Source of the DNA: Microbacterium sp. LWO12-1.2
GTDB lineage: Bacteria > Actinomycetota > Actinomycetes > Actinomycetales > Microbacteriaceae
Assembly: GCF_040675875.1 (NCBI RefSeq)
Contig: NZ_JBEGII010000001.1
Location: 2,604,001-2,668,000, forward strand
Direction of reading: 5' to 3'
Length of the DNA stretch: 64,000 nucleotides
The notes below the pieces were generated by a model. That model searched no databases and was not told the DNA's origin. It saw nothing but the letters and a program-made list of their open reading frames with translations. Numbering within the stretch: position 1 is the first letter of the stretch; each line of letters starts with the position of its first letter. A program made the translations under genes and the position numbers. Positions 1 to 64,000 of the stretch are shown here, piece by piece.

Positions 1-618
1 CCGCAGGGTCTCGTGGGCGATCACCTCGCGCGCCAGGTTCTCGAGCACGACCGGAGCGCCGAGCGCGCGGGCCGTCTCGGCGACGACGACGTCGGCCGGG
101 GCTCCCCGCAGGCTCAGGGCGGTGAACAGCTCGTGCAGGTGCTGCCGTTCGTGCAGCGCCATGGTCTGCGCGGCGATCAGCGCCCGGTGCACGGCCTCGG
201 TGACGGCGACGAACTTGACCTCGCTGGTCAGGGCGATCAGGGCGAGCCCGCGCTCCGTACACGCCTCGACGACGGCATCCGGGATGCGCGCCTGACCGGA
301 CCCGAGCTCGATCACGATGCCGGCGACCCCGGCGTCGTGCAGCCCCCGCGCGAAGTCGCGCAGTTCCTCGGCAGCGGTCGGCCACCCCGCTCCGGTGCTG
401 AGCAGGAGCTCCCCGCCGTCGAGCAGACGGGCGACCCCGGCGCTGTCCGACACGTGCACCCAGCGCACGGCGGCATCGAGAGCACGACCGCCGACGATCA
501 CCTCGGGGGCCCCGGCCTGCACTACGGGCTCGGCCAGAACATCGGCGACCGTCAGGAGCGCGCCCTCGCGACTCGGACGATCTGTCCGGATGGAGCGGAA
601 GTCCTGACGATCTGACAT
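1..618 (-). CDS. PucR-family transcriptional regulator, N-terminal part (cut by window edge)
   Basis: Reading the minus strand from an ATG at 618 gives 206 uninterrupted codons that run off the window, so the C-terminal part is missing. The visible protein begins with a short tail and then a segment reading LTVADVLAEPVVQAGAPEVI, typical of the PucR N-terminal purine-catabolism-regulator-like domain, including the WVHVSDS stretch. The C-terminal PucR helix-turn-helix expected of the family would lie outside. It is transcribed divergently from the semialdehyde dehydrogenase gene, 101 bases away, with a strong inverted repeat between them, so it probably controls that gene. Family assignment is good; the ligand cannot be read from sequence. 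Confidence 0.8.
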   Translation of the reverse strand, partial: MSDRQDFRSIRTDRPSREGALLTVADVLAEPVVQAGAPEVIVGGRALDAAVRWVHVSDSAGVARLLDGGELLLSTGAGWPTAAEELRDFARGLHDAGVAGIVIELGSGQARIPDAVVEACTERGLALIALTSEVKFVAVTEAVHRALIAAQTMALHERQHLHELFTALSLRGAPADVVVAETARALGAPVVLENLAREVIAHETLR

Positions 619-664
619 CACGATCGACTCCTTCGCTCTGTGATCATTGAGGAGCACAAGCCTA

Positions 665-688
665 TCGAACACCGGTCAGAGTGTTCGA
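665..688. promoter_or_regulatory. Inverted repeat, likely operator of the PucR regulator
   Basis: TCGAACAC at 665-672 and GTGTTCGA at 681-688 are perfect 8-base inverted arms separated by 8 bases. The site lies 32 bases upstream of the dehydrogenase GTG start and 47 bases from the regulator start. Position and symmetry suggest a binding site for the divergent PucR-type regulator; this is inference. Confidence 0.5.
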
Positions 689-719
689 GCCCGCATTCTT
701 CAGCAGTCGGAGGAACATC

Positions 720-2204
720 GTGGACATCGTCCGTCACGTCATCAACGGAGTGGAGACCGCCGAGGCGGCTCGCGCCGGCCAGGTCTTCGATCCCGCCACC
801 GGCCAGGTGTCGAAGCAGGTCGCCTTCGCGTCTACCGCCGAGGTCGACTCCGCGATCGCCGCCGCCGCAGCCGCGGCACCCGCGTGGCGCGAGACCAGCC
901 TGATCAAGCGCGCCGACGTCTTCTTCCGCCTGCGCCAGCTGCTCAAGGACCGCACCCCCGAGCTTGCCGCGATCGTCACCTCCGAGCACGGCAAGGTGCT
1001 CTCGGATGCGGCAGGCGAGGTGTCGCGCGGCATCGAGAACGTCGAGTTCGCGGCCGGCCTCGTGCACCTGCTCAAGGGCGAGCGCAGCGAGCAGGTCTCG
1101 CGCGGCGTCGACGTGCACTCGGTCAAGCAGCCGGTCGGCGTGGTCGCGGCGATCACCCCCTTCAACTTCCCCGTGATGGTGCCGCTGTGGATGGTGGCGT
1201 CGGCCATCGCCTGCGGCAACACGGTGGTGCTCAAGCCCAGCGAGAAGGACCCGTCCGCCGCGGTCTGGATCGCCAAGCTGTTCTCCGAGGCCGGGCTGCC
1301 CGACGGTGTGCTGAACGTCGTGCACGGCGACAAGGAGGCCGTCGATGCGCTGCTCGAGTCGCCGCAGGTCTCGGCGGTGAGCTTCGTCGGCTCCACCCCG
1401 ATCGCCCGCTCGATCTACCAGCGCGCCTCGGCCGCCGGCAAGCGCGTGCAGGCCCTCGGCGGCGCCAAGAACCACATGGTCGTGATGCCGGATGCCGACA
1501 TCGACGGCGCCGCCGACGCCGCGGTCTCCGCCGCCTACGGCTCCGCCGGCGAGCGCTGCATGGCCGTCTCGGTGTTGGTGGCCGTGGGCGACATCGCCGA
1601 CGAGCTGGTCTCGGCGATCGCCTCCCGCATCGACGGACTGAAGATCGGCCCCGGCACGGATGCCGCCAGCGAGATGGGTCCGCTCATCACGCGCGAGCAC
1701 CGTGACCGTGTGGCCTCCTACGTCACCGGCGCCGAGGCCGAGGGCGCGAAGGTCGTCGTCGACGGCACGCAGAAGCAGTTCGACTCCGAGGGCTTCTTCC
1801 TCGGCGTCAGCCTGATCGACCAGGTCGCCCCCGGCATGAAGGTCTACGACGACGAGATCTTCGGCCCCGTGCTCACGGTGGTCCGCGTCGAGACCTACGC
1901 CGAGGCGGTGGCGCTCGTCAACGCCAACGCGTACGGCAACGGCACCGCGATCTTCACGCGCGACGGCGGCACGGCCCGGCAGTACGAGTTCGATATCGAG
2001 GTCGGCATGGTCGGCGTGAACGTGCCGATCCCGGTGCCGATCGGCGCCTACTCGTTCGGCGGATGGAAGGACTCGCTGTTCGGCGACTCGCACATCTACG
2101 GCCCCGAGTCCGTGCACTTCTACACGCGGTCCAAGGTCGTCACCACCCGCTGGCCCGACCACACGCCGTCGCAGATCGACCTCGGCTTCCCGAGCAACCA
2201 CTGA
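720..2204 (+). CDS. mmsA: CoA-acylating methylmalonate-semialdehyde (malonate-semialdehyde) dehydrogenase
   Basis: A 494-residue aldehyde dehydrogenase of the MmsA/IolA type, which converts methylmalonate or malonate semialdehyde to propionyl- or acetyl-CoA with NAD and CoA. Visible marks are PFNFPVMVPLWM, the GSTPIARSIY cofactor segment, and the catalytic cysteine at about residue 280 in GERCMAVSV. The chosen start is GTG at 720, because GGAGGA at 709-714 sits five bases before it; an in-frame GTG at 681 has no ribosome site and lies inside the operator. The next gene, an aminotransferase, follows after 29 bases. Together they could take beta-alanine or a similar omega-amino acid to acyl-CoA. 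Length is normal for the family. Confidence 0.9.
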   Translation: MDIVRHVINGVETAEAARAGQVFDPATGQVSKQVAFASTAEVDSAIAAAAAAAPAWRETSLIKRADVFFRLRQLLKDRTPELAAIVTSEHGKVLSDAAGEVSRGIENVEFAAGLVHLLKGERSEQVSRGVDVHSVKQPVGVVAAITPFNFPVMVPLWMVASAIACGNTVVLKPSEKDPSAAVWIAKLFSEAGLPDGVLNVVHGDKEAVDALLESPQVSAVSFVGSTPIARSIYQRASAAGKRVQALGGAKNHMVVMPDADIDGAADAAVSAAYGSAGERCMAVSVLVAVGDIADELVSAIASRIDGLKIGPGTDAASEMGPLITREHRDRVASYVTGAEAEGAKVVVDGTQKQFDSEGFFLGVSLIDQVAPGMKVYDDEIFGPVLTVVRVETYAEAVALVNANAYGNGTAIFTRDGGTARQYEFDIEVGMVGVNVPIPVPIGAYSFGGWKDSLFGDSHIYGPESVHFYTRSKVVTTRWPDHTPSQIDLGFPSNH

Positions 2205-2233
2205 CCCGGCATCCGCAGAGACAGGGACCGAGC

Positions 2234-3622
2234 ATGACGAACTTCACCGACCGCCACGGCGTCTCCCACCCGCTCCCCGCCCCCGAGGCGGAGGCGCAGG
2301 TGCGTGCCGACGACCGCGGCCACGTGTTCCACTCCTGGAGCGCGCAGGGCCTGATCGATCCGCTGCCCGTCGCCGCGGGCGAGGGCTCCACGTTCTGGGA
2401 TTACCAGGGCAACGCGTACCTCGACTTCTCGAGCCAGCTGGTGAACCTGAACCTGGGGCACCAGCATCCCGATCTGGTCACGGCGATCCAGCAGCAGGCC
2501 GGACGACTCGCGACGATCCAGCCGTCGATCGCGAACGATGTGCGCGGCGAGCTCGCCCGCCTGATCGCCGAGGTCGCACCGGACGGACTCGAGAAGGTCT
2601 TCTTCACCAACGGCGGCGCCGAGGCGAACGAGTATGCCGTGCGCATGGCCCGACAGTTCACGGGACGCCGCAAGGTGCTGTCGATGTACCGCAGCTACCA
2701 CGGCTCCACCTCGACAGCGATCTCACTGACCGGCGACCCGCGCCGCTGGGCGAACGACGGCGTCGACAACGGGGCCGTGCGCTTCTTCGGGCCGTATCTG
2801 TACCGCTCGCCGTTCCACGCCGAGACCCCCGAGCAGGAGTCCGAGCGCGCCCTCGCGCACCTCGAGCAGACCATCCAGCTCGAGGGCCCGCACACGATCG
2901 CGGCGATCATCATCGAGACCGTGGTCGGAACGAACGGCGTGCTCGTGCCGCCGCCCGGGTACCTGCAGGGTGTGCGCGAGCTGTGCGACCGCTACGGCAT
3001 CGTGTACATCGCCGATGAGGTCATGGTCGGTTTCGGCCGCCTGGGCGAGTGGTTCGGCGTCGACGCGTTCGACGGACAGCCCGACCTGATCACCTTCGCG
3101 AAGGGCGTCAACTCCGGATACGTGCCGCTCGGCGGCGTCGTGATCTCGGAGCGGATCGCCGCGGCCTTCGACACCCTGCCGTTCGCCGGCGGGCTGACCT
3201 ACTCGGGCCACCCGCTCGCCTGCGCCGCGGGTGTGGCGACGTTCGAGGTGTTCCGCCGCGACGGCATCCTGGAGCGCGTGCGCGACCTCGGCGAGCGCAT
3301 CGTCGAGCCGACCCTGCGCGCCTGGGCCGAGTCGCACCCGAGCGTGGGCGAGGTCCGCGGCCGCGGGTTGTTCTGGGCGATCGAGCTCGTGCGCAACCGC
3401 GAGACCCGCGAGCCGCTGGTGCCGTTCAACGCCTCCGGAGCGGATGCCGCGCCGATGGGTGCGTTCGCGGCGGCGGCGAAGAAGGCGGGCGTCTGGCCGT
3501 TCACGCACTTCAACCGCGTGCACGTCGCTCCTCCGCTGATCATCAGTGAGGACGACCTGGTGCGCGGCCTGACCGCGATCGACGGCGCACTGGCCGTGGC
3601 CGACGAGGCCGCCGCCGGCTGA
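2234..3622 (+). CDS. Class III (omega-amino acid) pyridoxal-phosphate aminotransferase
   Basis: A 462-residue class III aminotransferase. It shows the cofactor region TNGGAEANEYAVRMAR, the aspartate segment IADEVMVGFGR, and the PLP lysine at about residue 290 in FAKGVNSGY. Family members move the amino group of beta-alanine, GABA, taurine or polyamine-derived amines to pyruvate or 2-oxoglutarate. Its placement behind mmsA favours beta-alanine/pyruvate or GABA activity, but the substrate is not proved by sequence. The ATG at 2234 is preceded only by a weak CAGGGA. A strong hairpin follows the stop, closing a two-gene operon. Confidence 0.85.
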   Translation: MTNFTDRHGVSHPLPAPEAEAQVRADDRGHVFHSWSAQGLIDPLPVAAGEGSTFWDYQGNAYLDFSSQLVNLNLGHQHPDLVTAIQQQAGRLATIQPSIANDVRGELARLIAEVAPDGLEKVFFTNGGAEANEYAVRMARQFTGRRKVLSMYRSYHGSTSTAISLTGDPRRWANDGVDNGAVRFFGPYLYRSPFHAETPEQESERALAHLEQTIQLEGPHTIAAIIIETVVGTNGVLVPPPGYLQGVRELCDRYGIVYIADEVMVGFGRLGEWFGVDAFDGQPDLITFAKGVNSGYVPLGGVVISERIAAAFDTLPFAGGLTYSGHPLACAAGVATFEVFRRDGILERVRDLGERIVEPTLRAWAESHPSVGEVRGRGLFWAIELVRNRETREPLVPFNASGADAAPMGAFAAAAKKAGVWPFTHFNRVHVAPPLIISEDDLVRGLTAIDGALAVADEAAAG

Positions 3623-3633
3623 GCATCCGTGCC

Positions 3634-3671
3634 GAAGGGCCCGTTCTCGCCCTCACGAGGGCGGGCCCTTC
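3634..3671 (+). terminator. Rho-independent-type hairpin after the aminotransferase gene
   Basis: GAAGGGCCCG at 3634 pairs with its complement ending at 3671, with CCCTC/GAGGG extending the stem across a small bulge. It lies 11 bases after the stop codon. It has no clear T run, as is common in actinobacteria. Confidence 0.7.
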
Positions 3672-3691
3672 TGCATCCGCCGTGTCCACCC

Positions 3692-3778
3692 GACGGATCG
3701 CGGAGGCCGTGACGAATCGCGGACCGATTCACGTCGAACACTCCGCGATCCGTCACCACCTCCGCGAATCGTCACCGG
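3692..3778. repeat. Four-unit palindromic repeat, 19-base period (core GACGRATCGCGGA)
   Basis: Forward copies of GACGGATCGCGGAG and GACGAATCGCGGAC begin at 3692 and 3711. Inverted copies CTCCGCGATCCGTCAC and CTCCGCGAATCGTCAC begin at 3741 and 3760. Both pairs are spaced exactly 19 bases. The element lies between two convergent genes, just past a terminator. A GC-rich direct duplication of ACCGGCCGCGCCGCC follows at about 3774-3808. The same architecture with other cores recurs at 34430, 49292 and 52319. Confidence 0.85.
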
Positions 3779-3812
3779 CCGCGCCGCCGCGCCACCGGCC
3801 GCGCCGCCCACC

Positions 3813-5480
3813 TCACTCCCCGGAGTCGTACACCCGCACACCGTCGACCCAGGTGCCGCGCACCTCGGTGAGGCCGATCTCCTCGGCCGGATGCTCGAAC
3901 GGATCCCGGTCGAGCAGGGCGAGGTCGGCGCGCATCCCCACCGCGATCGTGCCGGTGTCGTCGAGGTGGTTCACGCGCGCGGAACCGGCCGTGTACGCGG
4001 CGAGCGCGGTCGCGAGATCGATCGACTGCTCGGGCAGGAACGGGTCATAGTCGCCCTCCCACTCGGTGGGCGCTGAGCGGCGGTTCACGGCGACATGGAT
4101 CGCGGCCATCGGGTTCGGCGTGCTCACCGACCAGTCGCTCCCCGCGGCGAGCGCGGCGCCGGAGCGCAGCAGGTCGCCGAACGGATACTGCCACCCGGTG
4201 CGCCTTTCGCCGAGGAACGGGATGGTCAGGTCGACCATCTGCGGCTCCAGGGTCGCCCACAGCATCTGCATGTTCGCGGTGACGTCGAGCGCACGGAAGC
4301 GGGGGAGGTCGTCGGGGTGCACGACCTGGATGTGCGAGATGTGGTGCCGGTTCCCCCGCGGGCCGTTGTGCACGAGCGCAGCCTCGACCGCGTCCAGGCA
4401 CTCGCGCACGGCGCGGTCGCCGATCGCATGGAAGTGCAGCGTGAAGCCGAGGGCGTCGAGCCGGGTCGCCGCCTCCTTGAGCAGCTCGGGTTCGACGAAC
4501 GAGATGCCGGAGTCCTCGCGCGGAAGCCCGTGGCCGTCGCAGTACGGCTCGAGCATCGCGGCGGTGAAGTTCTCGGCCACACCGTCCTGCATGATCTTCA
4601 CGCTGCGCGCGCGGAACCGCCCGACCGTGCCGGCGTCGCGGCGGGCCACGATCTCGTCGATCTGCTCCAGCCCGCGCGAACGGTCCCACCACAGCGAGCC
4701 GACGACCCTGCCGGTCAGTGCACCGGATGCGGCGGCGCTGAGGTAGGCGGGCAGCGGATCTCCCGCATCGCCGTACTCGGTGCCGATGATTGCATCCTGC
4801 CAGGCGGTCACGCCGTAGGAGTGCAGGTGCCGCTGACCCTGCAGCAGCGCCTCGACCAGCCGCTCGGGCGCTTCGACCGGGAGGAGCCGGTTGACCAGCC
4901 CCATCGCACCCTCGTGCAGCGTGCCGCTCGGAGCGCCGTCGGCGTCGCGTTCGATCCGACCGTCCGCGGGGTCGGCGGTGTCGCGGGTGATGCCGGCGAG
5001 TTCGAGCGCGCGCGAGTTGACCCAGGCGCCGTGCCCGTCGCGGTTGGGCAGGAACGCCGGGCGATCGGGCAGCACGGAGTCCAGGTCGGCCGCGGTCGGC
5101 GTGCCGCCGGGGAACGCCGACATCTGCCAGCCGCCGCCGAGGATCCACTCGTCATCCGGATGCTCCGCGGCGTACTCCGCGATCCGCGCCAGATACTCCT
5201 CGCGCGTCGCCAGCGCCGACAAGTCGCAGCGCAGCATGTCGAGCCCACCCCACACCGGATGCACGTGCGCGTCCTGGAACCCCGGCACCAGCAGCCCGCC
5301 GGCCAGGTCCACGACCTCGGTGTCGGGGCCGATCAGCGCCGAGACGTCATGACCGACCGCCGTGATGATCCCGTCCGTCACGGCGACGGCCCGCGCGGTC
5401 GCGCGCGCTCCGTCCGACAGGAACACCCGACCACCCTGCGCGCCACCCGCGAACACCAGATCGGCGAAGACCATCGTCAT
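3813..5480 (-). CDS. Amidohydrolase family protein (YtcJ-like)
   Basis: A 555-residue metal-dependent amidohydrolase. It carries the DAHVHP metal motif near the N-terminus, a candidate carboxylated lysine in SVKIMQDG, histidines in HFHAIGD and HHISHIQ, and the late aspartate in AGSDWSV. This pattern matches the YtcJ/AepA-like subgroup of cytosolic amide or imide hydrolases, whose substrates are mostly unknown. The ATG at 5480 overlaps the potC stop as ATGA, so it is the last gene of the transporter operon. It may release an amine or amino acid from an amide form of the imported compound. Function beyond hydrolase is open. Confidence 0.8.
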   Translation of the reverse strand: MTMVFADLVFAGGAQGGRVFLSDGARATARAVAVTDGIITAVGHDVSALIGPDTEVVDLAGGLLVPGFQDAHVHPVWGGLDMLRCDLSALATREEYLARIAEYAAEHPDDEWILGGGWQMSAFPGGTPTAADLDSVLPDRPAFLPNRDGHGAWVNSRALELAGITRDTADPADGRIERDADGAPSGTLHEGAMGLVNRLLPVEAPERLVEALLQGQRHLHSYGVTAWQDAIIGTEYGDAGDPLPAYLSAAASGALTGRVVGSLWWDRSRGLEQIDEIVARRDAGTVGRFRARSVKIMQDGVAENFTAAMLEPYCDGHGLPREDSGISFVEPELLKEAATRLDALGFTLHFHAIGDRAVRECLDAVEAALVHNGPRGNRHHISHIQVVHPDDLPRFRALDVTANMQMLWATLEPQMVDLTIPFLGERRTGWQYPFGDLLRSGAALAAGSDWSVSTPNPMAAIHVAVNRRSAPTEWEGDYDPFLPEQSIDLATALAAYTAGSARVNHLDDTGTIAVGMRADLALLDRDPFEHPAEEIGLTEVRGTWVDGVRVYDSGE

Positions 5481-6361
5481 CCTCCCGCCATCGTGCGGGC
5501 GATCTCGGTGGCCGAGTCCCCCGCTCTCTTCAGAACCACCGCGACCAGCGCGAGCGCCAACAGCGTGAGCACCAGCATGATCGTCGACACCGCCGCGATC
5601 TCCGGGCGCAGTCCGCTGCGGAGCGCGCTGAGCACATACACCGGCCACGGCGTGGTGCCCGAGACCTGTACGAACGCCGAGACGACCGTGTTGTCGAGGC
5701 TGAGCGTGAACGACAGCAGGAACCCGGCGAGCACGGCCGGCATCGCGAGCGGCAGCGTGACCTTCAGGAAGGTCCGCACCGGCGGGGCATAGAGGTCGGC
5801 GGATGCCTCCTCCAGCCGCGCATCGAGTCCGACCAGGCGGGCCCGCACGATGTACGACACGATCGCGATCGAGAACAGCGACTGCCCGACCACGAGTCTC
5901 ATGGTGCCGTCGTTGAACAGCCCGAGTCCGACATCCTGCCCGAGGAAGACGAGCCAGGGCAGCAGGGCGACGGCATCCACGATCTCGGGTGTGACCGAGA
6001 CCAGCAGCAGCAGGCCGAGGAACCACCACACCCACTTGCCGGGGTTGCGAGCCATCGCGATGCCGGCCAGCGTGCCCAGGGCTGTGGCGAGCAGAGCCGC
6101 GAGGAGTCCTGTGCGCACCGACACCAGCACGGCGTCGCGGATCGCCGGCTTCTCGACGATCGCCAGGAACGACTCGAAGCCGAAGTGGTCCCACGACACC
6201 AGCAGACGGCCGACGTTGAACGAGTAGGCGATGATCACGAGGATCGGCAGGAACAGGAACACGAACACGATCGCGGCCCAGATCGGCAGCACGAATCGGC
6301 CGGCACCCCGGCGAACCCGCGGCGCATCGGATTTCTGCGGAGCATCCGTGATGGCGGTCAT
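5477..6361 (-). CDS. potC: Polyamine-type ABC transporter permease, PotC-like
   Basis: A 294-residue inner-membrane permease with about six hydrophobic segments. After a charged N-terminal tail the first helix begins near residue 24 (FVLPIWAAIVFVF). The coupling loop towards the ATPase is EEASADLYAPPVRTFLKVTLPLAMP, the EAA motif of binding-protein-dependent importers, given here in shortened form as EEASADL. Family relatives import spermidine or putrescine. It overlaps potB by four bases and the amidohydrolase by four bases, so all are one transcript. Substrate is inferred from family and from the neighbouring gamma-glutamylamine genes. Confidence 0.85.
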   Translation of the reverse strand: MTAITDAPQKSDAPRVRRGAGRFVLPIWAAIVFVFLFLPILVIIAYSFNVGRLLVSWDHFGFESFLAIVEKPAIRDAVLVSVRTGLLAALLATALGTLAGIAMARNPGKWVWWFLGLLLLVSVTPEIVDAVALLPWLVFLGQDVGLGLFNDGTMRLVVGQSLFSIAIVSYIVRARLVGLDARLEEASADLYAPPVRTFLKVTLPLAMPAVLAGFLLSFTLSLDNTVVSAFVQVSGTTPWPVYVLSALRSGLRPEIAAVSTIMLVLTLLALALVAVVLKRAGDSATEIARTMAGG

Positions 6362-7242
6362 GATCCCTCCCCCAGGACGAGTCGATTTCTTTGTCGCAGC
6401 GGCAGCGTCACGAGCCAGAGCAACCCGGCGGCCACGGCGATCGAGAGCATGATGACGATGATCAGCAGCACGGCCATCGCGGATCCCAGCGCCCAGTTCT
6501 GCGCGGTCTGGAACTGGCTCGCCACGACCTGACCGATCATGTTTCCCTTCGCGCCGCCGAGCACTGTGGCGGTGATGTAGTCGCCCATGAGCGGGATGTA
6601 CACCAGCAGCACGCCGGCGATGATGCCTGGTCGGGCCAGCGGCACCGTCACGCGCAGGAAGGTCGACACGCTCCCCGCCCCGAGGTCCTTGCTGGCCTCT
6701 CGCAGGGGACCGGATACGCGGTCGAACGCGACGAACAGCGGCAGGATCATGAGCGGCAGGTAGTTGTAGACCACCCCCAGCAGTACGGCGCCGCGCGAGT
6801 AGAGCAGATCGAGTGGACCGGGGATCACCCCGATGCCCTGCAGCAGCTGCGACAGCCACCCCTCCGGCGCCAGGATCACCTGCCAGCCGATCGTGCGCAC
6901 CAGGAAGTTCGTCCAGAACGGCACCATCACCAGAGCGAGCAGCAGCCCGCGCTTCGACGGAGGAGCCTTCACGGCGATCCAGTACGCCACCGGGGCACCG
7001 ATCACCAGACACAGCACGGTGCCGAGGATGCCGATCCACAGCGTGTTCAGGAACGTGCTGAAGAACGTCGGCGACAACGCCTCGAGGTACCGGTCGAACG
7101 ACAGCTGGTCGAGGGCGTGCGTGGCGAAGATGCTGGGCTTGTAGCCGAAGCTGAACACCGCGACCATGAAGATCGGGGCGACGAAGAAGATGAGCAGCCA
7201 CGCCCAGGCAGGGATGGCGAGACCGAACTTGAGCTTAGGCAC
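6358..7242 (-). CDS. potB: Polyamine-type ABC transporter permease, PotB-like
   Basis: A 294-residue permease with about six membrane segments and the EAA coupling loop REASKDLGAGSVSTFL around two thirds of the protein. It pairs with the PotC-like permease to form the membrane channel of the importer. The ATG at 7242 lies inside the last codons of potD (eight-base overlap), and its own stop overlaps the potC start as ATGA. Length and helix layout are normal for PotB-type subunits. The specific substrate cannot be read from the channel subunits. Confidence 0.85.
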   Translation of the reverse strand: MPKLKFGLAIPAWAWLLIFFVAPIFMVAVFSFGYKPSIFATHALDQLSFDRYLEALSPTFFSTFLNTLWIGILGTVLCLVIGAPVAYWIAVKAPPSKRGLLLALVMVPFWTNFLVRTIGWQVILAPEGWLSQLLQGIGVIPGPLDLLYSRGAVLLGVVYNYLPLMILPLFVAFDRVSGPLREASKDLGAGSVSTFLRVTVPLARPGIIAGVLLVYIPLMGDYITATVLGGAKGNMIGQVVASQFQTAQNWALGSAMAVLLIIVIMLSIAVAAGLLWLVTLPLRQRNRLVLGEGS

Positions 7243-8413
7243 CGGCGGCCGCCTTCATCGAGTTCCAGATCGAGACGACGCGGTCCTGTGCATCCGTCAG
7301 TTTGCCCTCGTGCATGGTCTCCACCTGCTTCTCGTCGAAGAACACCATGTCGAGCCGCTCCAGCCCCGCAGCCTCCGCCTCTTCGCGGATGCCGCTGATC
7401 CCGGTGTCGTAGCCGATGTAGTCGACCTGCGCGAGCTGCACGTCGGGCTGCAGCACGAAGTTGATGAACGCGTGCGCGGCCTCCGGATGCGGAGCTCCGG
7501 CGGCGATGGCCCAGTTATCCATCCACAGCTCCGTCGCCGGGCTGCCGAGCACCCACTGCCAGCGGTCGGGATCGCCGGACTCGAAGATGCCCAGACGCGC
7601 GTCGCCGTTGTACGACTGCAGCAGCGCATGCGAGCCCTGCGGGATCGACGAGCCACCGGGGTACGAGTCGAACGCCGAGACGTGCGGAGCGAGATCCTTC
7701 ACTAGGAACTTCTCGACCGCATCGAGGTCGCCGGGGTCCGTGGTCGTCCAGTCGATGCCGTTCGCCCAGAAGTAGATGCCGAGCAGCGGGGCCGGATCGT
7801 CGAGCACCGACGTCGACCCTGAGGCCTCGTTCTGGGCGGCGTCGATGAAGTCGCTCCAGGTCGTGAGGTCGCGCGAGATGACCGACTTGTCGTAGACGAA
7901 GCCCGTCGTGCCCCACGCCTTGCACACCGAGTACTCGTTGCCGGGGTCCCAGGAGCGCCCGCGGAACTCCGGCGCCACGTGCGACATGTTCGGGATCAGA
8001 TCGAGGTTGAACTTCTGCAGCAGCCCGTTCTCGGCCATGGGCCCGACGAAGACGCCGGTGGGTACGACGATGTCGTAGCCGGAGGTGCCGCGCGCGGCGA
8101 CCAGCTTGGCGATCAGCTCCTCGTTCGAGTTGAACGCGTCGAGCACGATGCGGGGGCCGCTCTCGGCCGTGAACTGCTCGAGCACTTCGGGAGCGTCGTA
8201 GTCACCCCAGCTGTAGATCGAGAGCCGATCCTCCAGCGGTCCGCCCTTGGCGTGCACCGCGGCGGCGTTCTGGCCCGGCGTGCAGGCCGTGAGCAGCACG
8301 GCCCCGCCCGCGGCGAGCGCGGTCGCCAGGAATCCGCGGCGGGTGAGCTCGGTGCGGATCACCCGCGCGGCGCTCCGGTGCGCGAGGACGCGGACCGGAG
8401 GCGCACCCGTCAC
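7235..8413 (-). CDS. potD: Polyamine-type ABC transporter substrate-binding lipoprotein, PotD-like
   Basis: A 392-residue extracytoplasmic binding protein. The N-terminal signal has TRRGFLATALA followed by the lipobox LTAC, so it is probably a Tat-exported lipoprotein anchored by the cysteine. The mature part starts with LSIYSWGDYDAPEVLEQF, typical of PotD/PotF spermidine-putrescine binding proteins. The start is GTG at 8413 because it overlaps the potA stop as GTGA; an upstream reading frame exists but lies wholly inside potA. It captures the substrate for PotB/PotC. Putrescine, spermidine or a related amine are the likely ligands. Confidence 0.87.
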   Translation of the reverse strand: MTGAPPVRVLAHRSAARVIRTELTRRGFLATALAAGGAVLLTACTPGQNAAAVHAKGGPLEDRLSIYSWGDYDAPEVLEQFTAESGPRIVLDAFNSNEELIAKLVAARGTSGYDIVVPTGVFVGPMAENGLLQKFNLDLIPNMSHVAPEFRGRSWDPGNEYSVCKAWGTTGFVYDKSVISRDLTTWSDFIDAAQNEASGSTSVLDDPAPLLGIYFWANGIDWTTTDPGDLDAVEKFLVKDLAPHVSAFDSYPGGSSIPQGSHALLQSYNGDARLGIFESGDPDRWQWVLGSPATELWMDNWAIAAGAPHPEAAHAFINFVLQPDVQLAQVDYIGYDTGISGIREEAEAAGLERLDMVFFDEKQVETMHEGKLTDAQDRVVSIWNSMKAAAGA

Positions 8414-9570
8414 CGGCCGTCCTCCTTCGGCAGCGCGATCACGTGCGTGGCGGTGGTGGGGATGCCGTCGGCGGCGAAGAGTCGGGCGTCGGCCGGATCC
8501 CACAGGCAGCGCACCTCATCGTCGACCTCGACGCTCGGAGCGGTGGGCGCCGGCATCCGCGACAGGAAGGTGGCGTCTCCGGCGACGCGCACCGCGACCT
8601 GCAGGGTCTCGCCGAGGTGCGAGACGCCGAGCACACGGCCAGGAACTCCCGCACCATCGCCGTGCTCCAGTCGCACGTACTCCGGGCGGACGGCGGCGAC
8701 GGCCGGCTGCCCGGCCGCGACGCGCTCCCCACCCCAGCGGCCGGCGATCGCACCGATCGCGGTGTCGACCGCATCGCCGTCTGCGAGCACCGTGCCGTGC
8801 ACGAAGTTCTGCTGCCCGATGAACGAGGCGACGTAGGCGGATGCCGGTTCGGCGTAGATCGCGGCCGGGGCGTCGAGCTGCTCGATCCGGCCCGCACGCA
8901 TCACCGCGATCCGGTCGCTCATCGACAGGGCCTCGGCCTGGTCGTGCGTGACGAACACGAACGTGGTGCCCAGCCGCGCCTGCAGCAGCTTGAGTTCGAG
9001 CTGCATCTCTTCGCGCAGCTGGCGGTCGAGGGCGGCGAGCGGCTCGTCGAGCAGCAGCACGCTCGGCCGGTTGATCAGGGCGCGGGAGAGTGCGATGCGC
9101 TGCTGCTGGCCGCCCGAGAGCTGGGTCGGCTTGCGGTCGGCGAAGCTGCGCAGCTGCACCATGTCGAGCGCTTCGCTCACCCGCTCGCGCTGTTCGGCCT
9201 TCGGAACACGGCGCTGCTGCAGCCCGTATGCCACGTTCTCGGCGACCGTGAGGTGCGGGAACAGGGCATAGGCCTGGAAGACCGTGTTGACCTCGCGCCG
9301 ATACGGCGGCAGGTTCAGCACGCTGCGTCCCGAGATGCGGATGTCACCGGCATCCGGGTACTCGAAGCCGGCGATCATGCGCAGCGTCGTGGTCTTGCCG
9401 CAGCCGGACGGACCGAGCAGCGACAGGAACTCCCCCGGTTGCACGTGAAGGGTCAGATCGTCGACCGCGACGGCCGATCCGTAACGCTTGGTGACGCCGT
9501 CGATGTGGACGGCGCCGGTGGTGGCGGGCGCCTCGGGCGTCGCCGTCGAAGCAGGCAGGGTGCCGGGCAT
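8410..9570 (-). CDS. potA: Polyamine-type ABC transporter ATP-binding protein, PotA-like
   Basis: A 386-residue ABC ATPase, first gene of the five-gene operon. Visible motifs are Walker [10 protein letters not shown], the signature [15 protein letters not shown], Walker [12 protein letters not shown] and the switch histidine in [11 protein letters not shown]. The C-terminal third (about residues 250-380) is a TOBE-type regulatory domain. It powers import through PotB/PotC. The ATG at 9570 is preceded on its strand by GGGGAGG. A 136-base region with two inverted repeats precedes it. Length is typical of PotA. Confidence 0.9.
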
Positions 9571-9706
9571 GAAACCTCCCCATTGAGAATCACTTGCGGC
9601 GAGTCTGTCATAGGAACGGCGTCAGGTATAGCGAAATCAGAAGTCTCTTGATCGAATCGCAACGATATCCGTTGCCGATCGCTGAACGCGCTACCGATTG
9701 GTCGGT
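9571..9706 (-). promoter_or_regulatory. potA promoter region with two inverted repeats
   Basis: On the minus strand TATACC (9625-9630) is a possible -10. Upstream of it, GCAACG at 9659-9664 and CGTTGC at 9670-9675 form a perfect inverted repeat with a 5-base centre. A second one, TGGTC at 9699-9703 and GACCA at 9710-9714, reaches into the end of the GntR gene; TGGT/ACCA half-sites are typical of FadR-type regulators, although the 6-base spacing is longer than usual. Either could be the operator of the adjacent GntR/FCD regulator. No convincing -35 is seen. Confidence 0.45.
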
Positions 9707-10435
9707 TCAGACCAGGAAGCCGCGGAGCAGCGCCTCGGAGCCTGCGAGGTGGTCGCGCATCGCGTCGTCGGCGGCCTCGGGCTGCCCGGCGAGGATCGCC
9801 GTGACGATGCGCTCGTGCTGCTCGCCGGAGTGCTGGATGTTGCGGGGCATGAGGGGGAAGGTGTCGAGCCAGGCGTTCACGTCGGCACGGTTCTCGGCGG
9901 CGAGCGCGACCAGCGACGGGATGCCGGCGGCCTCGGCGATCGCGAGATGGAAGAGCGTGTCCAGGCGGCGGTACTCCTCGGGCCCGGCCGGAAGTGCGGC
10001 TTCGTGGCGCGCCCAGAGGTCCGCCCTGGTCGCCGCATCCAGAGAGCGGCTCGCGGCAGCCCGCGCGGCGCCGGTCTCGAGCACACGCCGGAGCCCGAGC
10101 ACGTCGTCCAGTTCCGCCGCCGTCACCCCGGCCGCCTCCGCGGGCTGCGGCAGCGGATCAGCCACGAACGTGCCGCCGTAGCGGCCGCGCCGTGCGATCA
10201 GGTAGCCGGCGTCGGCGAGCTCCTTGATCGCCTCGCGCACGGTGTCGCGGCTCACCTCGAACGAGGCGGCGAGCTCGCGCTCCGGCGGCAGCGACTCCCC
10301 CGGAGCCACCACTCCGAGACGGATCGTCTGCACGAGGCGAGCCACCGTGTCCTCGAGGGCGTTGCCCCGACGGAGCGGCCGATAGACCGCGCGACGGACC
10401 TCGACCAGGTCGCCGTCCGCGGGGTGCTCGCTCAT
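9707..10435 (-). CDS. GntR-family transcriptional regulator, FCD (FadR) subfamily
   Basis: A 242-residue regulator. An N-terminal winged helix-turn-helix spans about residues 25-95, with PPERELAASFEVSRDTVREA and the wing GYLIARRGRYGGTFV. It is followed by an all-helical FCD ligand domain carrying the metal-binding-type residues in DTLFHLAIAEA and HERIVTAI. FCD regulators usually sense acids or amino acids of the pathway they repress. It sits between the transporter operon and the SDR-ALDH-PuuD-PuuA genes on the same strand, 33 bases after the SDR stop, and probably controls both. Ligand unknown. Confidence 0.85.
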   Translation of the reverse strand: MSEHPADGDLVEVRRAVYRPLRRGNALEDTVARLVQTIRLGVVAPGESLPPERELAASFEVSRDTVREAIKELADAGYLIARRGRYGGTFVADPLPQPAEAAGVTAAELDDVLGLRRVLETGAARAAASRSLDAATRADLWARHEAALPAGPEEYRRLDTLFHLAIAEAAGIPSLVALAAENRADVNAWLDTFPLMPRNIQHSGEQHERIVTAILAGQPEAADDAMRDHLAGSEALLRGFLV

Positions 10436-10468
10436 GCTTTCACCTTGTCACAGCGAGGTGTGCGGATC

Positions 10469-11248
10469 TCACAGCGGGGTGACGTAGGCGTTGGTGATGC
10501 CGCCGTCGACGACGAAGGCGCTCGCGGTGATGAACGAGGAGTCGTCCGAGGCGAGGAAGGCCACGGCTGCGGCGAGCTCCTCCGGCTCCGCGAAGCGGCC
10601 CATCGGCACGTGCACCAGGCGGCGCTGCGCACGTTCAGGGTCCTTCGCGAAGAGCTCCTGCAGCAGCGGGGTGTTCACCGGTCCGGGGCACAGCGCGTTC
10701 ACCCGCACACCCTGCCGGGCGAACTGCACCCCGAGCTCGCGCGACATGGCCAGCACTCCGCCCTTCGAGGCGGTGTAGCTGATCTGCGAGGTCGCCGAAC
10801 CGAGCAGTGCCACGAATGAGGCGGTGTTGATGATCGAGCCTCGACCGGCGGGCACCATGTGGCGCAGCGCTGCCCTGCTGCACAGGTACACGCTCTTCAG
10901 GTTCACGTCCTGCACCCGGTCCCAGGCGGGCAGCTCGGTCGTCTCGATCGAGTCGTCGTCGGCCGGGGAGATGCCGGCGTTGTTGAAGGCGATGTCGATA
11001 CGTCCGAACTCGGCGGCGACGCCGTCGAACAGCGCGTTCACCTTGGCCTCGTCGGCGACGTCGACGGGGCGGAACACCCCGCCGACCTGGGCCGCCGCTG
11101 CCTCGCCGGATGTCGGATCTACGTCGGCGATCACGACGAACGCGCCTTCGGCGGCGAAGCGCTGCGCGGTCGCGAAGCCGATGCCGCTCGCCCCGCCGGT
11201 GATGATGGCGACCTTGTCACGCAGTCGCTGGGTCAGATCGATGCTCAT
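10469..11248 (-). CDS. Short-chain dehydrogenase/reductase (SDR) family oxidoreductase
   Basis: A 259-residue classical SDR using NAD(P). It has the nucleotide motif GGASGIG at residues 18-24, the NNAG motif near 89-92, and catalytic Ser144, Tyr158 and Lys162 (YTASK). The aspartate in VIADVD after the second strand favours NAD over NADP. The ribosome site GGAGG precedes the ATG. It follows the aldehyde dehydrogenase in one transcription unit, so it may oxidise an alcohol or keto intermediate of the amine pathway. The substrate is not recognisable from sequence. Confidence 0.82.
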   Translation of the reverse strand: MSIDLTQRLRDKVAIITGGASGIGFATAQRFAAEGAFVVIADVDPTSGEAAAAQVGGVFRPVDVADEAKVNALFDGVAAEFGRIDIAFNNAGISPADDDSIETTELPAWDRVQDVNLKSVYLCSRAALRHMVPAGRGSIINTASFVALLGSATSQISYTASKGGVLAMSRELGVQFARQGVRVNALCPGPVNTPLLQELFAKDPERAQRRLVHVPMGRFAEPEELAAAVAFLASDDSSFITASAFVVDGGITNAYVTPL

Positions 11249-11262
11249 GGGTTCCTCCGAGT

Positions 11263-11296
11263 GGGGATCAATGGGGGTCGGGGATCAATGGGGGTC
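11263..11296. repeat. Perfect 17-base tandem duplication at the end of the ALDH gene
   Basis: GGGGATCAATGGGGGTC occurs at 11263-11279 and again at 11280-11296 without a break. The second copy contains the last codons and stop of the aldehyde dehydrogenase (minus strand). The first is therefore a duplicate of that end, lying just before the SDR ribosome site. It looks like a recent slippage event. Confidence 0.9.
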
Positions 11297-12646
11297 GGTG
11301 GCGAAGAAGACGTTCTTGGTCTCGGTGAAATGCTCGGCCGCGTCAGGTCCGAGCTCGCGCCCGAGGCCGGAGGCCTTCATCCCGCCGAACGGGGTCGCGT
11401 AGCGTACCGAGGAGTGCGAGTTCACCGACAGCACTCCGCTGCGCACACCGCGCGCCACGCGCACGGCGCGACCGAGGTTCTCGGTCCACAGCGAGCCCGC
11501 GAGACCGTAGATGGTGTCGTTGGCGAGACGGATCGCATCCGCCTCGTCGTCGAACGGCATCACGGCCACGACGGGACCGAAGATCTCCTGCTGCGCGATC
11601 CGGTCTCCCGGCTGCGCGAGCACGACGGCCGGCGCGAACCAGAAGCCGTCGCCCTGAGGTGCCGTGCCGCGGAACGCGATGTCGGCGCCGTCGAGGAAGC
11701 CGGCGACGGTGTCACGATGACCGGCAGAGATGAGCGGCCCCATATCGGTGTCATCGGAGGCCGGATCGCCGACGCGCCAGGCGGCGACCGCCGGTTCCAG
11801 CAGCTCGAGGAACCGGTCGTAGACAGAGCGCTGCACCAGCAGGCGGCTGCGGGCGCAGCAGTCCTGACCGGCGTTGTCGAACACGGAGCCTGGCACCGCC
11901 GCGGCGGCCCGCTCGAGATCTGCATCCTCGAACACGATGTTGGCGCTCTTGCCACCGAGCTCCAGGGTCACGGGCTTCAGCGCCCGCGCGCACCCGGCCG
12001 CGACCTCGATGCCCACCTCTGTGGAGCCGGTGAAGACGACCTTGCGCACGTCGGGGTGATCCACCAGGCGCTGGCCCACGACCGAGCCGGATCCGGTGAC
12101 GACCTCGAACAGCCCCTCCGGCAGACCTGCCTCGAGAGCGAGCTCTCCGAGCCGGATGGCCGTCAACGGCGTCAGCTCTGCGGGCTTGAGCACCACCGCG
12201 TTGCCCGCGGCGAGCGCCGGCGCGAACGCCCACGCGGCAATCGTCATCGGGAAGTTCCACGGCACGATCACACCCACCACACCGTAGGGGTCGTGGAAGG
12301 TCACATCGAGCCCGCCGGACACCGGGATCTGGCGGCCGGACAGCCGCTCCGGGTCGGCGGAGTAGTAGTTGAGCACCTGGGCGACGTGCCCGGCCTCCCA
12401 GCGCGCCGACCCGATCGGATGCCCGGAGTTGAGCACCTCGAGCTGCGCGAGTTCCTCCGCCGCACCCTCGACCGTGCGCGCGAACGAGCGCAGCGCATCG
12501 GCACGCGCCACCGGGGCGAGCGCCGCCCAGCGCCGCTGTGCCGCGACGGCCCTGGCGATCGCGGCATCCGTCTCCGCCACTCCCGCACGGGCCACCTCGC
12601 GGATGGAAGCTCCCGTCGACGGGTTGATCACCGTGAACGCGCTCAT
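11285..12646 (-). CDS. NAD(P)-dependent aldehyde dehydrogenase (PuuC-like role)
   Basis: A 453-residue aldehyde dehydrogenase. Motifs are VIVPWNFPM, the cofactor segment FTGSTEVG near 205-212, the general base Glu229 in LELGG, and the catalytic cysteine Cys263 in GQDCCA. The start ATG at 12646 overlaps the stop of the PuuD-like gene as ATGA. In the gamma-glutamyl amine pathway the step between amine oxidation and hydrolysis is oxidation of gamma-glutamyl-aminoaldehyde, which this enzyme would do. It is on the short side for the family. The exact aldehyde is inferred from neighbours only. Confidence 0.87.
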   Translation of the reverse strand: MSAFTVINPSTGASIREVARAGVAETDAAIARAVAAQRRWAALAPVARADALRSFARTVEGAAEELAQLEVLNSGHPIGSARWEAGHVAQVLNYYSADPERLSGRQIPVSGGLDVTFHDPYGVVGVIVPWNFPMTIAAWAFAPALAAGNAVVLKPAELTPLTAIRLGELALEAGLPEGLFEVVTGSGSVVGQRLVDHPDVRKVVFTGSTEVGIEVAAGCARALKPVTLELGGKSANIVFEDADLERAAAAVPGSVFDNAGQDCCARSRLLVQRSVYDRFLELLEPAVAAWRVGDPASDDTDMGPLISAGHRDTVAGFLDGADIAFRGTAPQGDGFWFAPAVVLAQPGDRIAQQEIFGPVVAVMPFDDEADAIRLANDTIYGLAGSLWTENLGRAVRVARGVRSGVLSVNSHSSVRYATPFGGMKASGLGRELGPDAAEHFTETKNVFFATDPH

Positions 12647-13395
12647 GACGTGCCTTCCTTCTGCCGTGCGAACGCACGGGCCTGTGTGACGAGATCCTCG
12701 AAGAGCCGACGGTCCTCGGCGTCCTCCTCCGGGTGCCATTGGATGCCGACCACGTGACTGCCGCCCTCGGTGTCGACCAAGGCCTGCACGAGTCCGTCAT
12801 CCGAGTGCGCGGCGGCGACGAGCCCCTCGCCCAGCCGGTCGATGCCCTGGTGGTGGTAGCTGCGCACCGAGACCGAGTCCTCTCCGAGCACGGCGGCGAG
12901 TGCGGTGTCTCGGGCGACCGCGACCTGGTTCTCGGCGAAGACGCCTCCGCCGATCCGATAGCGCTCGGTGCCCAGAGACTCCGGCAGGTGCTGCTGCAGG
13001 GTTCCGCCGCGCGCGACGTTGACCAGCTGCAGTCCGCGGCAGATCGCGAGCACCGGGATGCGCCGGCGCTCCGCCGCACGGAACAGTGCGAGCTCCCACG
13101 CGTCTCTGTCGACGCGGGCGGCGTCGGTCGTCGGATGCCGCTCCGCTCCGTACAGCTCGGGCGCCACATCCGCGCCGCCCGACAGGATCAGCCCGTCGAG
13201 CCCGGCGATCGCGGCATCCGCGGAGTCGGGATCCTGCGGCGGCAGCAGCAGCGCGATGCCGCCGGCCGAGGTCACCCCGGTCAGGTACTGCTCGGGCAGG
13301 AATGCGGCCCGCACATCCCAGACGCCCTGCTGCGCCCGCTCGAGGTAGGTGGTGACGCCGATCAGCGGCGCGGTCTCAGAGCCTCTCGAAGCCAC
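12643..13395 (-). CDS. puuD: Gamma-glutamyl-gamma-aminobutyrate hydrolase-type class I glutamine amidotransferase
   Basis: A 250-residue peptidase C26/GATase1 protein that cleaves a gamma-glutamyl amide, in the Puu pathway releasing glutamate and GABA. The nucleophile is Cys119 in AICRG, and the His-Glu pair is in QWHPEE near residues 226-231. GLILSGGADVAPELYG is typical of PuuD. The ATG at 13395 lies 20 bases inside the end of the synthetase gene, and the next gene starts in its stop, so the genes are translationally coupled. A slightly later start cannot be excluded. If the substrate is gamma-glutamylated ethanolamine, the product would be glycine rather than GABA. Confidence 0.85.
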   Translation of the reverse strand: MASRGSETAPLIGVTTYLERAQQGVWDVRAAFLPEQYLTGVTSAGGIALLLPPQDPDSADAAIAGLDGLILSGGADVAPELYGAERHPTTDAARVDRDAWELALFRAAERRRIPVLAICRGLQLVNVARGGTLQQHLPESLGTERYRIGGGVFAENQVAVARDTALAAVLGEDSVSVRSYHHQGIDRLGEGLVAAAHSDDGLVQALVDTEGGSHVVGIQWHPEEDAEDRRLFEDLVTQARAFARQKEGTS

Positions 13396-14731
13396 GGACG
13401 CGCTCCCAGTCGGTCACGGCGGCATCGTAGGCTTCCAGCTCGATGCGCGCCTGGTTCAGATAGTGGTCGACGACGTCGTCGCCGAACGCTTCTCTGGCGA
13501 TGCGCGACGAGCTGAACAGCTGCGCCGCCTCGCGCAAGGTCGTCGGCAGGTGCTCGACGCCTGCCTCGTACGCGTTGCCCTCGAAACGCTCGGGCAGGGC
13601 CAGCTCGTTCTCGATGCCGTACAGACCGCCCGCGATGATCGCCGAGATGCCCATGTACGGATTCACGTCGCCGCCGGGCACCCGGTTCTCGACGCGCAGC
13701 CCCGATCCGCTGCCGATCACGCGCAGGGCGCAGGTGCGGTTGTCGATGCCCCAGGCCACGCCGGTCGGGGCGAAGCTGCCCTTCGCGAAGCGCTTGTAGG
13801 AGTTGATGTTGGGCGCATACAGCAGCGTGAACTCGCGCAGGGTGGCGAGGATGCCGGCGATCCAGTGCTCCATCACAGGGCTGAACCCGTGCTCGCCGTC
13901 GCCCGCCATGACCGGGGTCCCGTCTTCGGCCCGCAGCGAGAGGTGGATGTGGCAGCTGTTGCCCTCGCGCTCGTTGAACTTCGCCATGAAGGTGAGCGAC
14001 TGCCCGTGCTGGGCGGCGATCTCCTTCGCCCCGTTCTTGTAGATCACGTGCTGATCGGCCGTCTCGCGCACCTCGGCGTAGCGGAACGCGATCTCCTGCT
14101 GGCCGAGGTTGCACTCGCCCTTCACGCCTTCGCAGTAGAGGCCCGCGCCGTCCATCCCGAGGCGGATGTCGCGCAGCAGCGGCTCCATGCGTGTCGAGGC
14201 CTGCAGGTTGTAGTCGACGTTGTAGTCGGTGGCCGGGGTCAGCCCCTCGTACTTGCGCGCCCAGGCGTCGCGGTAGGTGTTCTCGAACACGATGAACTCG
14301 AGCTCTGTCCCCGAGAACGCCGTCCATCCGCGTGCGGCGAGCCGGTCGCGCTGCCGGTCGAGGATGGCCCGCGGCGAAGGCCCGACGGGTTCGCCGTTCT
14401 GCCAGACCAGGTCGGCCATGATCAGCACGCTGCCCTCGAGCCACGGCATCCGCCGCAGGGTCGCGACATCGGGGCGCAGCACCATGTCGCCGTAGCCGCG
14501 GTTCCATCCCGACATCGCGTAGCCGTCGACCGTGTTCATGTCGACATCGACCGACAGCAGGTAGTCGCAGGCCTCGGCGCCGTGATGCAGGATGTCCTCC
14601 TGGAACAGGCGCGCGGAGACCCTCTTGCCCACCAGCCGTCCCTGCGCATCGGCGAAGGCCACGATCACCGTGTCGATCTCGCCGGCGGCGATGCCGGCAT
14701 CCAGCTGCTCGATGCTGAGGTTTCCCGACAT
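13376..14731 (-). CDS. puuA: Glutamine synthetase-family gamma-glutamylamine synthetase (PuuA-like)
   Basis: A 451-residue type I glutamine-synthetase-fold ligase that joins glutamate to an amine using ATP. Marks include GTELEFIVFEN, the metal and ATP segments GNSCHIHLSL and NINSYKRF, and the C-terminal IENRVPGGDVNPYM-like stretch (here VENRVPGGDVNPYM). The absence of ammonia-type context and the PuuD/ALDH neighbours indicate an amine substrate. Start ATG 14731 is chosen over the upstream ATG 14782 because GGGAG precedes it at good spacing. Streptomyces relatives split into polyamine and ethanolamine types; the adjacent ethanolamine-permease-like gene makes both possible here. Confidence 0.82.
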   Translation of the reverse strand: MSGNLSIEQLDAGIAAGEIDTVIVAFADAQGRLVGKRVSARLFQEDILHHGAEACDYLLSVDVDMNTVDGYAMSGWNRGYGDMVLRPDVATLRRMPWLEGSVLIMADLVWQNGEPVGPSPRAILDRQRDRLAARGWTAFSGTELEFIVFENTYRDAWARKYEGLTPATDYNVDYNLQASTRMEPLLRDIRLGMDGAGLYCEGVKGECNLGQQEIAFRYAEVRETADQHVIYKNGAKEIAAQHGQSLTFMAKFNEREGNSCHIHLSLRAEDGTPVMAGDGEHGFSPVMEHWIAGILATLREFTLLYAPNINSYKRFAKGSFAPTGVAWGIDNRTCALRVIGSGSGLRVENRVPGGDVNPYMGISAIIAGGLYGIENELALPERFEGNAYEAGVEHLPTTLREAAQLFSSSRIAREAFGDDVVDHYLNQARIELEAYDAAVTDWERVRGFERL

Positions 14732-14887
14732 CTTCTCGCTCCCGTCGTCGTGGTGAAGCGATCGACCGACCGGCTTCGCCATCAGAGTAGATCACTGTCG
14801 CGTTTAAAGGTAGACGAAACCACCATTGAATGTCACAATCATGCCCAAGGTGCACCCGGCGCCTGTACTTCAGCGAGCGGAGAACGG
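14732..14887. promoter_or_regulatory. Divergent promoter region between the synthetase and permease genes
   Basis: This 156-base gap drives two divergent genes. Its centre (about 14790-14850) is clearly less GC-rich than its flanks, with GTAGATC and GTAGACG forming a near-direct repeat around TTTAAA. No confident -35/-10 pair can be named. GGAG at 14879-14882 is the ribosome site of the permease. Confidence 0.4.
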
Positions 14888-16435
14888 ATGTCTGGACAGA
14901 ACAGCGGTGCCCGCAAGGTTGCAGGAGCGACCTATACACGCGCCGGCAACGAGTACTTCGAGAAACGGACGCTCAAGCGATCGGCCGGAGTATGGGGCCT
15001 GTGGGGCCTCGCCGTCGCCGCCGTGATCTCCGGCGACTTCTCCGGATGGAACTTCGGTATCGAATTCGCCGGCTTCGGCGGCATGCTGATCGCCTTCGTG
15101 ATCCTCGTGCTCATGTACTACGGCATGATCTTCGCGATCGGCGAGATGGCCGCCATGATGCCGCACACAGGCGGGGCGTACTCGTTCGCCCGATCCGCGA
15201 TGGGCCCCTGGGGCGGCCTGGTGACGGGAGCAGCCGAGACCATCGAGTACGTCGCGACCACGGCGGTGATCGTCTACTTCTCGGCGTCGTATGCCAACGG
15301 CATCACGAGCGAGCTGCTCGGCCTCGAGCTGCCGGGATGGGCGTGGTACCTCATCCTCTACATCGTCTTCATCGCCCTGAACTCGGCGGGAGCGGCGATC
15401 TCGTTCCGCTTCGCGATCGTCGTGTCGATCATCTCGATCGGCATCATCCTGGTGTTCTCGGTGATGGCCATCTTCTCCGGCGCGTTCAGCTGGGATGCCC
15501 TGTGGGACATCGCCCCCGATGAGGGCCAGACGACGTTCCTGCCGCACGGCGTGCTGCCGATCCTGTTCGCGCTGCCCTTCGCCATGTGGTTCTTCCTCGG
15601 CATCGAGGAGCTGCCGCTCGCGGCAGAGGAGTCGCACAACCCGACGCGCGACATCCCGAAGGCCGGGTTCTGGGCGCGTGGCACGCTGATCGTCACCGGA
15701 CTCCTGGTGCTGTTCCTCAACACCGGTGTGATCGGCGCCGACGCGACCGGCAAGGCCGGAGAACCACTGCTCGACGGCTTCCGCGCCATCGTCGGAGACC
15801 AGCTCGCCGCCGTGCTCGCGCTGTTCGCGCTGATCGGACTGCTCGCGTCGCTGCAGGGCATCATGTTCGCCTACGGCCGCAACATGTACTCGCTGTCGCG
15901 CGCCGGCTACTACCCGCGCTTCCTGTCGCTGACCGGCAAGCGCCAGACTCCGTGGGTCGCCCTCGTGGTGGGTGCCGCGATCGGCTTCGTCGCCCTCATC
16001 GTGCTCGACGTGCTCGCCGCGGTCGATGCGGAGGGGGCCGGAACCGTCGCCGGTGCGATCGTGCTGAACATCGCCGTCTGGGGCGCCGTGCTCGCCTACG
16101 GCCTCCAGCTGATCTCGTTCATGATCCTGCGCAAGAAGTACCCGAACGTCGACCGCCCGTACCGCAGCCCGTGGGGCATCCCCGGTGCGGCCGTCGCGCT
16201 GGTGATCGCCGCGCTGATCTTCGTGGGCTTCCTGCTCAACCCGACGTTCGGACCGGCGATCGTCGCGATCGCGATCGTCTACGTGGTCATCCTGCTCGGG
16301 TTCGCGCTGTTCTTCCGCCACCGTCTCGTGCTCTCCCCCGAAGAGGAGTACGCACTCTCGGGCGGATCGCACGGCGACCCGCAGGCCGAGGGGTACGACG
16401 CCATGGAGGGCGAGGTCTTCGGCACGGAGAAGTGA
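14888..16435 (+). CDS. APC superfamily amine/amino acid permease, ethanolamine-permease-like
   Basis: A 515-residue membrane transporter with about twelve hydrophobic segments. After a charged tail it reads KRSAGVWGLWGLAVAAVISG, then SGWNFGIEFAGFGG and the periplasmic-side segment MMPHTGGAYSFARSAMGPWG, which strongly resemble proton-coupled ethanolamine permeases. A conserved EELPLAAEESHNPTRDIPKA loop follows near the middle. GGAG precedes the ATG by five bases. It is divergent from the gamma-glutamylamine synthetase, so it probably imports that enzyme's amine. Whether this is ethanolamine or putrescine cannot be settled by eye. Confidence 0.82.
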   Translation: MSGQNSGARKVAGATYTRAGNEYFEKRTLKRSAGVWGLWGLAVAAVISGDFSGWNFGIEFAGFGGMLIAFVILVLMYYGMIFAIGEMAAMMPHTGGAYSFARSAMGPWGGLVTGAAETIEYVATTAVIVYFSASYANGITSELLGLELPGWAWYLILYIVFIALNSAGAAISFRFAIVVSIISIGIILVFSVMAIFSGAFSWDALWDIAPDEGQTTFLPHGVLPILFALPFAMWFFLGIEELPLAAEESHNPTRDIPKAGFWARGTLIVTGLLVLFLNTGVIGADATGKAGEPLLDGFRAIVGDQLAAVLALFALIGLLASLQGIMFAYGRNMYSLSRAGYYPRFLSLTGKRQTPWVALVVGAAIGFVALIVLDVLAAVDAEGAGTVAGAIVLNIAVWGAVLAYGLQLISFMILRKKYPNVDRPYRSPWGIPGAAVALVIAALIFVGFLLNPTFGPAIVAIAIVYVVILLGFALFFRHRLVLSPEEEYALSGGSHGDPQAEGYDAMEGEVFGTEK

Positions 16436-16456
16436 CGCGAGGAGCGGGGCGGGGCG

Positions 16457-16729
16457 CTACTTCGAATCGAAGTCGAAGGCCTTGAGCAGTTCGAGGACCG
16501 CCTTGTCCCGCTCCTCCCCGCCCTCGTCGAACATGTGCGTGACGTGCGTGCGCAGATGGTTCTCGAGCAGCAGGCGGTTGAGGGATTCCAGGGAGCGCTG
16601 GATGGCACGCGACTGCGTGATGATGTCCATGCAGTACTCCTCGTTCTCGATCATCCGCGCGACGCCGCGCATCTGACCCTCGAGGATGCTGGTGCGGTGC
16701 AGCGCGCGCTTCTTGATGTCTTCGATCAC
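16457..16729 (-). CDS. CsoR/RcnR-family (DUF156) metal- or thiol-sensing repressor
   Basis: A 90-residue all-helical repressor without a classical helix-turn-helix. Candidate ligands are Cys33 (EEYC), His58 and His62 (ENHLRTH), with the 25- and 4-residue spacing of CsoR. The third ligand is His as in nickel/cobalt RcnR, not Cys as in copper CsoR, and the RcnR N-terminal His is missing. The start is GTG at 16729 from alignment with relatives beginning IEDIKKRAL. A GGAGG abuts it with no spacer, which is odd. It is divergent from a DUF445 gene. No metal transporter lies nearby, so the effector is unknown. Confidence 0.8.
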   Translation of the reverse strand: MIEDIKKRALHRTSILEGQMRGVARMIENEEYCMDIITQSRAIQRSLESLNRLLLENHLRTHVTHMFDEGGEERDKAVLELLKAFDFDSK

Positions 16730-16782
16730 CCTCCGAGGGTACTCCGCGCAGCACGACCTGGATCGGTGGCGCCTCCGTCGTC

Positions 16783-16861
16783 CACAACTCAGGACCTGCG
16801 CCCACAGATCCTGCACACAACGGCCGACAGGCCCCTCCACTCCCTTCTCTCCTGAGTTGTG
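16783..16861. repeat. 12-base inverted repeat CACAACTCAGGA / TCCTGAGTTGTG
   Basis: The perfect arms lie at 16783-16794 and 16850-16861, with 55 bases between. They sit in the 206-base gap between the CsoR-like and DUF445 genes. The distance between arm starts, 67 bases, equals the outer-arm distance (68-69) of the 19-base-period elements elsewhere. It may be a copy whose inner units have decayed, or a pair of binding sites. Confidence 0.65.
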
Positions 16862-16935
16862 TATACGTCTCGCCGACGAGACTCCGCCTCGCGGACGCCG
16901 GCCGCAACCGCCGGGCTCCGTGCGAGGATGGCGAC

Positions 16936-18213
16936 ATGCCGCGAACACCGATGGCGATGCTGTCTCCCTCCGACCAGGTCCGACTGCGCGCGCTGCGCCG
17001 CATGAAGGCGGTGGCGCTCGGCGCCCTGATCTTCATGGCGCTCGCGTTCGTGATCGCGTTCATGTTCCAGGAGCGCCAGCCGTGGCTGGCGTACGTCCGC
17101 GCCGCGGCCGAGGGTGGCATGGTCGGCGCGCTGGCCGACTGGTTCGCCGTCACCGCGCTGTTCCGCCGTCCGCTCGGACTCCCGATCCCGCACACCGCGA
17201 TCATCCCGAACCGTAAGGACGAGATCGGCCGCACGCTCGGTGAGTTCGTCGAGACGAACTTCCTGGCCGCCGACGTGGTGCGCACCAAGCTGTCGAGCAC
17301 GGCGATCGCCCAGCGCGCCGGCGAGTGGCTGCGCGAGACCCCGCACGCCGAACGTGTCGGCGCCGAGGGCGCGACCATCGCGACCGCGGTGCTGAACGCC
17401 CTGAGCGACGACGATGTGCGCGACCTGATCTCCGACCTCGCCCGCGAGCACCTCGTCACCCCGGAGTGGGGCCCGCCCGCCGGCGCCTGGCTGGAGAAGA
17501 TCGTGGAGGCCGATGCCCATCACGGCGCGGTCGACCTCGCCGCCGACAGCATCGCCCGGTGGCTGGAGGCCAACGCCGAGTCGTTCAGCGGACTGGTGTC
17601 GCGCCGCCTGCCCTCCTGGGTACCGCGCCTCGCACACCGGTTCGTCGACGACACGGTCTACAACGAGGCCGTGAAGTTCGTGCATGCCGTGCAGGCCGAT
17701 CCGCACCACCCCGCTCGGCTCGCGGTCGACGGATACCTGGCACGTCTGGCAGACAGCCTGCAGAACGACCCCGCCACCCGCGCCAAGCTCGAGAACGCGA
17801 AGGCGTCGCTGTTCGACAGCCCCCGCGTCGGAGCCCTCGCCGCGGAGGCGTGGAACACCGCGAAGAACGGCCTGCTCACCGCCCTCGCCGACCCCGAGAG
17901 CGGTCTGCGCCGCCGGGCCGTGCAGGCGCTCCAGGAGGTGGGCGAGCGTCTCACCACGGATGCCGCGCTGCAGACCCGCGTCGACACCTGGGTCTCGGAT
18001 GCGGCGGTCTTCCTGGTCGACCGCTACCGCCACGACATCGCCTCGATCATCACCGACACCGTCGAGCGCTGGGACCCCGCAGAGACGACCGAGAAGATCG
18101 AGCTCATGGTCGGTCGCGACCTGCAGTACATCCGCCTGAACGGCACGTTCGTGGGTGCCCTCGCCGGCCTCGCGATCTTCACCATCGCCCACGCTTTGAT
18201 CCCCGGAGTCTGA
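16936..18213 (+). CDS. DUF445 family membrane protein
   Basis: A 425-residue protein of the DUF445 family, whose function is unknown. A hydrophobic helix lies near residues 25-44, followed by the conserved GGMVGALADWFAVTALFRRPLGLPIPHTAIIPNRKDEIG. That block is the family hallmark and is quoted here only through its parts ALADWFAVTALF and IPHTAIIP. A long soluble helical region and a C-terminal hydrophobic helix (about 403-420, VGALAGLAIFTIAHAL) follow. It would be anchored at both ends. The hutG gene begins one base after its stop, so both share a transcript, which is unusual for a hut cluster. Confidence 0.85.
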   Translation: MPRTPMAMLSPSDQVRLRALRRMKAVALGALIFMALAFVIAFMFQERQPWLAYVRAAAEGGMVGALADWFAVTALFRRPLGLPIPHTAIIPNRKDEIGRTLGEFVETNFLAADVVRTKLSSTAIAQRAGEWLRETPHAERVGAEGATIATAVLNALSDDDVRDLISDLAREHLVTPEWGPPAGAWLEKIVEADAHHGAVDLAADSIARWLEANAESFSGLVSRRLPSWVPRLAHRFVDDTVYNEAVKFVHAVQADPHHPARLAVDGYLARLADSLQNDPATRAKLENAKASLFDSPRVGALAAEAWNTAKNGLLTALADPESGLRRRAVQALQEVGERLTTDAALQTRVDTWVSDAAVFLVDRYRHDIASIITDTVERWDPAETTEKIELMVGRDLQYIRLNGTFVGALAGLAIFTIAHALIPGV

Positions 18214-18214
18214 C

Positions 18215-19132
18215 ATGGCCCTCTCGCACGATCCGCTCTGGCCGCGCGCCGGCGCCTGGCCCGCGTTCGACGGCGCGGCAGACGCCGTGTTGCTGGGAGT
18301 GCCCACGTGGCGCACCTCGCTCTCGCCGACCGGAGCACACGCGACCCCCGCGGCGATCCGCGATGCGCTCCCCCGCTACGGCAGCACCCTGATGGGTCCG
18401 CCGATCGTCGACGTGAACGAGCGCCTGCGCATCACGGACGCCGGCGACATCGCCGAGCCGGACGGAGACGCGGGCGAGGCCGAGGTCATCGAGCGGGTGC
18501 GCGAGCTCTCGGCCGCGACCGGGCTCGTGATCGCACTCGGCGGCGACAATTCGCTCACCTACCCCGTCGCACTCGGCGCGCGGGCGACCGGGCTCATCAC
18601 CTTCGACGCGCACTTCGACCTGCGCGACGGCGTCTCCAACGGCACCCCCGTGCGGCGCCTGGTCGAAGACGTCCCGGTGGCCTCGAGGCTCGACACCGCG
18701 CGCATCGACCCGACGCGCATCGTGCAGATCGGCATCGCGGACTTCGCCAACTCCGCCGCCTACGCCCAGCGCGCGGCGGACTGGGGCATCCGCGTGATCA
18801 CGCTCGACGAACTGCGACGCCGCGGCATCGACGACGTGGTGGCCGAGGCCCTCGAGATCGCCGGCGCGGGCCCCGACCCGCGCGTTCATCTCGACATCGA
18901 CGTCGACGTGTGCGACCGCGCGGTCGCTCCCGGCTGCCCGGCCAGCGTGCCCGGCGGCCTGCAGGCGTGGGAGCTGCGCACGCTCACCCGCGCCGTGGCC
19001 TCCGATCCGCGCCTCGTCAGCGCCGACCTGGCCGAGGTCGACGCGACCGCCGACGCCGACGATGCCCGCACCATCCGCCTCGCGGCACTCTGCGTGCTGG
19101 AACTCCTGGCCGGACAGGCCGCGCGGTCATGA
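18215..19132 (+). CDS. hutG: Arginase/agmatinase-family formimidoylglutamase (HutG-type)
   Basis: A 305-residue ureohydrolase-fold enzyme. In the hut pathway it would split N-formimidoyl-glutamate to glutamate and formamide. Manganese motifs are DAHFD at residues 131-135 and DIDVD at 227-231. The first motif reads GGDNS (109-113) where most family members have GGDHS, so one canonical His ligand is Asn. The name rests mainly on its position beside hutI-hutU-hutH. It starts one base after the DUF445 stop and its own stop overlaps the next gene as ATGA. An agmatinase-like role is the alternative. Confidence 0.75.
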   Translation: MALSHDPLWPRAGAWPAFDGAADAVLLGVPTWRTSLSPTGAHATPAAIRDALPRYGSTLMGPPIVDVNERLRITDAGDIAEPDGDAGEAEVIERVRELSAATGLVIALGGDNSLTYPVALGARATGLITFDAHFDLRDGVSNGTPVRRLVEDVPVASRLDTARIDPTRIVQIGIADFANSAAYAQRAADWGIRVITLDELRRRGIDDVVAEALEIAGAGPDPRVHLDIDVDVCDRAVAPGCPASVPGGLQAWELRTLTRAVASDPRLVSADLAEVDATADADDARTIRLAALCVLELLAGQAARS

Positions 19133-19659
19133 GGATCGTCGTCTCGGGCACGCACGGGAGCGGCAAGAGCACCCTCATCGCGGACTTCGTCGCGCGGCGT
19201 CCGGAGTACCTCGCCCTCGGCGATCCGTTCGAGGACCTCGACCTCGACGACCCCTCAGGGGAGGCGAGTTTCGCCGCGCAGCTGCGGGTGACGGCGTCGC
19301 GTGTGCGCGAGACGGCGGGGGAACCCGCCGTGATCTCCGAGCGCGGACCTCTTGACTTCGTCGCCTACCTGACCGCATTGGAGCAGTTGGGGCGCAGCGA
19401 CGGCGAGCTCATCGCCCGCGCGACGACCATCGCCGATGCCTCGTTGACCGATGTCGACCTGGTGGTGATCCTGCCCTTGGACGACCGGCACCCCATCCGG
19501 GTCCCCGTCGACGAGGACCCCGCCTTGCGCGAGGCGATGGATGCGGCGCTCCTCGACCTCGCCGATGAGCGCGAGGATTCCGGGGGCACCCGCTTCCTCA
19601 CGCTGGGCGGGGATCCAGCATCGCGGCTGCGCGATCTGCTCTCCGCCACGAACGAGTGA
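19129..19659 (+). CDS. Small P-loop ATPase/kinase-like protein of unknown function
   Basis: A 176-residue protein beginning MRIVVSGTHGSGKSTLIADF, a Walker A loop at residues 7-14. SERGPLDFVAYL near 65-76 resembles the base-contacting region of AAA_28-type or nucleoside-kinase-like proteins, and VDLVVILPLDD is a Walker B-like strand. The ATG overlaps the hutG stop by four bases, so it is co-translated with hutG. It converges on hutI with seven bases between the stops. I cannot assign a substrate; a kinase or a regulatory NTPase is possible. Confidence 0.7.
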   Translation: MRIVVSGTHGSGKSTLIADFVARRPEYLALGDPFEDLDLDDPSGEASFAAQLRVTASRVRETAGEPAVISERGPLDFVAYLTALEQLGRSDGELIARATTIADASLTDVDLVVILPLDDRHPIRVPVDEDPALREAMDAALLDLADEREDSGGTRFLTLGGDPASRLRDLLSATNE

Positions 19660-19666
19660 GCGCCGG

Positions 19667-20830
19667 TCAGCCGACGGCGACGCCGTCCTTCCAGACCGTG
19701 CGCACGAGCGGAACTCCCGGCCGGTAGGCGAGGTGGATGCGCGTCGGCGCATCCAGCAGCACCAGGTCGGCACGGGCTCCCGGGGCGATCACGCCCACAT
19801 CGTCGCGGCGGAGCGCCCTGGCCCCGCCCGCAGTCGCCGCCCACACAGCTTCGGCCGGCGTCATCCCCATGTCGCGTACCGCGATCGCGATGCAGAACGG
19901 CATGGATGACGTGAAGCTCGACCCCGGGTTCGTGTCGCACGCCAGCGCCACCGTGACGCCGGCATCGACCAACCGGCGTGCATCGGGATACGGCTGACGC
20001 GTCGAGAACTCGACCCCGGGCAGCAGCGTCAGCACGGTGTCGGAGGCGGCGAGCGCCGCGATGTCATCGTCGGTCAGGTAGGTGCCGTGATCGATCGAGG
20101 CCGCGCCGAGCTCGACCGCGAGCTGCACGCCCTCGCCGGGTCCGAGCTGGCTGGCATGCACGCGCGGAGCGAGGCCGCGGGCGATCCCCGCCTCGAGCAC
20201 CCGCCGAGACTGCGGCACCGTGAAGGCGCCGGTCTCGCAGAACACGTCGATCCACCGGGAGTGCGGGGCGCAGGCGTCGAGCATCGGTCCCGTCACCAGG
20301 TCGACATAGTCATCGGGGCGGTCGGCGTACTCAGCCGGCACCACGTGCGCGCCGAGGAAGGTGACCTCGGGCGTGACCTCGGCGGCCAGGCGCACGAGCC
20401 GTTCCTCATCGACGACGCTCAGACCGTAGCCGCTCTTGATCTCGACGGTCGTGGTGCCCTGCGCGAGCATCTCGTCGAGGAAACCGCGCAGTCGCGCGCG
20501 CAGCTCATCGTCGCTCGCGGCCCGCGTCGCGGCGACGGTGGAACGGATGCCGCCGGCGGCGTACTTCTGCCCCGCCATGCGCGCCTCGAACTCCGCCGCA
20601 CGGTCGCCGCCGAACACCAGGTGGCTGTGGCTGTCGACGAACCCGGGGATCATGGCTGCACCGCCGGCGTCCACCACCTCGTCCGCCGCCGGGGCGTCCG
20701 CCGCGGCGCCGACCCAGGCGATGCGCCCGCCGTCGATCAGCACGGCTGCATCGCGCAGGGTCCCGCACGGGTCGCCGTCACCGCGGACGTTGGTCGTCAG
20801 CTCGCCGATGTTCGTGATGAGCGTGGTCAT
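19667..20830 (-). CDS. hutI: Imidazolonepropionase
   Basis: A 387-residue amidohydrolase performing the third step of histidine breakdown, opening 4-imidazolone-5-propanoate to N-formimidoyl-glutamate. It has the metal motif [13 protein letters not shown] near residues 66-78, EIKSGYGL, and later histidine/aspartate residues in [22 protein letters not shown] and ACDTNPGSS, all typical of HutI. AGGAGG precedes the ATG. It is the last gene of the hutH-hutU-hutI unit, separated from hutU by a 90-base gap that contains a 56-base palindrome. Length is normal. Confidence 0.93.
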
Positions 20831-20846
20831 GGCGTTTCCTCCTGTT

Positions 20847-20902
20847 GAGGGGTCAAGACACGCCCTGTCCGGAGCGGATGCTGCGGCGTGTCTTGACCCC
20901 TC
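20847..20902. repeat. 56-base palindromic repeat, copy 1
   Basis: GAGGGGTCAAGACACGCC at 20847-20864 and its exact reverse complement at 20885-20902 enclose a 20-base loop. The same arms with a different loop and one changed base occur at 32039-32094. This copy lies between hutU and hutI inside one operon, where the hairpin could act as an attenuator or an mRNA-stability element. Confidence 0.9.
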
Positions 20903-20920
20903 GCCGCTGTGTCGAGTGTG

Positions 20921-22600
20921 TCAGAGCATCGGGATCTTGAGGCCGCGGTCACGCGCGACCTCACGGGCGTGCTCATATCCGGCATCGACGTGGCGCATGA
21001 CGCCAGTACCGGGGTCGTTCGTGAGCACGCGCTCGAGCTTCTCCGCCGCGAGCGCGGTGCCGTCGGCGACCGTGACCTGACCCGCGTGGATCGAGCGGCC
21101 GATCCCGACGCCGCCACCGTGGTGCAGCGAGACCCACGACGCACCGGACGACGTGTTCAGCAGTGCGTTCAGCAGCGGCCAGTCGGCGATCGCGTCGGAG
21201 CCGTCCTTCATGGCCTCGGTCTCACGGTACGGCGAGGCAACGGAGCCGGAGTCCAGATGGTCGCGACCGATCACGATCGGCGCCGACAGCTCGCCCGACG
21301 CCACCATCTCGTTGAACTTGAGGCCGGCGAGGTGACGCTCCTTGTAGCCGAGCCAGCAGATGCGCGCGGGCAGCCCCTCGAAGTGCACCTTCTCGCCCGC
21401 CTTCTCCAGCCAGCGGTGCAGCGCGGCGTCTTCGGGGAACAGCTCGGCGATCGCACGGTCGGTCTTGTAGATGTCCTCGGGGTCGCCCGACAGCGCGGCC
21501 CACCGGAACGGCCCACGCCCCTCCTCGAACTGCGGACGGATGTACGCCGGCACGAAGCCGGGGAACTCGAAGGCCCGCGCGAAGCCGCCCAGCTCCGCCT
21601 CGCGACGGATCGAGTTGCCGTAGTCGAACACTGCGGCTCCGGCATCCTGGAAGGCCACCATCGCTGCGACGTGCGCGGCCATCGACTCGCGTGCCCGGCG
21701 GGTGAACTCCTCAGGGTCGCGCTCCGCCTCGGCTTTCCAGTCCGCGACGGTGATGCCGACCGGGAGATACGCGAGCGGGTCGTGCGCACTGGTCTGGTCG
21801 GTCACGACGTCGATGGGCACGCCACGGCGCAGCAGCTCGGGGAAGACCTCGGCGGCGTTGCCGACGACGCCCACCGAGAGCGCCTCACCGGCATCCTTGG
21901 CAGCGATCACGCGGGCCACGGCCGCGTCGAGGTCGGTCGTGTACTCGTCGAGGTAGCCGTGCTCCACGCGACGCGCCAGGCGCGACTCGTCGACGTCGAC
22001 GATCAGCACCGCCCCGTCGTTGAGGGTCACTGCCAGCGGCTGCGCGCCGCCCATGCCGCCGGCCCCACCGGTGAGGGTGAGGGTGCCGCGCAGGGAGTCA
22101 CGTCCGAGCGAGCGCGCCACCGCGGCGAACGTCTCGTACGTGCCCTGCAGGATGCCCTGGGTGCCGATGTAGATCCAGGAGCCGGCGGTCATCTGCCCGT
22201 ACATGATGAGTCCGAGCTCTTCGAGCTTGCGGAACTCCGGCCATGTCGCCCAGTCGCCGACGAGGTTCGAGTTGGCGATCAGCACGCGCGGCGCCCACTC
22301 GTGGGTGCGGAACACTCCGACCGGCTTGCCGGACTGCACGAGCAGCGTCTCGTCCGGCTCGAGCTCGTCGAGCGTGCGCACGATCGCGTCGTAGGCCTCC
22401 CAGCTGCGCGCCGCCTTCCCGGTACCGCCGTAGACGACCAGGTCTTCGGGGTGCTCGGCGACTTCGGGGTCGAGGTTGTTCATGAGCATGCGCTTGGCGG
22501 CCTCGGCACCCCAGCTCTTGGCTGTGCGCTGGTTGCCTCGGGCTGCACGGACGACGCGGGGACCGGATGCGGGGGACTCAACTGCGGCGGATTCAACCAT
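20921..22600 (-). CDS. hutU: Urocanate hydratase
   Basis: A 559-residue urocanase that hydrates urocanate to imidazolonepropionate using tightly bound NAD. Recognisable parts are [32 protein letters not shown] in shortened form ([13 protein letters not shown]), the glycine-rich [25 protein letters not shown] containing the conserved cysteine, and [18 protein letters not shown] in shortened form ([13 protein letters not shown]). The ATG at 22600 overlaps the end of hutH by eight bases. It is the central gene of the unit. Full family length, nothing missing. Confidence 0.96.
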
Positions 22601-24173
22601 GAGTGTGCTCCTTTGCGATGCGGGCGACGGCGCCCGACTGGACGAGTACGGCGACGGCTTCCATCTCGGGTGAGAGGAAGCGGTCAGGGCCAGGGCCGGC
22701 GGCCACGGTACGGACGAGGTCGCGCACGGCGCCGGTGGCGGGACCGGCCTCCAGCGGTGCGCGCAGATCGAGGGCGCGTGCGCCGGTGAGGATCTCGATC
22801 GCCAGCACGCGACCCAGTCCGTCGATCGCGCGGCGGAGCTTGCGGGCAGCCGCCCACCCCATCGAGACGTGGTCCTCCTGCATCGCCGACGACGGGATCG
22901 AGTCGACGGATGCCGGCACGGCGAGGCGCTTGAGCTCCGAGACGATGCCGGCGGAGGCGTACTGCGCGATCATGAGCCCGGAGTCGACGCCTACCTCATC
23001 GGCCAGGAACGGCGGTAGTCCGTGGCTGCGCGCGGGGTCGAGGGCGCGGTCCGTGCGGCGCTCGGAGACCGAGGCGACATCCGCCACCGAGATGGCGAGG
23101 AAGTCGAGCACCGCGGCGACGGGCGCGCCGTGGAAGTTGCCATTGGACTCGATGCGGCCGTCGAGGGTGATCACCGGGTTGTCGATCACACTCGCGAGCT
23201 CGCGTCCGGCGATCATGGCGGCATGGGCCATGGTGTCGCGCGCGGCGCCGTGCACCTGCGGCGAGCAGCGCAGCGAGTACGCATCCTGCACGCGTCCGTC
23301 ATCCGCTCCCTTGTGGCTCGCCACCATCGGGGAGTCGCCGAGGAACGCGCGCAGGTTCGCGGCTGATTCCGTCTGCCCGGTCTGCGGGCGCAGGGCCATC
23401 AGATCGGCGGCGAACACGGCGTCGGTGCCGAGCTGCGACTCGATCGACATGGCCGCGGCGATGTCTGCGGTGAGGAGCAGCTCCTCCAGGTCGTGCAACG
23501 CGAGCACCAGCGTGCCGAGCATCCCGTCGGTGCCGTTGATGAGGGCGAGGCCCTCCTTCTCGACGAGGGTGAGCGGCTCGATGCCGGCGGCCGCCAGCGC
23601 GTCAGCGGCGGGTATCACCTCGGAGCTGGGTTGCTGAGCCGCGGAGCTGGGCTGCTGAGCCTGTCGAAGCACGCGGACATCCCCTTCACCCATCGCCGCG
23701 AGTGCGATGTGGGCGAGAGGGGCGAGGTCGCCGGAGCATCCGAGCGAGCCGTACTCGCGCACGATCGGGGTGATGCCGGAGTTGAGCATCGCGGCGTAGG
23801 TCTCGACGACGACAGGCCGCACCCCGGTGCGACCAGAGGTGAGGGTCTGCAGGCGCAGCAGCTGCAGCCCGCGCGTGACCTCGCGCTCGATCTCCGGACC
23901 GGTGCCGGCCGCGTGCGAACGGATCAGGCTGGCCTGCAGCTGCAGGCGACGGTCCGGAGCGATGAACGTGGTCGCGAGCGCGCCGAACCCGGTGGAGACT
24001 CCATAGTGCGGATGAGGATCTGCGGCGAGGCCGTCGATCACGCTGCGGGTCTCGGCGACGCGGACGAGAGCTGCGGGATCGATGACGACCGGCGCACCCA
24101 GTCGTGCGACGGCGACGACATCTGCGGGCGCGAGGGGCGCCGCACCGACGAGAACAGGGGCAAGATCAGTCAT
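22593..24173 (-). CDS. hutH: Histidine ammonia-lyase
   Basis: A 526-residue ammonia-lyase converting histidine to urocanate. The residues that cyclise to the MIO cofactor are Cys146-Ser147-Gly148 in [12 protein letters not shown]; Cys in place of Ala is allowed in the family pattern. YGVSTGFG near 57-64 and [12 protein letters not shown] are further marks. The start ATG 24173 is chosen from family alignment. Residues about 168-185 ([18 protein letters not shown]) are an extra low-complexity stretch that comes from a dispersed DNA repeat plus a 21-base tandem duplication. It sits in a surface region downstream of the MIO loop and keeps the frame. Confidence 0.93.
23621..23670. repeat. Dispersed repeat fragment and 21-base tandem duplication inside hutH
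   Basis: CGGAGCTGGGTTGCTGAGCC at 23621 is followed 21 bases later by a near-identical copy. The second copy runs into CTGAGCCTGTCGAAGC at 23655-23670. That end is the same sequence family as the repeats in pgm (54134) and after radA (40191). On the hutH strand it encodes LRQAQ and a doubled AQQPSS. Confidence 0.85.
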
Positions 24174-24184
24174 GTTCTGATTCC

Positions 24185-24197
24185 ACACCCGCGGTGT
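24185..24197. promoter_or_regulatory. Inverted repeat between hutH and the IclR gene
   Basis: ACACC and GGTGT are perfect arms around CGC. It lies in the 52-base gap between the divergent hutH and IclR starts, so it is a likely operator for the IclR-type regulator. The assignment is inferred from position and symmetry. Confidence 0.45.
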
Positions 24198-24225
24198 CGA
24201 CGGCGACAGCGGATCATGACATCCT

Positions 24226-25014
24226 GTGTCTGTGATCCCAGACAAGGCGCCCACGTCTCGTACAGCCGAGCCTCAGGTGCCGGCGGCCGAGAACACACTG
24301 CGCATCCTCAGCTACCTGGCAGGGCGTCCGGCGCCGGTGGCGGCATCCGCGATCGCTCGCGAACTCGACCTGCCGCGCTCCACGGTCTACCACCTGCTCA
24401 CCACGCTGTCGGCCCACGGCTTCGTGCTGCACTTCCGTGAGGACCAGCGGTGGGGACTCGGCACCTCGGCCTTCGAGCTCGCCGGCGGCTACACCCGCCA
24501 GCAACCACTGGCACGGCTCGGGAGGCCGTTGATCGCCGCCCTGTCCGACCGCCTCGGTGAGAGCGCGCACCTCGCCGTGATGAGCGGTGGCGACGTGCTC
24601 TACATCGTCGAAGAGCGCGCACCCCGCCGTCCCGCCCTCGTGACGGACGTCGGTGTACGCCTTCCTGCACACCTCACGGCGAGCGGTCGGGCAATGCTCG
24701 CCGCCCTCCCCCGCGAGCAGGTGCGCGCGCTGTATCCAAGCGCCTCGGCCTTCCCCGACCGCACCGGGCTTGGCCCTCGGCGCCCCACCGAACTGCGGGA
24801 ACTGCTGCGTGAGGTGCGCGCACGCGGCTACGCGGTCGAAGACAGCGAGGTGGCAGACGGTCTGCGGTCGGTCGGGGCCGTCGTGCGCGATCACGCCGGG
24901 TGGCCGGCCGCCGCAGTCGCGGTCACGTGGGGCGGCGAAGGGCTCGAGGAACGGGAACTCGCGGATGCCGTGATCGAGACCGCAAGGGTGCTGGAGTCGC
25001 GCGTGAAACGCTGA
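24226..25014 (+). CDS. IclR-family transcriptional regulator, probable hut regulator
   Basis: A 262-residue IclR protein. The N-terminal winged helix lies at about residues 20-85, with ALAREL-type recognition helix text ASAIARELDLPRSTVYHLL (19 residues). The C-terminal effector domain follows with VLYIVEE, LPAHLTASGRAMLA and DSEVADGLRSVGAVV, the usual IclR ligand-pocket segments. Two GTG starts are possible, 24226 and 24232. It is divergent from hutH with only 52 bases between, so it most likely controls histidine utilisation, perhaps with urocanate as the signal. That is inference. Confidence 0.87.
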   Translation: MSVIPDKAPTSRTAEPQVPAAENTLRILSYLAGRPAPVAASAIARELDLPRSTVYHLLTTLSAHGFVLHFREDQRWGLGTSAFELAGGYTRQQPLARLGRPLIAALSDRLGESAHLAVMSGGDVLYIVEERAPRRPALVTDVGVRLPAHLTASGRAMLAALPREQVRALYPSASAFPDRTGLGPRRPTELRELLREVRARGYAVEDSEVADGLRSVGAVVRDHAGWPAAAVAVTWGGEGLEERELADAVIETARVLESRVKR

Positions 25015-25048
25015 TCGTCGCCCCCTGTCCTTGCACGTCGCCTTAACG

Positions 25049-25082
25049 CAGAAAAGCCACCCCGCAAGGGATGGCTCTTCTG
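25049..25082 (-). terminator. Distal terminator of the rRNA operon
   Basis: CAGAAAAGCCACCCC and its imperfect complement GGGATGGCTCTTCTG form a hairpin with a short loop. It lies beyond the 5S gene and also beyond the stop of the convergent IclR gene, so it may serve both. Its flanking bases resemble those of the proximal terminator, suggesting duplication. Confidence 0.75.
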
Positions 25083-25111
25083 CTGTTTCGTTGCACTTCT
25101 GCGCTAACGCG

Positions 25112-25141
25112 AAATGGCCACCCATCGATGGGTGGCCATTT
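25112..25141 (-). terminator. Proximal terminator of the rRNA operon
   Basis: A perfect 30-base palindrome, with arm AAATGGCCACCCATC, starts 13 bases after the 5S 3' end on the minus strand. The run of T expected after the stem is present as AAA on the plus strand. Being fully symmetric, it can work in both directions. Confidence 0.85.
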
Positions 25142-25153
25142 GCTTAAAAGAAG

Positions 25154-25271
25154 TCCGGCGGTGTCCTACTCTCCCACAGGGTCCCCCCTGCAGTACCATC
25201 GGCGCTGTGAGGCTTAGCTTCCGGGTTCGGAATGTAACCGGGCGTTTCCCTCACGCTATGGCCGCCGAAAC
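25154..25271 (-). rRNA. rrf: 5S ribosomal RNA
   Basis: Read on the minus strand, about 118 bases begin at GTTTCGGCGGCCATAGCG and end at GACACCGCCGGAC. They include the conserved CCCGAACCCGGAAGCTAAG-like loop (here TTCCGAACCCGGAAGCTAAG). It is the third rRNA of the operon, about 108 bases after the 23S 3' end. Exact termini are uncertain by one or two bases. Confidence 0.95.
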
Positions 25272-25379
25272 ACTATTGATGTTTCAATCAAACACATAAC
25301 AAAGTCATTGTTGTTATGCGGTTCTCGACCGTACATCGAGAACCACTCAGTGGACGCGTAGCACCAACAAACGGTGTGT

Positions 25380-30420
<5,041 letters not shown>

Positions 30421-30675
30421 AAAAAGAAATGCATACCCCACCGGGAAAACGGTGACGCAGCGAGTTTGATGCTGACCAAAGAGACAAATTCATTGCTGAC
30501 TTCATCCATTGCCAACCCCCCGGAAGGGATTGGTCTTTGATCCAAAGGAATTCTCACCCAGCCGAAGCTAGACGAGGATAATTTGGCATTTGACAAGTGC
30601 ACGCTGTTGAGTTCTCAAGGATCGGATGCTCCCACGACCCAGTCATCACAACCAGGCCCGAAGGGCAACTTCTCT

Positions 30676-30703
30676 ATCTTATCCGTGTCTTCCAGGCTGT
30701 CAA
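30676..30703 (-). promoter_or_regulatory. rRNA operon promoter, proximal (P2)
   Basis: On the minus strand a perfect -35 TTGACA (30698-30703) and -10 TAAGAT (30676-30681) are separated by 16 bases. It lies about 255 bases upstream of the 16S 5' end. The sequence around it closely resembles the distal promoter 97 bases further upstream. Confidence 0.85.
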
Positions 30704-30772
30704 ATCGACACGCCGGAAGGCTCAGAACCAGATCTGCAGCTCGGGGCTCAAGGCCTCCGAGGCAACTTCACT

Positions 30773-30800
30773 AGCTTATCCGTTCCGGCCTCGCTGTCAA
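30773..30800 (-). promoter_or_regulatory. rRNA operon promoter, distal (P1)
   Basis: On the minus strand -35 TTGACA (30795-30800) and -10 TAAGCT (30773-30778) have a 16-base spacer containing ACGGA next to the -10, as in the proximal copy. Downstream AGTGAAGTT parallels AGAGAAGTT at the other promoter, so the two arose by duplication. Confidence 0.82.
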
Positions 30801-31205
30801 ACTGGCAGCTGATCCGGTGTGGATGCCCCAGGTCAGACAGAAGTGTGTCTGCGATCTTCTCCGAGGAGCTGATCGAGTGGGGGTGGTTCTCCGCTTGAGG
30901 GGGGTGAAGCTCTCGGCCTCTCCGCTTCCCTGTGGGGCGAACAAGTAATAAGTTACGCGGATCCCGGGGATCGGGCAAATCCCGCCCGCCTGCCGGGCGT
31001 GTCGCCCGGTTTTCCGGGCTCTCCTTCACCCGCCTCCGCGCCCACCCGCGCGTACGGACAGCGCGCACGCGCCCTGGCCCCCTCACGGACCCGCTCCGTC
31101 CGCTCCCGCATACGGGAGACCTCTTCCCGATGGTTATCCACGGCCTCGCACCCCTGGGCACCCCCGGGCCTCGCGGTTAGGATGGCCTAAGCACCCGAAG
31201 GAAGG
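30801..31205. other. Long intergenic region upstream of the rRNA promoters, no gene seen
   Basis: I find no credible gene in these 405 bases. CAGACA/TGTCTG at 30835-30852 is a small inverted repeat close to the rRNA P1 promoter. TAGGAT at 31178-31183 is a likely -10 for the plus-strand gene that follows; no -35 is clear. Confidence 0.5.
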
Positions 31206-31214
31206 ATGCGCACC

Positions 31215-31991
31215 ATGGGCTTCATCACCTCCGCAGCGCTGGCAGAGACCGGCTACGTCGTCCTGGATGACCACGACCAGGCGGCCGACCCCGCAGAGTG
31301 GCTCGATCTGGAGTACGTCGGTTGGCGGTCCTCCGGCATCACCCGCTTCGCGCCCCTGGCCAGCTACGCGGGTGACATCGAGTGCAACGGGTTCTGGAAC
31401 CACACCCCGCCGCGCACCGACAAGGACGGCGTCTGGGTTCCCTCCCAGGTCGCGATCGCTCCGGTCCTCCACGCGCGCGCACTGGAGCCCGGGGCCACGG
31501 TCGGGCGCTGCCGCGTGATCGAGCTGCAGCCGAACGACTACGCGGACGCCATCTACAACCTCCACCAGGACGACAACAACCGTCTGAACGATGAGGGCAC
31601 CGGGTGGGTGGTGCGCGGGTACTACAACCTGACCGATGATCCCGACTCCATGCTCATCCTTCGTTCCGATCGGTTCGACCCGGCGACCGAGATCCGGCTG
31701 GCGCTGCGAGCGGGCACGCGCATCATCGTCGACACGCAGCGCTTCTGGCATGCGGTGTGGCACCGAGGGGTGGCTCCCCGATACGCGCTCATCACGTCCT
31801 GGACCTCCGGCCCCGAGCTCGACGCGTACATCGCCGCGAACCACGGCGACCCGCATCCGCCGACCGTCGAACTCGACGCCCAGTTCGTCGACGACGCCCA
31901 GGTCGAGCTGCACCGCCGTATCGAGGAGCGCCGCCGCGCGTTCGAGGCGCAGGGCATCGTGATGCAGCCGCCCACCCCGCTCTACGGCTGA
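31215..31991 (+). CDS. Uncharacterised protein with an Fe(II)/2-oxoglutarate-oxygenase-like residue pattern
   Basis: A 258-residue protein I cannot match to a named family. It has His117-x-Asp119 (LHQDD), then His179 and His183 (FWHAVWH) about 60 residues later, and Arg189 in RYALITSW. That order, H-x-D...H...R, is what Fe(II)/2-oxoglutarate oxygenases of the jelly-roll fold use. The strands around it (VVRGYYNLT, LILRSDRF, TRIIVDT) alternate as expected. Start 31215 is preferred because GAAGG lies nine bases upstream; ATG 31206 would overlap it. Separate from any operon. Confidence 0.6.
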   Translation: MGFITSAALAETGYVVLDDHDQAADPAEWLDLEYVGWRSSGITRFAPLASYAGDIECNGFWNHTPPRTDKDGVWVPSQVAIAPVLHARALEPGATVGRCRVIELQPNDYADAIYNLHQDDNNRLNDEGTGWVVRGYYNLTDDPDSMLILRSDRFDPATEIRLALRAGTRIIVDTQRFWHAVWHRGVAPRYALITSWTSGPELDAYIAANHGDPHPPTVELDAQFVDDAQVELHRRIEERRRAFEAQGIVMQPPTPLYG

Positions 31992-32038
31992 GCGCCCGCG
32001 CGCGCTCCTCTTTCCCGTCACGCGCACCTGCACACGGC

Positions 32039-32094
32039 GAGGGGTCACGACACGCCCCACCCGGCAACACGCCCGCGGCGTGTCTTGACCCCTC
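32039..32094. repeat. 56-base palindromic repeat, copy 2
   Basis: GAGGGGTCACGACACGCC at 32039-32056 and GGCGTGTCTTGACCCCTC at 32077-32094 flank a 20-base loop that differs from copy 1 at 20847. Only one arm base differs. This copy lies between convergent genes (oxygenase-like and cydC), where it could end transcription from both sides. Confidence 0.9.
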
Positions 32095-32116
32095 ACGCAC
32101 GTACGAAGCGAGCGGC

Positions 32117-33787
32117 TCAGACCGTACGGCCGGCCTCGATCCGCACGACGCGGTCGACGGTCCCGATCGGAGGGGCGACGTGCGAGATGAGCAGCACCGA
32201 CTGCTCTCCTGCGGCCTCCAGCAGGTCGCCCAGCAGGGCATCGGATGCCGCGGGGTCGACTCCCGCGGTCGGCTCATCGAGCACCAGCACCGGGAATCCG
32301 CGCAGCAGCGCCCGCGCCAACGCGATGCGCTGCGCCTGCCCGCCCGACACCAGCGCTCCCCGGTCTCCGACGCGTGCGTCCAACCCGCCCCGCTCGCGCA
32401 CCCAGTCTCCGAGCCCGACCCGGGCGAGCACGGCGTCCAGCTCGCCATCGCTCGCGGTCTCGCGCGCGAACAGCAGGTTCTGACGGATGTCCTCGTCGAA
32501 CAGCTGAGGGCTCTGCTCGCACAGGCCGATCGTGCGCCGCAGCTGCGGCCCCGACAGCTCAGCCGCGCTCACGCCGTCGAGCGTGTACTCGCCCTCCACC
32601 CGCAGGAAGCCGACGAGCGCCGCCGCGAGCGAGCTCTTGCCGGCACCGCTGGGACCGGAGACGAGCACCCGTTCGCCCGGACGCAGGTCGAGATCGACAC
32701 CCCGCAGCCCCGGTGCTCCCCCGGGCCAGGTGACGTGCACATCGCGCAACCGCAGCGTCGGCGTTCCCTCGAGAGCTGCATCCGCGCCCCGGTCGTCGCG
32801 GAGCTGTTCCGGCATCCGCTCCGGGAGCACATCGACGATGCGCTCGGCGCTGGCGCGCACGCTCCGCCACGATGCGGCTGCGATCGGCACGGCCCCGAAC
32901 ACCTCGAACACGACCATCGGCACCAGCACGGCCACCGCCAGCCAGGGGCCGTCGATCGCCCCTGTCACCAATCCGGGGGCGGCACCGGCCAGTGCCCAGA
33001 CCGACGCCGCGCCCGCGACCGCCGAGACGACGCCGGCGGCCACGGCCTGCGCGAGCGACGCTCGGCCCACGACCCGGCGCAGGGCGGCATCCGCCGCGGT
33101 GATCCGGGCGCGGGCTTGCTCCTCGGCACCGTAGGCCAGCAGCACGTCGAGGCTTCCGAGGTAGTCGACGAGCGCGGCGGACAGCTCGGCCCGGCGCGCG
33201 GAGACGAGTGCCTCAGCCCTGGACCCGAACAGCCACCCCATCCCCACGGCCGCCGCCGCGGCGACCAGCAGGCATACGGCGAGGGTCAGCGCGGCGGTCG
33301 GCGAGACGAAGGCGATGAACCCGACAGCTCCGACGGCGACCAGGCCCGACACCGCGAGCGGCTGCACCACCCGCAACGGGAGGTTCTGCAGATTGTCGAC
33401 GTCATCGACCAGAGCCGACAGCACGTGACCGCGATCGGTCGCGCCGAGCCCGGCCGGCGAGAGCGGGATGAGCCGGCGCACCATGTCGGCGCGGGTCGTG
33501 GCCAGCTGACGCAGTGCGGCGTCGTGTCCGCTCAGCCGCTCGAGGTAGCGCAGCACGGCGCGCGAGACAGCGAAGAAGCGCACGCCCACGACCGCGATCG
33601 ACAGCGGCACGAGCGAGTCGACGATCGAGGCGCTCACGATCAGCCACCCGCTCACCGCGAGCAGGCTGACCGCCGCTCCGGCCGACAGTGCGCCCCATAG
33701 CAACCCGGGCAGGAAGCGGCGCAGCGGTGGCTGGGCGAGCTGCAGCACGGAGCGCACCCGTGCGCGACGGGATTCGACGACGCTCAT
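32117..33787 (-). CDS. cydC: Cysteine/glutathione-type ABC exporter subunit CydC for cytochrome bd assembly
   Basis: A 556-residue half-transporter fused to an ATPase. The first half has about six membrane helices (for example LLWGALSAGAAVSLLAVSGWL region) with the CydC-typical RFFAVSRAVLRYLERLSGHD, given here as RAVLRYLERLSGHD. The ATPase has Walker A GPSGAGKSS, signature VSGGQAQRIALARAL and Walker B VLVLDEPTAG. The ATG overlaps the cydD stop as ATGA. CydC and CydD together export reduced thiols and are needed for cytochrome bd. It is the last gene of cydABDC. Confidence 0.92.
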   Translation of the reverse strand: MSVVESRRARVRSVLQLAQPPLRRFLPGLLWGALSAGAAVSLLAVSGWLIVSASIVDSLVPLSIAVVGVRFFAVSRAVLRYLERLSGHDAALRQLATTRADMVRRLIPLSPAGLGATDRGHVLSALVDDVDNLQNLPLRVVQPLAVSGLVAVGAVGFIAFVSPTAALTLAVCLLVAAAAAVGMGWLFGSRAEALVSARRAELSAALVDYLGSLDVLLAYGAEEQARARITAADAALRRVVGRASLAQAVAAGVVSAVAGAASVWALAGAAPGLVTGAIDGPWLAVAVLVPMVVFEVFGAVPIAAASWRSVRASAERIVDVLPERMPEQLRDDRGADAALEGTPTLRLRDVHVTWPGGAPGLRGVDLDLRPGERVLVSGPSGAGKSSLAAALVGFLRVEGEYTLDGVSAAELSGPQLRRTIGLCEQSPQLFDEDIRQNLLFARETASDGELDAVLARVGLGDWVRERGGLDARVGDRGALVSGGQAQRIALARALLRGFPVLVLDEPTAGVDPAASDALLGDLLEAAGEQSVLLISHVAPPIGTVDRVVRIEAGRTV

Positions 33788-35520
33788 ACGCTCACCCCCA
33801 GCGCGATGACCTGGTCGGCGATCTCCCGCGCGGACCGGCGGTGCGAGACCAGCACGATCGTAGCGCCGGCATCCGCTCGCTCCCGCAGCGTCGTCCACAG
33901 CCGCGCCTCGGTCTCGGGGTCGAGAGCGCTGGAGGGTTCGTCGAGCGCGAGCACACGTCGGAGATCCCGCGCGTGCCGGTAGAGCGCCCTGGCCACGGCG
34001 ACCCGCTGGGCCTGTCCGCCCGAGAGCCCCGCTCCCTGCACGCCGAGCTCGAGAGCAGGATCGATGGTCTCCGCGCACGCGGCGTCGAGCGCCGTGCGGA
34101 TACCGACGGCATCCGGGGCAGGGTCACCGAGCGCGACATTGGCTCCGACCGTTCCGCGCAGGAGCCCCGGTGCTTGTCCGGCCCAGGCGAGCCAGGCGGC
34201 CGGGTCGAGCTGCCGCACGTCGCGGCCGCGGGAGAGGGCGGAACCCTCGAATGCCGCCGCACCCCGCAGCGCCGCGAGCAGACTCGACTTCCCCGCCCCG
34301 CTGGGACCCTCGATCAGCGTGATCGTTCCCTGCTCGGCGGTGAAGGAGACGCGAGGCAGGTCACGGACGCGCAGTCCCTCGACGACGAGCGCCGCACCGG
34401 CATCCGCCGCGGCATCCGCATCCGCCGTCTGCAGGATCGATGGCCGAGTGCAGGAGGAATCACCGGTGTTTGCTCCTGCAGATGGCGGATGCTCCTGCAG
34501 ATAGGCACCCCCACCGGACCCACCGGACCCACCGGCGCCACCGGACGCACCGACAACCGGTGCCGACGACACCTCCCCTGCCTCATCCAGCACGGCGAAG
34601 ATGTCCTCGGTCGCGGCGACGCCCTCAGCGGCGGCGTGGAACTGCACGCCGACCTGCCGGATCGGGAGGAAGGCCTCGGGCGCGAGCAGCAGCACGAACA
34701 GCCCCACCTCGAGCGACAGGTCACCGGACAGCAGCCGGAACCCGACGGACACCGCGATCAGCGCGACCGCGAGCGAGGCGAGCAGCTCCATCGCGAAGCC
34801 GGACAGGAACGAGAACCGCAGCACCTTCATGGTCTCGCGGCGGTACTCGTCGGCCGTCGACTCGATCCGGTCGGCGGCGCGCTGCTCGCGTCCGAACAGC
34901 CGCAGCGTCGCGAGGCCCTGCACCGTGTCGGCGAATCGCACGGCGAGCCGCTGCAGCGTGTGCCACTGCTTCTGCTGCACGGTGCGGGTCGCGATGCCGA
35001 TCAGGATCAGGAACAGCGGGATCAGCGGCAGTGTGATGGCCGCGGTCAGTCCGCTCGGCCAGTCCTGCCACCACATCACCGCGAGCACCACGGGCGTCGC
35101 GATCACGGTCAGCACCAGTTGCGGGATGTAGCGCGCGAAGTAGGAGTCGAGCGCCTCCAGCCCGTGCCCCGCGGTGACGGCCAGAGCCGTGCGGTTGCGC
35201 TGCGCGAGCCAGCCGGGGCCGAGGCGGCCGACGGCGCGGATCAACGCGGCACGCAGCTGCATCCCGGTCTTCGCGGCCGCGCGGGTGCCCGCCGCATCCG
35301 ACGCCGCGATCAGCAGTCCGCGCAGCAGCGCCACCGCGAGCAGCCACAGCAGGGATGCCGTGACATCGCGCCCCGCGAGCGCGCCGGTGACGGCATCCGT
35401 CAGCAGCCAGGCGAACACGATGACGACCGCGGTCTGGGCCACGCCGATCAGCGCGGATGCCACGAGGAACCCCCTCGCGGCACCCGCGTAGCGCAGCAGT
35501 CTCGGATCGACGGGTTTCAC
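33784..35520 (-). CDS. cydD: Cysteine/glutathione-type ABC exporter subunit CydD for cytochrome bd assembly
   Basis: A 578-residue half-transporter. Residues about 1-310 form the membrane part, including the coupling-loop motif QGLATLRLFGRE. The ATPase follows with Walker A GPSGAGKSS, signature LSGGQAQRVAVARAL and Walker B LALDEPSSALD. Between them residues about 318-376 form an unusually long linker: glycine-serine runs, then residues 340-364 encoded by a four-unit 19-base-period DNA repeat, then alanine/aspartate repeats. The start is GTG at 35520, overlapping the cydB stop as GTGA. The insertion keeps frame and all motifs, so the protein is probably active. Confidence 0.92.
   Translation of the reverse strand: MKPVDPRLLRYAGAARGFLVASALIGVAQTAVVIVFAWLLTDAVTGALAGRDVTASLLWLLAVALLRGLLIAASDAAGTRAAAKTGMQLRAALIRAVGRLGPGWLAQRNRTALAVTAGHGLEALDSYFARYIPQLVLTVIATPVVLAVMWWQDWPSGLTAAITLPLIPLFLILIGIATRTVQQKQWHTLQRLAVRFADTVQGLATLRLFGREQRAADRIESTADEYRRETMKVLRFSFLSGFAMELLASLAVALIAVSVGFRLLSGDLSLEVGLFVLLLAPEAFLPIRQVGVQFHAAAEGVAATEDIFAVLDEAGEVSSAPVVGASGGAGGSGGSGGGAYLQEHPPSAGANTGDSSCTRPSILQTADADAAADAGAALVVEGLRVRDLPRVSFTAEQGTITLIEGPSGAGKSSLLAALRGAAAFEGSALSRGRDVRQLDPAAWLAWAGQAPGLLRGTVGANVALGDPAPDAVGIRTALDAACAETIDPALELGVQGAGLSGGQAQRVAVARALYRHARDLRRVLALDEPSSALDPETEARLWTTLRERADAGATIVLVSHRRSAREIADQVIALGVSV
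34430..34503. repeat. Four-unit palindromic repeat, 19-base period, inside cydD (core TGCAGGA)
   Basis: TGCAGGA begins at 34430 and 34449, and GCTCCTGCAGAT begins at 34472 and 34491. Both pairs are 19 bases apart and in opposite orientation. It has the same layout as the intergenic elements at 3692, 49292 and 52319 but sits in frame in a protein linker. Confidence 0.82.
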
Positions 35521-36545
35521 GCGTGCGCCGGAGCCCCCTCGATGGAGCTGCGGCTGACGCGCTTGCGGAAGACCCAGTACGTCCAGGTCTGGTAGGCGAT
35601 CACGAGCGGCAGCGCGATCAGCGCGGTCCAGCTCATGATCTGCAGCGTGTACGGAGTGCTCGACGCGTTCGCGATCGTGAGGCTGTAGGCCGGGTCGATG
35701 GTCGAGGGCATCACGAACGGGAACAGCGCGGAGAACAGCATGACCACCGCGAACAGCACTGTGAGCATCCCGGAGAAGAACGCCCAGCCGTCGCGCCGAG
35801 CGAGCGAGAACCCGACAGCGGTGATGAGGCTGACCGCCGCGAGCGTCCCGGTGCCGATGACCAGCCAGAGCAGTGGAGCTTCCCGGCCCATCGCGATCGC
35901 GACCGTCCAGATCACGGTGGCCGCTGCGGCGAGGATCGTCGGGATCGCGGCCTTCTTCGCCAGCTTCTGCGCGTCCTCGTGCACCTGACCGTCGGTCTTG
36001 AGCGCGACGAACAGCACCCCGTGCAGGAAGAACAGCAGCAGCGTGGTGACGCCGACCACCAGCGCGTACGGGTTCAGCAGCGCGAAGAAGCCGCCCACGT
36101 AGATGTGGTTCTCATCCAGCGCGACCCCCTGCACGATGTTGCCGAAGGCGACGCCCCACAGCAGCGCCGGCACGGCGGAGCCGATGACGATCATCCGGTC
36201 GAAGCCCGCCTTCCACTTCGCGCTCTCGCGCTGGTGGCGGTACTCGAACGAGACGCCGCGCAGGATCAGCGCGAGCAGGATCAACAGCAGCGGCAGGTAG
36301 AAGCCGCTGAACAGCGTCGCATACCACTCGGGGAACGACGCGAACAGGCATGCGCCCGCCACGATGACCCAGGTCTCGTTGAGGTCCCAGACCGGACCGA
36401 TCGTGTTGATGACCTGTCGGCGCGACACGTCGTTCTTGCCGAGGAACGGCAACGACATCCCGACGCCGAAGTCGAACCCGTCGAGTACGAAGTAGCCCAC
36501 GAAGAGGAAGGCGACGATCCAGAACCAGAGTGTTGCGAGATCCAT
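35517..36545 (-). CDS. cydB: Cytochrome bd ubiquinol/menaquinol oxidase subunit II
   Basis: A 342-residue membrane protein with eight or nine helices. It starts MDLATLWFWIVAFLFVGYF and soon shows GFDFGVGM, a hallmark of CydB, followed by GPVWDLNETWVIVAG shortened here as WDLNETWV. It pairs with CydA to form the high-affinity terminal oxidase that reduces oxygen to water without proton pumping. The ATG at 36545 follows the cydA stop by 14 bases, and the stop overlaps the cydD GTG. Length fits the short actinobacterial form. Confidence 0.95.
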   Translation of the reverse strand: MDLATLWFWIVAFLFVGYFVLDGFDFGVGMSLPFLGKNDVSRRQVINTIGPVWDLNETWVIVAGACLFASFPEWYATLFSGFYLPLLLILLALILRGVSFEYRHQRESAKWKAGFDRMIVIGSAVPALLWGVAFGNIVQGVALDENHIYVGGFFALLNPYALVVGVTTLLLFFLHGVLFVALKTDGQVHEDAQKLAKKAAIPTILAAAATVIWTVAIAMGREAPLLWLVIGTGTLAAVSLITAVGFSLARRDGWAFFSGMLTVLFAVVMLFSALFPFVMPSTIDPAYSLTIANASSTPYTLQIMSWTALIALPLVIAYQTWTYWVFRKRVSRSSIEGAPAHA

Positions 36546-36559
36546 GATGTCCCTTCCTC

Positions 36560-37975
36560 TCAGTACACGACCGACGGCAGCTGGGCCGTCTCGTCGTGGG
36601 GTTGCTCGGTGGTGTCCGGGCCCTTCTGCGCGGCCTTGATGATGAGGCGGATCTCGACCACGGCCAGCGCGGCGTAGATCGCGGTGAACGCGATCAGCGA
36701 GATCAGCGCCTCGAGGCCGGAGACTCCCGGCGAGACGCCGTCCTGCGTGGTCATGAGGCCGAACACGATCCAGGGCTGCCTGCCCATCTCGGTGAAGACC
36801 CAGCCCATGATGTTGGCGACGAGTGCGAGCGGGAACGACCAGATCGCGAGCTTCCACATCCACTGCGCCGGGGGCTTCTTGGCGCCCTTGCGGGTGAGCC
36901 ACAGGCCGACCACGGCGACCAGCGCTGCGGCCATTCCCAGGCCGATCATCCAGCGGAACGCCCAGTACGTGATCCACAGCACCGGTGCGAAGTCGGTGAG
37001 CCCGGTGGCTGCGTAGGTCTGGCTGTACTCGGCGTTCAGGTCGTTGATGCCGTGCACACACGCGTCGAGCGTGTGCGTCGACAACAGCGACAGCAGATAC
37101 GGCACGCGGATCGAGAAGAGTTCGGAGCTGCCGTCAGGCGTGCCGAGCGTGAAGAGGCTGAAGGAGGCGTCGGGTCCGCAGACCGTGTTGAACGTGGCCT
37201 CGGCTGCGGCCATCTTCATGGGTTGCGCGTCGTACATCGCGAGACCGAGCTGGTCGCCCGTCAGCACGACGCCGGCGGTCGAGACGATCATCGCCCAGAG
37301 CCCGAACTTCAGCGAGATGCGCATGGTGTCGAAGTGCTGGCCACGCGAGAGGTGCCAGGCGGAGACCGAGATGACGACACCGGCGGCGAACATCAGCGCG
37401 CCGAAGATCGTGTGCGGGAACGCGGCGAGGGCGACAGGGTTGGTCAGCAGCGCCCAGAAGTCGGTGAGCTCGGCACGGTTGGTCACGGGGTTGTACGTGT
37501 AGCCGACCGGGTTCTGCATGAACGCGTTGGCGGCGATGATGAAGTACGCCGAGAGGATGCTGCCGATCGAGACGCACCAGATCGTGGCGAGGTGCAGCTT
37601 CTGCGGGAGCTTGTCCCATCCGAAGATCCACAGACCGATGAAGGTCGCCTCGAAGAAGAAGGCGAGCAGTCCCTCGAACGCGAGCGGGGCACCGAACACG
37701 TCGCCAACGAAGCGGGAGTAGTCCGACCAGTTCATGCCGAACTGGAACTCCTGCACGATGCCGGTGACGACACCCATCGCGAAGTTGATCAGGAAGATCT
37801 TGCCGAAGAAGCGGGTCAGGTGCAGGTACTGCACCTTGCCGGTGCGCACCCACGCCGTCTGGAAGATCGCGGCGACCAGCGCCATCCCGATCGTCAGCGG
37901 CACGAACAGGTAGTGGTACACGGTCGTCAACCCGAATTGCCATCGGGAAAGGACCAGGGGGTCGAGCCATTCCAT
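36560..37975 (-). CDS. cydA: Cytochrome bd oxidase subunit I
   Basis: A 471-residue membrane protein carrying the three haems. His21 in TVYHYLFVP matches the haem b595 ligand, and TEMGRQPW near residue 400 contains the Met ligand to haem b558. The quinol-binding loop is the short (CydA-S) type, as in most actinobacteria. About nine helices are visible. It opens the cydABDC operon. A TTATTCACGGCC motif lies 67-78 bases upstream of its start and recurs ahead of the next regulator gene, pointing to shared control. Confidence 0.95.
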   Translation of the reverse strand: MEWLDPLVLSRWQFGLTTVYHYLFVPLTIGMALVAAIFQTAWVRTGKVQYLHLTRFFGKIFLINFAMGVVTGIVQEFQFGMNWSDYSRFVGDVFGAPLAFEGLLAFFFEATFIGLWIFGWDKLPQKLHLATIWCVSIGSILSAYFIIAANAFMQNPVGYTYNPVTNRAELTDFWALLTNPVALAAFPHTIFGALMFAAGVVISVSAWHLSRGQHFDTMRISLKFGLWAMIVSTAGVVLTGDQLGLAMYDAQPMKMAAAEATFNTVCGPDASFSLFTLGTPDGSSELFSIRVPYLLSLLSTHTLDACVHGINDLNAEYSQTYAATGLTDFAPVLWITYWAFRWMIGLGMAAALVAVVGLWLTRKGAKKPPAQWMWKLAIWSFPLALVANIMGWVFTEMGRQPWIVFGLMTTQDGVSPGVSGLEALISLIAFTAIYAALAVVEIRLIIKAAQKGPDTTEQPHDETAQLPSVVY

Positions 37976-38041
37976 GGGCCACTCCTCTTTCTCAGCCTGC
38001 AGCCACGCTAACGGCGAGCCCGCCGCCGCCGTGGGGCTGCG

Positions 38042-38053
38042 GGCCGTGAATAA
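38042..38053 (-). promoter_or_regulatory. TTATTCACGGCC motif upstream of cydA
   Basis: On the minus strand this 12-base motif lies 67-78 bases before the cydA ATG. An identical copy at 38753-38764 precedes the HTH regulator gene. Both are preceded on the minus strand by GACATC. The upstream regulator is the obvious candidate to bind it, but the motif could also be part of two similar promoters. Confidence 0.5.
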
Positions 38054-38065
38054 GACAGATGTCGC

Positions 38066-38710
38066 CTAGGCGGCGGTCATCTCCGTCAGTCGCAGCTGCA
38101 CGGTGCAATCCGCCGGGAGGGCGGAGGTGCGTACGGCCTCGGCAGCGAGCGGCCCACCGGCTTCGGTGAGCACCCCCTGCATGAGACCGAGGTGCACGGT
38201 GCACAGCATCGGACGGTCTTCGGCGCGGCCCGCGGCATGCGGGCAGGGGCTGAGGTCGACTGTGAGCTGCTCGTCATCGACGACGGGCTCGAAGCCGCTC
38301 TCCTCCAAGTGTTCGATCAGGGCATCCAGCTGATAGGTCGCGTCACGACCCAGAGCGGATGCCGACGCGGGCAGCACCCGGCGCAGCAGGTCTCCGCGGC
38401 GCGCAGCCGCCGTGACCTTGTCGCGGGCGATGGGACTCGAGGCATCGGCGGCACCGGTCGCCGCGCTGTACAGCGTGCGCGGGCGGCCGCGGGTGGTGCG
38501 ATGCTCGGTGGCCTGGATGACGTAGCCGCCCTCGATCAGACGCTGCAGGTGCTCGCGGATCGTGTTGGGGTGCAGTCCCGTCGCCTCGCAGAGCTCGCCG
38601 ATCGTGCGCTCGGGTCGCGTCTGCGCTGCGCTCGCTTCGAAGAGCAGGTGCAGGAGCTGCACACGCGAGAACGTCGAGATCGGCCCGCAGATGGGCCCGG
38701 CATTGGCCAT
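38066..38710 (-). CDS. HTH transcriptional regulator with a conserved Cys/His C-terminal domain (COG2345-like)
   Basis: A 214-residue regulator. Residues about 12-82 form a winged helix-turn-helix (TIGELCEATGLHPNTIREHL, wing RGRPRTLYS). The C-terminal domain has Cys156 (SPCPH), Cys170-x2-His173 (LCTVHLGLMQG) and Cys202, resembling the cysteine layout of SufR-like iron-sulphur or metal-binding regulators. It lies 90 bases upstream of cydA on the same strand and shares a 12-base upstream motif with it. A role in sensing oxygen, iron-sulphur or redox state to control cytochrome bd is plausible but unproved. Confidence 0.78.
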   Translation of the reverse strand: MANAGPICGPISTFSRVQLLHLLFEASAAQTRPERTIGELCEATGLHPNTIREHLQRLIEGGYVIQATEHRTTRGRPRTLYSAATGAADASSPIARDKVTAAARRGDLLRRVLPASASALGRDATYQLDALIEHLEESGFEPVVDDEQLTVDLSPCPHAAGRAEDRPMLCTVHLGLMQGVLTEAGGPLAAEAVRTSALPADCTVQLRLTEMTAA

Positions 38711-38752
38711 GACTCCATTATGGCCAGGGCTTCGTCGCGTGCAGAGCCATTC

Positions 38753-38764
38753 GGCCGTGAATAA
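38753..38764 (-). promoter_or_regulatory. TTATTCACGGCC motif upstream of the HTH regulator
   Basis: This second exact copy of the 12-base motif lies 43-54 bases before the regulator ATG, in the 100-base gap shared with the divergent radA. It would fit autoregulation. On the plus strand TAGCCT (38799-38804) sits seven bases before the radA ATG and could be a -10 for a leaderless radA mRNA. Confidence 0.5.
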
Positions 38765-38810
38765 TGCCTCGGCCGATAGGGATGTCAGATGCCGCCGATA
38801 GCCTGGGAGC

Positions 38811-40178
38811 ATGGCCACCCGAAAACCCGCTCCCCCGGCGTACGTCTGCACCGAATGCGGGTGGACGACCGCCAAGTGGGTCGGCCGTTGCGGCGAGTGC
38901 CAGCAGTGGGGAACCGTGCAGGAGCAGGCCGCCAAGACCGGGATCCTGCAGCGCGTCACGGCGCTCGCCCCGACCTCCGACCGTGCGGCGCGACCGATCA
39001 CGCAGATCACCACGCTCGACGCCCCTCGGCGCACGAGCGGCGTCGGAGAGTTCGACCGCGTGCTCGGCGGCGGCATCGTGCCCGGTGCGGCGATCCTGCT
39101 CAGCGGCGAACCCGGCGTGGGCAAGTCGACGCTGCTGCTCGAGGTCGCAGCGCAAGCGGCGCGCGCCGGTCGGCGCGTGCTCTATGCGAGCGCCGAGGAG
39201 TCCCAGGCCCAGGTGCGGCTGCGCGGAGAGCGCACCGGAGCGCTGCACGACGAGCTCTATCTGGCCAGCGAGACCGACCTCGCCACGATCCTGGGGCACA
39301 TCGACGAGGTGCAGCCCCAGCTCGTGATCGTCGACTCGGTGCAGACCGTGTCGTCCTCGTTGATCGACGGCGCCGCCGGGCAGCCCAGTCAGGTCCGCGA
39401 AGTGGCATCGGCCCTGATCCGGGTCGCGAAGGAACGCGGACTCCCCGTCATCCTCGTCGGCCACGTCACGAAGGACGGGCAGGTCGCCGGCCCCCGGGTG
39501 CTGGAGCATCTGGTCGACGTCGTGTGCCACTTCGAGGGTGATCGTCAGACGTCACTGCGCTTCATCCGCGCGCTCAAGAACCGCTACGGCCCCACCGACG
39601 AGGTCGGCTGCTTCGAGATGGCGGGCGACGGCATCTCCGAGGTCCCGGATCCGTCGGGCCTCTTCCTTTCGCAGGGTGCCACAGAGCCTGGCACATGCGT
39701 GGCGATATCGCTCGAGGGTCGGCGTGCGCTCCCGGTCGAGGTACAGGCGCTCACGGTTCCGAGCACCTCCCCGAACCCGCGCCGCATCGTGCACGGCGTC
39801 GACTCCTCCCGCGTGGCGATGGTCCTCGCGATCCTCGAGAAGCGGGCACGCATCCCCACGGGACAGCTCGACGTCTACGTCTCCACCGTCGGCGGCGTGC
39901 GATTCACCGAGCCTGCGGCCGACCTCGCCATCGCGGTCGCGGTCGCGGGGTCGATCCAGCAGTTCTCGGTGCCACGCTCGGTCGCCGCGGTCGGCGAGCT
40001 GAGCCTCGCCGGCGAGATCCGCCCCGTGACGCAGGCGGCGCAGCGGCGTTCGGAGGCGGCACGTCTGGGCTACGAACGCGTCGTCGACGACCGCTCGAAG
40101 TCGCTGCGCGCCGCGCTCGATGATGTACGTGCGCACAAGCCGGGGCTGCGGGCCGTCCCCGATCTCCCACCGTTCTGA
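38811..40178 (+). CDS. radA: DNA repair protein RadA (Sms)
   Basis: A 455-residue RecA-like branch-migration ATPase. The N-terminal zinc finger is Cys13, Cys16, Cys27, Cys30 (CTECG...RCGEC). Walker A GEPGVGKST spans residues 99-107, and the RadA-specific KNRYG motif (KNRFG in most) lies near residue 258. The C-terminal third is the Lon-like domain. The gene stands alone on its strand. A tandem repeat array begins 13 bases after its stop. Confidence 0.95.
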   Translation: MATRKPAPPAYVCTECGWTTAKWVGRCGECQQWGTVQEQAAKTGILQRVTALAPTSDRAARPITQITTLDAPRRTSGVGEFDRVLGGGIVPGAAILLSGEPGVGKSTLLLEVAAQAARAGRRVLYASAEESQAQVRLRGERTGALHDELYLASETDLATILGHIDEVQPQLVIVDSVQTVSSSLIDGAAGQPSQVREVASALIRVAKERGLPVILVGHVTKDGQVAGPRVLEHLVDVVCHFEGDRQTSLRFIRALKNRYGPTDEVGCFEMAGDGISEVPDPSGLFLSQGATEPGTCVAISLEGRRALPVEVQALTVPSTSPNPRRIVHGVDSSRVAMVLAILEKRARIPTGQLDVYVSTVGGVRFTEPAADLAIAVAVAGSIQQFSVPRSVAAVGELSLAGEIRPVTQAAQRRSEAARLGYERVVDDRSKSLRAALDDVRAHKPGLRAVPDLPPF

Positions 40179-40190
40179 GCAGAACCCTCG

Positions 40191-40271
40191 GTCCCTGAGC
40201 TGACCCCTCGGTCCCTGAGCCGACCCCTGGGTCCCTGAGCCGACCCCTGGGTCCCTGAGCTTGTCGAAGGG
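40191..40271. repeat. Tandem 20-base repeat ending in the dispersed CTTGTCGAAGGG sequence
   Basis: GTCCCTGAGC recurs at 40191, 40211, 40231 and 40251, exactly 20 bases apart, with CYGACCCCT-type filler. The last copy continues as TTGTCGAAGGG, which completes the dispersed repeat found in pgm and hutH. The array fills the gap between radA and the stop of the convergent SseB-like gene. Confidence 0.9.
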
Positions 40272-40682
40272 CTAAGCGTCGAGGGCCTGCAGCAGGTCAG
40301 CGGGAGCCGCCTGCATCGGATGCGGCCCTGCGATGTCGAGGAACACCGTGGTGATCGGATGCGCGGCGAGGAACTTGCGCAGCCAGGCGGCGTCGTAGAT
40401 CCCCACACCCGGAGGCAGATTGGCCGGCTTGTTCACGGCGTCGCTGAACAGCAGCAGTGCGAGGTCACCGGTCTCACGATCGCGATACGTCCACACCTCG
40501 CCGCTGTCGAGCGGATTGTCGCGGGCACCGGGCGCGATGAGCGGAACCACGGTGGTGCCGTTGCGGAGTGCCAGCGCGACCGCGGCGATGTCCTGCTTCT
40601 CGAGCGCCTGCGCGAGCGCCTCGGAGCGGAACTCCTCGGGGGCGGGCTTCTTCTTCGCGGACTTCGCCTTCTTCGCTGCCAT
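40272..40682 (-). CDS. SseB-like small protein
   Basis: A 136-residue soluble protein with a lysine/alanine-rich start (AAKKAKSAKKK). The rest fits the SseB N-terminal-type domain: LALRNGTTVVPLI, then LALLLFSDAVNKPANLP and WLRKFLAAHPITTVFLDIAG, resembling the strand-helix pattern of that family. Members have no agreed biochemical function. It is monocistronic, with the repeat array directly after its TAG stop and a 346-base non-coding region upstream. The assignment is tentative. Confidence 0.6.
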   Translation of the reverse strand: MAAKKAKSAKKKPAPEEFRSEALAQALEKQDIAAVALALRNGTTVVPLIAPGARDNPLDSGEVWTYRDRETGDLALLLFSDAVNKPANLPPGVGIYDAAWLRKFLAAHPITTVFLDIAGPHPMQAAPADLLQALDA

Positions 40683-41028
40683 GCCTCCAGCTTAGGCACC
40701 GGAAAGGGCACGCACGCCGGATGGGAGCGGAGACGATTGGGGCCCTCTCGAGTCCCACATTGGGGACTGGGGTACTCGAGAGGGCCCTCGGACTCTCGAG
40801 CGGCGATGTCGAAGCGCTGGGGACGCTGTAGTTCGACGCCACTGGGGATGGCATGTGCCGCATGATCCCGAGAGCCATCCCAATGGTATCCCAAAGAATG
40901 GGAACTGTCAGCCCCCCTCTGCCCAATAGCAGTAAAATCAGACCCTTCCGAACAGAAAACCGGCGTACGCACCGATATTCGAAGGTATGACAGTAGATTC
41001 GCTTCGAACTGTCCCAGAATCTTCGAGG
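40683..41028. other. Non-coding region with a large cruciform and a low-GC stretch
   Basis: No credible gene is seen. GGGCCCTCTCGAGT at 40740-40753 and ACTCGAGAGGGCCC at 40774-40787 are perfect 14-base inverted arms, with an inner GTCCC/GGGAC pair (40752-40756, 40763-40767). CTCTCGAG recurs at 40793-40800. From about 40855 to 41040 base composition drops to near half GC, unlike the surroundings. It must contain the promoter of the SseB-like gene. It may also be a remnant of foreign DNA. Confidence 0.55.
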
Positions 41029-41679
41029 TCAGTACAGCAGTATCTGCTTCGTGGTGAGACCCGTGAAGCCGCCGATCGCCACTTCGACGTGATACGAGGC
41101 CCCGCCACCAGGGGCTCGCTGGCGATTCTCCTGCGCGCAGGTCTCGACGCTCGAGCGCGTGCGATCCCACGTCACCGGGTCCTTGCTCGTGACCGTGGTT
41201 CCAGCTTTGAGCGTCACGATCATGCTGCTCGGGTTCTCCTGGCAGTCCGTCGAGCGCCACCAGACGTCGGTTCCACTCATCACCGTAAACGTCTGCGTGG
41301 TCGACCCGACATCCATCGTGCAGTCGGTCGCGCTCTTGTTCGTCAGCGAGATCGACAGCTTCGGCAGCACCCCGGCCGCGTAGGTGTCGGCATCGGTGAC
41401 CGCGGCGACCTCGACGTCCTTCGCCGTGCACGCGACGATCGCGGGAGTCGCCGGCGCCGTGGGATCCGGCGAGGGCGACTCGGCGTCGGAGGACGGCGTC
41501 TCAGACGGAGTCCCGCTCGCCGAGGTGGTCGGCGCCGATGTGGGCTGATCGGCTCCCTGCGCCCACGGCTGGGCGATCACGAGCCACACCCCGATGCCGA
41601 TCGCGGCGAGGAGCAGGATGAGTCCGCCGAGAAGGACCACCCGACGCCGGCGGTAGACAGCTGCAGAGGGGCGGACCAT
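41029..41679 (-). CDS. Membrane-anchored extracytoplasmic protein of unknown function
   Basis: A 216-residue protein. RRRR at residues 10-13 precedes one membrane helix (about 14-37, VVLLGGLILLLAAIGIGVWL). A Ser/Thr/Pro-rich linker (about 45-78) follows and then a small external domain of about 135 residues. That domain has four cysteines (IVACTAK, DCTMDV, DCQENP, ETCAQEN), which could form two disulphides. The beta-rich text LSISLTNKSATDC and SMIVTLKAGTTV suggests an immunoglobulin-like fold similar to DUF4232-type domains. Single-pass, N-in/C-out. Its stop lies in a low-GC region. Function unknown. Confidence 0.65.
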   Translation of the reverse strand: MVRPSAAVYRRRRVVLLGGLILLLAAIGIGVWLVIAQPWAQGADQPTSAPTTSASGTPSETPSSDAESPSPDPTAPATPAIVACTAKDVEVAAVTDADTYAAGVLPKLSISLTNKSATDCTMDVGSTTQTFTVMSGTDVWWRSTDCQENPSSMIVTLKAGTTVTSKDPVTWDRTRSSVETCAQENRQRAPGGGASYHVEVAIGGFTGLTTKQILLY

Positions 41680-41688
41680 CCCTCCAGG

Positions 41689-42192
41689 TTAGTTGAGCTG
41701 CCTGATCATCCGGGTGTTGCCGAGCGTGTTCGGCTTCACATGGGCGAGGTCGAGGAACTCCTCGACACCCGCGTCACCGCTGCGCAGCAGTTGCGAGTAC
41801 ACGTCGGGGTCGACGACCTGCTCCCCGATCGGCGTGTATCCGCGGCGCCCGAAGAAGTCGACCTCGAAAGTCAGGCAGAACAACCGCGACAGTCCGAGAG
41901 TCGCGGCATTGGTCTCGAGCCGGTCCACGATCGCGCGGCCGACTCCATGGTGCAGCCAGTCGTCGCGCACCAGGAGCGTGCGCACCTCGCCGAGGTCCTC
42001 CCAGATCACGTGCAGGGCACCGCAGCCGATCAACTCGCCGTCGGCCTCCGCGACCACGAACTCCTGCACGGAGCCGTAGAGCACGGCCAGGTCCTTGCCG
42101 AGCAGGATGCGCTGCTCGACCATCGGCTGCAGAAGGTTCCGGATCCCGATGATGTCGGCGCTGCGCGCCGGTCGGACGATGTACTCGCTCAC
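41689..42192 (-). CDS. argA: Amino-acid N-acetyltransferase (short GNAT-type N-acetylglutamate synthase)
   Basis: A 167-residue GNAT protein. It matches the small actinobacterial N-acetylglutamate synthase (Mycobacterium tuberculosis Rv2747 type): RPARSADIIGIRNL, LYGSVQEFVVAE, GCGALHVIWEDLGEVRTL, HGVGRAIVDRL for acetyl-CoA binding, LTFEVDFFGRRGY, and the C-terminal EFLDLAHVKPNTLGNTRM. It makes N-acetylglutamate for arginine synthesis, without the amino-acid-kinase domain of the E. coli enzyme. It is followed after ten bases by the membrane-anchored unknown and lies downstream of clpC, separated by a terminator. Confidence 0.85.
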   Translation of the reverse strand: MSEYIVRPARSADIIGIRNLLQPMVEQRILLGKDLAVLYGSVQEFVVAEADGELIGCGALHVIWEDLGEVRTLLVRDDWLHHGVGRAIVDRLETNAATLGLSRLFCLTFEVDFFGRRGYTPIGEQVVDPDVYSQLLRSGDAGVEEFLDLAHVKPNTLGNTRMIRQLN

Positions 42193-42225
42193 CCCTCCAC
42201 CCTAGAACCCGCAGCTGGTAGATCG

Positions 42226-42259
42226 ACGAAGGGCGGATGCCGCAGCATCCGCCCTTCGT
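42226..42259 (-). terminator. Terminator downstream of clpC
   Basis: ACGAAGGGCGGATGC at 42226-42240 pairs perfectly with GCATCCGCCCTTCGT at 42245-42259 across a four-base loop. It lies 29 bases after the clpC stop, on the minus strand, and before the argA start. Confidence 0.88.
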
Positions 42260-42287
42260 GTGATCCTGGTCTGTCGACCGGCTCAGG

Positions 42288-44816
42288 TCACTCTCCGCTG
42301 GCGACCGCCAGGTCGGGAGTGGCCGTGATCTCGCCACCGGTGTTCACGCCGACGGAGACCTGCTCGCCACGCGGACCGTGCTCGAACTGGAACTCGCCGT
42401 CCTGGAGGTCCACCTTGACGTGGTCTCCCGCGTTCAGCTCGCCGTGCAGGATCTTCTCGGACAGGCGGTCCTCGACCTCGTGCTGCATCGCGCGACGCAG
42501 CGGTCGGGCACCGAGTGCCGGGTCGAAGCCGATCTCGATCAGACGCTCCTTGGCAGCCTGCGACAGCTCGATCGTCATGTCACGGTCGAGCAGACGCTCG
42601 CTGAGGCGCTTCGTGAACAGGTCCACGATCTGCACCAGCTCGTCCTTCGACAGCTGCGGGAAAACGATGATGTCGTCGACACGGTTCAGGAACTCGGGCT
42701 TGAAGTTGCGCTTGAGCTCCTCGTTGACCTTGCCCTTCATCCGCTCGTAGGTCGTGGAGTTGCTGCCCTCGACCTGGAAGCCGACCGGACCACCGGCGAT
42801 GTCACGCGCACCGAGGTTGGTCGTCATGATGATGACGGTGTTCTTGAAGTCGATCACGCGACCCTGGCCGTCGGTCAGACGACCCTCTTCCAGGATCTGC
42901 AGGAGCGAGTTGAAGATGTCCGGGTGCGCCTTCTCGATCTCATCGAAGAGCACGACACTGAACGGCTTGCGGCGCACCTTCTCGGTGAGCTGGCCGCCCT
43001 CTTCGAATCCGACGAATCCGGGAGGGGCACCGAACAGACGCGAGACGGTGTGCTTCTCACCGAACTCGCTCATGTCGAGCGAGATGAGCGCGGCCTCGTC
43101 GTCGAACAGGAACTCGGCGAGCGCCTTGGCCAGCTCGGTCTTTCCGACACCCGTGGGGCCGGCGAAGATGAACGAGCCCGATGGACGCTTCGGGTCCTTC
43201 AGACCGGCACGCTGGCGACGGATCGTCTTGGAGAGGGCGGCGATCGCCTCCTCCTGACCGATGACGCGCTGGTGCAGGGCCTTCTCCATGAAGACGAGTC
43301 GGCTGGACTCCTCCTCCGTGAGCTTGAAGACCGGGATACCGGTGGCCTGTGCGAGCACCTCGGCGATCAGGCCCTCGTCGACGACCGCTGCGGTCGCGAC
43401 GTCACCCGAGCGCCACTGCTTCTCGAGGCGCAGGCGCTCGGCGAGGAGGTTCTTCTCCTCGTCGCGCAGCGATGCGGCCTTCTCGAAGTCCTGCTCCTCG
43501 GAGGCGATCTCCTTCTGCTCGCGGACCTTGGCGATCTTCTCGTCGAACTCGCGCAGCTCCGGCGGGCTCGACAGGATCGACAGACGCAGGCGGGCGCCGG
43601 CCTCGTCGATCAGGTCGATGGCCTTGTCGGGCAGGAAGCGGTCCGAGACGTACCGGTCGGCGAGGTTCGCCGCCGCCACGATCGCGCCGTCCGTGATCTG
43701 CACCTTGTGGTGAGCCTCGTAGCGGTCGCGCAGCCCCTTGAGGATGTTGATCGCGTGGGGCAGGCTCGGCTCTGCGACCTGGATCGGCTGGAAGCGGCGC
43801 TCGAGCGCAGCATCCTTCTCGAAGTGCTTGCGGTACTCGTCGAGCGTGGTCGCGCCGATCGTCTGCAGCTCGCCACGGGCGAGGAGCGGCTTCAGGATGC
43901 TGGCGGCGTCGATCGCGCCTTCGGCGGCACCCGCACCCACGAGGGTGTGGATCTCGTCGATGAAGACGATGATGTCGCCACGCGTGCGGATCTCCTTGGT
44001 GACCTTCTTCAGGCGCTCCTCGAAGTCACCGCGGTAGCGGGAACCGGCGATGAGCGAGCCGAGGTCGAGCGAGTAGAGCTGCTTGTCCTTCAGCGTCTCG
44101 GGCACATCGCCCTTGACGATGGCCTGCGCGAGACCCTCGACGACGGCGGTCTTGCCGACGCCGGGCTCACCGATCAGGACGGGGTTGTTCTTGGAGCGGC
44201 GAGACAGGATCTGCATGACTCGCTCGATCTCCTTCTCGCGACCGATGACCGGGTCGAGCTTGTTGTCGCGCGCGGCCTGCGTCAGGTTGCGCCCGAACTG
44301 GTCGAGCACCGCGGAGCCGCCCTGCGTTCCGGCGGGCGAGTCGTTGCTCTGCGCGCCGACGGCGGCGGGCTCGCGGCCCGGAGCACCGGAGAGCAGCTGG
44401 ATGACCTGCTGGCGGACCTTGTTCAGGTCGGCGCCGAGCTTGACCAGGACCTGCGCGGCGACACCCTCACCCTCGCGGATGAGACCGAGCAGGATGTGCT
44501 CGGTGCCGATGTAGTTGTGGCCGAGCTGCAGTGCCTCGCGGAGGCTGAGCTCGAGCACCTTCTTGGCGCGGGGGGTGAAGGGGATGTGGCCGGTCGGCTG
44601 CTGCTGACCCTGGCCGATGATGTCCTGCACCTGCTCGCGCACGGCGTCGAGCGAGATGCCGAGGGACTCGAGCGCCTTGGCTGCGACACCCTCGCCCTCG
44701 TGAATGAGGCCGAGCAGGATGTGCTCGGTACCGATGTAGTTGTGGTTGAGCATCTTCGCCTCTTCTTGGGCGAGGACGACCACACGACGGGCTCGGTCCG
44801 TGAATCTCTCGAACAT
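42288..44816 (-). CDS. clpC: ATP-dependent Clp protease ATP-binding subunit ClpC
   Basis: An 842-residue Hsp100 unfoldase that feeds substrates to ClpP. Two N-terminal ClpN repeats (each with [14 protein letters not shown]) cover about residues 5-150. The first ATPase has Walker A GEPGVGKT and [14 protein letters not shown]-type middle domain contains [19 protein letters not shown], and the second ATPase has [18 protein letters not shown] and a VGF loop ([10 protein letters not shown]). The start is ATG 44816, with AAGGAG upstream; a longer in-frame reading lacks a ribosome site. Monocistronic, ended by a hairpin. Confidence 0.97.
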
Positions 44817-44916
44817 GCTGTGACTCCTTATTCGCACGGGGCGAAGCGCTGACGCCGATGACGTTCTCTGCGCCTGTACATCGAGAGTAACCACCGCGCA
44901 GGGCAGGTATGCCCGT

Positions 44917-44932
44917 GTTCGCCGTCGGCGGA
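44917..44932. promoter_or_regulatory. Possible ClgR-type operator upstream of clpC
   Basis: GTTCGCCGTCGGCGGA is a near-palindrome (TTCGCC/GGCGGA, one mismatch) about 100 bases before clpC. Actinobacterial ClgR sites have GTTCGC-type half-sites and often precede clp genes. The match is partial, so this is only a candidate. Confidence 0.3.
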
Positions 44933-44979
44933 GTGGGGCCACCGCGGGCGGGCTGACGGGGCCCGCGCGGCGTCGGGGG

Positions 44980-45048
44980 TTGACGGACTTATCGATTGTC
45001 GTTACCTTATCGTTTATCGCTAATAACGATCATCGATAAGGAGCGATC
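44980..45048 (+). promoter_or_regulatory. Promoter and multi-site operator of the DUF2975 operon
   Basis: -35 TTGACG (44980-44985) and -10 TACCTT (45003-45008) are 17 bases apart. Overlapping them, TTATCG occurs at 44989, 45007 and 45014 and its complement CGATAA at 45034. CTTATCGAT (44988-44996) and ATCGATAAG (45032-45040) are perfect outer arms. GGAG at 45040-45043 is the ribosome site, so the last half-site touches it. The XRE protein encoded at the end of the operon is the likely binder. Confidence 0.65.
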
Positions 45049-45666
45049 ATGACCTCGACGAAACAGGGCACGCTGTCCCGCGGCGACGCCAGCGCGCTCA
45101 TCGCCTTCTGCATCGCCGGAGTGGCGATCGCGGCGTACATCACAGTCTTCTCGATCATCCGCATCCTCGAACTCGCCAGTGGCACGATGATCCCGGTGAT
45201 GGTCGAGTTCGTCGACCAGCCGGTCGAGGCCCCGCTCGGCGCGGGCGGTGCGAACATCACCCTCGCGCTGGACTCGGCGATCCTCACCGCCCCCTCACTG
45301 CCGGGGGTCGCGATCGGAGCGGGCATCCTCGGACAGCTCGCCCAGATCGTCACGATCGTGGTGGTGATCGGATGCCTGATGCTGCTGGCACGCGGCATCC
45401 TGACCGGCACCGTGTTCAGCCGACGCAACACGTGGCTCGTGATGGTCGCCGGCATCGTCGGACTGGTCGGCTTCGCTGCCGTGCGGTTCTTCGAGAACAT
45501 GCTGGCCAACGCTGCCGTCTCGGCGGTGACCGACAACGCGCTGAACAACGCGGTGATGAGCGTCGAGCCGTTCACGTTCATCCTGGCCGCCTTCATCATC
45601 TCGGTCATCGGCACCGCGTTCGTGATCGGTGACCGACTGCAGCGCGAGACGGAAGGACTCGTCTGA
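45049..45666 (+). CDS. DUF2975-type membrane protein, paralogue 1
   Basis: A 205-residue membrane protein with about four helices (near 17-40, 93-115, 127-147 and 174-195). An external loop between the first two holds FVDQPVEAPLGAGG. It ends DRLQRETEGLV; the last five residues TEGLV are identical in the next two proteins. DUF2975 proteins are of unknown function and are usually encoded with a small XRE regulator, as here. The stop overlaps the next ATG by one base. A clear promoter with TTATCG operators precedes it. Confidence 0.72.
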   Translation: MTSTKQGTLSRGDASALIAFCIAGVAIAAYITVFSIIRILELASGTMIPVMVEFVDQPVEAPLGAGGANITLALDSAILTAPSLPGVAIGAGILGQLAQIVTIVVVIGCLMLLARGILTGTVFSRRNTWLVMVAGIVGLVGFAAVRFFENMLANAAVSAVTDNALNNAVMSVEPFTFILAAFIISVIGTAFVIGDRLQRETEGLV

Positions 45667-46307
45667 TGCCTTCCACTCCCACCAGGACCGCCCGTTCGCA
45701 GACCGCGGATGCCATCACGGTGCTGCTGTTCGGCGCCGCCGCGCTGGTCGTCGTCGCGATCAGTACCGTCCTGCGCACCCTCGGCACCTTCCGCGACCAG
45801 GGGATCGCGTGGTACGTCCCGATCGACGAGCAGCCGATCAGCGCCACTGCGGACTCCGGAGCCATCACGGTCGACGGCATCGCCCAGCAGGTGATGGTGT
45901 TCGCGACCGACGTGGACCCGCTCTCGACCGCGGCGATCATCGGCTCCCTCATTCTGTGGACGCTCGCCCCGCTCATCGTGATCCTCGGCGTCATGCTCGT
46001 GGCATGGAACCTCCTCCGCGGCCGCTTCTTCGTGCGGGGGAACGCGCGGGCCTTCGACGCGATCGGTTGGACGCTCGTACTCGCGCCGATGCTGATCGTG
46101 ATGCTCGAGAACAGAAGATTGAACGGTGTCACCGGGGCGATCGGACTCGGCCCCGGTGAGCCCGTGCATCCCCTCGAGTTCTGGTCGATCGTGCCCGTCT
46201 TCGCGACCGGTGTGGCGGTCGGACTGATCGCCAACGCGTTCCGCCAGGGCATCCGGCTGCAACAGGAGAAGAACGTGCTCGAGAAGGAAACGGAAGGACT
46301 CGTCTGA
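45666..46307 (+). CDS. DUF2975-type membrane protein, paralogue 2
   Basis: A 213-residue paralogue with about four helices (near 17-36, 88-112, 127-146 and 172-192) and the same layout as the first. The external loop contains WYVPIDEQPISATAD. The short internal GRFFVRGNARAFDAIGW corresponds to GTVFSRRNTWLVMVAG in paralogue 1. It ends QQEKNVLEKETEGLV. Translation is coupled on both sides through TGATG overlaps. Nothing in the sequence suggests an enzyme; a membrane stress or signalling role is a guess. Confidence 0.7.
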   Translation: MPSTPTRTARSQTADAITVLLFGAAALVVVAISTVLRTLGTFRDQGIAWYVPIDEQPISATADSGAITVDGIAQQVMVFATDVDPLSTAAIIGSLILWTLAPLIVILGVMLVAWNLLRGRFFVRGNARAFDAIGWTLVLAPMLIVMLENRRLNGVTGAIGLGPGEPVHPLEFWSIVPVFATGVAVGLIANAFRQGIRLQQEKNVLEKETEGLV

Positions 46308-47053
46308 TGCTCGGATTCACCGCAGACGACGTGTGGACGCCACTGCTGCAGATCGGAGTCGGCCTGGCGGTCATCGCCGCGATCATCGGGATCGTCGTGT
46401 GGCGCGGACGGCGTCGAGGCAGCAAGACCCTGGCGATCGACGCAGCGCTCACGGTCTCCGGATGGTGGGTCACCCTGTCGGTGCTCAGCGCGATCTTCAT
46501 CGTCGTGAAGATCTTCGGAACGGACTGGGCGGAGATCGCCTCCGGATCGATCTGGGTTCCCTGGCCCTCCGAACTGCCGTGCAGCGACACGGACGAGGTG
46601 ACCGCGGCAGTCCTGCAGTGCGGTGGAGGCTCGATCACGAACATCACCGTGGCCAACGCCTCGCTCGGGCTCAGGGCGCTGGCGGCAGCGGCCCAGCTCG
46701 CCACTCTCGCGTTCACCACGATGCCCGCCGCGATGATCATGGTCATCTGCTTCCAGACGCTGCGCGGGCGCACTTTCTCCCACACCGTGACCCGCGCGCT
46801 CACGGTCGGCGCCGTCGCCGTGCTCGTGTTCGGCGTCGCGTCGGACCTGCTGGGTGCGATCGCGGCGGCAGCCGGACTACGCGAGGTATTCCCGTCCGAC
46901 AGCGAGTGGTACCCCGGCTTCTCCCTCAGCGTCACACCGCTGCCGTTCGCCTGCGCACTGGGCCTGATCGCCCTGGCTGCGGTGTTCCGCCAGGGACTCC
47001 GTCTGCAGCAGGAGAAGGAAGCACTGCTCAAGGACACGGAGGGCCTGGTGTGA
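46307..47053 (+). CDS. DUF2975-type membrane protein, paralogue 3
   Basis: A 248-residue, longer paralogue. It has an additional N-terminal helix (about 13-32) followed by RGRRRGSK, then about four helices. Its external loop contains WVPWPSELPCSDTDEV and QCGGGS, two cysteines that could pair outside the membrane. The segment RGRTFSHTVTRAL matches the short internal loop of the others. It ends QQEKEALLKDTEGLV. The stop overlaps the XRE start as GTGA, so all four genes form one coupled operon. Confidence 0.68.
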   Translation: MLGFTADDVWTPLLQIGVGLAVIAAIIGIVVWRGRRRGSKTLAIDAALTVSGWWVTLSVLSAIFIVVKIFGTDWAEIASGSIWVPWPSELPCSDTDEVTAAVLQCGGGSITNITVANASLGLRALAAAAQLATLAFTTMPAAMIMVICFQTLRGRTFSHTVTRALTVGAVAVLVFGVASDLLGAIAAAAGLREVFPSDSEWYPGFSLSVTPLPFACALGLIALAAVFRQGLRLQQEKEALLKDTEGLV

Positions 47054-47286
47054 GCCCTGCCGAGAACGACGACGAGCTCACCGGCATCCACTGCCGTCTC
47101 GACGAGCTGCTCGCCGAGCGCGGCATGACGCTGACCGAGCTGAGCGCCCGTGTCGGCGTCAGCATCGTGAACCTCTCGGTGCTCAAGAACGACCGTGCGC
47201 GCGCCATCCGCTACTCCACGCTGCGGGCGATCTGCGACGCGCTGGACTGCGAGGTCGGCGAGCTCCTGGTGCTCTCCGACCGCTGA
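47050..47286 (+). CDS. Small XRE/Cro-type regulator (YozG-like)
   Basis: A 78-residue helix-turn-helix protein with a GTG start in the last codon of the preceding gene. CRLDELLAERGMTLTELSAR is followed by the recognition segment VGVSIVNLSVLKNDRARAIRYSTL, shortened here to SIVNLSVLKNDRARAI, and by ICDALDCEVGELLVL. This is the HTH_26 type that habitually accompanies DUF2975 proteins. It probably represses its own operon through the TTATCG/CGATAA sites upstream of the first gene. Confidence 0.85.
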   Translation: MSPAENDDELTGIHCRLDELLAERGMTLTELSARVGVSIVNLSVLKNDRARAIRYSTLRAICDALDCEVGELLVLSDR

Positions 47287-47292
47287 AACCCG

Positions 47293-47652
47293 TCAGACGG
47301 CGTGAGGCGGCGGGGTCGGTGCAGCGGGGGCCGGCGCGAGCGGCTCCACGACGACCGCCGTGCCGTACGCGCAGATCTCGGTGAAGTTCTGGATCGAACC
47401 GGCATCGAACCGCATCGCGACGATCGCGTTGCCGCCGCGCTGCTGCGCCTGATCCCACATGCGCGCCATCACGACCTGCCGCGCCTCGTACATCACCTGC
47501 GTGTACTCGGGGATCTCGCCTCCCCCCAGAGAGCGGAAGCCCGCGGCGAAGCCCTGTCCGAAATCGGTCGAGCGCACCGTGAGACCCATCACCTCTCCCA
47601 GCACCTGGGTGATGCGGTAACCGGGGATGTCGTTCGTCGTCACCATGAACAT
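47293..47652 (-). CDS. YbjQ/UPF0145-family (heavy-metal-binding domain) protein
   Basis: A 119-residue protein of the YbjQ type, a small pentamer-forming beta/alpha domain. It shows MVTTNDIPGYRITQVLGEVMGLTV, of which TTNDIPGYRI and VLGEVMGLTVRS are the family hallmarks, then ARMWDQAQQRGGNAIVAMRFD and a proline-rich tail. Start 47652 is chosen because relatives begin just before VTTN; ATG 47646 and ATG 47694 are alternatives, none with a good ribosome site. It converges on the XRE gene with six bases between stops. Its role is unknown. Confidence 0.8.
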   Translation of the reverse strand: MFMVTTNDIPGYRITQVLGEVMGLTVRSTDFGQGFAAGFRSLGGGEIPEYTQVMYEARQVVMARMWDQAQQRGGNAIVAMRFDAGSIQNFTEICAYGTAVVVEPLAPAPAAPTPPPHAV

Positions 47653-47788
47653 GAGGCCATCGTGCCAGACACTCCCGCGACCGGCAGTCGTCATGGTTCG
47701 TCATCTCAGTCGCCGGAATGAAAACGCCCTCATAGCGTTGAGCGTTATGGCGTGCACTCGGCACGTCGCGATTCTGGAGTCCCCCACC

Positions 47789-49207
47789 ATGAGCACTACC
47801 GTCCGCGCCCAGAAGGCGCCCGACACCCGCGGACCGATCCGGAAGCTGCTGACCTCGTTCGGCTTCCAGATCCTCGCAGCCCTCGTCCTCGGCGTCGCCG
47901 CCGGTCTCATCGGCCGCCAGCTCGGCGCCACCGCCGAGAACCCGAACGGACTGTCCGCGACCCTCGACACGATCGGCAGCTCCTACGTGACGCTGCTGCG
48001 CGCGGCCGTCGTCCCGCTGATCTTCACCGCGATCGTCGCGAGCATCTCGAACCTCCGCCGCGTGCAGAACGCTGCCCGCCTGGCCGGACAGACCCTGCTG
48101 TGGTTCGCGATCACCGCGTTCATCGCCGTGGTCATCGGCATCACGCTCGGCCTCGTCATCCAGCCGGGCTCCCGTGCGGGTGAAGGCCTGCAGACGGGCG
48201 ACCCGTACACGGTCGGCACGTGGTGGAACTTCCTCCTCGGGCTCATCCCTCAGAACTTCCTCGGCCTCAGCGTCGGTACGCAGGTCGATCTCGAAGCCGG
48301 CACCGCAGCATCGAGCGTCAGCTTCAACATCCTGCAGGTCATCGTCGTCGCCGCGGCCGTGGGCATCGCCGCCCTCAAGGCCGGCAAGAAGGCGGAGCCG
48401 TTCCTGGCCTTCACCGAGTCGCTGCTCAAGGTCATCCAGCGGGTGCTGTGGTGGATCATCCGCATCGCACCGATCGGCACCTTCGGCCTGATCGGTGCCG
48501 CGGTCATCAAGTACGGCTGGGAGAAGCTCGCCGCGCTCGGCTGGTTCGCGATCGCGATCTACATCGGTCTCGCGCTGGTGCTGTTCGTCGTCTACCCGAT
48601 CCTGGTCAAGACGCATGGACTGTCGATCAAGCAGTACTTCTCCGGTGTGTGGCCGGCCGTGCAGCTCGCCTTCGTCAGCCGCTCGTCGATCGGCACCCTG
48701 CCGCTCACGGAGCGCGTGACCGAGCGCAACCTGGGCGTGCCCCGCTCCTACGCCTCGTTCGCCGTGCCGTTCGGTGCGACCACGAAGATGGACGGCTGCG
48801 CCGCGATCTACCCGGCCATCGCCGCGATCTTCGTCGCGCAGTTCTTCGGCATCGAACTGAACTTCGTGCAGTACCTGCTGATCGTCATCGTCTCGGTCGT
48901 CGGTTCCGCCGCCACCGCCGGCACCACCGGCGCGATCGTGATGCTCACGCTCACGCTGTCGACCCTGGGTCTGCCGCTCGAGGGCGTCGGACTGCTGCTC
49001 GCGATCGACCCGATCCTCGACATGGGCCGCACCGCGGTCAACGTCGCGGGCCAGGCACTCGTGCCGACCATCGTCGCCAAGCGCGAGGGCATCCTGAACG
49101 AGGAGCTCTACAACGCTCCCCGCGAGGGCCTGCCGTTCGCGGATGACGCCGACGACGACACGGATGACGACGCCACCGCGGCCGCGGAGCCCGCAGCCGC
49201 GCGCTGA
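47789..49207 (+). CDS. Dicarboxylate/amino acid:cation symporter (SDF/DAACS family)
   Basis: A 472-residue glutamate-transporter-fold symporter with about eight membrane helices and two re-entrant loops. It contains the serine-rich hairpin SRSSIGTLPLT, the cation site TTKMDG (NMDG-like, first residue changed) and the transport-domain end DPILDMGRTAVNVAG. The C-terminal tail is acidic (DDADDDTDDD). GGAG lies nine bases before the ATG. Substrates are likely C4-dicarboxylates or acidic/neutral amino acids taken up with Na+ or H+. It stands alone and ends in a strong hairpin. Confidence 0.88.
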   Translation: MSTTVRAQKAPDTRGPIRKLLTSFGFQILAALVLGVAAGLIGRQLGATAENPNGLSATLDTIGSSYVTLLRAAVVPLIFTAIVASISNLRRVQNAARLAGQTLLWFAITAFIAVVIGITLGLVIQPGSRAGEGLQTGDPYTVGTWWNFLLGLIPQNFLGLSVGTQVDLEAGTAASSVSFNILQVIVVAAAVGIAALKAGKKAEPFLAFTESLLKVIQRVLWWIIRIAPIGTFGLIGAAVIKYGWEKLAALGWFAIAIYIGLALVLFVVYPILVKTHGLSIKQYFSGVWPAVQLAFVSRSSIGTLPLTERVTERNLGVPRSYASFAVPFGATTKMDGCAAIYPAIAAIFVAQFFGIELNFVQYLLIVIVSVVGSAATAGTTGAIVMLTLTLSTLGLPLEGVGLLLAIDPILDMGRTAVNVAGQALVPTIVAKREGILNEELYNAPREGLPFADDADDDTDDDATAAAEPAAAR

Positions 49208-49223
49208 CCCCGCACCCTCCTCC

Positions 49224-49266
49224 ACGCGAGCGCCTCGCCCCCTCCCGGGGCGGGGCGCTCTCGCGT
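49224..49266 (+). terminator. Terminator after the symporter gene
   Basis: ACGCGAGCGCC at 49224 pairs with GGCGCTCTCGCGT ending at 49266 with a CGCCCC/GGGGCG inner stem. It begins 17 bases after the stop codon. Confidence 0.8.
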
Positions 49267-49291
49267 ATGCCCGGGCCCGGCTCGCACGTGC

Positions 49292-49379
49292 GCCGAGACC
49301 CACCGGCCCCGCCGAGACCCACCGTCGCAGGCGTCTGGGGCGATGGGCCTCGGCGACGGTGATGGGTCTCGGCGGCGGT
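49292..49379. repeat. Four-unit palindromic repeat, 19-base period (core GCCGAGACCCAYC)
   Basis: GCCGAGACCCACCG begins at 49292 and 49311; GATGGGCCTCGGC and GATGGGTCTCGGC begin at 49342 and 49361. Both pairs are 19 bases apart. The element fills the gap between the symporter terminator and the end of the convergent antiporter gene. The rest of the gap up to 49430 is GC-rich with GCGGCGG runs and no gene. Confidence 0.87.
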
Positions 49380-49430
49380 GGGCAGGTGCTGCGGATGCTG
49401 CGGCGGCGGCAGAGGCGGCGGTGCGCGGGG

Positions 49431-51161
49431 CTATGCCCGACCGGGCTGGCGGGTCGCGCCGCGGGTGTCGAGGGCGAGCTCCTCGGCATCCATCGCGGCG
49501 ATCAGCTCGCGCATCAGCTCCTCGTCGAGCTCACCGGCGTCGCGCTCCTGCAGCAGGATCTCGCGCCGCACCTGCAGCCACCCCTTGGTCAACGCCACGA
49601 GGTCTTCGTACGACGGCCGAGGCACCGTGTCCTCGACCTCCTGGGCGGCATCGGTGTCCTTCTCCACACGACTCATGCGCTTCGTGAACGCATCGAACAC
49701 GCTGAGGTCGACCGCCCCGTACTTCTCTTCCCACTCCACGCGCTTCTCGGCGAGATAGGCCTTGCCGGCCTCCCTGCTCTTCTCCCTCACCGCAGCGAGA
49801 GCACGCTCGTCGTCTTCGTGGTCGACGTCACCCTCGATGCCCAGGCTGCGGATGAGGAGCGGCAGCGTCAGCCCCTGAAACAGGAGCGTCCCGACCGTCA
49901 CGATGAAGGCGACCACCACGATCGCGTGCGAGGCCTCGGTGTCGAGAGTCGCGAGGTCGGCCGCCGCGAGCGCGATGGCCAGGGTGACCACCCCTCGCAT
50001 GCCGGCCCAGGAGATGACCGCACTGTCCTTCCACGTGAGCTGCAGTCCCGCCATCTGCTCCCGCACGATGTGGGTGCGCAGCTCATCCGCCGTGTACTTT
50101 CCCCACCGGCGGCTCCGGCGATGCCGCTTCTCGAACTCCCCCGACTCGACGCCACGGTCCCAGCGCTCGAGCCGCTTGCGGTCCTGGAAGTTCGCCCATG
50201 CGCTCGTGGGGTAGATGTAGAGGGGCCGCACGATCAGCACGACCAGCAGCACCGCGCCGGACAGCATCAGAATCTGCTCGACCGACTCGCTGCCCAGGTC
50301 ACGCAGCACGCGCGGGAACTGCAGTCCGATGTATGCGAACACGAAGCTCTCCAGCAGCAGATCCGCCGAGAGCCACAGCGGCTTCTCCTGCTGTCGGGTC
50401 GTGTAGTCCGTGCGCGGGGAGTTGAATCCGACGTAGAGTCCCATCGCGACGACCGCGAGCACGCCCGAGCCGAGGAGGTGCTCCGCGATCGCGTAGGCGC
50501 CGAACGGGGCGAGCAGTCCGAAGGTGCCGATCACCACCGGGTCGCTGATGCGCATGCGCAGCTGGTGCAGCACGATGCCGAACACCAGGCCGATCACGAC
50601 GCCGATCACCACGGCCAGCAGGAACTGTCCGACACCGCCCCAGACCGAGACCGTCGCACCGGCGAGGATCGCCGCGAACACCCGGTACAGCGTGAGCGAG
50701 GTCGCGTCGTTGATCAGGCTCTCTCCCGAGAGCACGGTCATGATGCGGCGGGGCAGCCCGAGCTTGCGTCCGATCGCCGCGGCTGACACCGCGTCGGGTG
50801 GTGCGACGATCGCGCCGAGCAGCATCGCACCGGGGAGCCCCAGCGAGGGCATGATCCACCACGCGGCGAAACCCACCGCGACAGCGGTGATCAGCACGAG
50901 CCAGATGCCCAGCCGACGGATCTGCGGCAGGCTGCGCTTGAAGCCGACGAACGAGACGTCGAGCGCGGCGGAGTAGAGCAGCGGCGGCAGCACCAGGCTG
51001 AGGAGCACGTGGCCATCGATGTCGAGATCAGGCACGAAGGGGAGGAAGGATGCCGCGAGCGCGACGACCGTCACCAGCAGAGGAGCCGGCCACCCGCGCC
51101 AGCGCGCGAACGCGGCGACGGCTACTGCTCCGACGAGGACGTAGAAGATCCCGGCTTCCAT
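49431..51161 (-). CDS. Na+/H+ antiporter, CPA1 family
   Basis: A 576-residue antiporter with about twelve helices in the first 420 residues and a long acidic, helical cytoplasmic tail. Typical motifs are GAIVAPPDAVSAAAIGRKLGLP around the ion-binding aspartate, SGESLINDATSLTLYR with the second conserved acidic residue, and WAGMRGVVTLAIALA. It exports Na+ in exchange for protons. A GGAGG lies only one base before the chosen ATG, and no other start is evident, so initiation is unusual. The start lies 53 bases from that of the divergent oxidoreductase. Confidence 0.9.
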   Translation of the reverse strand: MEAGIFYVLVGAVAVAAFARWRGWPAPLLVTVVALAASFLPFVPDLDIDGHVLLSLVLPPLLYSAALDVSFVGFKRSLPQIRRLGIWLVLITAVAVGFAAWWIMPSLGLPGAMLLGAIVAPPDAVSAAAIGRKLGLPRRIMTVLSGESLINDATSLTLYRVFAAILAGATVSVWGGVGQFLLAVVIGVVIGLVFGIVLHQLRMRISDPVVIGTFGLLAPFGAYAIAEHLLGSGVLAVVAMGLYVGFNSPRTDYTTRQQEKPLWLSADLLLESFVFAYIGLQFPRVLRDLGSESVEQILMLSGAVLLVVLIVRPLYIYPTSAWANFQDRKRLERWDRGVESGEFEKRHRRSRRWGKYTADELRTHIVREQMAGLQLTWKDSAVISWAGMRGVVTLAIALAAADLATLDTEASHAIVVVAFIVTVGTLLFQGLTLPLLIRSLGIEGDVDHEDDERALAAVREKSREAGKAYLAEKRVEWEEKYGAVDLSVFDAFTKRMSRVEKDTDAAQEVEDTVPRPSYEDLVALTKGWLQVRREILLQERDAGELDEELMRELIAAMDAEELALDTRGATRQPGRA

Positions 51162-51213
51162 GCCTCCACGGTAGTGGGGAATGCGGCGCCCGGAACGTGC
51201 GTTGCAGAGGGGG

Positions 51214-52263
51214 ATGTCCGATACAGCTCTCTCCGTCCTCGACCTCGTGCCGGTGCGCACCGGTCAGACCAGCACGGAGGCCATCGCCGCCTCCCTCGAC
51301 CTCGCCGAGACCGCCGACCTTCTCGGCTATCGCCGCTACTGGTTCGCCGAGCACCACAACATGCCCGCCGTGGCATCCACCACTCCTCCGGTGCTGATCG
51401 CCGCTGCGGCGACCCGCACGAGCCGGATCCGTCTGGGTTCCGGCGGCGTCATGCTGCCCAACCACGCACCGCTGATCGTGGCGGAGCAGTTCGCGGCCCT
51501 CGAGGCCATCGCCCCCGGACGCATCGACCTCGGTCTCGGCCGCGCGCCCGGCAGCGACCCCGTCATCACGCAGCTGCTGCGCGGCTCCGGCACGACCAGC
51601 GACGTCGAGCAGTTCCCGCGGCACGTGCAGGACATCGCGGCCCTGCTCTCGGGTGACGGCGCGACCTTGCGCTTCACGTCGGGCGGCGAGTACATCGTGC
51701 GCGCGACCCCGTCCGCGACCGGGGTGCCCGAGGTCTGGCTGCTCGGATCCAGCGACTACTCCGCGCAGCTCGCGGCATCCCACGGCCTGCCGTACGTGTT
51801 CGCGAATCATTTCTCCGGCCAGGGTCTGGAGCGCGCGCTCGACCTGTATCGCACCGGCTACCAGCCGAGCGAGGAGCACCCGGAGCCGCGTACCTTCCTC
51901 ACCGTCAATGTGGTGGCGTCGCCGACCGCCGAGGAGGCGGAGGCCCGCGCGCTCCCCCAGCTGCGGATGATGGCGCGGCTGCGCCTGAACAAGCCGCTCA
52001 CCGCGCTGGAGACCGTGGAGGAGGCGATCGCCGCCGGCATCGCCGAAGCGGATGCCGCCACCGATCAGGTCGTGCAGGGCGCGCGGTCGCGCTGGTTCGT
52101 CGGCACCGGAGAGTCGGTCGCCGCCGAGGTACGCGACTTCGCCACGCGCTACGGGGTGGACGAGGTCATGGTCTCCCCCGTCGCCGGTGCGTACGAGGCC
52201 GAGCCGAAGTCATCCGCTGCGGGCCGCGCGCAGACGCTCGAACTCATCGCCGCCGCCCTCTAG
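51214..52263 (+). CDS. LLM-class flavin-dependent oxidoreductase
   Basis: A 349-residue luciferase-like TIM-barrel monooxygenase, probably using reduced FMN or F420. SVLDLVPVRTGQTSTEA at the start, YWFAEHHNMPAVAST, LGSGGVMLPNHAPL and GLGRAPGSDP are marks of the YhbW/MsnO8-like single-component subgroup. The start ATG 51214 is preferred over 51181 because relatives begin just before LSVLDLVP and AGAGGGGG precedes it. The substrate cannot be told. Monocistronic, followed by a repeat cluster. Confidence 0.85.
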   Translation: MSDTALSVLDLVPVRTGQTSTEAIAASLDLAETADLLGYRRYWFAEHHNMPAVASTTPPVLIAAAATRTSRIRLGSGGVMLPNHAPLIVAEQFAALEAIAPGRIDLGLGRAPGSDPVITQLLRGSGTTSDVEQFPRHVQDIAALLSGDGATLRFTSGGEYIVRATPSATGVPEVWLLGSSDYSAQLAASHGLPYVFANHFSGQGLERALDLYRTGYQPSEEHPEPRTFLTVNVVASPTAEEAEARALPQLRMMARLRLNKPLTALETVEEAIAAGIAEADAATDQVVQGARSRWFVGTGESVAAEVRDFATRYGVDEVMVSPVAGAYEAEPKSSAAGRAQTLELIAAAL

Positions 52264-52318
52264 CCCCGCCGCGCTGCGCCTGCGCCGCCGCCGCGCTGCG
52301 GCGCTGCCGCTGCGGCGC

Positions 52319-52405
52319 CGAGTGCACGACCTGGCGTCGAGTGCACGACCTGCTCACGTCGACATCCCGTGCACTCGGCGCGAAGCCGTGCACTCGGCGT
52401 CGACA
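52319..52405. repeat. Four-unit palindromic repeat, 19-base period (core CGAGTGCACG)
   Basis: CGAGTGCACGACCTG begins at 52319 and 52338; CGTGCACTCGGCG begins at 52368 and 52387. Both pairs are exactly 19 bases apart and inverted relative to each other. A GC-rich low-complexity run of CGCTGCGGC-type sequence (52268-52318) precedes it. The rest of the gap up to 52488 shows no gene. Confidence 0.87.
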
Positions 52406-52488
52406 GAGAGCGCTCGGCACCGCTGTCAAGGGGGCTGGTCATCGGGTCGGGACGGGCGTAGCCTCGGGACCGAGAGAGGGGTTCGACG

Positions 52489-52698
52489 ATGAGCACCACC
52501 AAGACACTCGCACTCTGGGTCGCCTACGGCACGAACGGCGTGGTCGGCAGCATCCGCCACGATGACGAGGGGTATCAGGTCACGATGGCGGGAGCGGACG
52601 GGCCCGCGGGCACATACCCCAGCCTCGCCTCCGCGAAGGGGGCATTGCACGCGCGGATGCTTCCGGGCAGCGCCTGGCCGCTGTTCCAGGAGCACTGA
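52489..52698 (+). CDS. Small uncharacterised protein
   Basis: A 69-residue soluble protein starting MSTTKTLALWVAYGTNGVVG and ending in WPLFQEH. It has a strand-rich middle (GSIRHDDEGYQVTMAG) and a helix SLASAKGALHARM, giving a compact alpha/beta pattern like a small single-stranded-beta domain. GAGAGGGG lies just upstream of the ATG, and codon use matches the neighbours, so it is probably real. I recognise no family. It converges on pheA with 25 bases between stops. Confidence 0.65.
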   Translation: MSTTKTLALWVAYGTNGVVGSIRHDDEGYQVTMAGADGPAGTYPSLASAKGALHARMLPGSAWPLFQEH

Positions 52699-52723
52699 GC
52701 TCCCGAGCGCTACCGGCGCGCGG

Positions 52724-53674
52724 TCACTCCGCGGGTTCGCCGCTGAGGATGCCGCGCAGCCAGTCGCGCGCCTCGACGAACACGTCGTCGGCGTAGCGCT
52801 CCGGGTAGTGCACGATCTGGCGGTCGGCGCGCGGGTAGGAACCGAGGAAGACCACGCGCGGGCTGAAGCGGCGGATGCCGAGCATGGCATCCGCCATCCG
52901 CTCGTGCTCGATGTGCCCGTCAGCGTCGATCACGAACCGGTACCGACCCAGCTCGTCGCCGATCGGCCGCGACTCGATGAGCGAGAGGTTGATGCCGCGG
53001 GTCGAGAACTGCTCGAGCATCTCGAGCAGCGACCCTGGGTGGTCGTGCGGGAGCTCGACGATCAGCGAGGTCTTGTCTGCCCCCGTCGGCGCTGGCGGCG
53101 TGGTCGTGCGGGTCACGAGCACGAAGCGCGTGACGGCCTGCGCGTTGTCGCCGATGTCGGAGGCGAGCACCTCGACGTCGTAGTGGTTCACGATTCCGGG
53201 GGCCGCGATCGCGGCCTGCGCGGGGAGCGTGCCGTCGAGCACCCCGATGGCCGAGGCCACGTTGCTCGCCGCCGGCACGTGCGAATGCGAGGGCACGTGC
53301 GCACCGAGCCAGCCGTGGCACTGGGCGTAGGCGACCGGATGCGCCGCGATGACCTGCACCTGATCGAGCGTGGTGCCGCGGGGTGCGACCAGCACGAAGT
53401 TGACCGGCACCAGGTACTCGCCGATGATGCGCAGGCCCGGGAGCGTCGCGAGAGCATCCTGCGTGGTGGAGACGCCACCCTCGATGGAGTTCTCGATCGC
53501 GATCATGGCCGCGAAACTGCGGCCCTCGAGCACATCGGCCAGCGCCTCGCCGACGTTGTGCACGGGACGCCACTGCTGACCCCGAGCCTCTGCGACCTGG
53601 TCGAGTGCCGCTTCCGTGAAGGTTCCGGCGGGGCCGAGATAGCTGTAGGTGCGGCGTTCAGTCACGCGTTTCAC
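52724..53674 (-). CDS. pheA: Prephenate dehydratase with ACT domain
   Basis: A 316-residue monofunctional enzyme making phenylpyruvate from prephenate. The catalytic domain (about 8-195) has YSYLGPAGTFTEAAL, IENSIEGGVSTT and the TRF motif in AVTRFVLV. The ACT domain (about 205-290) has GSLLEMLEQFSTRGINL and the phenylalanine-binding ESRP, so feedback inhibition by phenylalanine is expected. There is no chorismate mutase domain. The GTG start at 53674 has GGGAGG six bases upstream; a second GTG at 53665 is possible. Divergent from pgm by 68 bases. Confidence 0.95.
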   Translation of the reverse strand: MKRVTERRTYSYLGPAGTFTEAALDQVAEARGQQWRPVHNVGEALADVLEGRSFAAMIAIENSIEGGVSTTQDALATLPGLRIIGEYLVPVNFVLVAPRGTTLDQVQVIAAHPVAYAQCHGWLGAHVPSHSHVPAASNVASAIGVLDGTLPAQAAIAAPGIVNHYDVEVLASDIGDNAQAVTRFVLVTRTTTPPAPTGADKTSLIVELPHDHPGSLLEMLEQFSTRGINLSLIESRPIGDELGRYRFVIDADGHIEHERMADAMLGIRRFSPRVVFLGSYPRADRQIVHYPERYADDVFVEARDWLRGILSGEPAE

Positions 53675-53742
53675 CTTAGCCCTCCCCGCGATGGAGGAAA
53701 CCGAAGTTTCGCCTGCAGCGGGATCGGGGGCAGACTGTCTGC

Positions 53743-55404
53743 ATGACGAGCCGTGCCGGCCTCCCTGCGGAGGACTCTGACCTCATCGATGTCGACGAAC
53801 TGATCGCCGCCTACTACGACCGCATCCCGAAGCCCGATGTCGCCTCCGAGCGCGTGGCCTTCGGCACCAGCGGCCACCGCGGCTCATCGCTGTCGGGCAG
53901 CTTCAACGAGAACCACATCCTCGCCACGACACAGGCGATCGTGGACTACCGAGCGGGGCAGGGCATCACCGGTCCGCTGTTCCTCGGCAGGGACACCCAC
54001 GCGCTCTCGCTTCCCGCCGAGCGCACGGCGATCGAAGTGCTGCTCGCGAACGGCGTGGACGTGCGGGTCGACTCCCGCGACTCCTGGGTACCGACCCCCG
54101 CGCTCAGCCACGCGATCCTCACCTACAACCGTGCCCTTCGACAGGCTCAGGGACCGGGAGAGGGGAACACCGGCCGCGCCGACGGCATCGTGGTGACGCC
54201 CTCCCACAACCCGCCGCGCGACGGCGGGTTCAAGTACAACCCCCCGCACGGCGGACCTGCCGACACGGATGCCACGGGCTGGATCGCCGACCGCGCGAAC
54301 GAGCTCATCGCTAACGGCCTCGAGGGCGTCAAGCGCGAGCGCTTCGGCGACGTCGACTGGGATGCGATCACGGGCTACGACTTCCGTGACGCCTACGTGC
54401 GCGATCTCGCCACGATCATCGACGTCGACGCGATCCGTCGCGCGGGGGTGCGCATCGGCGCGGACCCGCTGGGCGGAGCATCCGTCGAGTACTGGGCTCT
54501 CATCAAGGAGGTCTACGACCTCGACCTCACGGTCGTGAACCCCGAAGTCGACCCGACGTGGCGCTTCATGACGCTCGACTGGGACGAGAAGATCCGCATG
54601 GATCCGTCCTCCCCGTCGGCGATGGCATCCCTGGTCGCGAAGAAGGGCGACTTCGACGTGCTCACGGGCAACGACGCCGACGCCGACCGGCACGGCATCG
54701 TCACGCCGGATGCGGGCCTCATGAACCCCAACCACTACCTGGCCGTCGCGATCGACTACCTCTTCTCGCACCGCGCCGAGTGGCCGCGCGACGCCGCGAT
54801 CGGCAAGACGCTGGTGTCGTCGATGATCATCGACCGCGTCGCCGAGTCGCTCGGTCGCCGTCTGCTCGAGGTGCCTGTCGGGTTCAAGTGGTTCGTCCCC
54901 GGACTGCTCGACGGCTCGGTCGCGTTCGGCGGCGAGGAGTCCGCCGGAGCCTCGTTCCTGCGCAAGGACGGCTCGGTCTGGTCGACCGACAAGGACGGCA
55001 TCCTGCTCTGCCTGCTGGCCGCCGAGATCATCGCGGTGACGGGCAAGACCCCGTCGGAGCGGTACGCCGAGCTCGAGTCGGCCTTCGGCTCGTCGGCGTA
55101 TCAGCGCGTGGATGCCCCGGCGACGCCCGAGCAGAAGGCGACACTCGGCAAGCTCGCACCCGAGTCGGTGTCGGCGACGACACTGGCCGGCGAGCAGATC
55201 ACCGCCAAGCTCTCGCACGCACCGGGCAACGGCGCGGCGATCGGCGGTCTGAAGGTGCAGACCGAGCACGCGTGGTTCGCCGCGCGCCCCTCCGGCACCG
55301 AAGACGTGTACAAGCTCTACGCCGAGAGCCTGCGTGGCCCCGAGCATCTCGCCGAGGTGCAGGCCGAGGCCCGCGCCGTGGTGTCGGCTGCACTCGGCGG
55401 CTGA
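53743..55404 (+). CDS. pgm: Phosphoglucomutase (alpha-D-glucose phosphate-specific)
   Basis: A 553-residue phosphohexomutase interconverting glucose-1- and glucose-6-phosphate. The phosphoserine is Ser154 in VTPSHNPP, the magnesium loop is DADADRHG, the sugar-binding loop is [10 protein letters not shown], and [10 protein letters not shown] binds phosphate. Residues about 131-144 ([14 protein letters not shown]) are an insertion between HAILTYNR and [13 protein letters not shown], only about ten residues before the active serine. They come from a dispersed 22-base DNA repeat. It works downstream of the nearby galactose genes. Confidence 0.94.
54134..54155. repeat. Dispersed repeat CCCTTCGACAGGCTCAGGGACC inside pgm
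   Basis: This 22-base unit is the full-length form of the repeat seen in part inside hutH (23655-23670, other strand) and after radA (40251-40271). In pgm it lies in frame and encodes LRQAQGP. Related bacteria commonly carry it between genes. Confidence 0.88.
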
Positions 55405-55418
55405 GTCCGAGACGGTCG

Positions 55419-56525
55419 TCAGCCCGCTGCCCGGGCCAACGCAGCACCGGCTGCGCGCAGCCACTGTGCGGGCTCCGCGAGGGCGGCGGCGGATGACCCG
55501 GCGAGTTCGGTGAGCGAGGCGGATGCCGCGAACAGCGAGGTGTCGGAATCCGCCGTGATGCGACCGGCCGCCAGCATCGCCCGCGCCCCTGCATCGGCCG
55601 TGAGGGATGCGAGGAACGAGGGCACCTTGCCGTCGCCGGACTGCCCGTCGTACGACCCTTCGCCCGTGATGACGACATCCGCGTCGGCGATGGCAGCGGC
55701 GAGGCCGATGAGCTCCGCGACCTCTGCAGCACCGGGTGCGAGCACTCCACCCCACACCACCAGCGCGCCTCCTGTCCCGCCCGCGGCGCCGGAGCCGGGG
55801 AGCGCGGCGTCGAGGCCGAGCAGTGCCGCGAGTCGGTCGAGACCGGCGTCGAGCCGCACGACATCGGCCTCGGCCACGAGCCCCTTCTGAGGGCCGAACA
55901 CGGCAGCGGCACCTCTCGGACCCGTCAGCGGGTTCGTGACATCGGTGAGCACTCGCACAGGGGGCGCCGAGCGCAGGGCGCTGAGGTCGACGGTCGCGAT
56001 GCGCTCGAGTCCGCGCGCACCACGCACGACCGACGTGCCGGCCGCATCGAGGAACCGGGCGCCGAGAGCGGCGAGCATCCCGGTGCCGCCGTCGGTCGAG
56101 GCGCTCGATCCGAGGCCGAGCACGAGGCGCGAGACACCATGGTCGAGGGCTGCGGCGATGGCCTGACCGAAGCCGAAGGTGTCGGCGTCCCAGGGTCGCA
56201 GCTCATCGAGCAGTTCGATCCCCGAGGTGGAGCCGAGATCGACCACCGCCGTCCCGCGCGGCGCATGGTCCGTCGGCGGCAGCAGCAGCCAGGAGGCCTC
56301 GACCGGGACTCCCGCAGGGCCGTCGACCGTCACCGGCATGCGCAGGGACCCCGCCACGGCGGCCTCGAACGCGGCGACCGTGCCCTCACCGCCGTCCGCC
56401 ATCGGCCGGTGCACGAACTCCGCGCCCGGCTCGACCGCCGCCCACCCCTCGGCAAGTGCGCGCGCGGCGTCTGCTGCCGTGATGGTTCCCTTGAAACTGT
56501 CCGGAGCCAGCACCACCCGTGTCAT
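55419..56525 (-). CDS. glxK: Glycerate kinase (GarK/GlxK type)
   Basis: A 368-residue glycerate kinase that phosphorylates glycerate with ATP, linking glyoxylate or sugar-acid breakdown to glycolysis. APDSFKGTITAADAARAL at the start, the active-site MADGGEGTVAAF, DLGSTSGIELL, GLGSSASTDGGTGML and ITGEGSYDGQSGDGKVP are family marks. It converges on pgm with 14 bases between the two stops. Its start is 126 bases after the LacI-type gene on the same strand; a tight operon with that gene is possible but the gap is long. Confidence 0.92.
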   Translation of the reverse strand: MTRVVLAPDSFKGTITAADAARALAEGWAAVEPGAEFVHRPMADGGEGTVAAFEAAVAGSLRMPVTVDGPAGVPVEASWLLLPPTDHAPRGTAVVDLGSTSGIELLDELRPWDADTFGFGQAIAAALDHGVSRLVLGLGSSASTDGGTGMLAALGARFLDAAGTSVVRGARGLERIATVDLSALRSAPPVRVLTDVTNPLTGPRGAAAVFGPQKGLVAEADVVRLDAGLDRLAALLGLDAALPGSGAAGGTGGALVVWGGVLAPGAAEVAELIGLAAAIADADVVITGEGSYDGQSGDGKVPSFLASLTADAGARAMLAAGRITADSDTSLFAASASLTELAGSSAAALAEPAQWLRAAGAALARAAG

Positions 56526-56650
56526 CGTGTCCTCCTGGACCCGAGCTTAGCGACGTCGCCCACGGGCGCCGTCCCGGTGCGGACGAGCGCCCGAATCGCC
56601 TGGTGTACGTGCTGTGGCGCGACCGGAAGGATGTCGGTGAATCGTCGCGG

Positions 56651-57727
56651 TCAGCTCCGGCGGGTGCTGGCGCGCTCGACCAGTGCGGTGGGGACGAGCG
56701 ACGCCGACGATGCCCCGGCACCCGCGCCGCCGGTGTCGCCGTCGGTGTCGCCCTCGATGTCGCCCTCGATGTCGGCGACCAGGGCCGCGACGGCGCGATG
56801 CGCGAGCGCCGTGAAGTCCTGCCGGATCGTGGTGAGCGGAGGACGGTAGTTCGCCGCCTCAGGCACATCGTCGAAGCCGACGACGCTGACATCTCCCGGC
56901 ACCGCGCGCCCGCTGTCGGCGATGGCGCGGAGCAGCCCGAGCGCCATCTGGTCATTCGCGCAGAAGACTGCGGAGGCGGCGGAGAGCTGCGCGCCTCCCG
57001 CGAAACCGGACTGCGCGCTCCAGTCACCGCGCACCACGGCGGGAGGGCGGATGCCGGCGGCGTCGAGCGCCTCCCGCCATCCTCGCTCGCGCTCTGTCGC
57101 GGCGAAGGAGTCCGCAGGACCGGCGAGATGGTGCACGACCTCATGGCCGAGGGCGAGCAGATGACGTGTCGCCGCCGCGGCTCCCCCGGCGTGGTCGCTG
57201 TGCACGGCGTGGAATCCGGCATCGGCCACAGCATCGACCACGACGAGGCGGAGCCCGGTCGGACGGTCGGCGGTCGGCACGAGGGCCGAGGCCTCGTTCA
57301 GCACGATCGCGCCGTCGACCTCCTGCTCGGCGAGCCGTTCGAACGCATCGGCCAGGCTCGATCCCGCAGTGACGAGGGTGAGCGCGTAGCCCCGCTCCGC
57401 GGCGGCCTCGGCGGTCGCCTGCAGCATGCGGGAGTTGCCGACCGTGGCCAGGGTGGTGACGACGAGTCCGATGGTCTGCGAGCGACCGGTGCGCAGGGCT
57501 CGCGCCGCGCGGTGCGGGCGGTAACCGAGTGCGGACATCGCCTGCTCGACACGGGCACGTGTGGCGGGATCCACGCGCGGACTGTCGTTCACCACGCGCG
57601 AGACCGTCTGACCGGACACGCCGGCGCGCGCGGCGACGGCGGCCATCGAGACCCGGCCGGTGGCGGGGCGGCGGCGGCGCGGCTCACGGTCGAGCACGGC
57701 GCCGAGATCGTCGTCGGTCACTGCCAT
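56651..57727 (-). CDS. LacI-family transcriptional regulator, probable galactose operon repressor
   Basis: A 358-residue LacI protein. After an arginine-rich N-terminal extension the helix-turn-helix is MAAVAARAGVSGQTVSRVVND (last part GVSGQTVSRVVND), followed by the hinge YRPHRAARALRTGRSQTIGL shortened here to RPHRAARAL. The ligand domain then runs to about residue 330. The C-terminus holds a degenerate acidic repeat (GDIEGDIEGDTDGDTGG) from a 12-base DNA repeat. Start ATG 57727 has GGAGAGGG upstream; GTG 57757 is an alternative. It is divergent from galT, whose promoter carries a LacI-type operator. Confidence 0.88.
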   Translation of the reverse strand: MAVTDDDLGAVLDREPRRRRPATGRVSMAAVAARAGVSGQTVSRVVNDSPRVDPATRARVEQAMSALGYRPHRAARALRTGRSQTIGLVVTTLATVGNSRMLQATAEAAAERGYALTLVTAGSSLADAFERLAEQEVDGAIVLNEASALVPTADRPTGLRLVVVDAVADAGFHAVHSDHAGGAAAATRHLLALGHEVVHHLAGPADSFAATERERGWREALDAAGIRPPAVVRGDWSAQSGFAGGAQLSAASAVFCANDQMALGLLRAIADSGRAVPGDVSVVGFDDVPEAANYRPPLTTIRQDFTALAHRAVAALVADIEGDIEGDTDGDTGGAGAGASSASLVPTALVERASTRRS

Positions 57728-57734
57728 CCCTCTC

Positions 57735-57812
57735 CACAACTCCCGAAACGTGTTCACAACTCCGGAATGTTGACGTTATCACGCCGGAAGTCGTACCATG
57801 TTTACGTGAACA
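57735..57812 (+). promoter_or_regulatory. galT promoter with LacI-type operator over the transcription start
   Basis: -35 TTGACG (57770-57775) and -10 TACCAT (57794-57799), 18 bases apart, place the RNA start near 57806, which is the galT GTG. The near-perfect palindrome TGTTTACGTGAACA (57799-57812) covers that point. A half-site TGTTCAC lies at 57751-57757, and CACAACTCCSGAA occurs twice (57735, 57755). Binding there would block galT and probably the divergent repressor gene. Confidence 0.65.
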
Positions 57813-58990
57813 CGCCTGAACTTCCTGAGTTGCACAGCGAGACCCTCGGCGGCGGCGTCGTCAAGCGCGCGACAGTGCTGGCCGACGGCCGCGACATCAT
57901 CTACTACGACGACCGCGACTCGACGCTCGGCCCCGACCGCGCTGTCGATGCCCGCGCGCTCGACCCCCGCCCCGACACCGCCACGATGCGCCTCGACGTG
58001 CTCACCGGCGACTGGATCACGGTCGCGGCGAACCGCCAGAACCGCGTCATGATGCCCGGCGCCGACGCCGACCCGCTCGCACCGCAGACCCCGACGAACC
58101 CCTCCGAGGTGCCGTCGCTGTACGACGTCGCCGTGTTCGAGAACCGCTCCCCCGCGTTCGGCCCCGCGCTGGCCGAGGCGATCGGCGCAGCCCCCGCCGC
58201 GAGCAACCCGCCCCGCGGGCTCGACGATCTCGCCGCACTCGGCCTCGGCCGCACCCGCACCTCGGTCGGACGCTGCGAGGTCGTGTGCTTCAGCCCCGAG
58301 CACTCCGGATCCTTCGGCACCCAGTCCGTCACCCGCGCCCGCACGGTGATCGAGGCGTGGGCCGACCGCACCGCCGCCCTGTCGCAACTGCCAGGCATCG
58401 AGCAGGTGTTCCCGTTCGAGAACCGCGGCGAGGCGATCGGCGTGACCCTGCCGCATCCGCACGGCCAGCTCTACGCCTACCCGTACGTGACCCCGCGCAC
58501 CACCCGACTGCTCGACGCGATCGACCGTACGGCGCCCGACCTGTTCGCCCGCGTGCTGGAGTTCGAGCAGGCCTCCGAGCGCGTCGTGTTCCGCGGTGAG
58601 CACTGGACCGCGTTCGTGCCGTTCGCTGCCCGCTGGCCCCTGGAGGTGCACCTGATGCCGCACCGCCACGTGCCCGACTTCGCCGCGACCTCCGAGGCCG
58701 AACGCGACGAGCTCGCGCCGCTCTACCTGCGCCTGCTGCGCGGCGTCGATGCGCTCTACGACACTCCGACGCCGTACATCGCCGCGTGGCACCAGGCACC
58801 GGTGAACGTGGGTCGCGACACCGTGCGCCTGCACCTGCAGCTCACGAGCCCGCGTCGCGCTGCCGACAAGCTCAAGTTCCTCGCCGGATCCGAGGCCGCG
58901 ATGTGGGCCTGGGCCGCCGAAGTCACCCCGGAGCAGGGCGCCGCCCGCATCCGCGAAGCCATCGCCCGCGCCGAGGAGGCCTCCGCATGA
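57806..58990 (+). CDS. galT: Galactose-1-phosphate uridylyltransferase
   Basis: A 394-residue enzyme of the Leloir pathway that exchanges UMP between UDP-glucose and galactose-1-phosphate. The active-site HPHGQ is in TLPHPHGQLYAYP near residue 220, and VCFSPEHSGSF and ENRGEAIG are further marks. EVHLMPHRHVPDF carries the second His cluster. The GTG at 57806 coincides with the predicted RNA start and has no ribosome site at useful distance, so the mRNA is probably leaderless. The stop overlaps galK as ATGA. Confidence 0.93.
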   Translation: MNTPELPELHSETLGGGVVKRATVLADGRDIIYYDDRDSTLGPDRAVDARALDPRPDTATMRLDVLTGDWITVAANRQNRVMMPGADADPLAPQTPTNPSEVPSLYDVAVFENRSPAFGPALAEAIGAAPAASNPPRGLDDLAALGLGRTRTSVGRCEVVCFSPEHSGSFGTQSVTRARTVIEAWADRTAALSQLPGIEQVFPFENRGEAIGVTLPHPHGQLYAYPYVTPRTTRLLDAIDRTAPDLFARVLEFEQASERVVFRGEHWTAFVPFAARWPLEVHLMPHRHVPDFAATSEAERDELAPLYLRLLRGVDALYDTPTPYIAAWHQAPVNVGRDTVRLHLQLTSPRRAADKLKFLAGSEAAMWAWAAEVTPEQGAARIREAIARAEEASA

Positions 58991-60165
58991 CCGCCGCACA
59001 GGACAGCGCCCGCGCGCTCTTCGCCGCACTCACCGGACACGAGCCGGACGGACTGTGGTCGGCCCCCGGCCGGGTCAACCTGATCGGCGAGCACACCGAC
59101 TACAACGAGGGCTTCGTGCTGCCGTTCGCGATCCCGCACCGCACGGTCGCCGCGGTCGGCACACGCGACGACGGACGCATCCGCGTGGCCTCGACCTTCG
59201 CCGACGACGCGGTCGAGGTCGGACTCGACGAGCTGGATTCTCTGTTCCCGACCCCCACGGGCTCGCACCCCGCCGTCCCCGAGTGGGCCGCGTATCCGCT
59301 CGGCGTCGCCTGGGCGCTGCAGCTGACAGGAGCCGCGGGTCGCGGGGTCGACATCGCGATCGCCTCCGACGTGCCCGTCGGCGCCGGGCTGTCCTCGTCG
59401 GCCGCGATCGAGGGAGCGACGGCATCCGCTCTGAACGACCTGTGGAATGCCGGACTCGACCGCGTGGCGCTCGCCCGCGTCGGACGCCGTGCCGAGAACC
59501 AGGCCGTCGGAGCGCCGACCGGGATCATGGACCAGATGGCATCGATGCTGGGCGAGCCGGATGAGGCGATCTTCCTCGACTGCCGCTCGCTGGAGGCGCA
59601 GACCGTGCCGGTCGGTGCCGCGGCATCCGGTCTGGCGATCCTCGTGATGGACACACGGGTGAAGCACGCGCACTCCACGGGAGGCTACGGCGAGCGCCGG
59701 GCGTCCTGCGAGAAGGGCGCAGCGATCATGGGCGTGTCGAGCCTGCGGGATGTGTCGGTGGCCGACCTCCCCCGCGCCGAAGAGCTCATGGACGACGTCA
59801 CCTTCCGCCGCGTGCGGCACATCGTGACCGAGAACCAGCGCGTGCTCGACACCGTGCGGGTGCTGCGCGAGCAGGGAGCGCGGGCGATCGGTGGGCTGCT
59901 CATCGCCTCGCATGCCTCGATGCGCGACGACTTCGAGATCTCGGTGCCGGAGCTCGACACCGCGGTGGAGGCTGCCCTGGCTGCGGGTGCGATCGGCGCC
60001 CGGATGACCGGCGGCGGCTTCGGCGGTGCCGCGATCGCGCTCATCGAGCAGAGCGCGGTGGAGACGGTGACGACCGCGGTCGAGGCGGCCTTCGCAGACG
60101 CCGGCTTCACCGCTCCGCACCTGTTCACGGTGGTCCCGTCCGCGGGCGCGCACCGCGACGCCTGA
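58987..60165 (+). CDS. galK: Galactokinase
   Basis: A 392-residue GHMP kinase that phosphorylates galactose at C1. Signature segments are APGRVNLIGEHTDYNEGFV near the N-terminus (sugar site, shortened GRVNLIGEHTDYNEG), the ATP loop PVGAGLSSSAAIE near residue 130, and GGGFGGAAI near residue 345. GIMDQMASM and MDTRVKHAHS are also typical. The ATG overlaps the galT stop. It works first in the galactose route, before GalT and GalE. Confidence 0.95.
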   Translation: MTAAQDSARALFAALTGHEPDGLWSAPGRVNLIGEHTDYNEGFVLPFAIPHRTVAAVGTRDDGRIRVASTFADDAVEVGLDELDSLFPTPTGSHPAVPEWAAYPLGVAWALQLTGAAGRGVDIAIASDVPVGAGLSSSAAIEGATASALNDLWNAGLDRVALARVGRRAENQAVGAPTGIMDQMASMLGEPDEAIFLDCRSLEAQTVPVGAAASGLAILVMDTRVKHAHSTGGYGERRASCEKGAAIMGVSSLRDVSVADLPRAEELMDDVTFRRVRHIVTENQRVLDTVRVLREQGARAIGGLLIASHASMRDDFEISVPELDTAVEAALAAGAIGARMTGGGFGGAAIALIEQSAVETVTTAVEAAFADAGFTAPHLFTVVPSAGAHRDA

Positions 60166-60210
60166 GAGAATGGACCTGGAGCCGTCCCAGTGCGGCAGGA
60201 GAGGAACGCA

Positions 60211-61188
60211 ATGTCCTGGATCGTCACCGGCGGCGCCGGCTACATCGGTGCGCACGTGGTTCGCGCTCTCGCGGATGCCGGGCTCACCCCGGTCGTGCTC
60301 GACGACCTCTCCAGCGGGGTGGCGTCGTTCGTACCGGAGGGCGTGGCGTTCGTGCAGGGCAGCATCCTGGATCGCGAGCTCGTCGAGAAGGCGCTGCGCG
60401 ACCATGACGCGGAGGGCGTGATCCACGTCGCCGGCTACAAGTACGCCGGAGTGTCGGTGCAGCGCCCGCTGCACACCTACGCGCAGAACGTCGAAGGCAC
60501 CCGCGTGATCCTCGAGGCCATGCAGGCCGCGGGCGTCGCGAACATCGTGTTCTCGTCATCCGCCGCCGTGTTCGGCACTCCGGATGTCGCACTCGTGGTG
60601 GAGGACACCGCGAAGAGGCCCGCCAGCCCCTACGGCGAGTCGAAGCTGATCGGCGAGTGGCTGCTGCGCGACCAGGCGATCGCGACCGCCGACTCCGAGA
60701 CGCCGCTGCGCCACACCTCGCTGCGTTACTTCAACGTGGTCGGCTCCGCGGATCCGACGGTGTACGACGTCAGCCCGCACAACCTCTTCCCGATCGTGTT
60801 CGAGGCGCTGATCGCGGGTCGGACCCCGAAGATCTTCGGCGACGACTACGCGACCGAGGACGGCACGAACGTGCGCGATTACGTGCACGTCGGCGACATC
60901 GCCGCGGCCCACGTCGCCGCGGCCAAGCGCCTGTCGGCCGGTGAGCCCATCGAGCCCGCGTACAACCTCGGCTCCGGTGACGGCCTGAGCGTGAAGCAGA
61001 TCATGGATGCCGTCGCTCGCGTGACCGGCATCGATTTCACGCCCGAGATCGGCCAGCGCCGGCCCGGAGACCCCGACCGGATCGTGGCCACCGGAGAGCT
61101 CGCCGCCCGCGACCTCGAGTGGACCATGCGGTACACGGTCGACGAGATGGTGCGCACCGGCTGGGAGGCCCGCCGCAACGCCGGCTGA
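60211..61188 (+). CDS. galE: UDP-glucose 4-epimerase
   Basis: A 325-residue extended SDR. The NAD motif is GGAGYIG near residues 7-13, HVAGYKYAGVSVQRPLHTY is shortened here to YAGVSVQRPL, and the catalytic pair is in PYGESKL (Tyr-x3-Lys) with serines in FSSSAAVFG. FNVVGSADP and GTNVRDYVHVGD are GalE-type. It regenerates UDP-glucose from UDP-galactose. AGGAGAGG lies before the ATG. It follows galK after 45 bases and is the last gene of galTKE. Confidence 0.93.
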   Translation: MSWIVTGGAGYIGAHVVRALADAGLTPVVLDDLSSGVASFVPEGVAFVQGSILDRELVEKALRDHDAEGVIHVAGYKYAGVSVQRPLHTYAQNVEGTRVILEAMQAAGVANIVFSSSAAVFGTPDVALVVEDTAKRPASPYGESKLIGEWLLRDQAIATADSETPLRHTSLRYFNVVGSADPTVYDVSPHNLFPIVFEALIAGRTPKIFGDDYATEDGTNVRDYVHVGDIAAAHVAAAKRLSAGEPIEPAYNLGSGDGLSVKQIMDAVARVTGIDFTPEIGQRRPGDPDRIVATGELAARDLEWTMRYTVDEMVRTGWEARRNAG

Positions 61189-61191
61189 GCC

Positions 61192-62517
61192 TCAGAGATC
61201 GCGGCGGCGGATCGGGTAGATCCAGAAGCAGAGCCACGCGAGCGCAGTGAACAGCAGCGGGATCACGGCGAGCATGAGCCGGATGCCACCGTCGACCGTT
61301 GCGGGCTGCGCATCCTCCAGCGCCGCATCGAACCCGGATGACGTGAGCACGACCGCCGCGACGATCGCCTGGAGTACGACCGAGCCGCGCACCACGAAGC
61401 CGTTCACGCCGAAGTACGCGCCCTCACGGCGATGCCCGGTGCGCACGGCATCCTCATCGATGATCTGCGCGAGCATCACCTCGAGCAGCTGCAGCAGACC
61501 GCCGACGCCCACGCCGACTCCGACGCCCACCAGCGCCGCGCCGAGCACGGTCGACGGCACCAGGTAGCCGAGCACGGTGATGCCGAACACGGCCACGCTC
61601 CACAGCAGCGCGGTACGCGGGTTCGTGCGGCGGACGACCGCGCTCCACAGCACGATCGAGGGGATCGCGGTGACGAAGATCGCTCCGAGCAGCAGACTGC
61701 TCTCGCCCTCCGGCGCGTGCAGCGAGTAGCGCACATAGAACGGGACGGCCGCGAGGATGATCGCGATCGACGTCTGCACGAACAGCGACCCGAGCACGTA
61801 GGGGACGAACGCCCTGTTCGCGAACGTGTAGGTCAGCTGGTCGCGGAAGCGCATCGCCTCGGATGCCGCTTCGGGCACGCGGCGTTCGACCATGCCGCCG
61901 AGGAACGACCAGACCAGCAACACCAGGCACACCGCGCCCAGCACGAGCGCCATGCCCGGCCATCCGATCGAGTCGTACAGCAGCGGTGCCCCCGCGGTGC
62001 CGAGCACCATGCCGATGATCGCGAAGATCTGCCGGGGCACGTTGCCCCGCGCCCGCTCATCCGTGGTGCGGAAGATCTCGGGGAAGAGCGCCGAGATGTT
62101 GAGCACCACGACCACGAACGCGATGTCGTAGACCGCGACGACGATGAGGAACCAGGCGATCAGTCCGCCGGTCGGCAACTCCGGCGGCATCCACACCAGC
62201 ACGAAGGCGACGACCAGCGGCACGATGCCGAAGCCGATCCACGGGATGCGGCGGCCCCACGGGGTGCGGATGCGGTCGGACAGCGCGCCGACCACCGGGT
62301 TCAGCAGGGCGTTGAGGATGCCGTGGGCGATCAACGCCACGGCCACCCACCCGGCGGGCACGGCGAGGTGCGAGACGTAGAAGTAGACGACGAACGCCGA
62401 GAACGTCTGCGCCATGAGCTGAGTGGGGAAGCCGGAGAGCCCGAAGGCGATCGACTGCGCCCTGGTCGGTGCCGCGTCGAGACGCCGATCGCGCAGGCGT
62501 GTGACGAGCGACGTCAT
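61192..62517 (-). CDS. MFS sugar:cation symporter, GPH (MelB-like) family
   Basis: A 441-residue transporter with twelve hydrophobic segments. NPVVGALSDRIRTPWGRRIPWI near residues 73-94 (loop between helices 2 and 3) is the GPH/MelB signature, and LFPEIFRTTDERARGNVPRQ is the middle-region counterpart. GPH proteins import glycosides, pentosides or hexuronides with H+ or Na+. The ATG overlaps the stop of the ChbG-like gene as ATGA, so the partner genes suggest an amino-sugar or disaccharide substrate. It converges on galE with three bases between stops. Confidence 0.87.
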   Translation of the reverse strand: MTSLVTRLRDRRLDAAPTRAQSIAFGLSGFPTQLMAQTFSAFVVYFYVSHLAVPAGWVAVALIAHGILNALLNPVVGALSDRIRTPWGRRIPWIGFGIVPLVVAFVLVWMPPELPTGGLIAWFLIVVAVYDIAFVVVVLNISALFPEIFRTTDERARGNVPRQIFAIIGMVLGTAGAPLLYDSIGWPGMALVLGAVCLVLLVWSFLGGMVERRVPEAASEAMRFRDQLTYTFANRAFVPYVLGSLFVQTSIAIILAAVPFYVRYSLHAPEGESSLLLGAIFVTAIPSIVLWSAVVRRTNPRTALLWSVAVFGITVLGYLVPSTVLGAALVGVGVGVGVGGLLQLLEVMLAQIIDEDAVRTGHRREGAYFGVNGFVVRGSVVLQAIVAAVVLTSSGFDAALEDAQPATVDGGIRLMLAVIPLLFTALAWLCFWIYPIRRRDL

Positions 62518-63425
62518 CGCGTGCCCCGCTGCAGATCGCGCAGCGCACGCCAGCCGATGCGCACGAGGCCTTCGTCGGCGATCGCCTGTGTCACGACCGG
62601 GTCGGAGAGCAGACGCAGCTCGTAGCCCCGCTTGACGGCGGCGAAGTCGACCGCGGAGCGCAGCTCCTCGGTGTCGGTCATCGGATGCAGGTAGATCTCG
62701 GTGACGCCGGCGGGCACGGCGCGCAGCAGCGTGACGAAGCCGTCGCGCACCTGCTCGTAGGTCTCGGCGTCGTCCGTGCCCTCACCGACCAGCTCGAACG
62801 GATGCGACCAGAGCCGGTCGATGATCTCGACCCCGAGCGCGTCAGCCGCGCCGGCCGCCCTGGCGAGGGTGTCGGCGCTGACGCCGTCCATGCTGCGCGG
62901 CAGGCGGAACGGCAGCCCGTGCTGCGCGGCCAGCGCGAAGACCTCGCCGAGGAAGTCGCGGCCGGTCGCGAGCCCGTAGACGGATCCCATGTGGTTGTCG
63001 AGGTGCGTGACGTCGACGCCGGCGTCGAGAGCGGCCTGCAGCTGCGCGGCGAGCTCAACCGCGACATCGTCGGCCGCGGCGCGCTGCTCGACCGCGACCA
63101 CATCGGCCGGGAAGAAGCCGTCGGCGTCGACCAGGCTGCTCGCGGAGCCCGTGAGAGGACGCCACCGGTAGCGGGACCACTCGCTCGTCAGCACCAGGTG
63201 CACACCGACGTCGAGGTCGGTGCGCCCGGCGGCGAACGACAGTGCTTCCGGCGCCCAGGAGCACGGGACCATCAGCGTCGTGGAGTCGATGCGACCGGCA
63301 TCCAGCAGCTCGACGATCGCGGTGTTCGCCGCATGGCACATGCCGAAGTCGTCGGCGTTGAGGATGATCGCCCTGGCGCCGGGGACGAGTCCGAGACGTT
63401 CGGCGAGATCGGAGGGGGCAGTCAT
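62514..63425 (-). CDS. ChbG/YdjC-family carbohydrate deacetylase
   Basis: A 303-residue metal-dependent deacetylase of the YdjC fold. The metal residues are in NADDFG near 26-31 and the HxxxxxH-type segment HLDNHMGSVYGL near 140, with VGVHLVLTSEW between. LHPMTDTEEL near the end holds another conserved His. E. coli ChbG removes an acetyl group from chitobiose or chitobiose-6-phosphate. The start ATG 63425 has AGGAG upstream. It lies between a ROK protein and a sugar symporter, consistent with use of a substituted disaccharide. Confidence 0.87.
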   Translation of the reverse strand: MTAPSDLAERLGLVPGARAIILNADDFGMCHAANTAIVELLDAGRIDSTTLMVPCSWAPEALSFAAGRTDLDVGVHLVLTSEWSRYRWRPLTGSASSLVDADGFFPADVVAVEQRAAADDVAVELAAQLQAALDAGVDVTHLDNHMGSVYGLATGRDFLGEVFALAAQHGLPFRLPRSMDGVSADTLARAAGAADALGVEIIDRLWSHPFELVGEGTDDAETYEQVRDGFVTLLRAVPAGVTEIYLHPMTDTEELRSAVDFAAVKRGYELRLLSDPVVTQAIADEGLVRIGWRALRDLQRGTR

Positions 63426-63447
63426 CGTCGACTCCTGTCGGGTGGGG

Positions 63448-64000
63448 TCAGCGCACGGTCTTGTCGGCCGGCGTGAGGATACGGGTGAACAGTGCGGCAC
63501 GAAGAGCGGATGCCGCCTCTCCTGTCGCGCCGACCAGGGGCGCCTCTACGCCGAAGGACGACACCCGGAAGCCCACGGGCAGCAGCGGCGAGTACTCCTC
63601 CGCGATCCGGGCTACCGCCTCGGCGAGAACAGGGTGCGCGGCACTCCCGCTCAGGATGAAGGCCTCGGGGTCGAGCACGAGGGTGATGGTGCCGGCGATC
63701 AGCACCAGACGTCTGGCGACCTCGGTGACCAGCTGCAGCGCGGCCTCGTCGCCGTCGGCCGCGGCTTCGAGGTGCACGCCGAGCAGTGCGTCGGGGTCGA
63801 GGTCGTACACGCGGGCGAGGTCGCTGACCACGGCGTCGTTCACGACCGGAGCACCGATCGGCAGCGGGCTCTGCGGCAGGTACATGATCTCGCCGGCGAC
63901 GCCGGAGGAGCCGCGGTGCAGGGCGCCGTCGATCACGATCCCTGCACCCAGACCGTCATCGACGAGAAGCAGCAGCGCGAAGCTGGAGAGGTCGGCGACG
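63448..64000 (-). CDS. ROK-family protein, C-terminal part (cut by window edge)
   Basis: The reading frame enters from beyond 64000 and stops at 63448, giving about 183 visible residues. LLLLVDDGLGAGIVIDGALHRGSSGVAGEI is the ROK core, shortened here to LGAGIVIDGALHRGSSGVAGEI in parts, and FILSGSAAHPVLAEAV is the second half of the fold. The zinc motif CxCGxxGC that normally follows GEIGH is absent: no cysteine occurs here. It may be a repressor rather than a sugar kinase. The ChbG-like gene starts 22 bases later, so they form one operon. Confidence 0.82.
   Translation of the reverse strand, partial: VADLSSFALLLLVDDGLGAGIVIDGALHRGSSGVAGEIMYLPQSPLPIGAPVVNDAVVSDLARVYDLDPDALLGVHLEAAADGDEAALQLVTEVARRLVLIAGTITLVLDPEAFILSGSAAHPVLAEAVARIAEEYSPLLPVGFRVSSFGVEAPLVGATGEAASALRAALFTRILTPADKTVR

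Follow-up and report, generated by a model that had tools for sequence, protein, structure and literature searches.

Solo repeat quartets in Microbacterium, tied to DUF559 genes, suggest an undescribed system of nuclease and repeats

MITEs are short, dispersed, non-coding, inverted-repeat elements. Passages of three papers on REP repeats describe a RAYT gene that is flanked by its own repeats and co-evolves with them, repeats that lie in convergent or tandem intergenic sites, and a presence of the gene that goes with repeat abundance (PMC2817692, PMC3733652, PMC8266576). A passage in one of these sources also describes CGTC-tagged REPs, dispersed palindromes said to be without a dedicated transposase (PMC3733652). 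Among nucleases, the I-Bth0305I-type homing endonucleases are described as bound as dimers to a long DNA target of near 60 bp (PMC3943268). The repeats reported here, which we call quartets, share features with each of these systems. Like REP/REPIN-RAYT, a gene (here for a DUF559 protein) is flanked on both sides by its own repeat, in no more than about half of the loci when a threshold of 14 is used; gene presence goes with repeat abundance, here for core A only; cores differ with the ortholog; and the repeats occupy convergent and tandem intergenic places. However, RAYTs (TnpA-REP) are HUH/Y1 tyrosine transposases acting on folded single strands, whereas the quartet system has a Vsr-like DUF559 nuclease, the quartet is a four-unit array of fixed 18/19 bp period, and an indirect test of hairpin recognition found no general excess likeness of pairing arms. 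With the Vsr-like (EDxHD) homing endonucleases, such as I-Bth0305I, the system shares a related catalytic domain by profile search and a long target, but the DUF559 gene is free-standing and codes for a winged helix, repeats flank it and also occur as dispersed non-coding copies, and the putative target, the quartet, repeats one core four times. CGTC-tagged REPs are described as short stem-loops rather than quartets, a separation by description and not by sequence. Like MITEs, quartets are short, dispersed, non-coding and built of inverted repeats. A gene-bearing form of these inverted arrays exists; unlike MITEs, mainly the cores are conserved in most copies, and no target-site duplication was recognised by eye in the one gap inspected.

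Our window is a 64,000-nucleotide stretch of the Microbacterium sp. LWO12-1.2 genome (NZ_JBEGII010000001.1, positions 2,604,001 to 2,668,000), in which an earlier note had pointed to four loci with two forward and two inverted core copies at a 19-base period. All four exist as first described, each with its core copies arranged around one dyad, and they are solo quartets belonging to several repeat families. Quartet A (3689..3776, no strand assigned; forward units at 3692 and 3711, inverted units at 3742 and 3761) has a GACGRATCGCGGA-type core and sits between convergent genes, after what appears by eye to be a terminator-like hairpin. Quartet B (34421..34508, no strand assigned; forward 34430 and 34449, inverted 34474 and 34493) has the core TGCAGGA and is not intergenic: it lies in frame within an ABC exporter gene (33784..35520, minus strand; ABC_membrane and ABC_tran), in the linker between the membrane and ATPase domains. 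We read this gene as cydD-like from its position beside a cytochrome bd subunit II gene. Quartet C (49289..49376, no strand assigned; forward 49294 and 49313, inverted 49342 and 49361; core CGAGACCCACC) again sits between convergent genes, and quartet D (52314..52401, no strand assigned; forward 52319 and 52338, inverted 52368 and 52387; core CGAGTGCACG) sits between two genes of the same direction.

The fixed period withstood several controls. With the spacing left free within 12-45 bp, a k=7 scan of the window found these four loci and no others, each of them 19/19, and 20 shuffles gave 0 matches. When the window was taken together with 20 further stretches of the same genome (464 kb), 14 of 14 equal-spacing matches at k=7 and 17 of 18 at k=6 were 19/19, against 0 and 3 matches, respectively, in three shuffled sets; the quartet density in this sample is biased, because nine of the 20 stretches had been picked for matching the locus at 3692. 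A mismatch-tolerant detector at a threshold of 16 found 27 quartets at 19 bp versus 0-1 per spacing at 15-18 and 20-23 bp, while at the laxer thresholds of 13-14 the noise counts at other spacings were comparable. Reading the list for seven cores from this genome's sample brought up no lone half-elements, meaning a forward pair at 19 bp that lacks inverted partners, and a single three-unit case (L014). A second period class, of 18 bp, is found with other protein clades than the 19 bp class. One array stepping at 20 bp was seen by eye (L082). The cores had been called unrelated, which does not hold entirely, as CG steps recur across several families: an alignment on the dyad of 59 even-dyad quartets out of 64 (the five odd ones were excluded) gave a gapless block of 88 columns, with a CG step in each unit in 50-54 of the 59 and a central CG in 44. 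Quartets flanking genes are often odd-dyad (13 of 30 at the 18 bp period and 30 of 48 at 19 bp).

Quartets built in the same way lie beside genes for DUF559 proteins of about 280 residues. At a threshold of 14, both flanks carried quartets at 18 of 36 DUF559 loci (11 at 19 bp and 7 at 18 bp, with no overlap), and at none of the 36 when the spacing was set to 17, 20 or 21 bp. The corresponding counts for control genes were 0/174 in unbiased stretches of the same genome, 1/290 in all such stretches (that one being itself a DUF559 gene, in L017) and 2/338 at relatives' loci, an enrichment with a Fisher value of 2e-16. Omitting L164, the locus that gave the idea, leaves 17 of 35. Fresh DUF559 loci gave 7 of 20 at the same threshold, as did a second mixed set in which one locus (L277) repeats an earlier one, with no both-flank quartets at 15-17 or 20-23 bp in either set; at this threshold one half of the first 36 loci fail the test, as do 13 of 20 in each of the two later sets. 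Among the top 29 loci of an order-wide search (two from the genus, two from a sister genus and 25 from other families), none had quartets on both flanks.

The core is specific to the gene, and the upstream and downstream flanks of one gene are alike: at the 11 loci with the 19 bp period the two flanks matched at 9.7-13.5 of 19 positions (mean 11.5), versus a mean of 7.0 and a maximum of 10.1 between different loci. The core of quartet A is also found on both flanks of a nuclease gene at C1:1771215 (similarity to that locus 8.34 matches of 19; next best 7.44), that of quartet B on both flanks of a nuclease gene at C1:1915096 (8.78 versus 8.5, a thin margin), and that of quartet C on both flanks of a gene remnant at C1:2188048 (9.16; next best 7.28). 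For core D no cognate gene was found among the gene loci compared, and no DUF559-like gene was seen among the neighbours of D quartets at 41 loci, yet family D is among the best preserved.

The DUF559 proteins belong to a multi-copy family (1315 relatives at E 0.001 or better among 7043 candidates scored) and combine an N-terminal AbiEi-type winged helix (wHTH) with a C-terminal Vsr-like nuclease domain of the PD-(D/E)xK/EDxHD type. Between these lies a middle part with invariant C68, H87, H107 and C130. The assignment of an EDxHD/Vsr-like catalytic domain with acidic residues is by profile match and by invariant residues: E181, D208, D220, R231, D234 and D238 are the same in all 32 aligned proteins (32 of 36; L169, L182, L194 and L199 were excluded for unclear ends or long open frames). 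A PDB profile search returned 3hrl (1.4e-8) and the mobile-intron protein 3r3p (0.002) as relatives; 3r3p is presumably I-Bth0305I. Two other candidate agents were rejected. The REP-type transposase (RAYT) that the earlier note had suggested looking for is not the partner here, as Y1_Tnp (PF01797) had 0 matches in the genome and the linked gene is DUF559/Vsr-like; for DUF222-HNH proteins (11 matches) a quartet was near two of the 11 loci and never on both sides.

Pairing and co-evolution of nuclease and quartets are well supported by sequence comparison. When 22 of the 32 proteins (those with a summed flank score of 26 or more) were labelled by period, the 18 versus 19 bp state followed the protein clade with two changes on the tree, against a minimum of 4 and a mean of 7.2 with shuffled labels, and across 39 genes protein and core similarity were correlated (Mantel r 0.27, reached in 0 of 2000 permutations). 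One gene locus carries differing cores in five genomes (G000, G106, G089, G014 and G029), with neighbours that are 93-97% and 78-79% identical. The linker of the orthologous exporter, which was located in 11 of 30 loci with minus-strand loci not flipped, has TGCAGGA in G000 and TGTCGGAC in G029, and the nuclease genes at one shared locus differ likewise, with TGCAGGA in G000 and TGTCGGGC in G029. Only for G029 could dispersed quartets be put to the test, and in 400 kb of this genome they follow its own gene version: two solos that are A-like have the CCCCGA-type core of G029, and another two have TGTCGGAC/GGC, like its own genes. Solos from G106, of whose stretches three were selected at A-core matches, do not discriminate (one of two A-like solos is mostly GACGAATC, the G106 gene having GACGTTTC). 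Of the 5 genomes that have a close A gene, 4 contain A-core pairs, versus 5 of 114 others (Fisher 8e-5), or 3 of 4 when the source genome is left out, with a cut-off for closeness (70% identity or more) that was chosen after the list was viewed; two of the five genomes with pairs and no close A gene have a single pair.

Quartets also come and go: in the orthologous gap of the locus at 49292, a quartet was present in 6 of 31 relatives and only a 60-66 bp gap in 10 (both genes were found at 31 of 34 loci). Two quartets in L322, 883 bp from each other, are near-identical, and the DNA between them has no DUF559-like frame. Most solo copies have unrelated spacers, so that signs of recent copying are limited to a few cases. 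A phage or plasmid origin was considered and rejected, as element D matched none in phages or plasmids and A none in plasmids.

These results probably reflect a RAYT/REP-like system with an unrelated nuclease, in which solo quartets are tied to DUF559 genes and spread by putative nuclease action. Of the three readings in the earlier note (a protein that binds the DNA, an RNA that folds, a mobile or templated element), the folded strand is disfavoured. The note's view that the geometry is read and the core replaceable stands, and a protein-plus-repeat system of RAYT logic is present, with a Vsr-like DUF559 nuclease. In our reading each quartet family belongs to one gene of the multi-copy family. 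We infer that four protomers would bind a quartet with one on each core, forming an array of two-fold symmetry; the protein assembly would then fix the geometry and the winged helix the sequence. The nuclease might cut within the quartet or next to it, possibly at the central CG, break repair or strand transfer could copy quartets to new sites, and those bindable by the resident protein would be kept; the gene would stay put and be inherited vertically as the quartets disperse. That nuclease and repeat switch together between species suggests that Microbacterium has a nuclease-plus-repeat system not described before, and no published link between DUF559 nucleases and quartets was found in open-licence PubMed Central papers. 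A bolder version is a self-standing prokaryotic gene-repeat class: its Vsr-like nuclease, with a winged helix that evolves fast, would read a core repeated four times at a fixed pitch of 18 or 19 bp, maintain quartets genome-wide and drive their cores to change in place as the specificity of the nuclease shifts. This we hold tentatively, a little short of expecting it to be right. If true, such a system would amount to a self-renewing recognition code in bacteria, and a single genus would supply dozens of natural protein/core pairs. The pairing supplies a first testable partner for a large family whose only annotation is DUF559, and would bring a second enzyme, non-homologous to the first, into the REP/RAYT way of life. 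Its natural nuclease/core pairs, up to 39 of them, can help to show how sequence and spacing are both determined by a winged helix together with a multimer, and it may bear on palindromes of other bacteria that have no known transposase.

Two other accounts seem unlikely to us, to a similar degree. Solo quartets could be the residue of a homing cycle, in which the nuclease cuts solo quartets, repair from a quartet-gene-quartet donor inserts the gene, and recombination between the flanks deletes it again, as with solo LTRs. The mobile-intron protein among the nearest solved relatives would fit this, as would upstream and downstream quartets of one gene that are sometimes near-identical, spacers included (L171, L190, L198 and L272). 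However, gene movement looks rare, because the five genomes (of 119) that have a close ortholog all carry the A gene at one locus and the B gene has both neighbours in common at the four loci examined; no new gene insertion was caught in these two ortholog groups. Alternatively, DUF559 proteins could be regulators or roadblocks of a regulatory or chromosome-structure network and quartets host-selected sites that drift with the protein. Consistent with this, family D units behave as independent draws from one consensus, cores are by eye better kept than spacers between orthologous quartets, as for selected binding sites, and 14 of 28 intergenic quartets lie between convergent genes versus 64 of 404 junctions (p 6e-5, in stretches partly picked by locus-1 matches). 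The six invariant catalytic-type residues speak against it, as do the quartets inside a coding linker and their gain and loss between species.

Less probable still is a defence or toxin-antitoxin device, in which the AbiEi-type domain and nuclease would form an anti-phage or addiction module and quartets would titrate the nuclease or mark self DNA; AbiEi models do match the N terminus (Pfam in 10 of 32 members, PADLOC with one model reaching up to 14 of 32), but the PADLOC matches are weak and cover only the helix domain in the one member examined, and such a device leaves quartet dispersal and co-evolution unexplained. Selection of the quartet as a hairpin, for example as a bidirectional terminator in RNA or as a cruciform, is very improbable in our view. 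The F F R R order can fold, inner arms look well paired by eye in some quartets (L090, L092), and many quartets lie downstream of convergent genes, but across the 59 quartets the hairpin partners F1-R2 and F2-R1 are no more alike (0.844 and 0.828) than other unit pairs (0.860 for F1-F2). In family D, the largest of the classes, which were assigned by simple text patterns with a few elements misfiled, paired-arm spacers match no better within than between elements and units are equally alike in both comparisons; quartets also occur within coding sequence, and an Rfam search of the window matched rRNA only. In the small B and C classes the F2-R1 spacers do match better (0.60 versus 0.37-0.39).

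When we read the four window loci at 3692, 34430, 49292 and 52319 (quartets A, B, C and D), each had the claimed layout of two forward and two inverted core copies, both pairs 19 bp apart. A free-core scan of the window allowing spacings of 12–45 bp returned exactly these four, each 19/19, and the shuffle control proposed in the earlier note gave no such locus in 20 window shuffles. The claim also held in a 464-kb sample of the own genome (the window plus 20 stretches of 20 kb, 11 spread evenly and nine chosen for a locus-1 match), where equal-spacing pairs fell at 19/19 in all 14 cases with 7-mers and in 17 of the 18 with 6-mers, against 0 and 3 equal-spacing matches, respectively, in shuffled sets; such shuffles, like the reversed-pattern control used below, ignore common ancestry among loci of one gene, and the flanking tests mostly compare different genes. 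A mismatch-tolerant detector found 27 quartets at 19 bp at threshold 16 and 0–1 at every other spacing, while at threshold 13 noise at other spacings was of the same order as the 19-bp count.

Units run forward, forward, inverted, inverted around a single dyad, with steps of 19, 31 and 19 for the A core. In a gapless 88-column alignment of 59 even-dyad quartets from the own and other Microbacterium genomes, the families had in common a CG step (54, 50, 50 and 50 of 59 quartets, units in order), followed by a family-specific part of 8–9 bases, and 44 of 59 had a central CG (CG makes up 15% of window dinucleotides). The earlier note had offered a DNA-binding protein or a folded RNA as readers of this geometry. 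Across the 59 quartets, potential hairpin partners resembled each other no more than other unit pairs did. Units of family D, the largest class, were as alike between elements as within them. Both results agree better with units that serve as independent sites for a protein on duplex DNA than with a folded strand. The small, mixed A, B and C classes had greater likeness within than between elements for every unit pair, pairing arms or not.

The suggested REP-type transposase did not materialize, as the genome search gave no Y1 transposase match, and with DUF222 as the candidate agent it gave no link to quartets on both sides. A Pfam scan of 30 own-quartet neighbours led to one gene, located between two A quartets, whose DUF559 product carries an AbiEi-type helix. 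Pfam marks seven DUF559 genes in the own genome, four of them with the same core on both flanks, and a family profile gives 12 matches, which represent about nine genes along with remnants. In own-genome positions, both flanks are core A at C1:1771215 (the A gene), TGCAGGA at C1:1915096 (the B gene), 18-bp quartets at C1:947484, TGCACG at C1:607366 and core C at a remnant at C1:2188048; a split gene at C1:389438 has another core, on one side only at the threshold used. No cognate gene for core D was found among the DUF559 loci or D-quartet neighbour genes examined. The sole candidate partners for this core are two DUF222-HNH genes (C1:491871 and C1:442687; L032 and L034), each with a D quartet within ~1 kb, on the upstream side only.

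DUF559 matches occurred in all 59 genus genomes sampled. Among 32 aligned members, DUF559 matched 32, the MTES_1575 nuclease model 27 and AbiEi_4 10; PADLOC AbiEi models matched weakly, in up to 14, and NCBIfam models matched none. A PDB profile search matched 3hrl and 3r3p across ~80 C-terminal residues, the latter of which we take to be I-Bth0305I. I-Bth0305I is described as an EDxHD homing enzyme that binds its target, almost 60 bp long, as a dimer (PMC3943268), and the name MTES_1575 traces back to a protein of >2000 residues with a Vsr domain (PMC3710099).

At 36 DUF559 loci (seven own and 29 from other genomes, best-scoring per genome; C1:607366 was not counted because its open frame extends beyond the usual end), quartets stood on both flanks at 19 bp in 11 and at 18 bp in seven, with no overlap, and in none at 17, 20 or 21 bp. 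Control genes gave 0/174, 1/290 and 2/338, the one positive in 290 being the DUF559 gene of L017 itself. With the threshold unchanged, 40 later-fetched loci gave 7/20 and 7/20 and none at 15–17 or 20–23 bp; the second set includes several distant relatives, one locus (L277) that repeats L177 and one (L266) from a different genus of the family. At a looser threshold of 13.5, 39 of 75 loci were positive (24 at 19 bp, 15 at 18 bp); in these 39 genes the median distance was 19 nt from the stop to the downstream quartet and 91 nt from the end of the upstream quartet to the estimated gene start. Core likeness between the two flanks of one gene was 9.7–13.5 of 19 positions (mean 11.5), and between different loci averaged 7.0 (maximum 10.1). 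At the level of sequence, these comparisons establish the gene-quartet association and the identity of flanking cores. An order-wide search found a related protein in 34 of 79 genomes, and none of its 29 top loci (two from the genus, two from a sister genus and 25 from other families, mostly distant relatives) had quartets on both flanks. By eye, degenerate TGACGGA units at ~19–21-bp steps run from the A nuclease gene's stop codon to its downstream quartet (L164:1807-1880), and one gap (L082) holds a quartet-like array with 20-bp steps; 20-bp quartets were not seen on both sides of any DUF559 gene tested for flanking.

Quartet geometry follows the protein by clade: on a quick maximum-likelihood protein tree the 18/19-bp label changed twice among 22 labelled genes, and never fewer than four times in 300 shuffles. 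Core sequence follows it too, protein identity correlating with core likeness (Mantel r 0.27, 0/2000 permutations). With the same neighbours in five genomes, the A gene is flanked by GACGGATCRCGGA, GACGTTTCGCGGA (two genomes), GACGATTCACGGA or, in genome G029, GACGATYCCCCGA. The B gene, at four loci with both neighbours in common, has TGCAGGA in the own genome and TGTCGGG at two of the other loci, one of them in G029; in the exporter linker, the quartet carries TGCAGGA in the own genome and TGTCGGAC in G029. In evenly spaced stretches of G029 totalling 400 kb, the two A-like quartets (L321, L326) were both of CCCCGA type, imperfectly, and two others (L323 and L331, the latter the exporter linker) carry TGTCGGAC/GGC, as does its other gene, so that cores are seen to co-vary with the protein at the gene and, in G029, in trans. 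The two A-like quartets of G106, a genome for which three stretches were picked at A-core matches, do not discriminate. Nine of 119 genomes contained A-core pairs and none of the 119 the reversed control pattern; the pairs were present in 4/5 genomes with a close A gene versus 5/114 others, gene-adjacent pairs included.

The 29 own quartets at threshold 15 lay in 14 convergent, 11 tandem and three divergent junctions and one gene, against 64, 278 and 62 of 404 background junctions (convergent excess, Fisher 6e-5), the classes and start sites being our estimates from a home-made gene finder. At threshold 16.5, five 20-kb stretches of C1:0.7-1.52 Mb had none and a stretch at 3.6 Mb five, a possible regional bias, yet those at 0.3 and 2.5 Mb were likewise empty. 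The window also holds 5S, 23S and 16S rRNA genes (25153-30422, minus strand). The 34430 quartet lies in frame within the linker of an ABC exporter gene; at 30 loci of this gene, quartets were detected in our own and three others (L105, L107, L114) with other cores, that of L113 looks decayed, and other palindromes occupy several further linkers among the 11 our script located. The gap of 49292, adjoining Na/H exchanger and dicarboxylate symporter genes, varied in presence as the earlier note had proposed to check: among 31 relatives, six had a quartet there (a C-type core in four, another in two), 10 had a bare 60–66-bp gap and several, by eye, had other palindromes. Since presence varies at both sites, quartets are evidently gained and lost. 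The families are patchy across genomes: BLAST matched the D element in 9 of 58 genomes, our own included, and 49 of the 59 genus genomes matched a covariance model from the 59 quartets, most of them only a few times, counts in the richest being lower bounds because at most 75 candidates were scored per genome.

We propose that four protomers would bind one quartet and that the nuclease may act on quartets and thereby spread or maintain them. Copying is supported by two near-identical 18-bp quartets in L322, which lie 883 bp from each other with no intervening DUF559-like frame, but the spacers of most solo copies (those away from a nuclease gene) are little alike (mean 0.41–0.49 over 28 columns, by family), which counts against simple copying; cores of solo quartets thus seem kept or renewed in place.

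By eye, a second palindrome family, of AACTCAGGA...TCCTGAGTT type with relatives, flanks a divergent DUF559 gene (L208, own C1:3377155) and also occupies the exporter linker and the Na/H gap in other species (L108, L109, L115, L118, L119, L084, L085, L089). A third, of TCGTTGAGCGAG...GACGAAACG type, lies in one exporter linker (L106) and one Na/H gap (L081). CGTC-tagged REPs are reported to be without a dedicated transposase (PMC3733652), and a DUF559-type nuclease is a conceivable partner for them.
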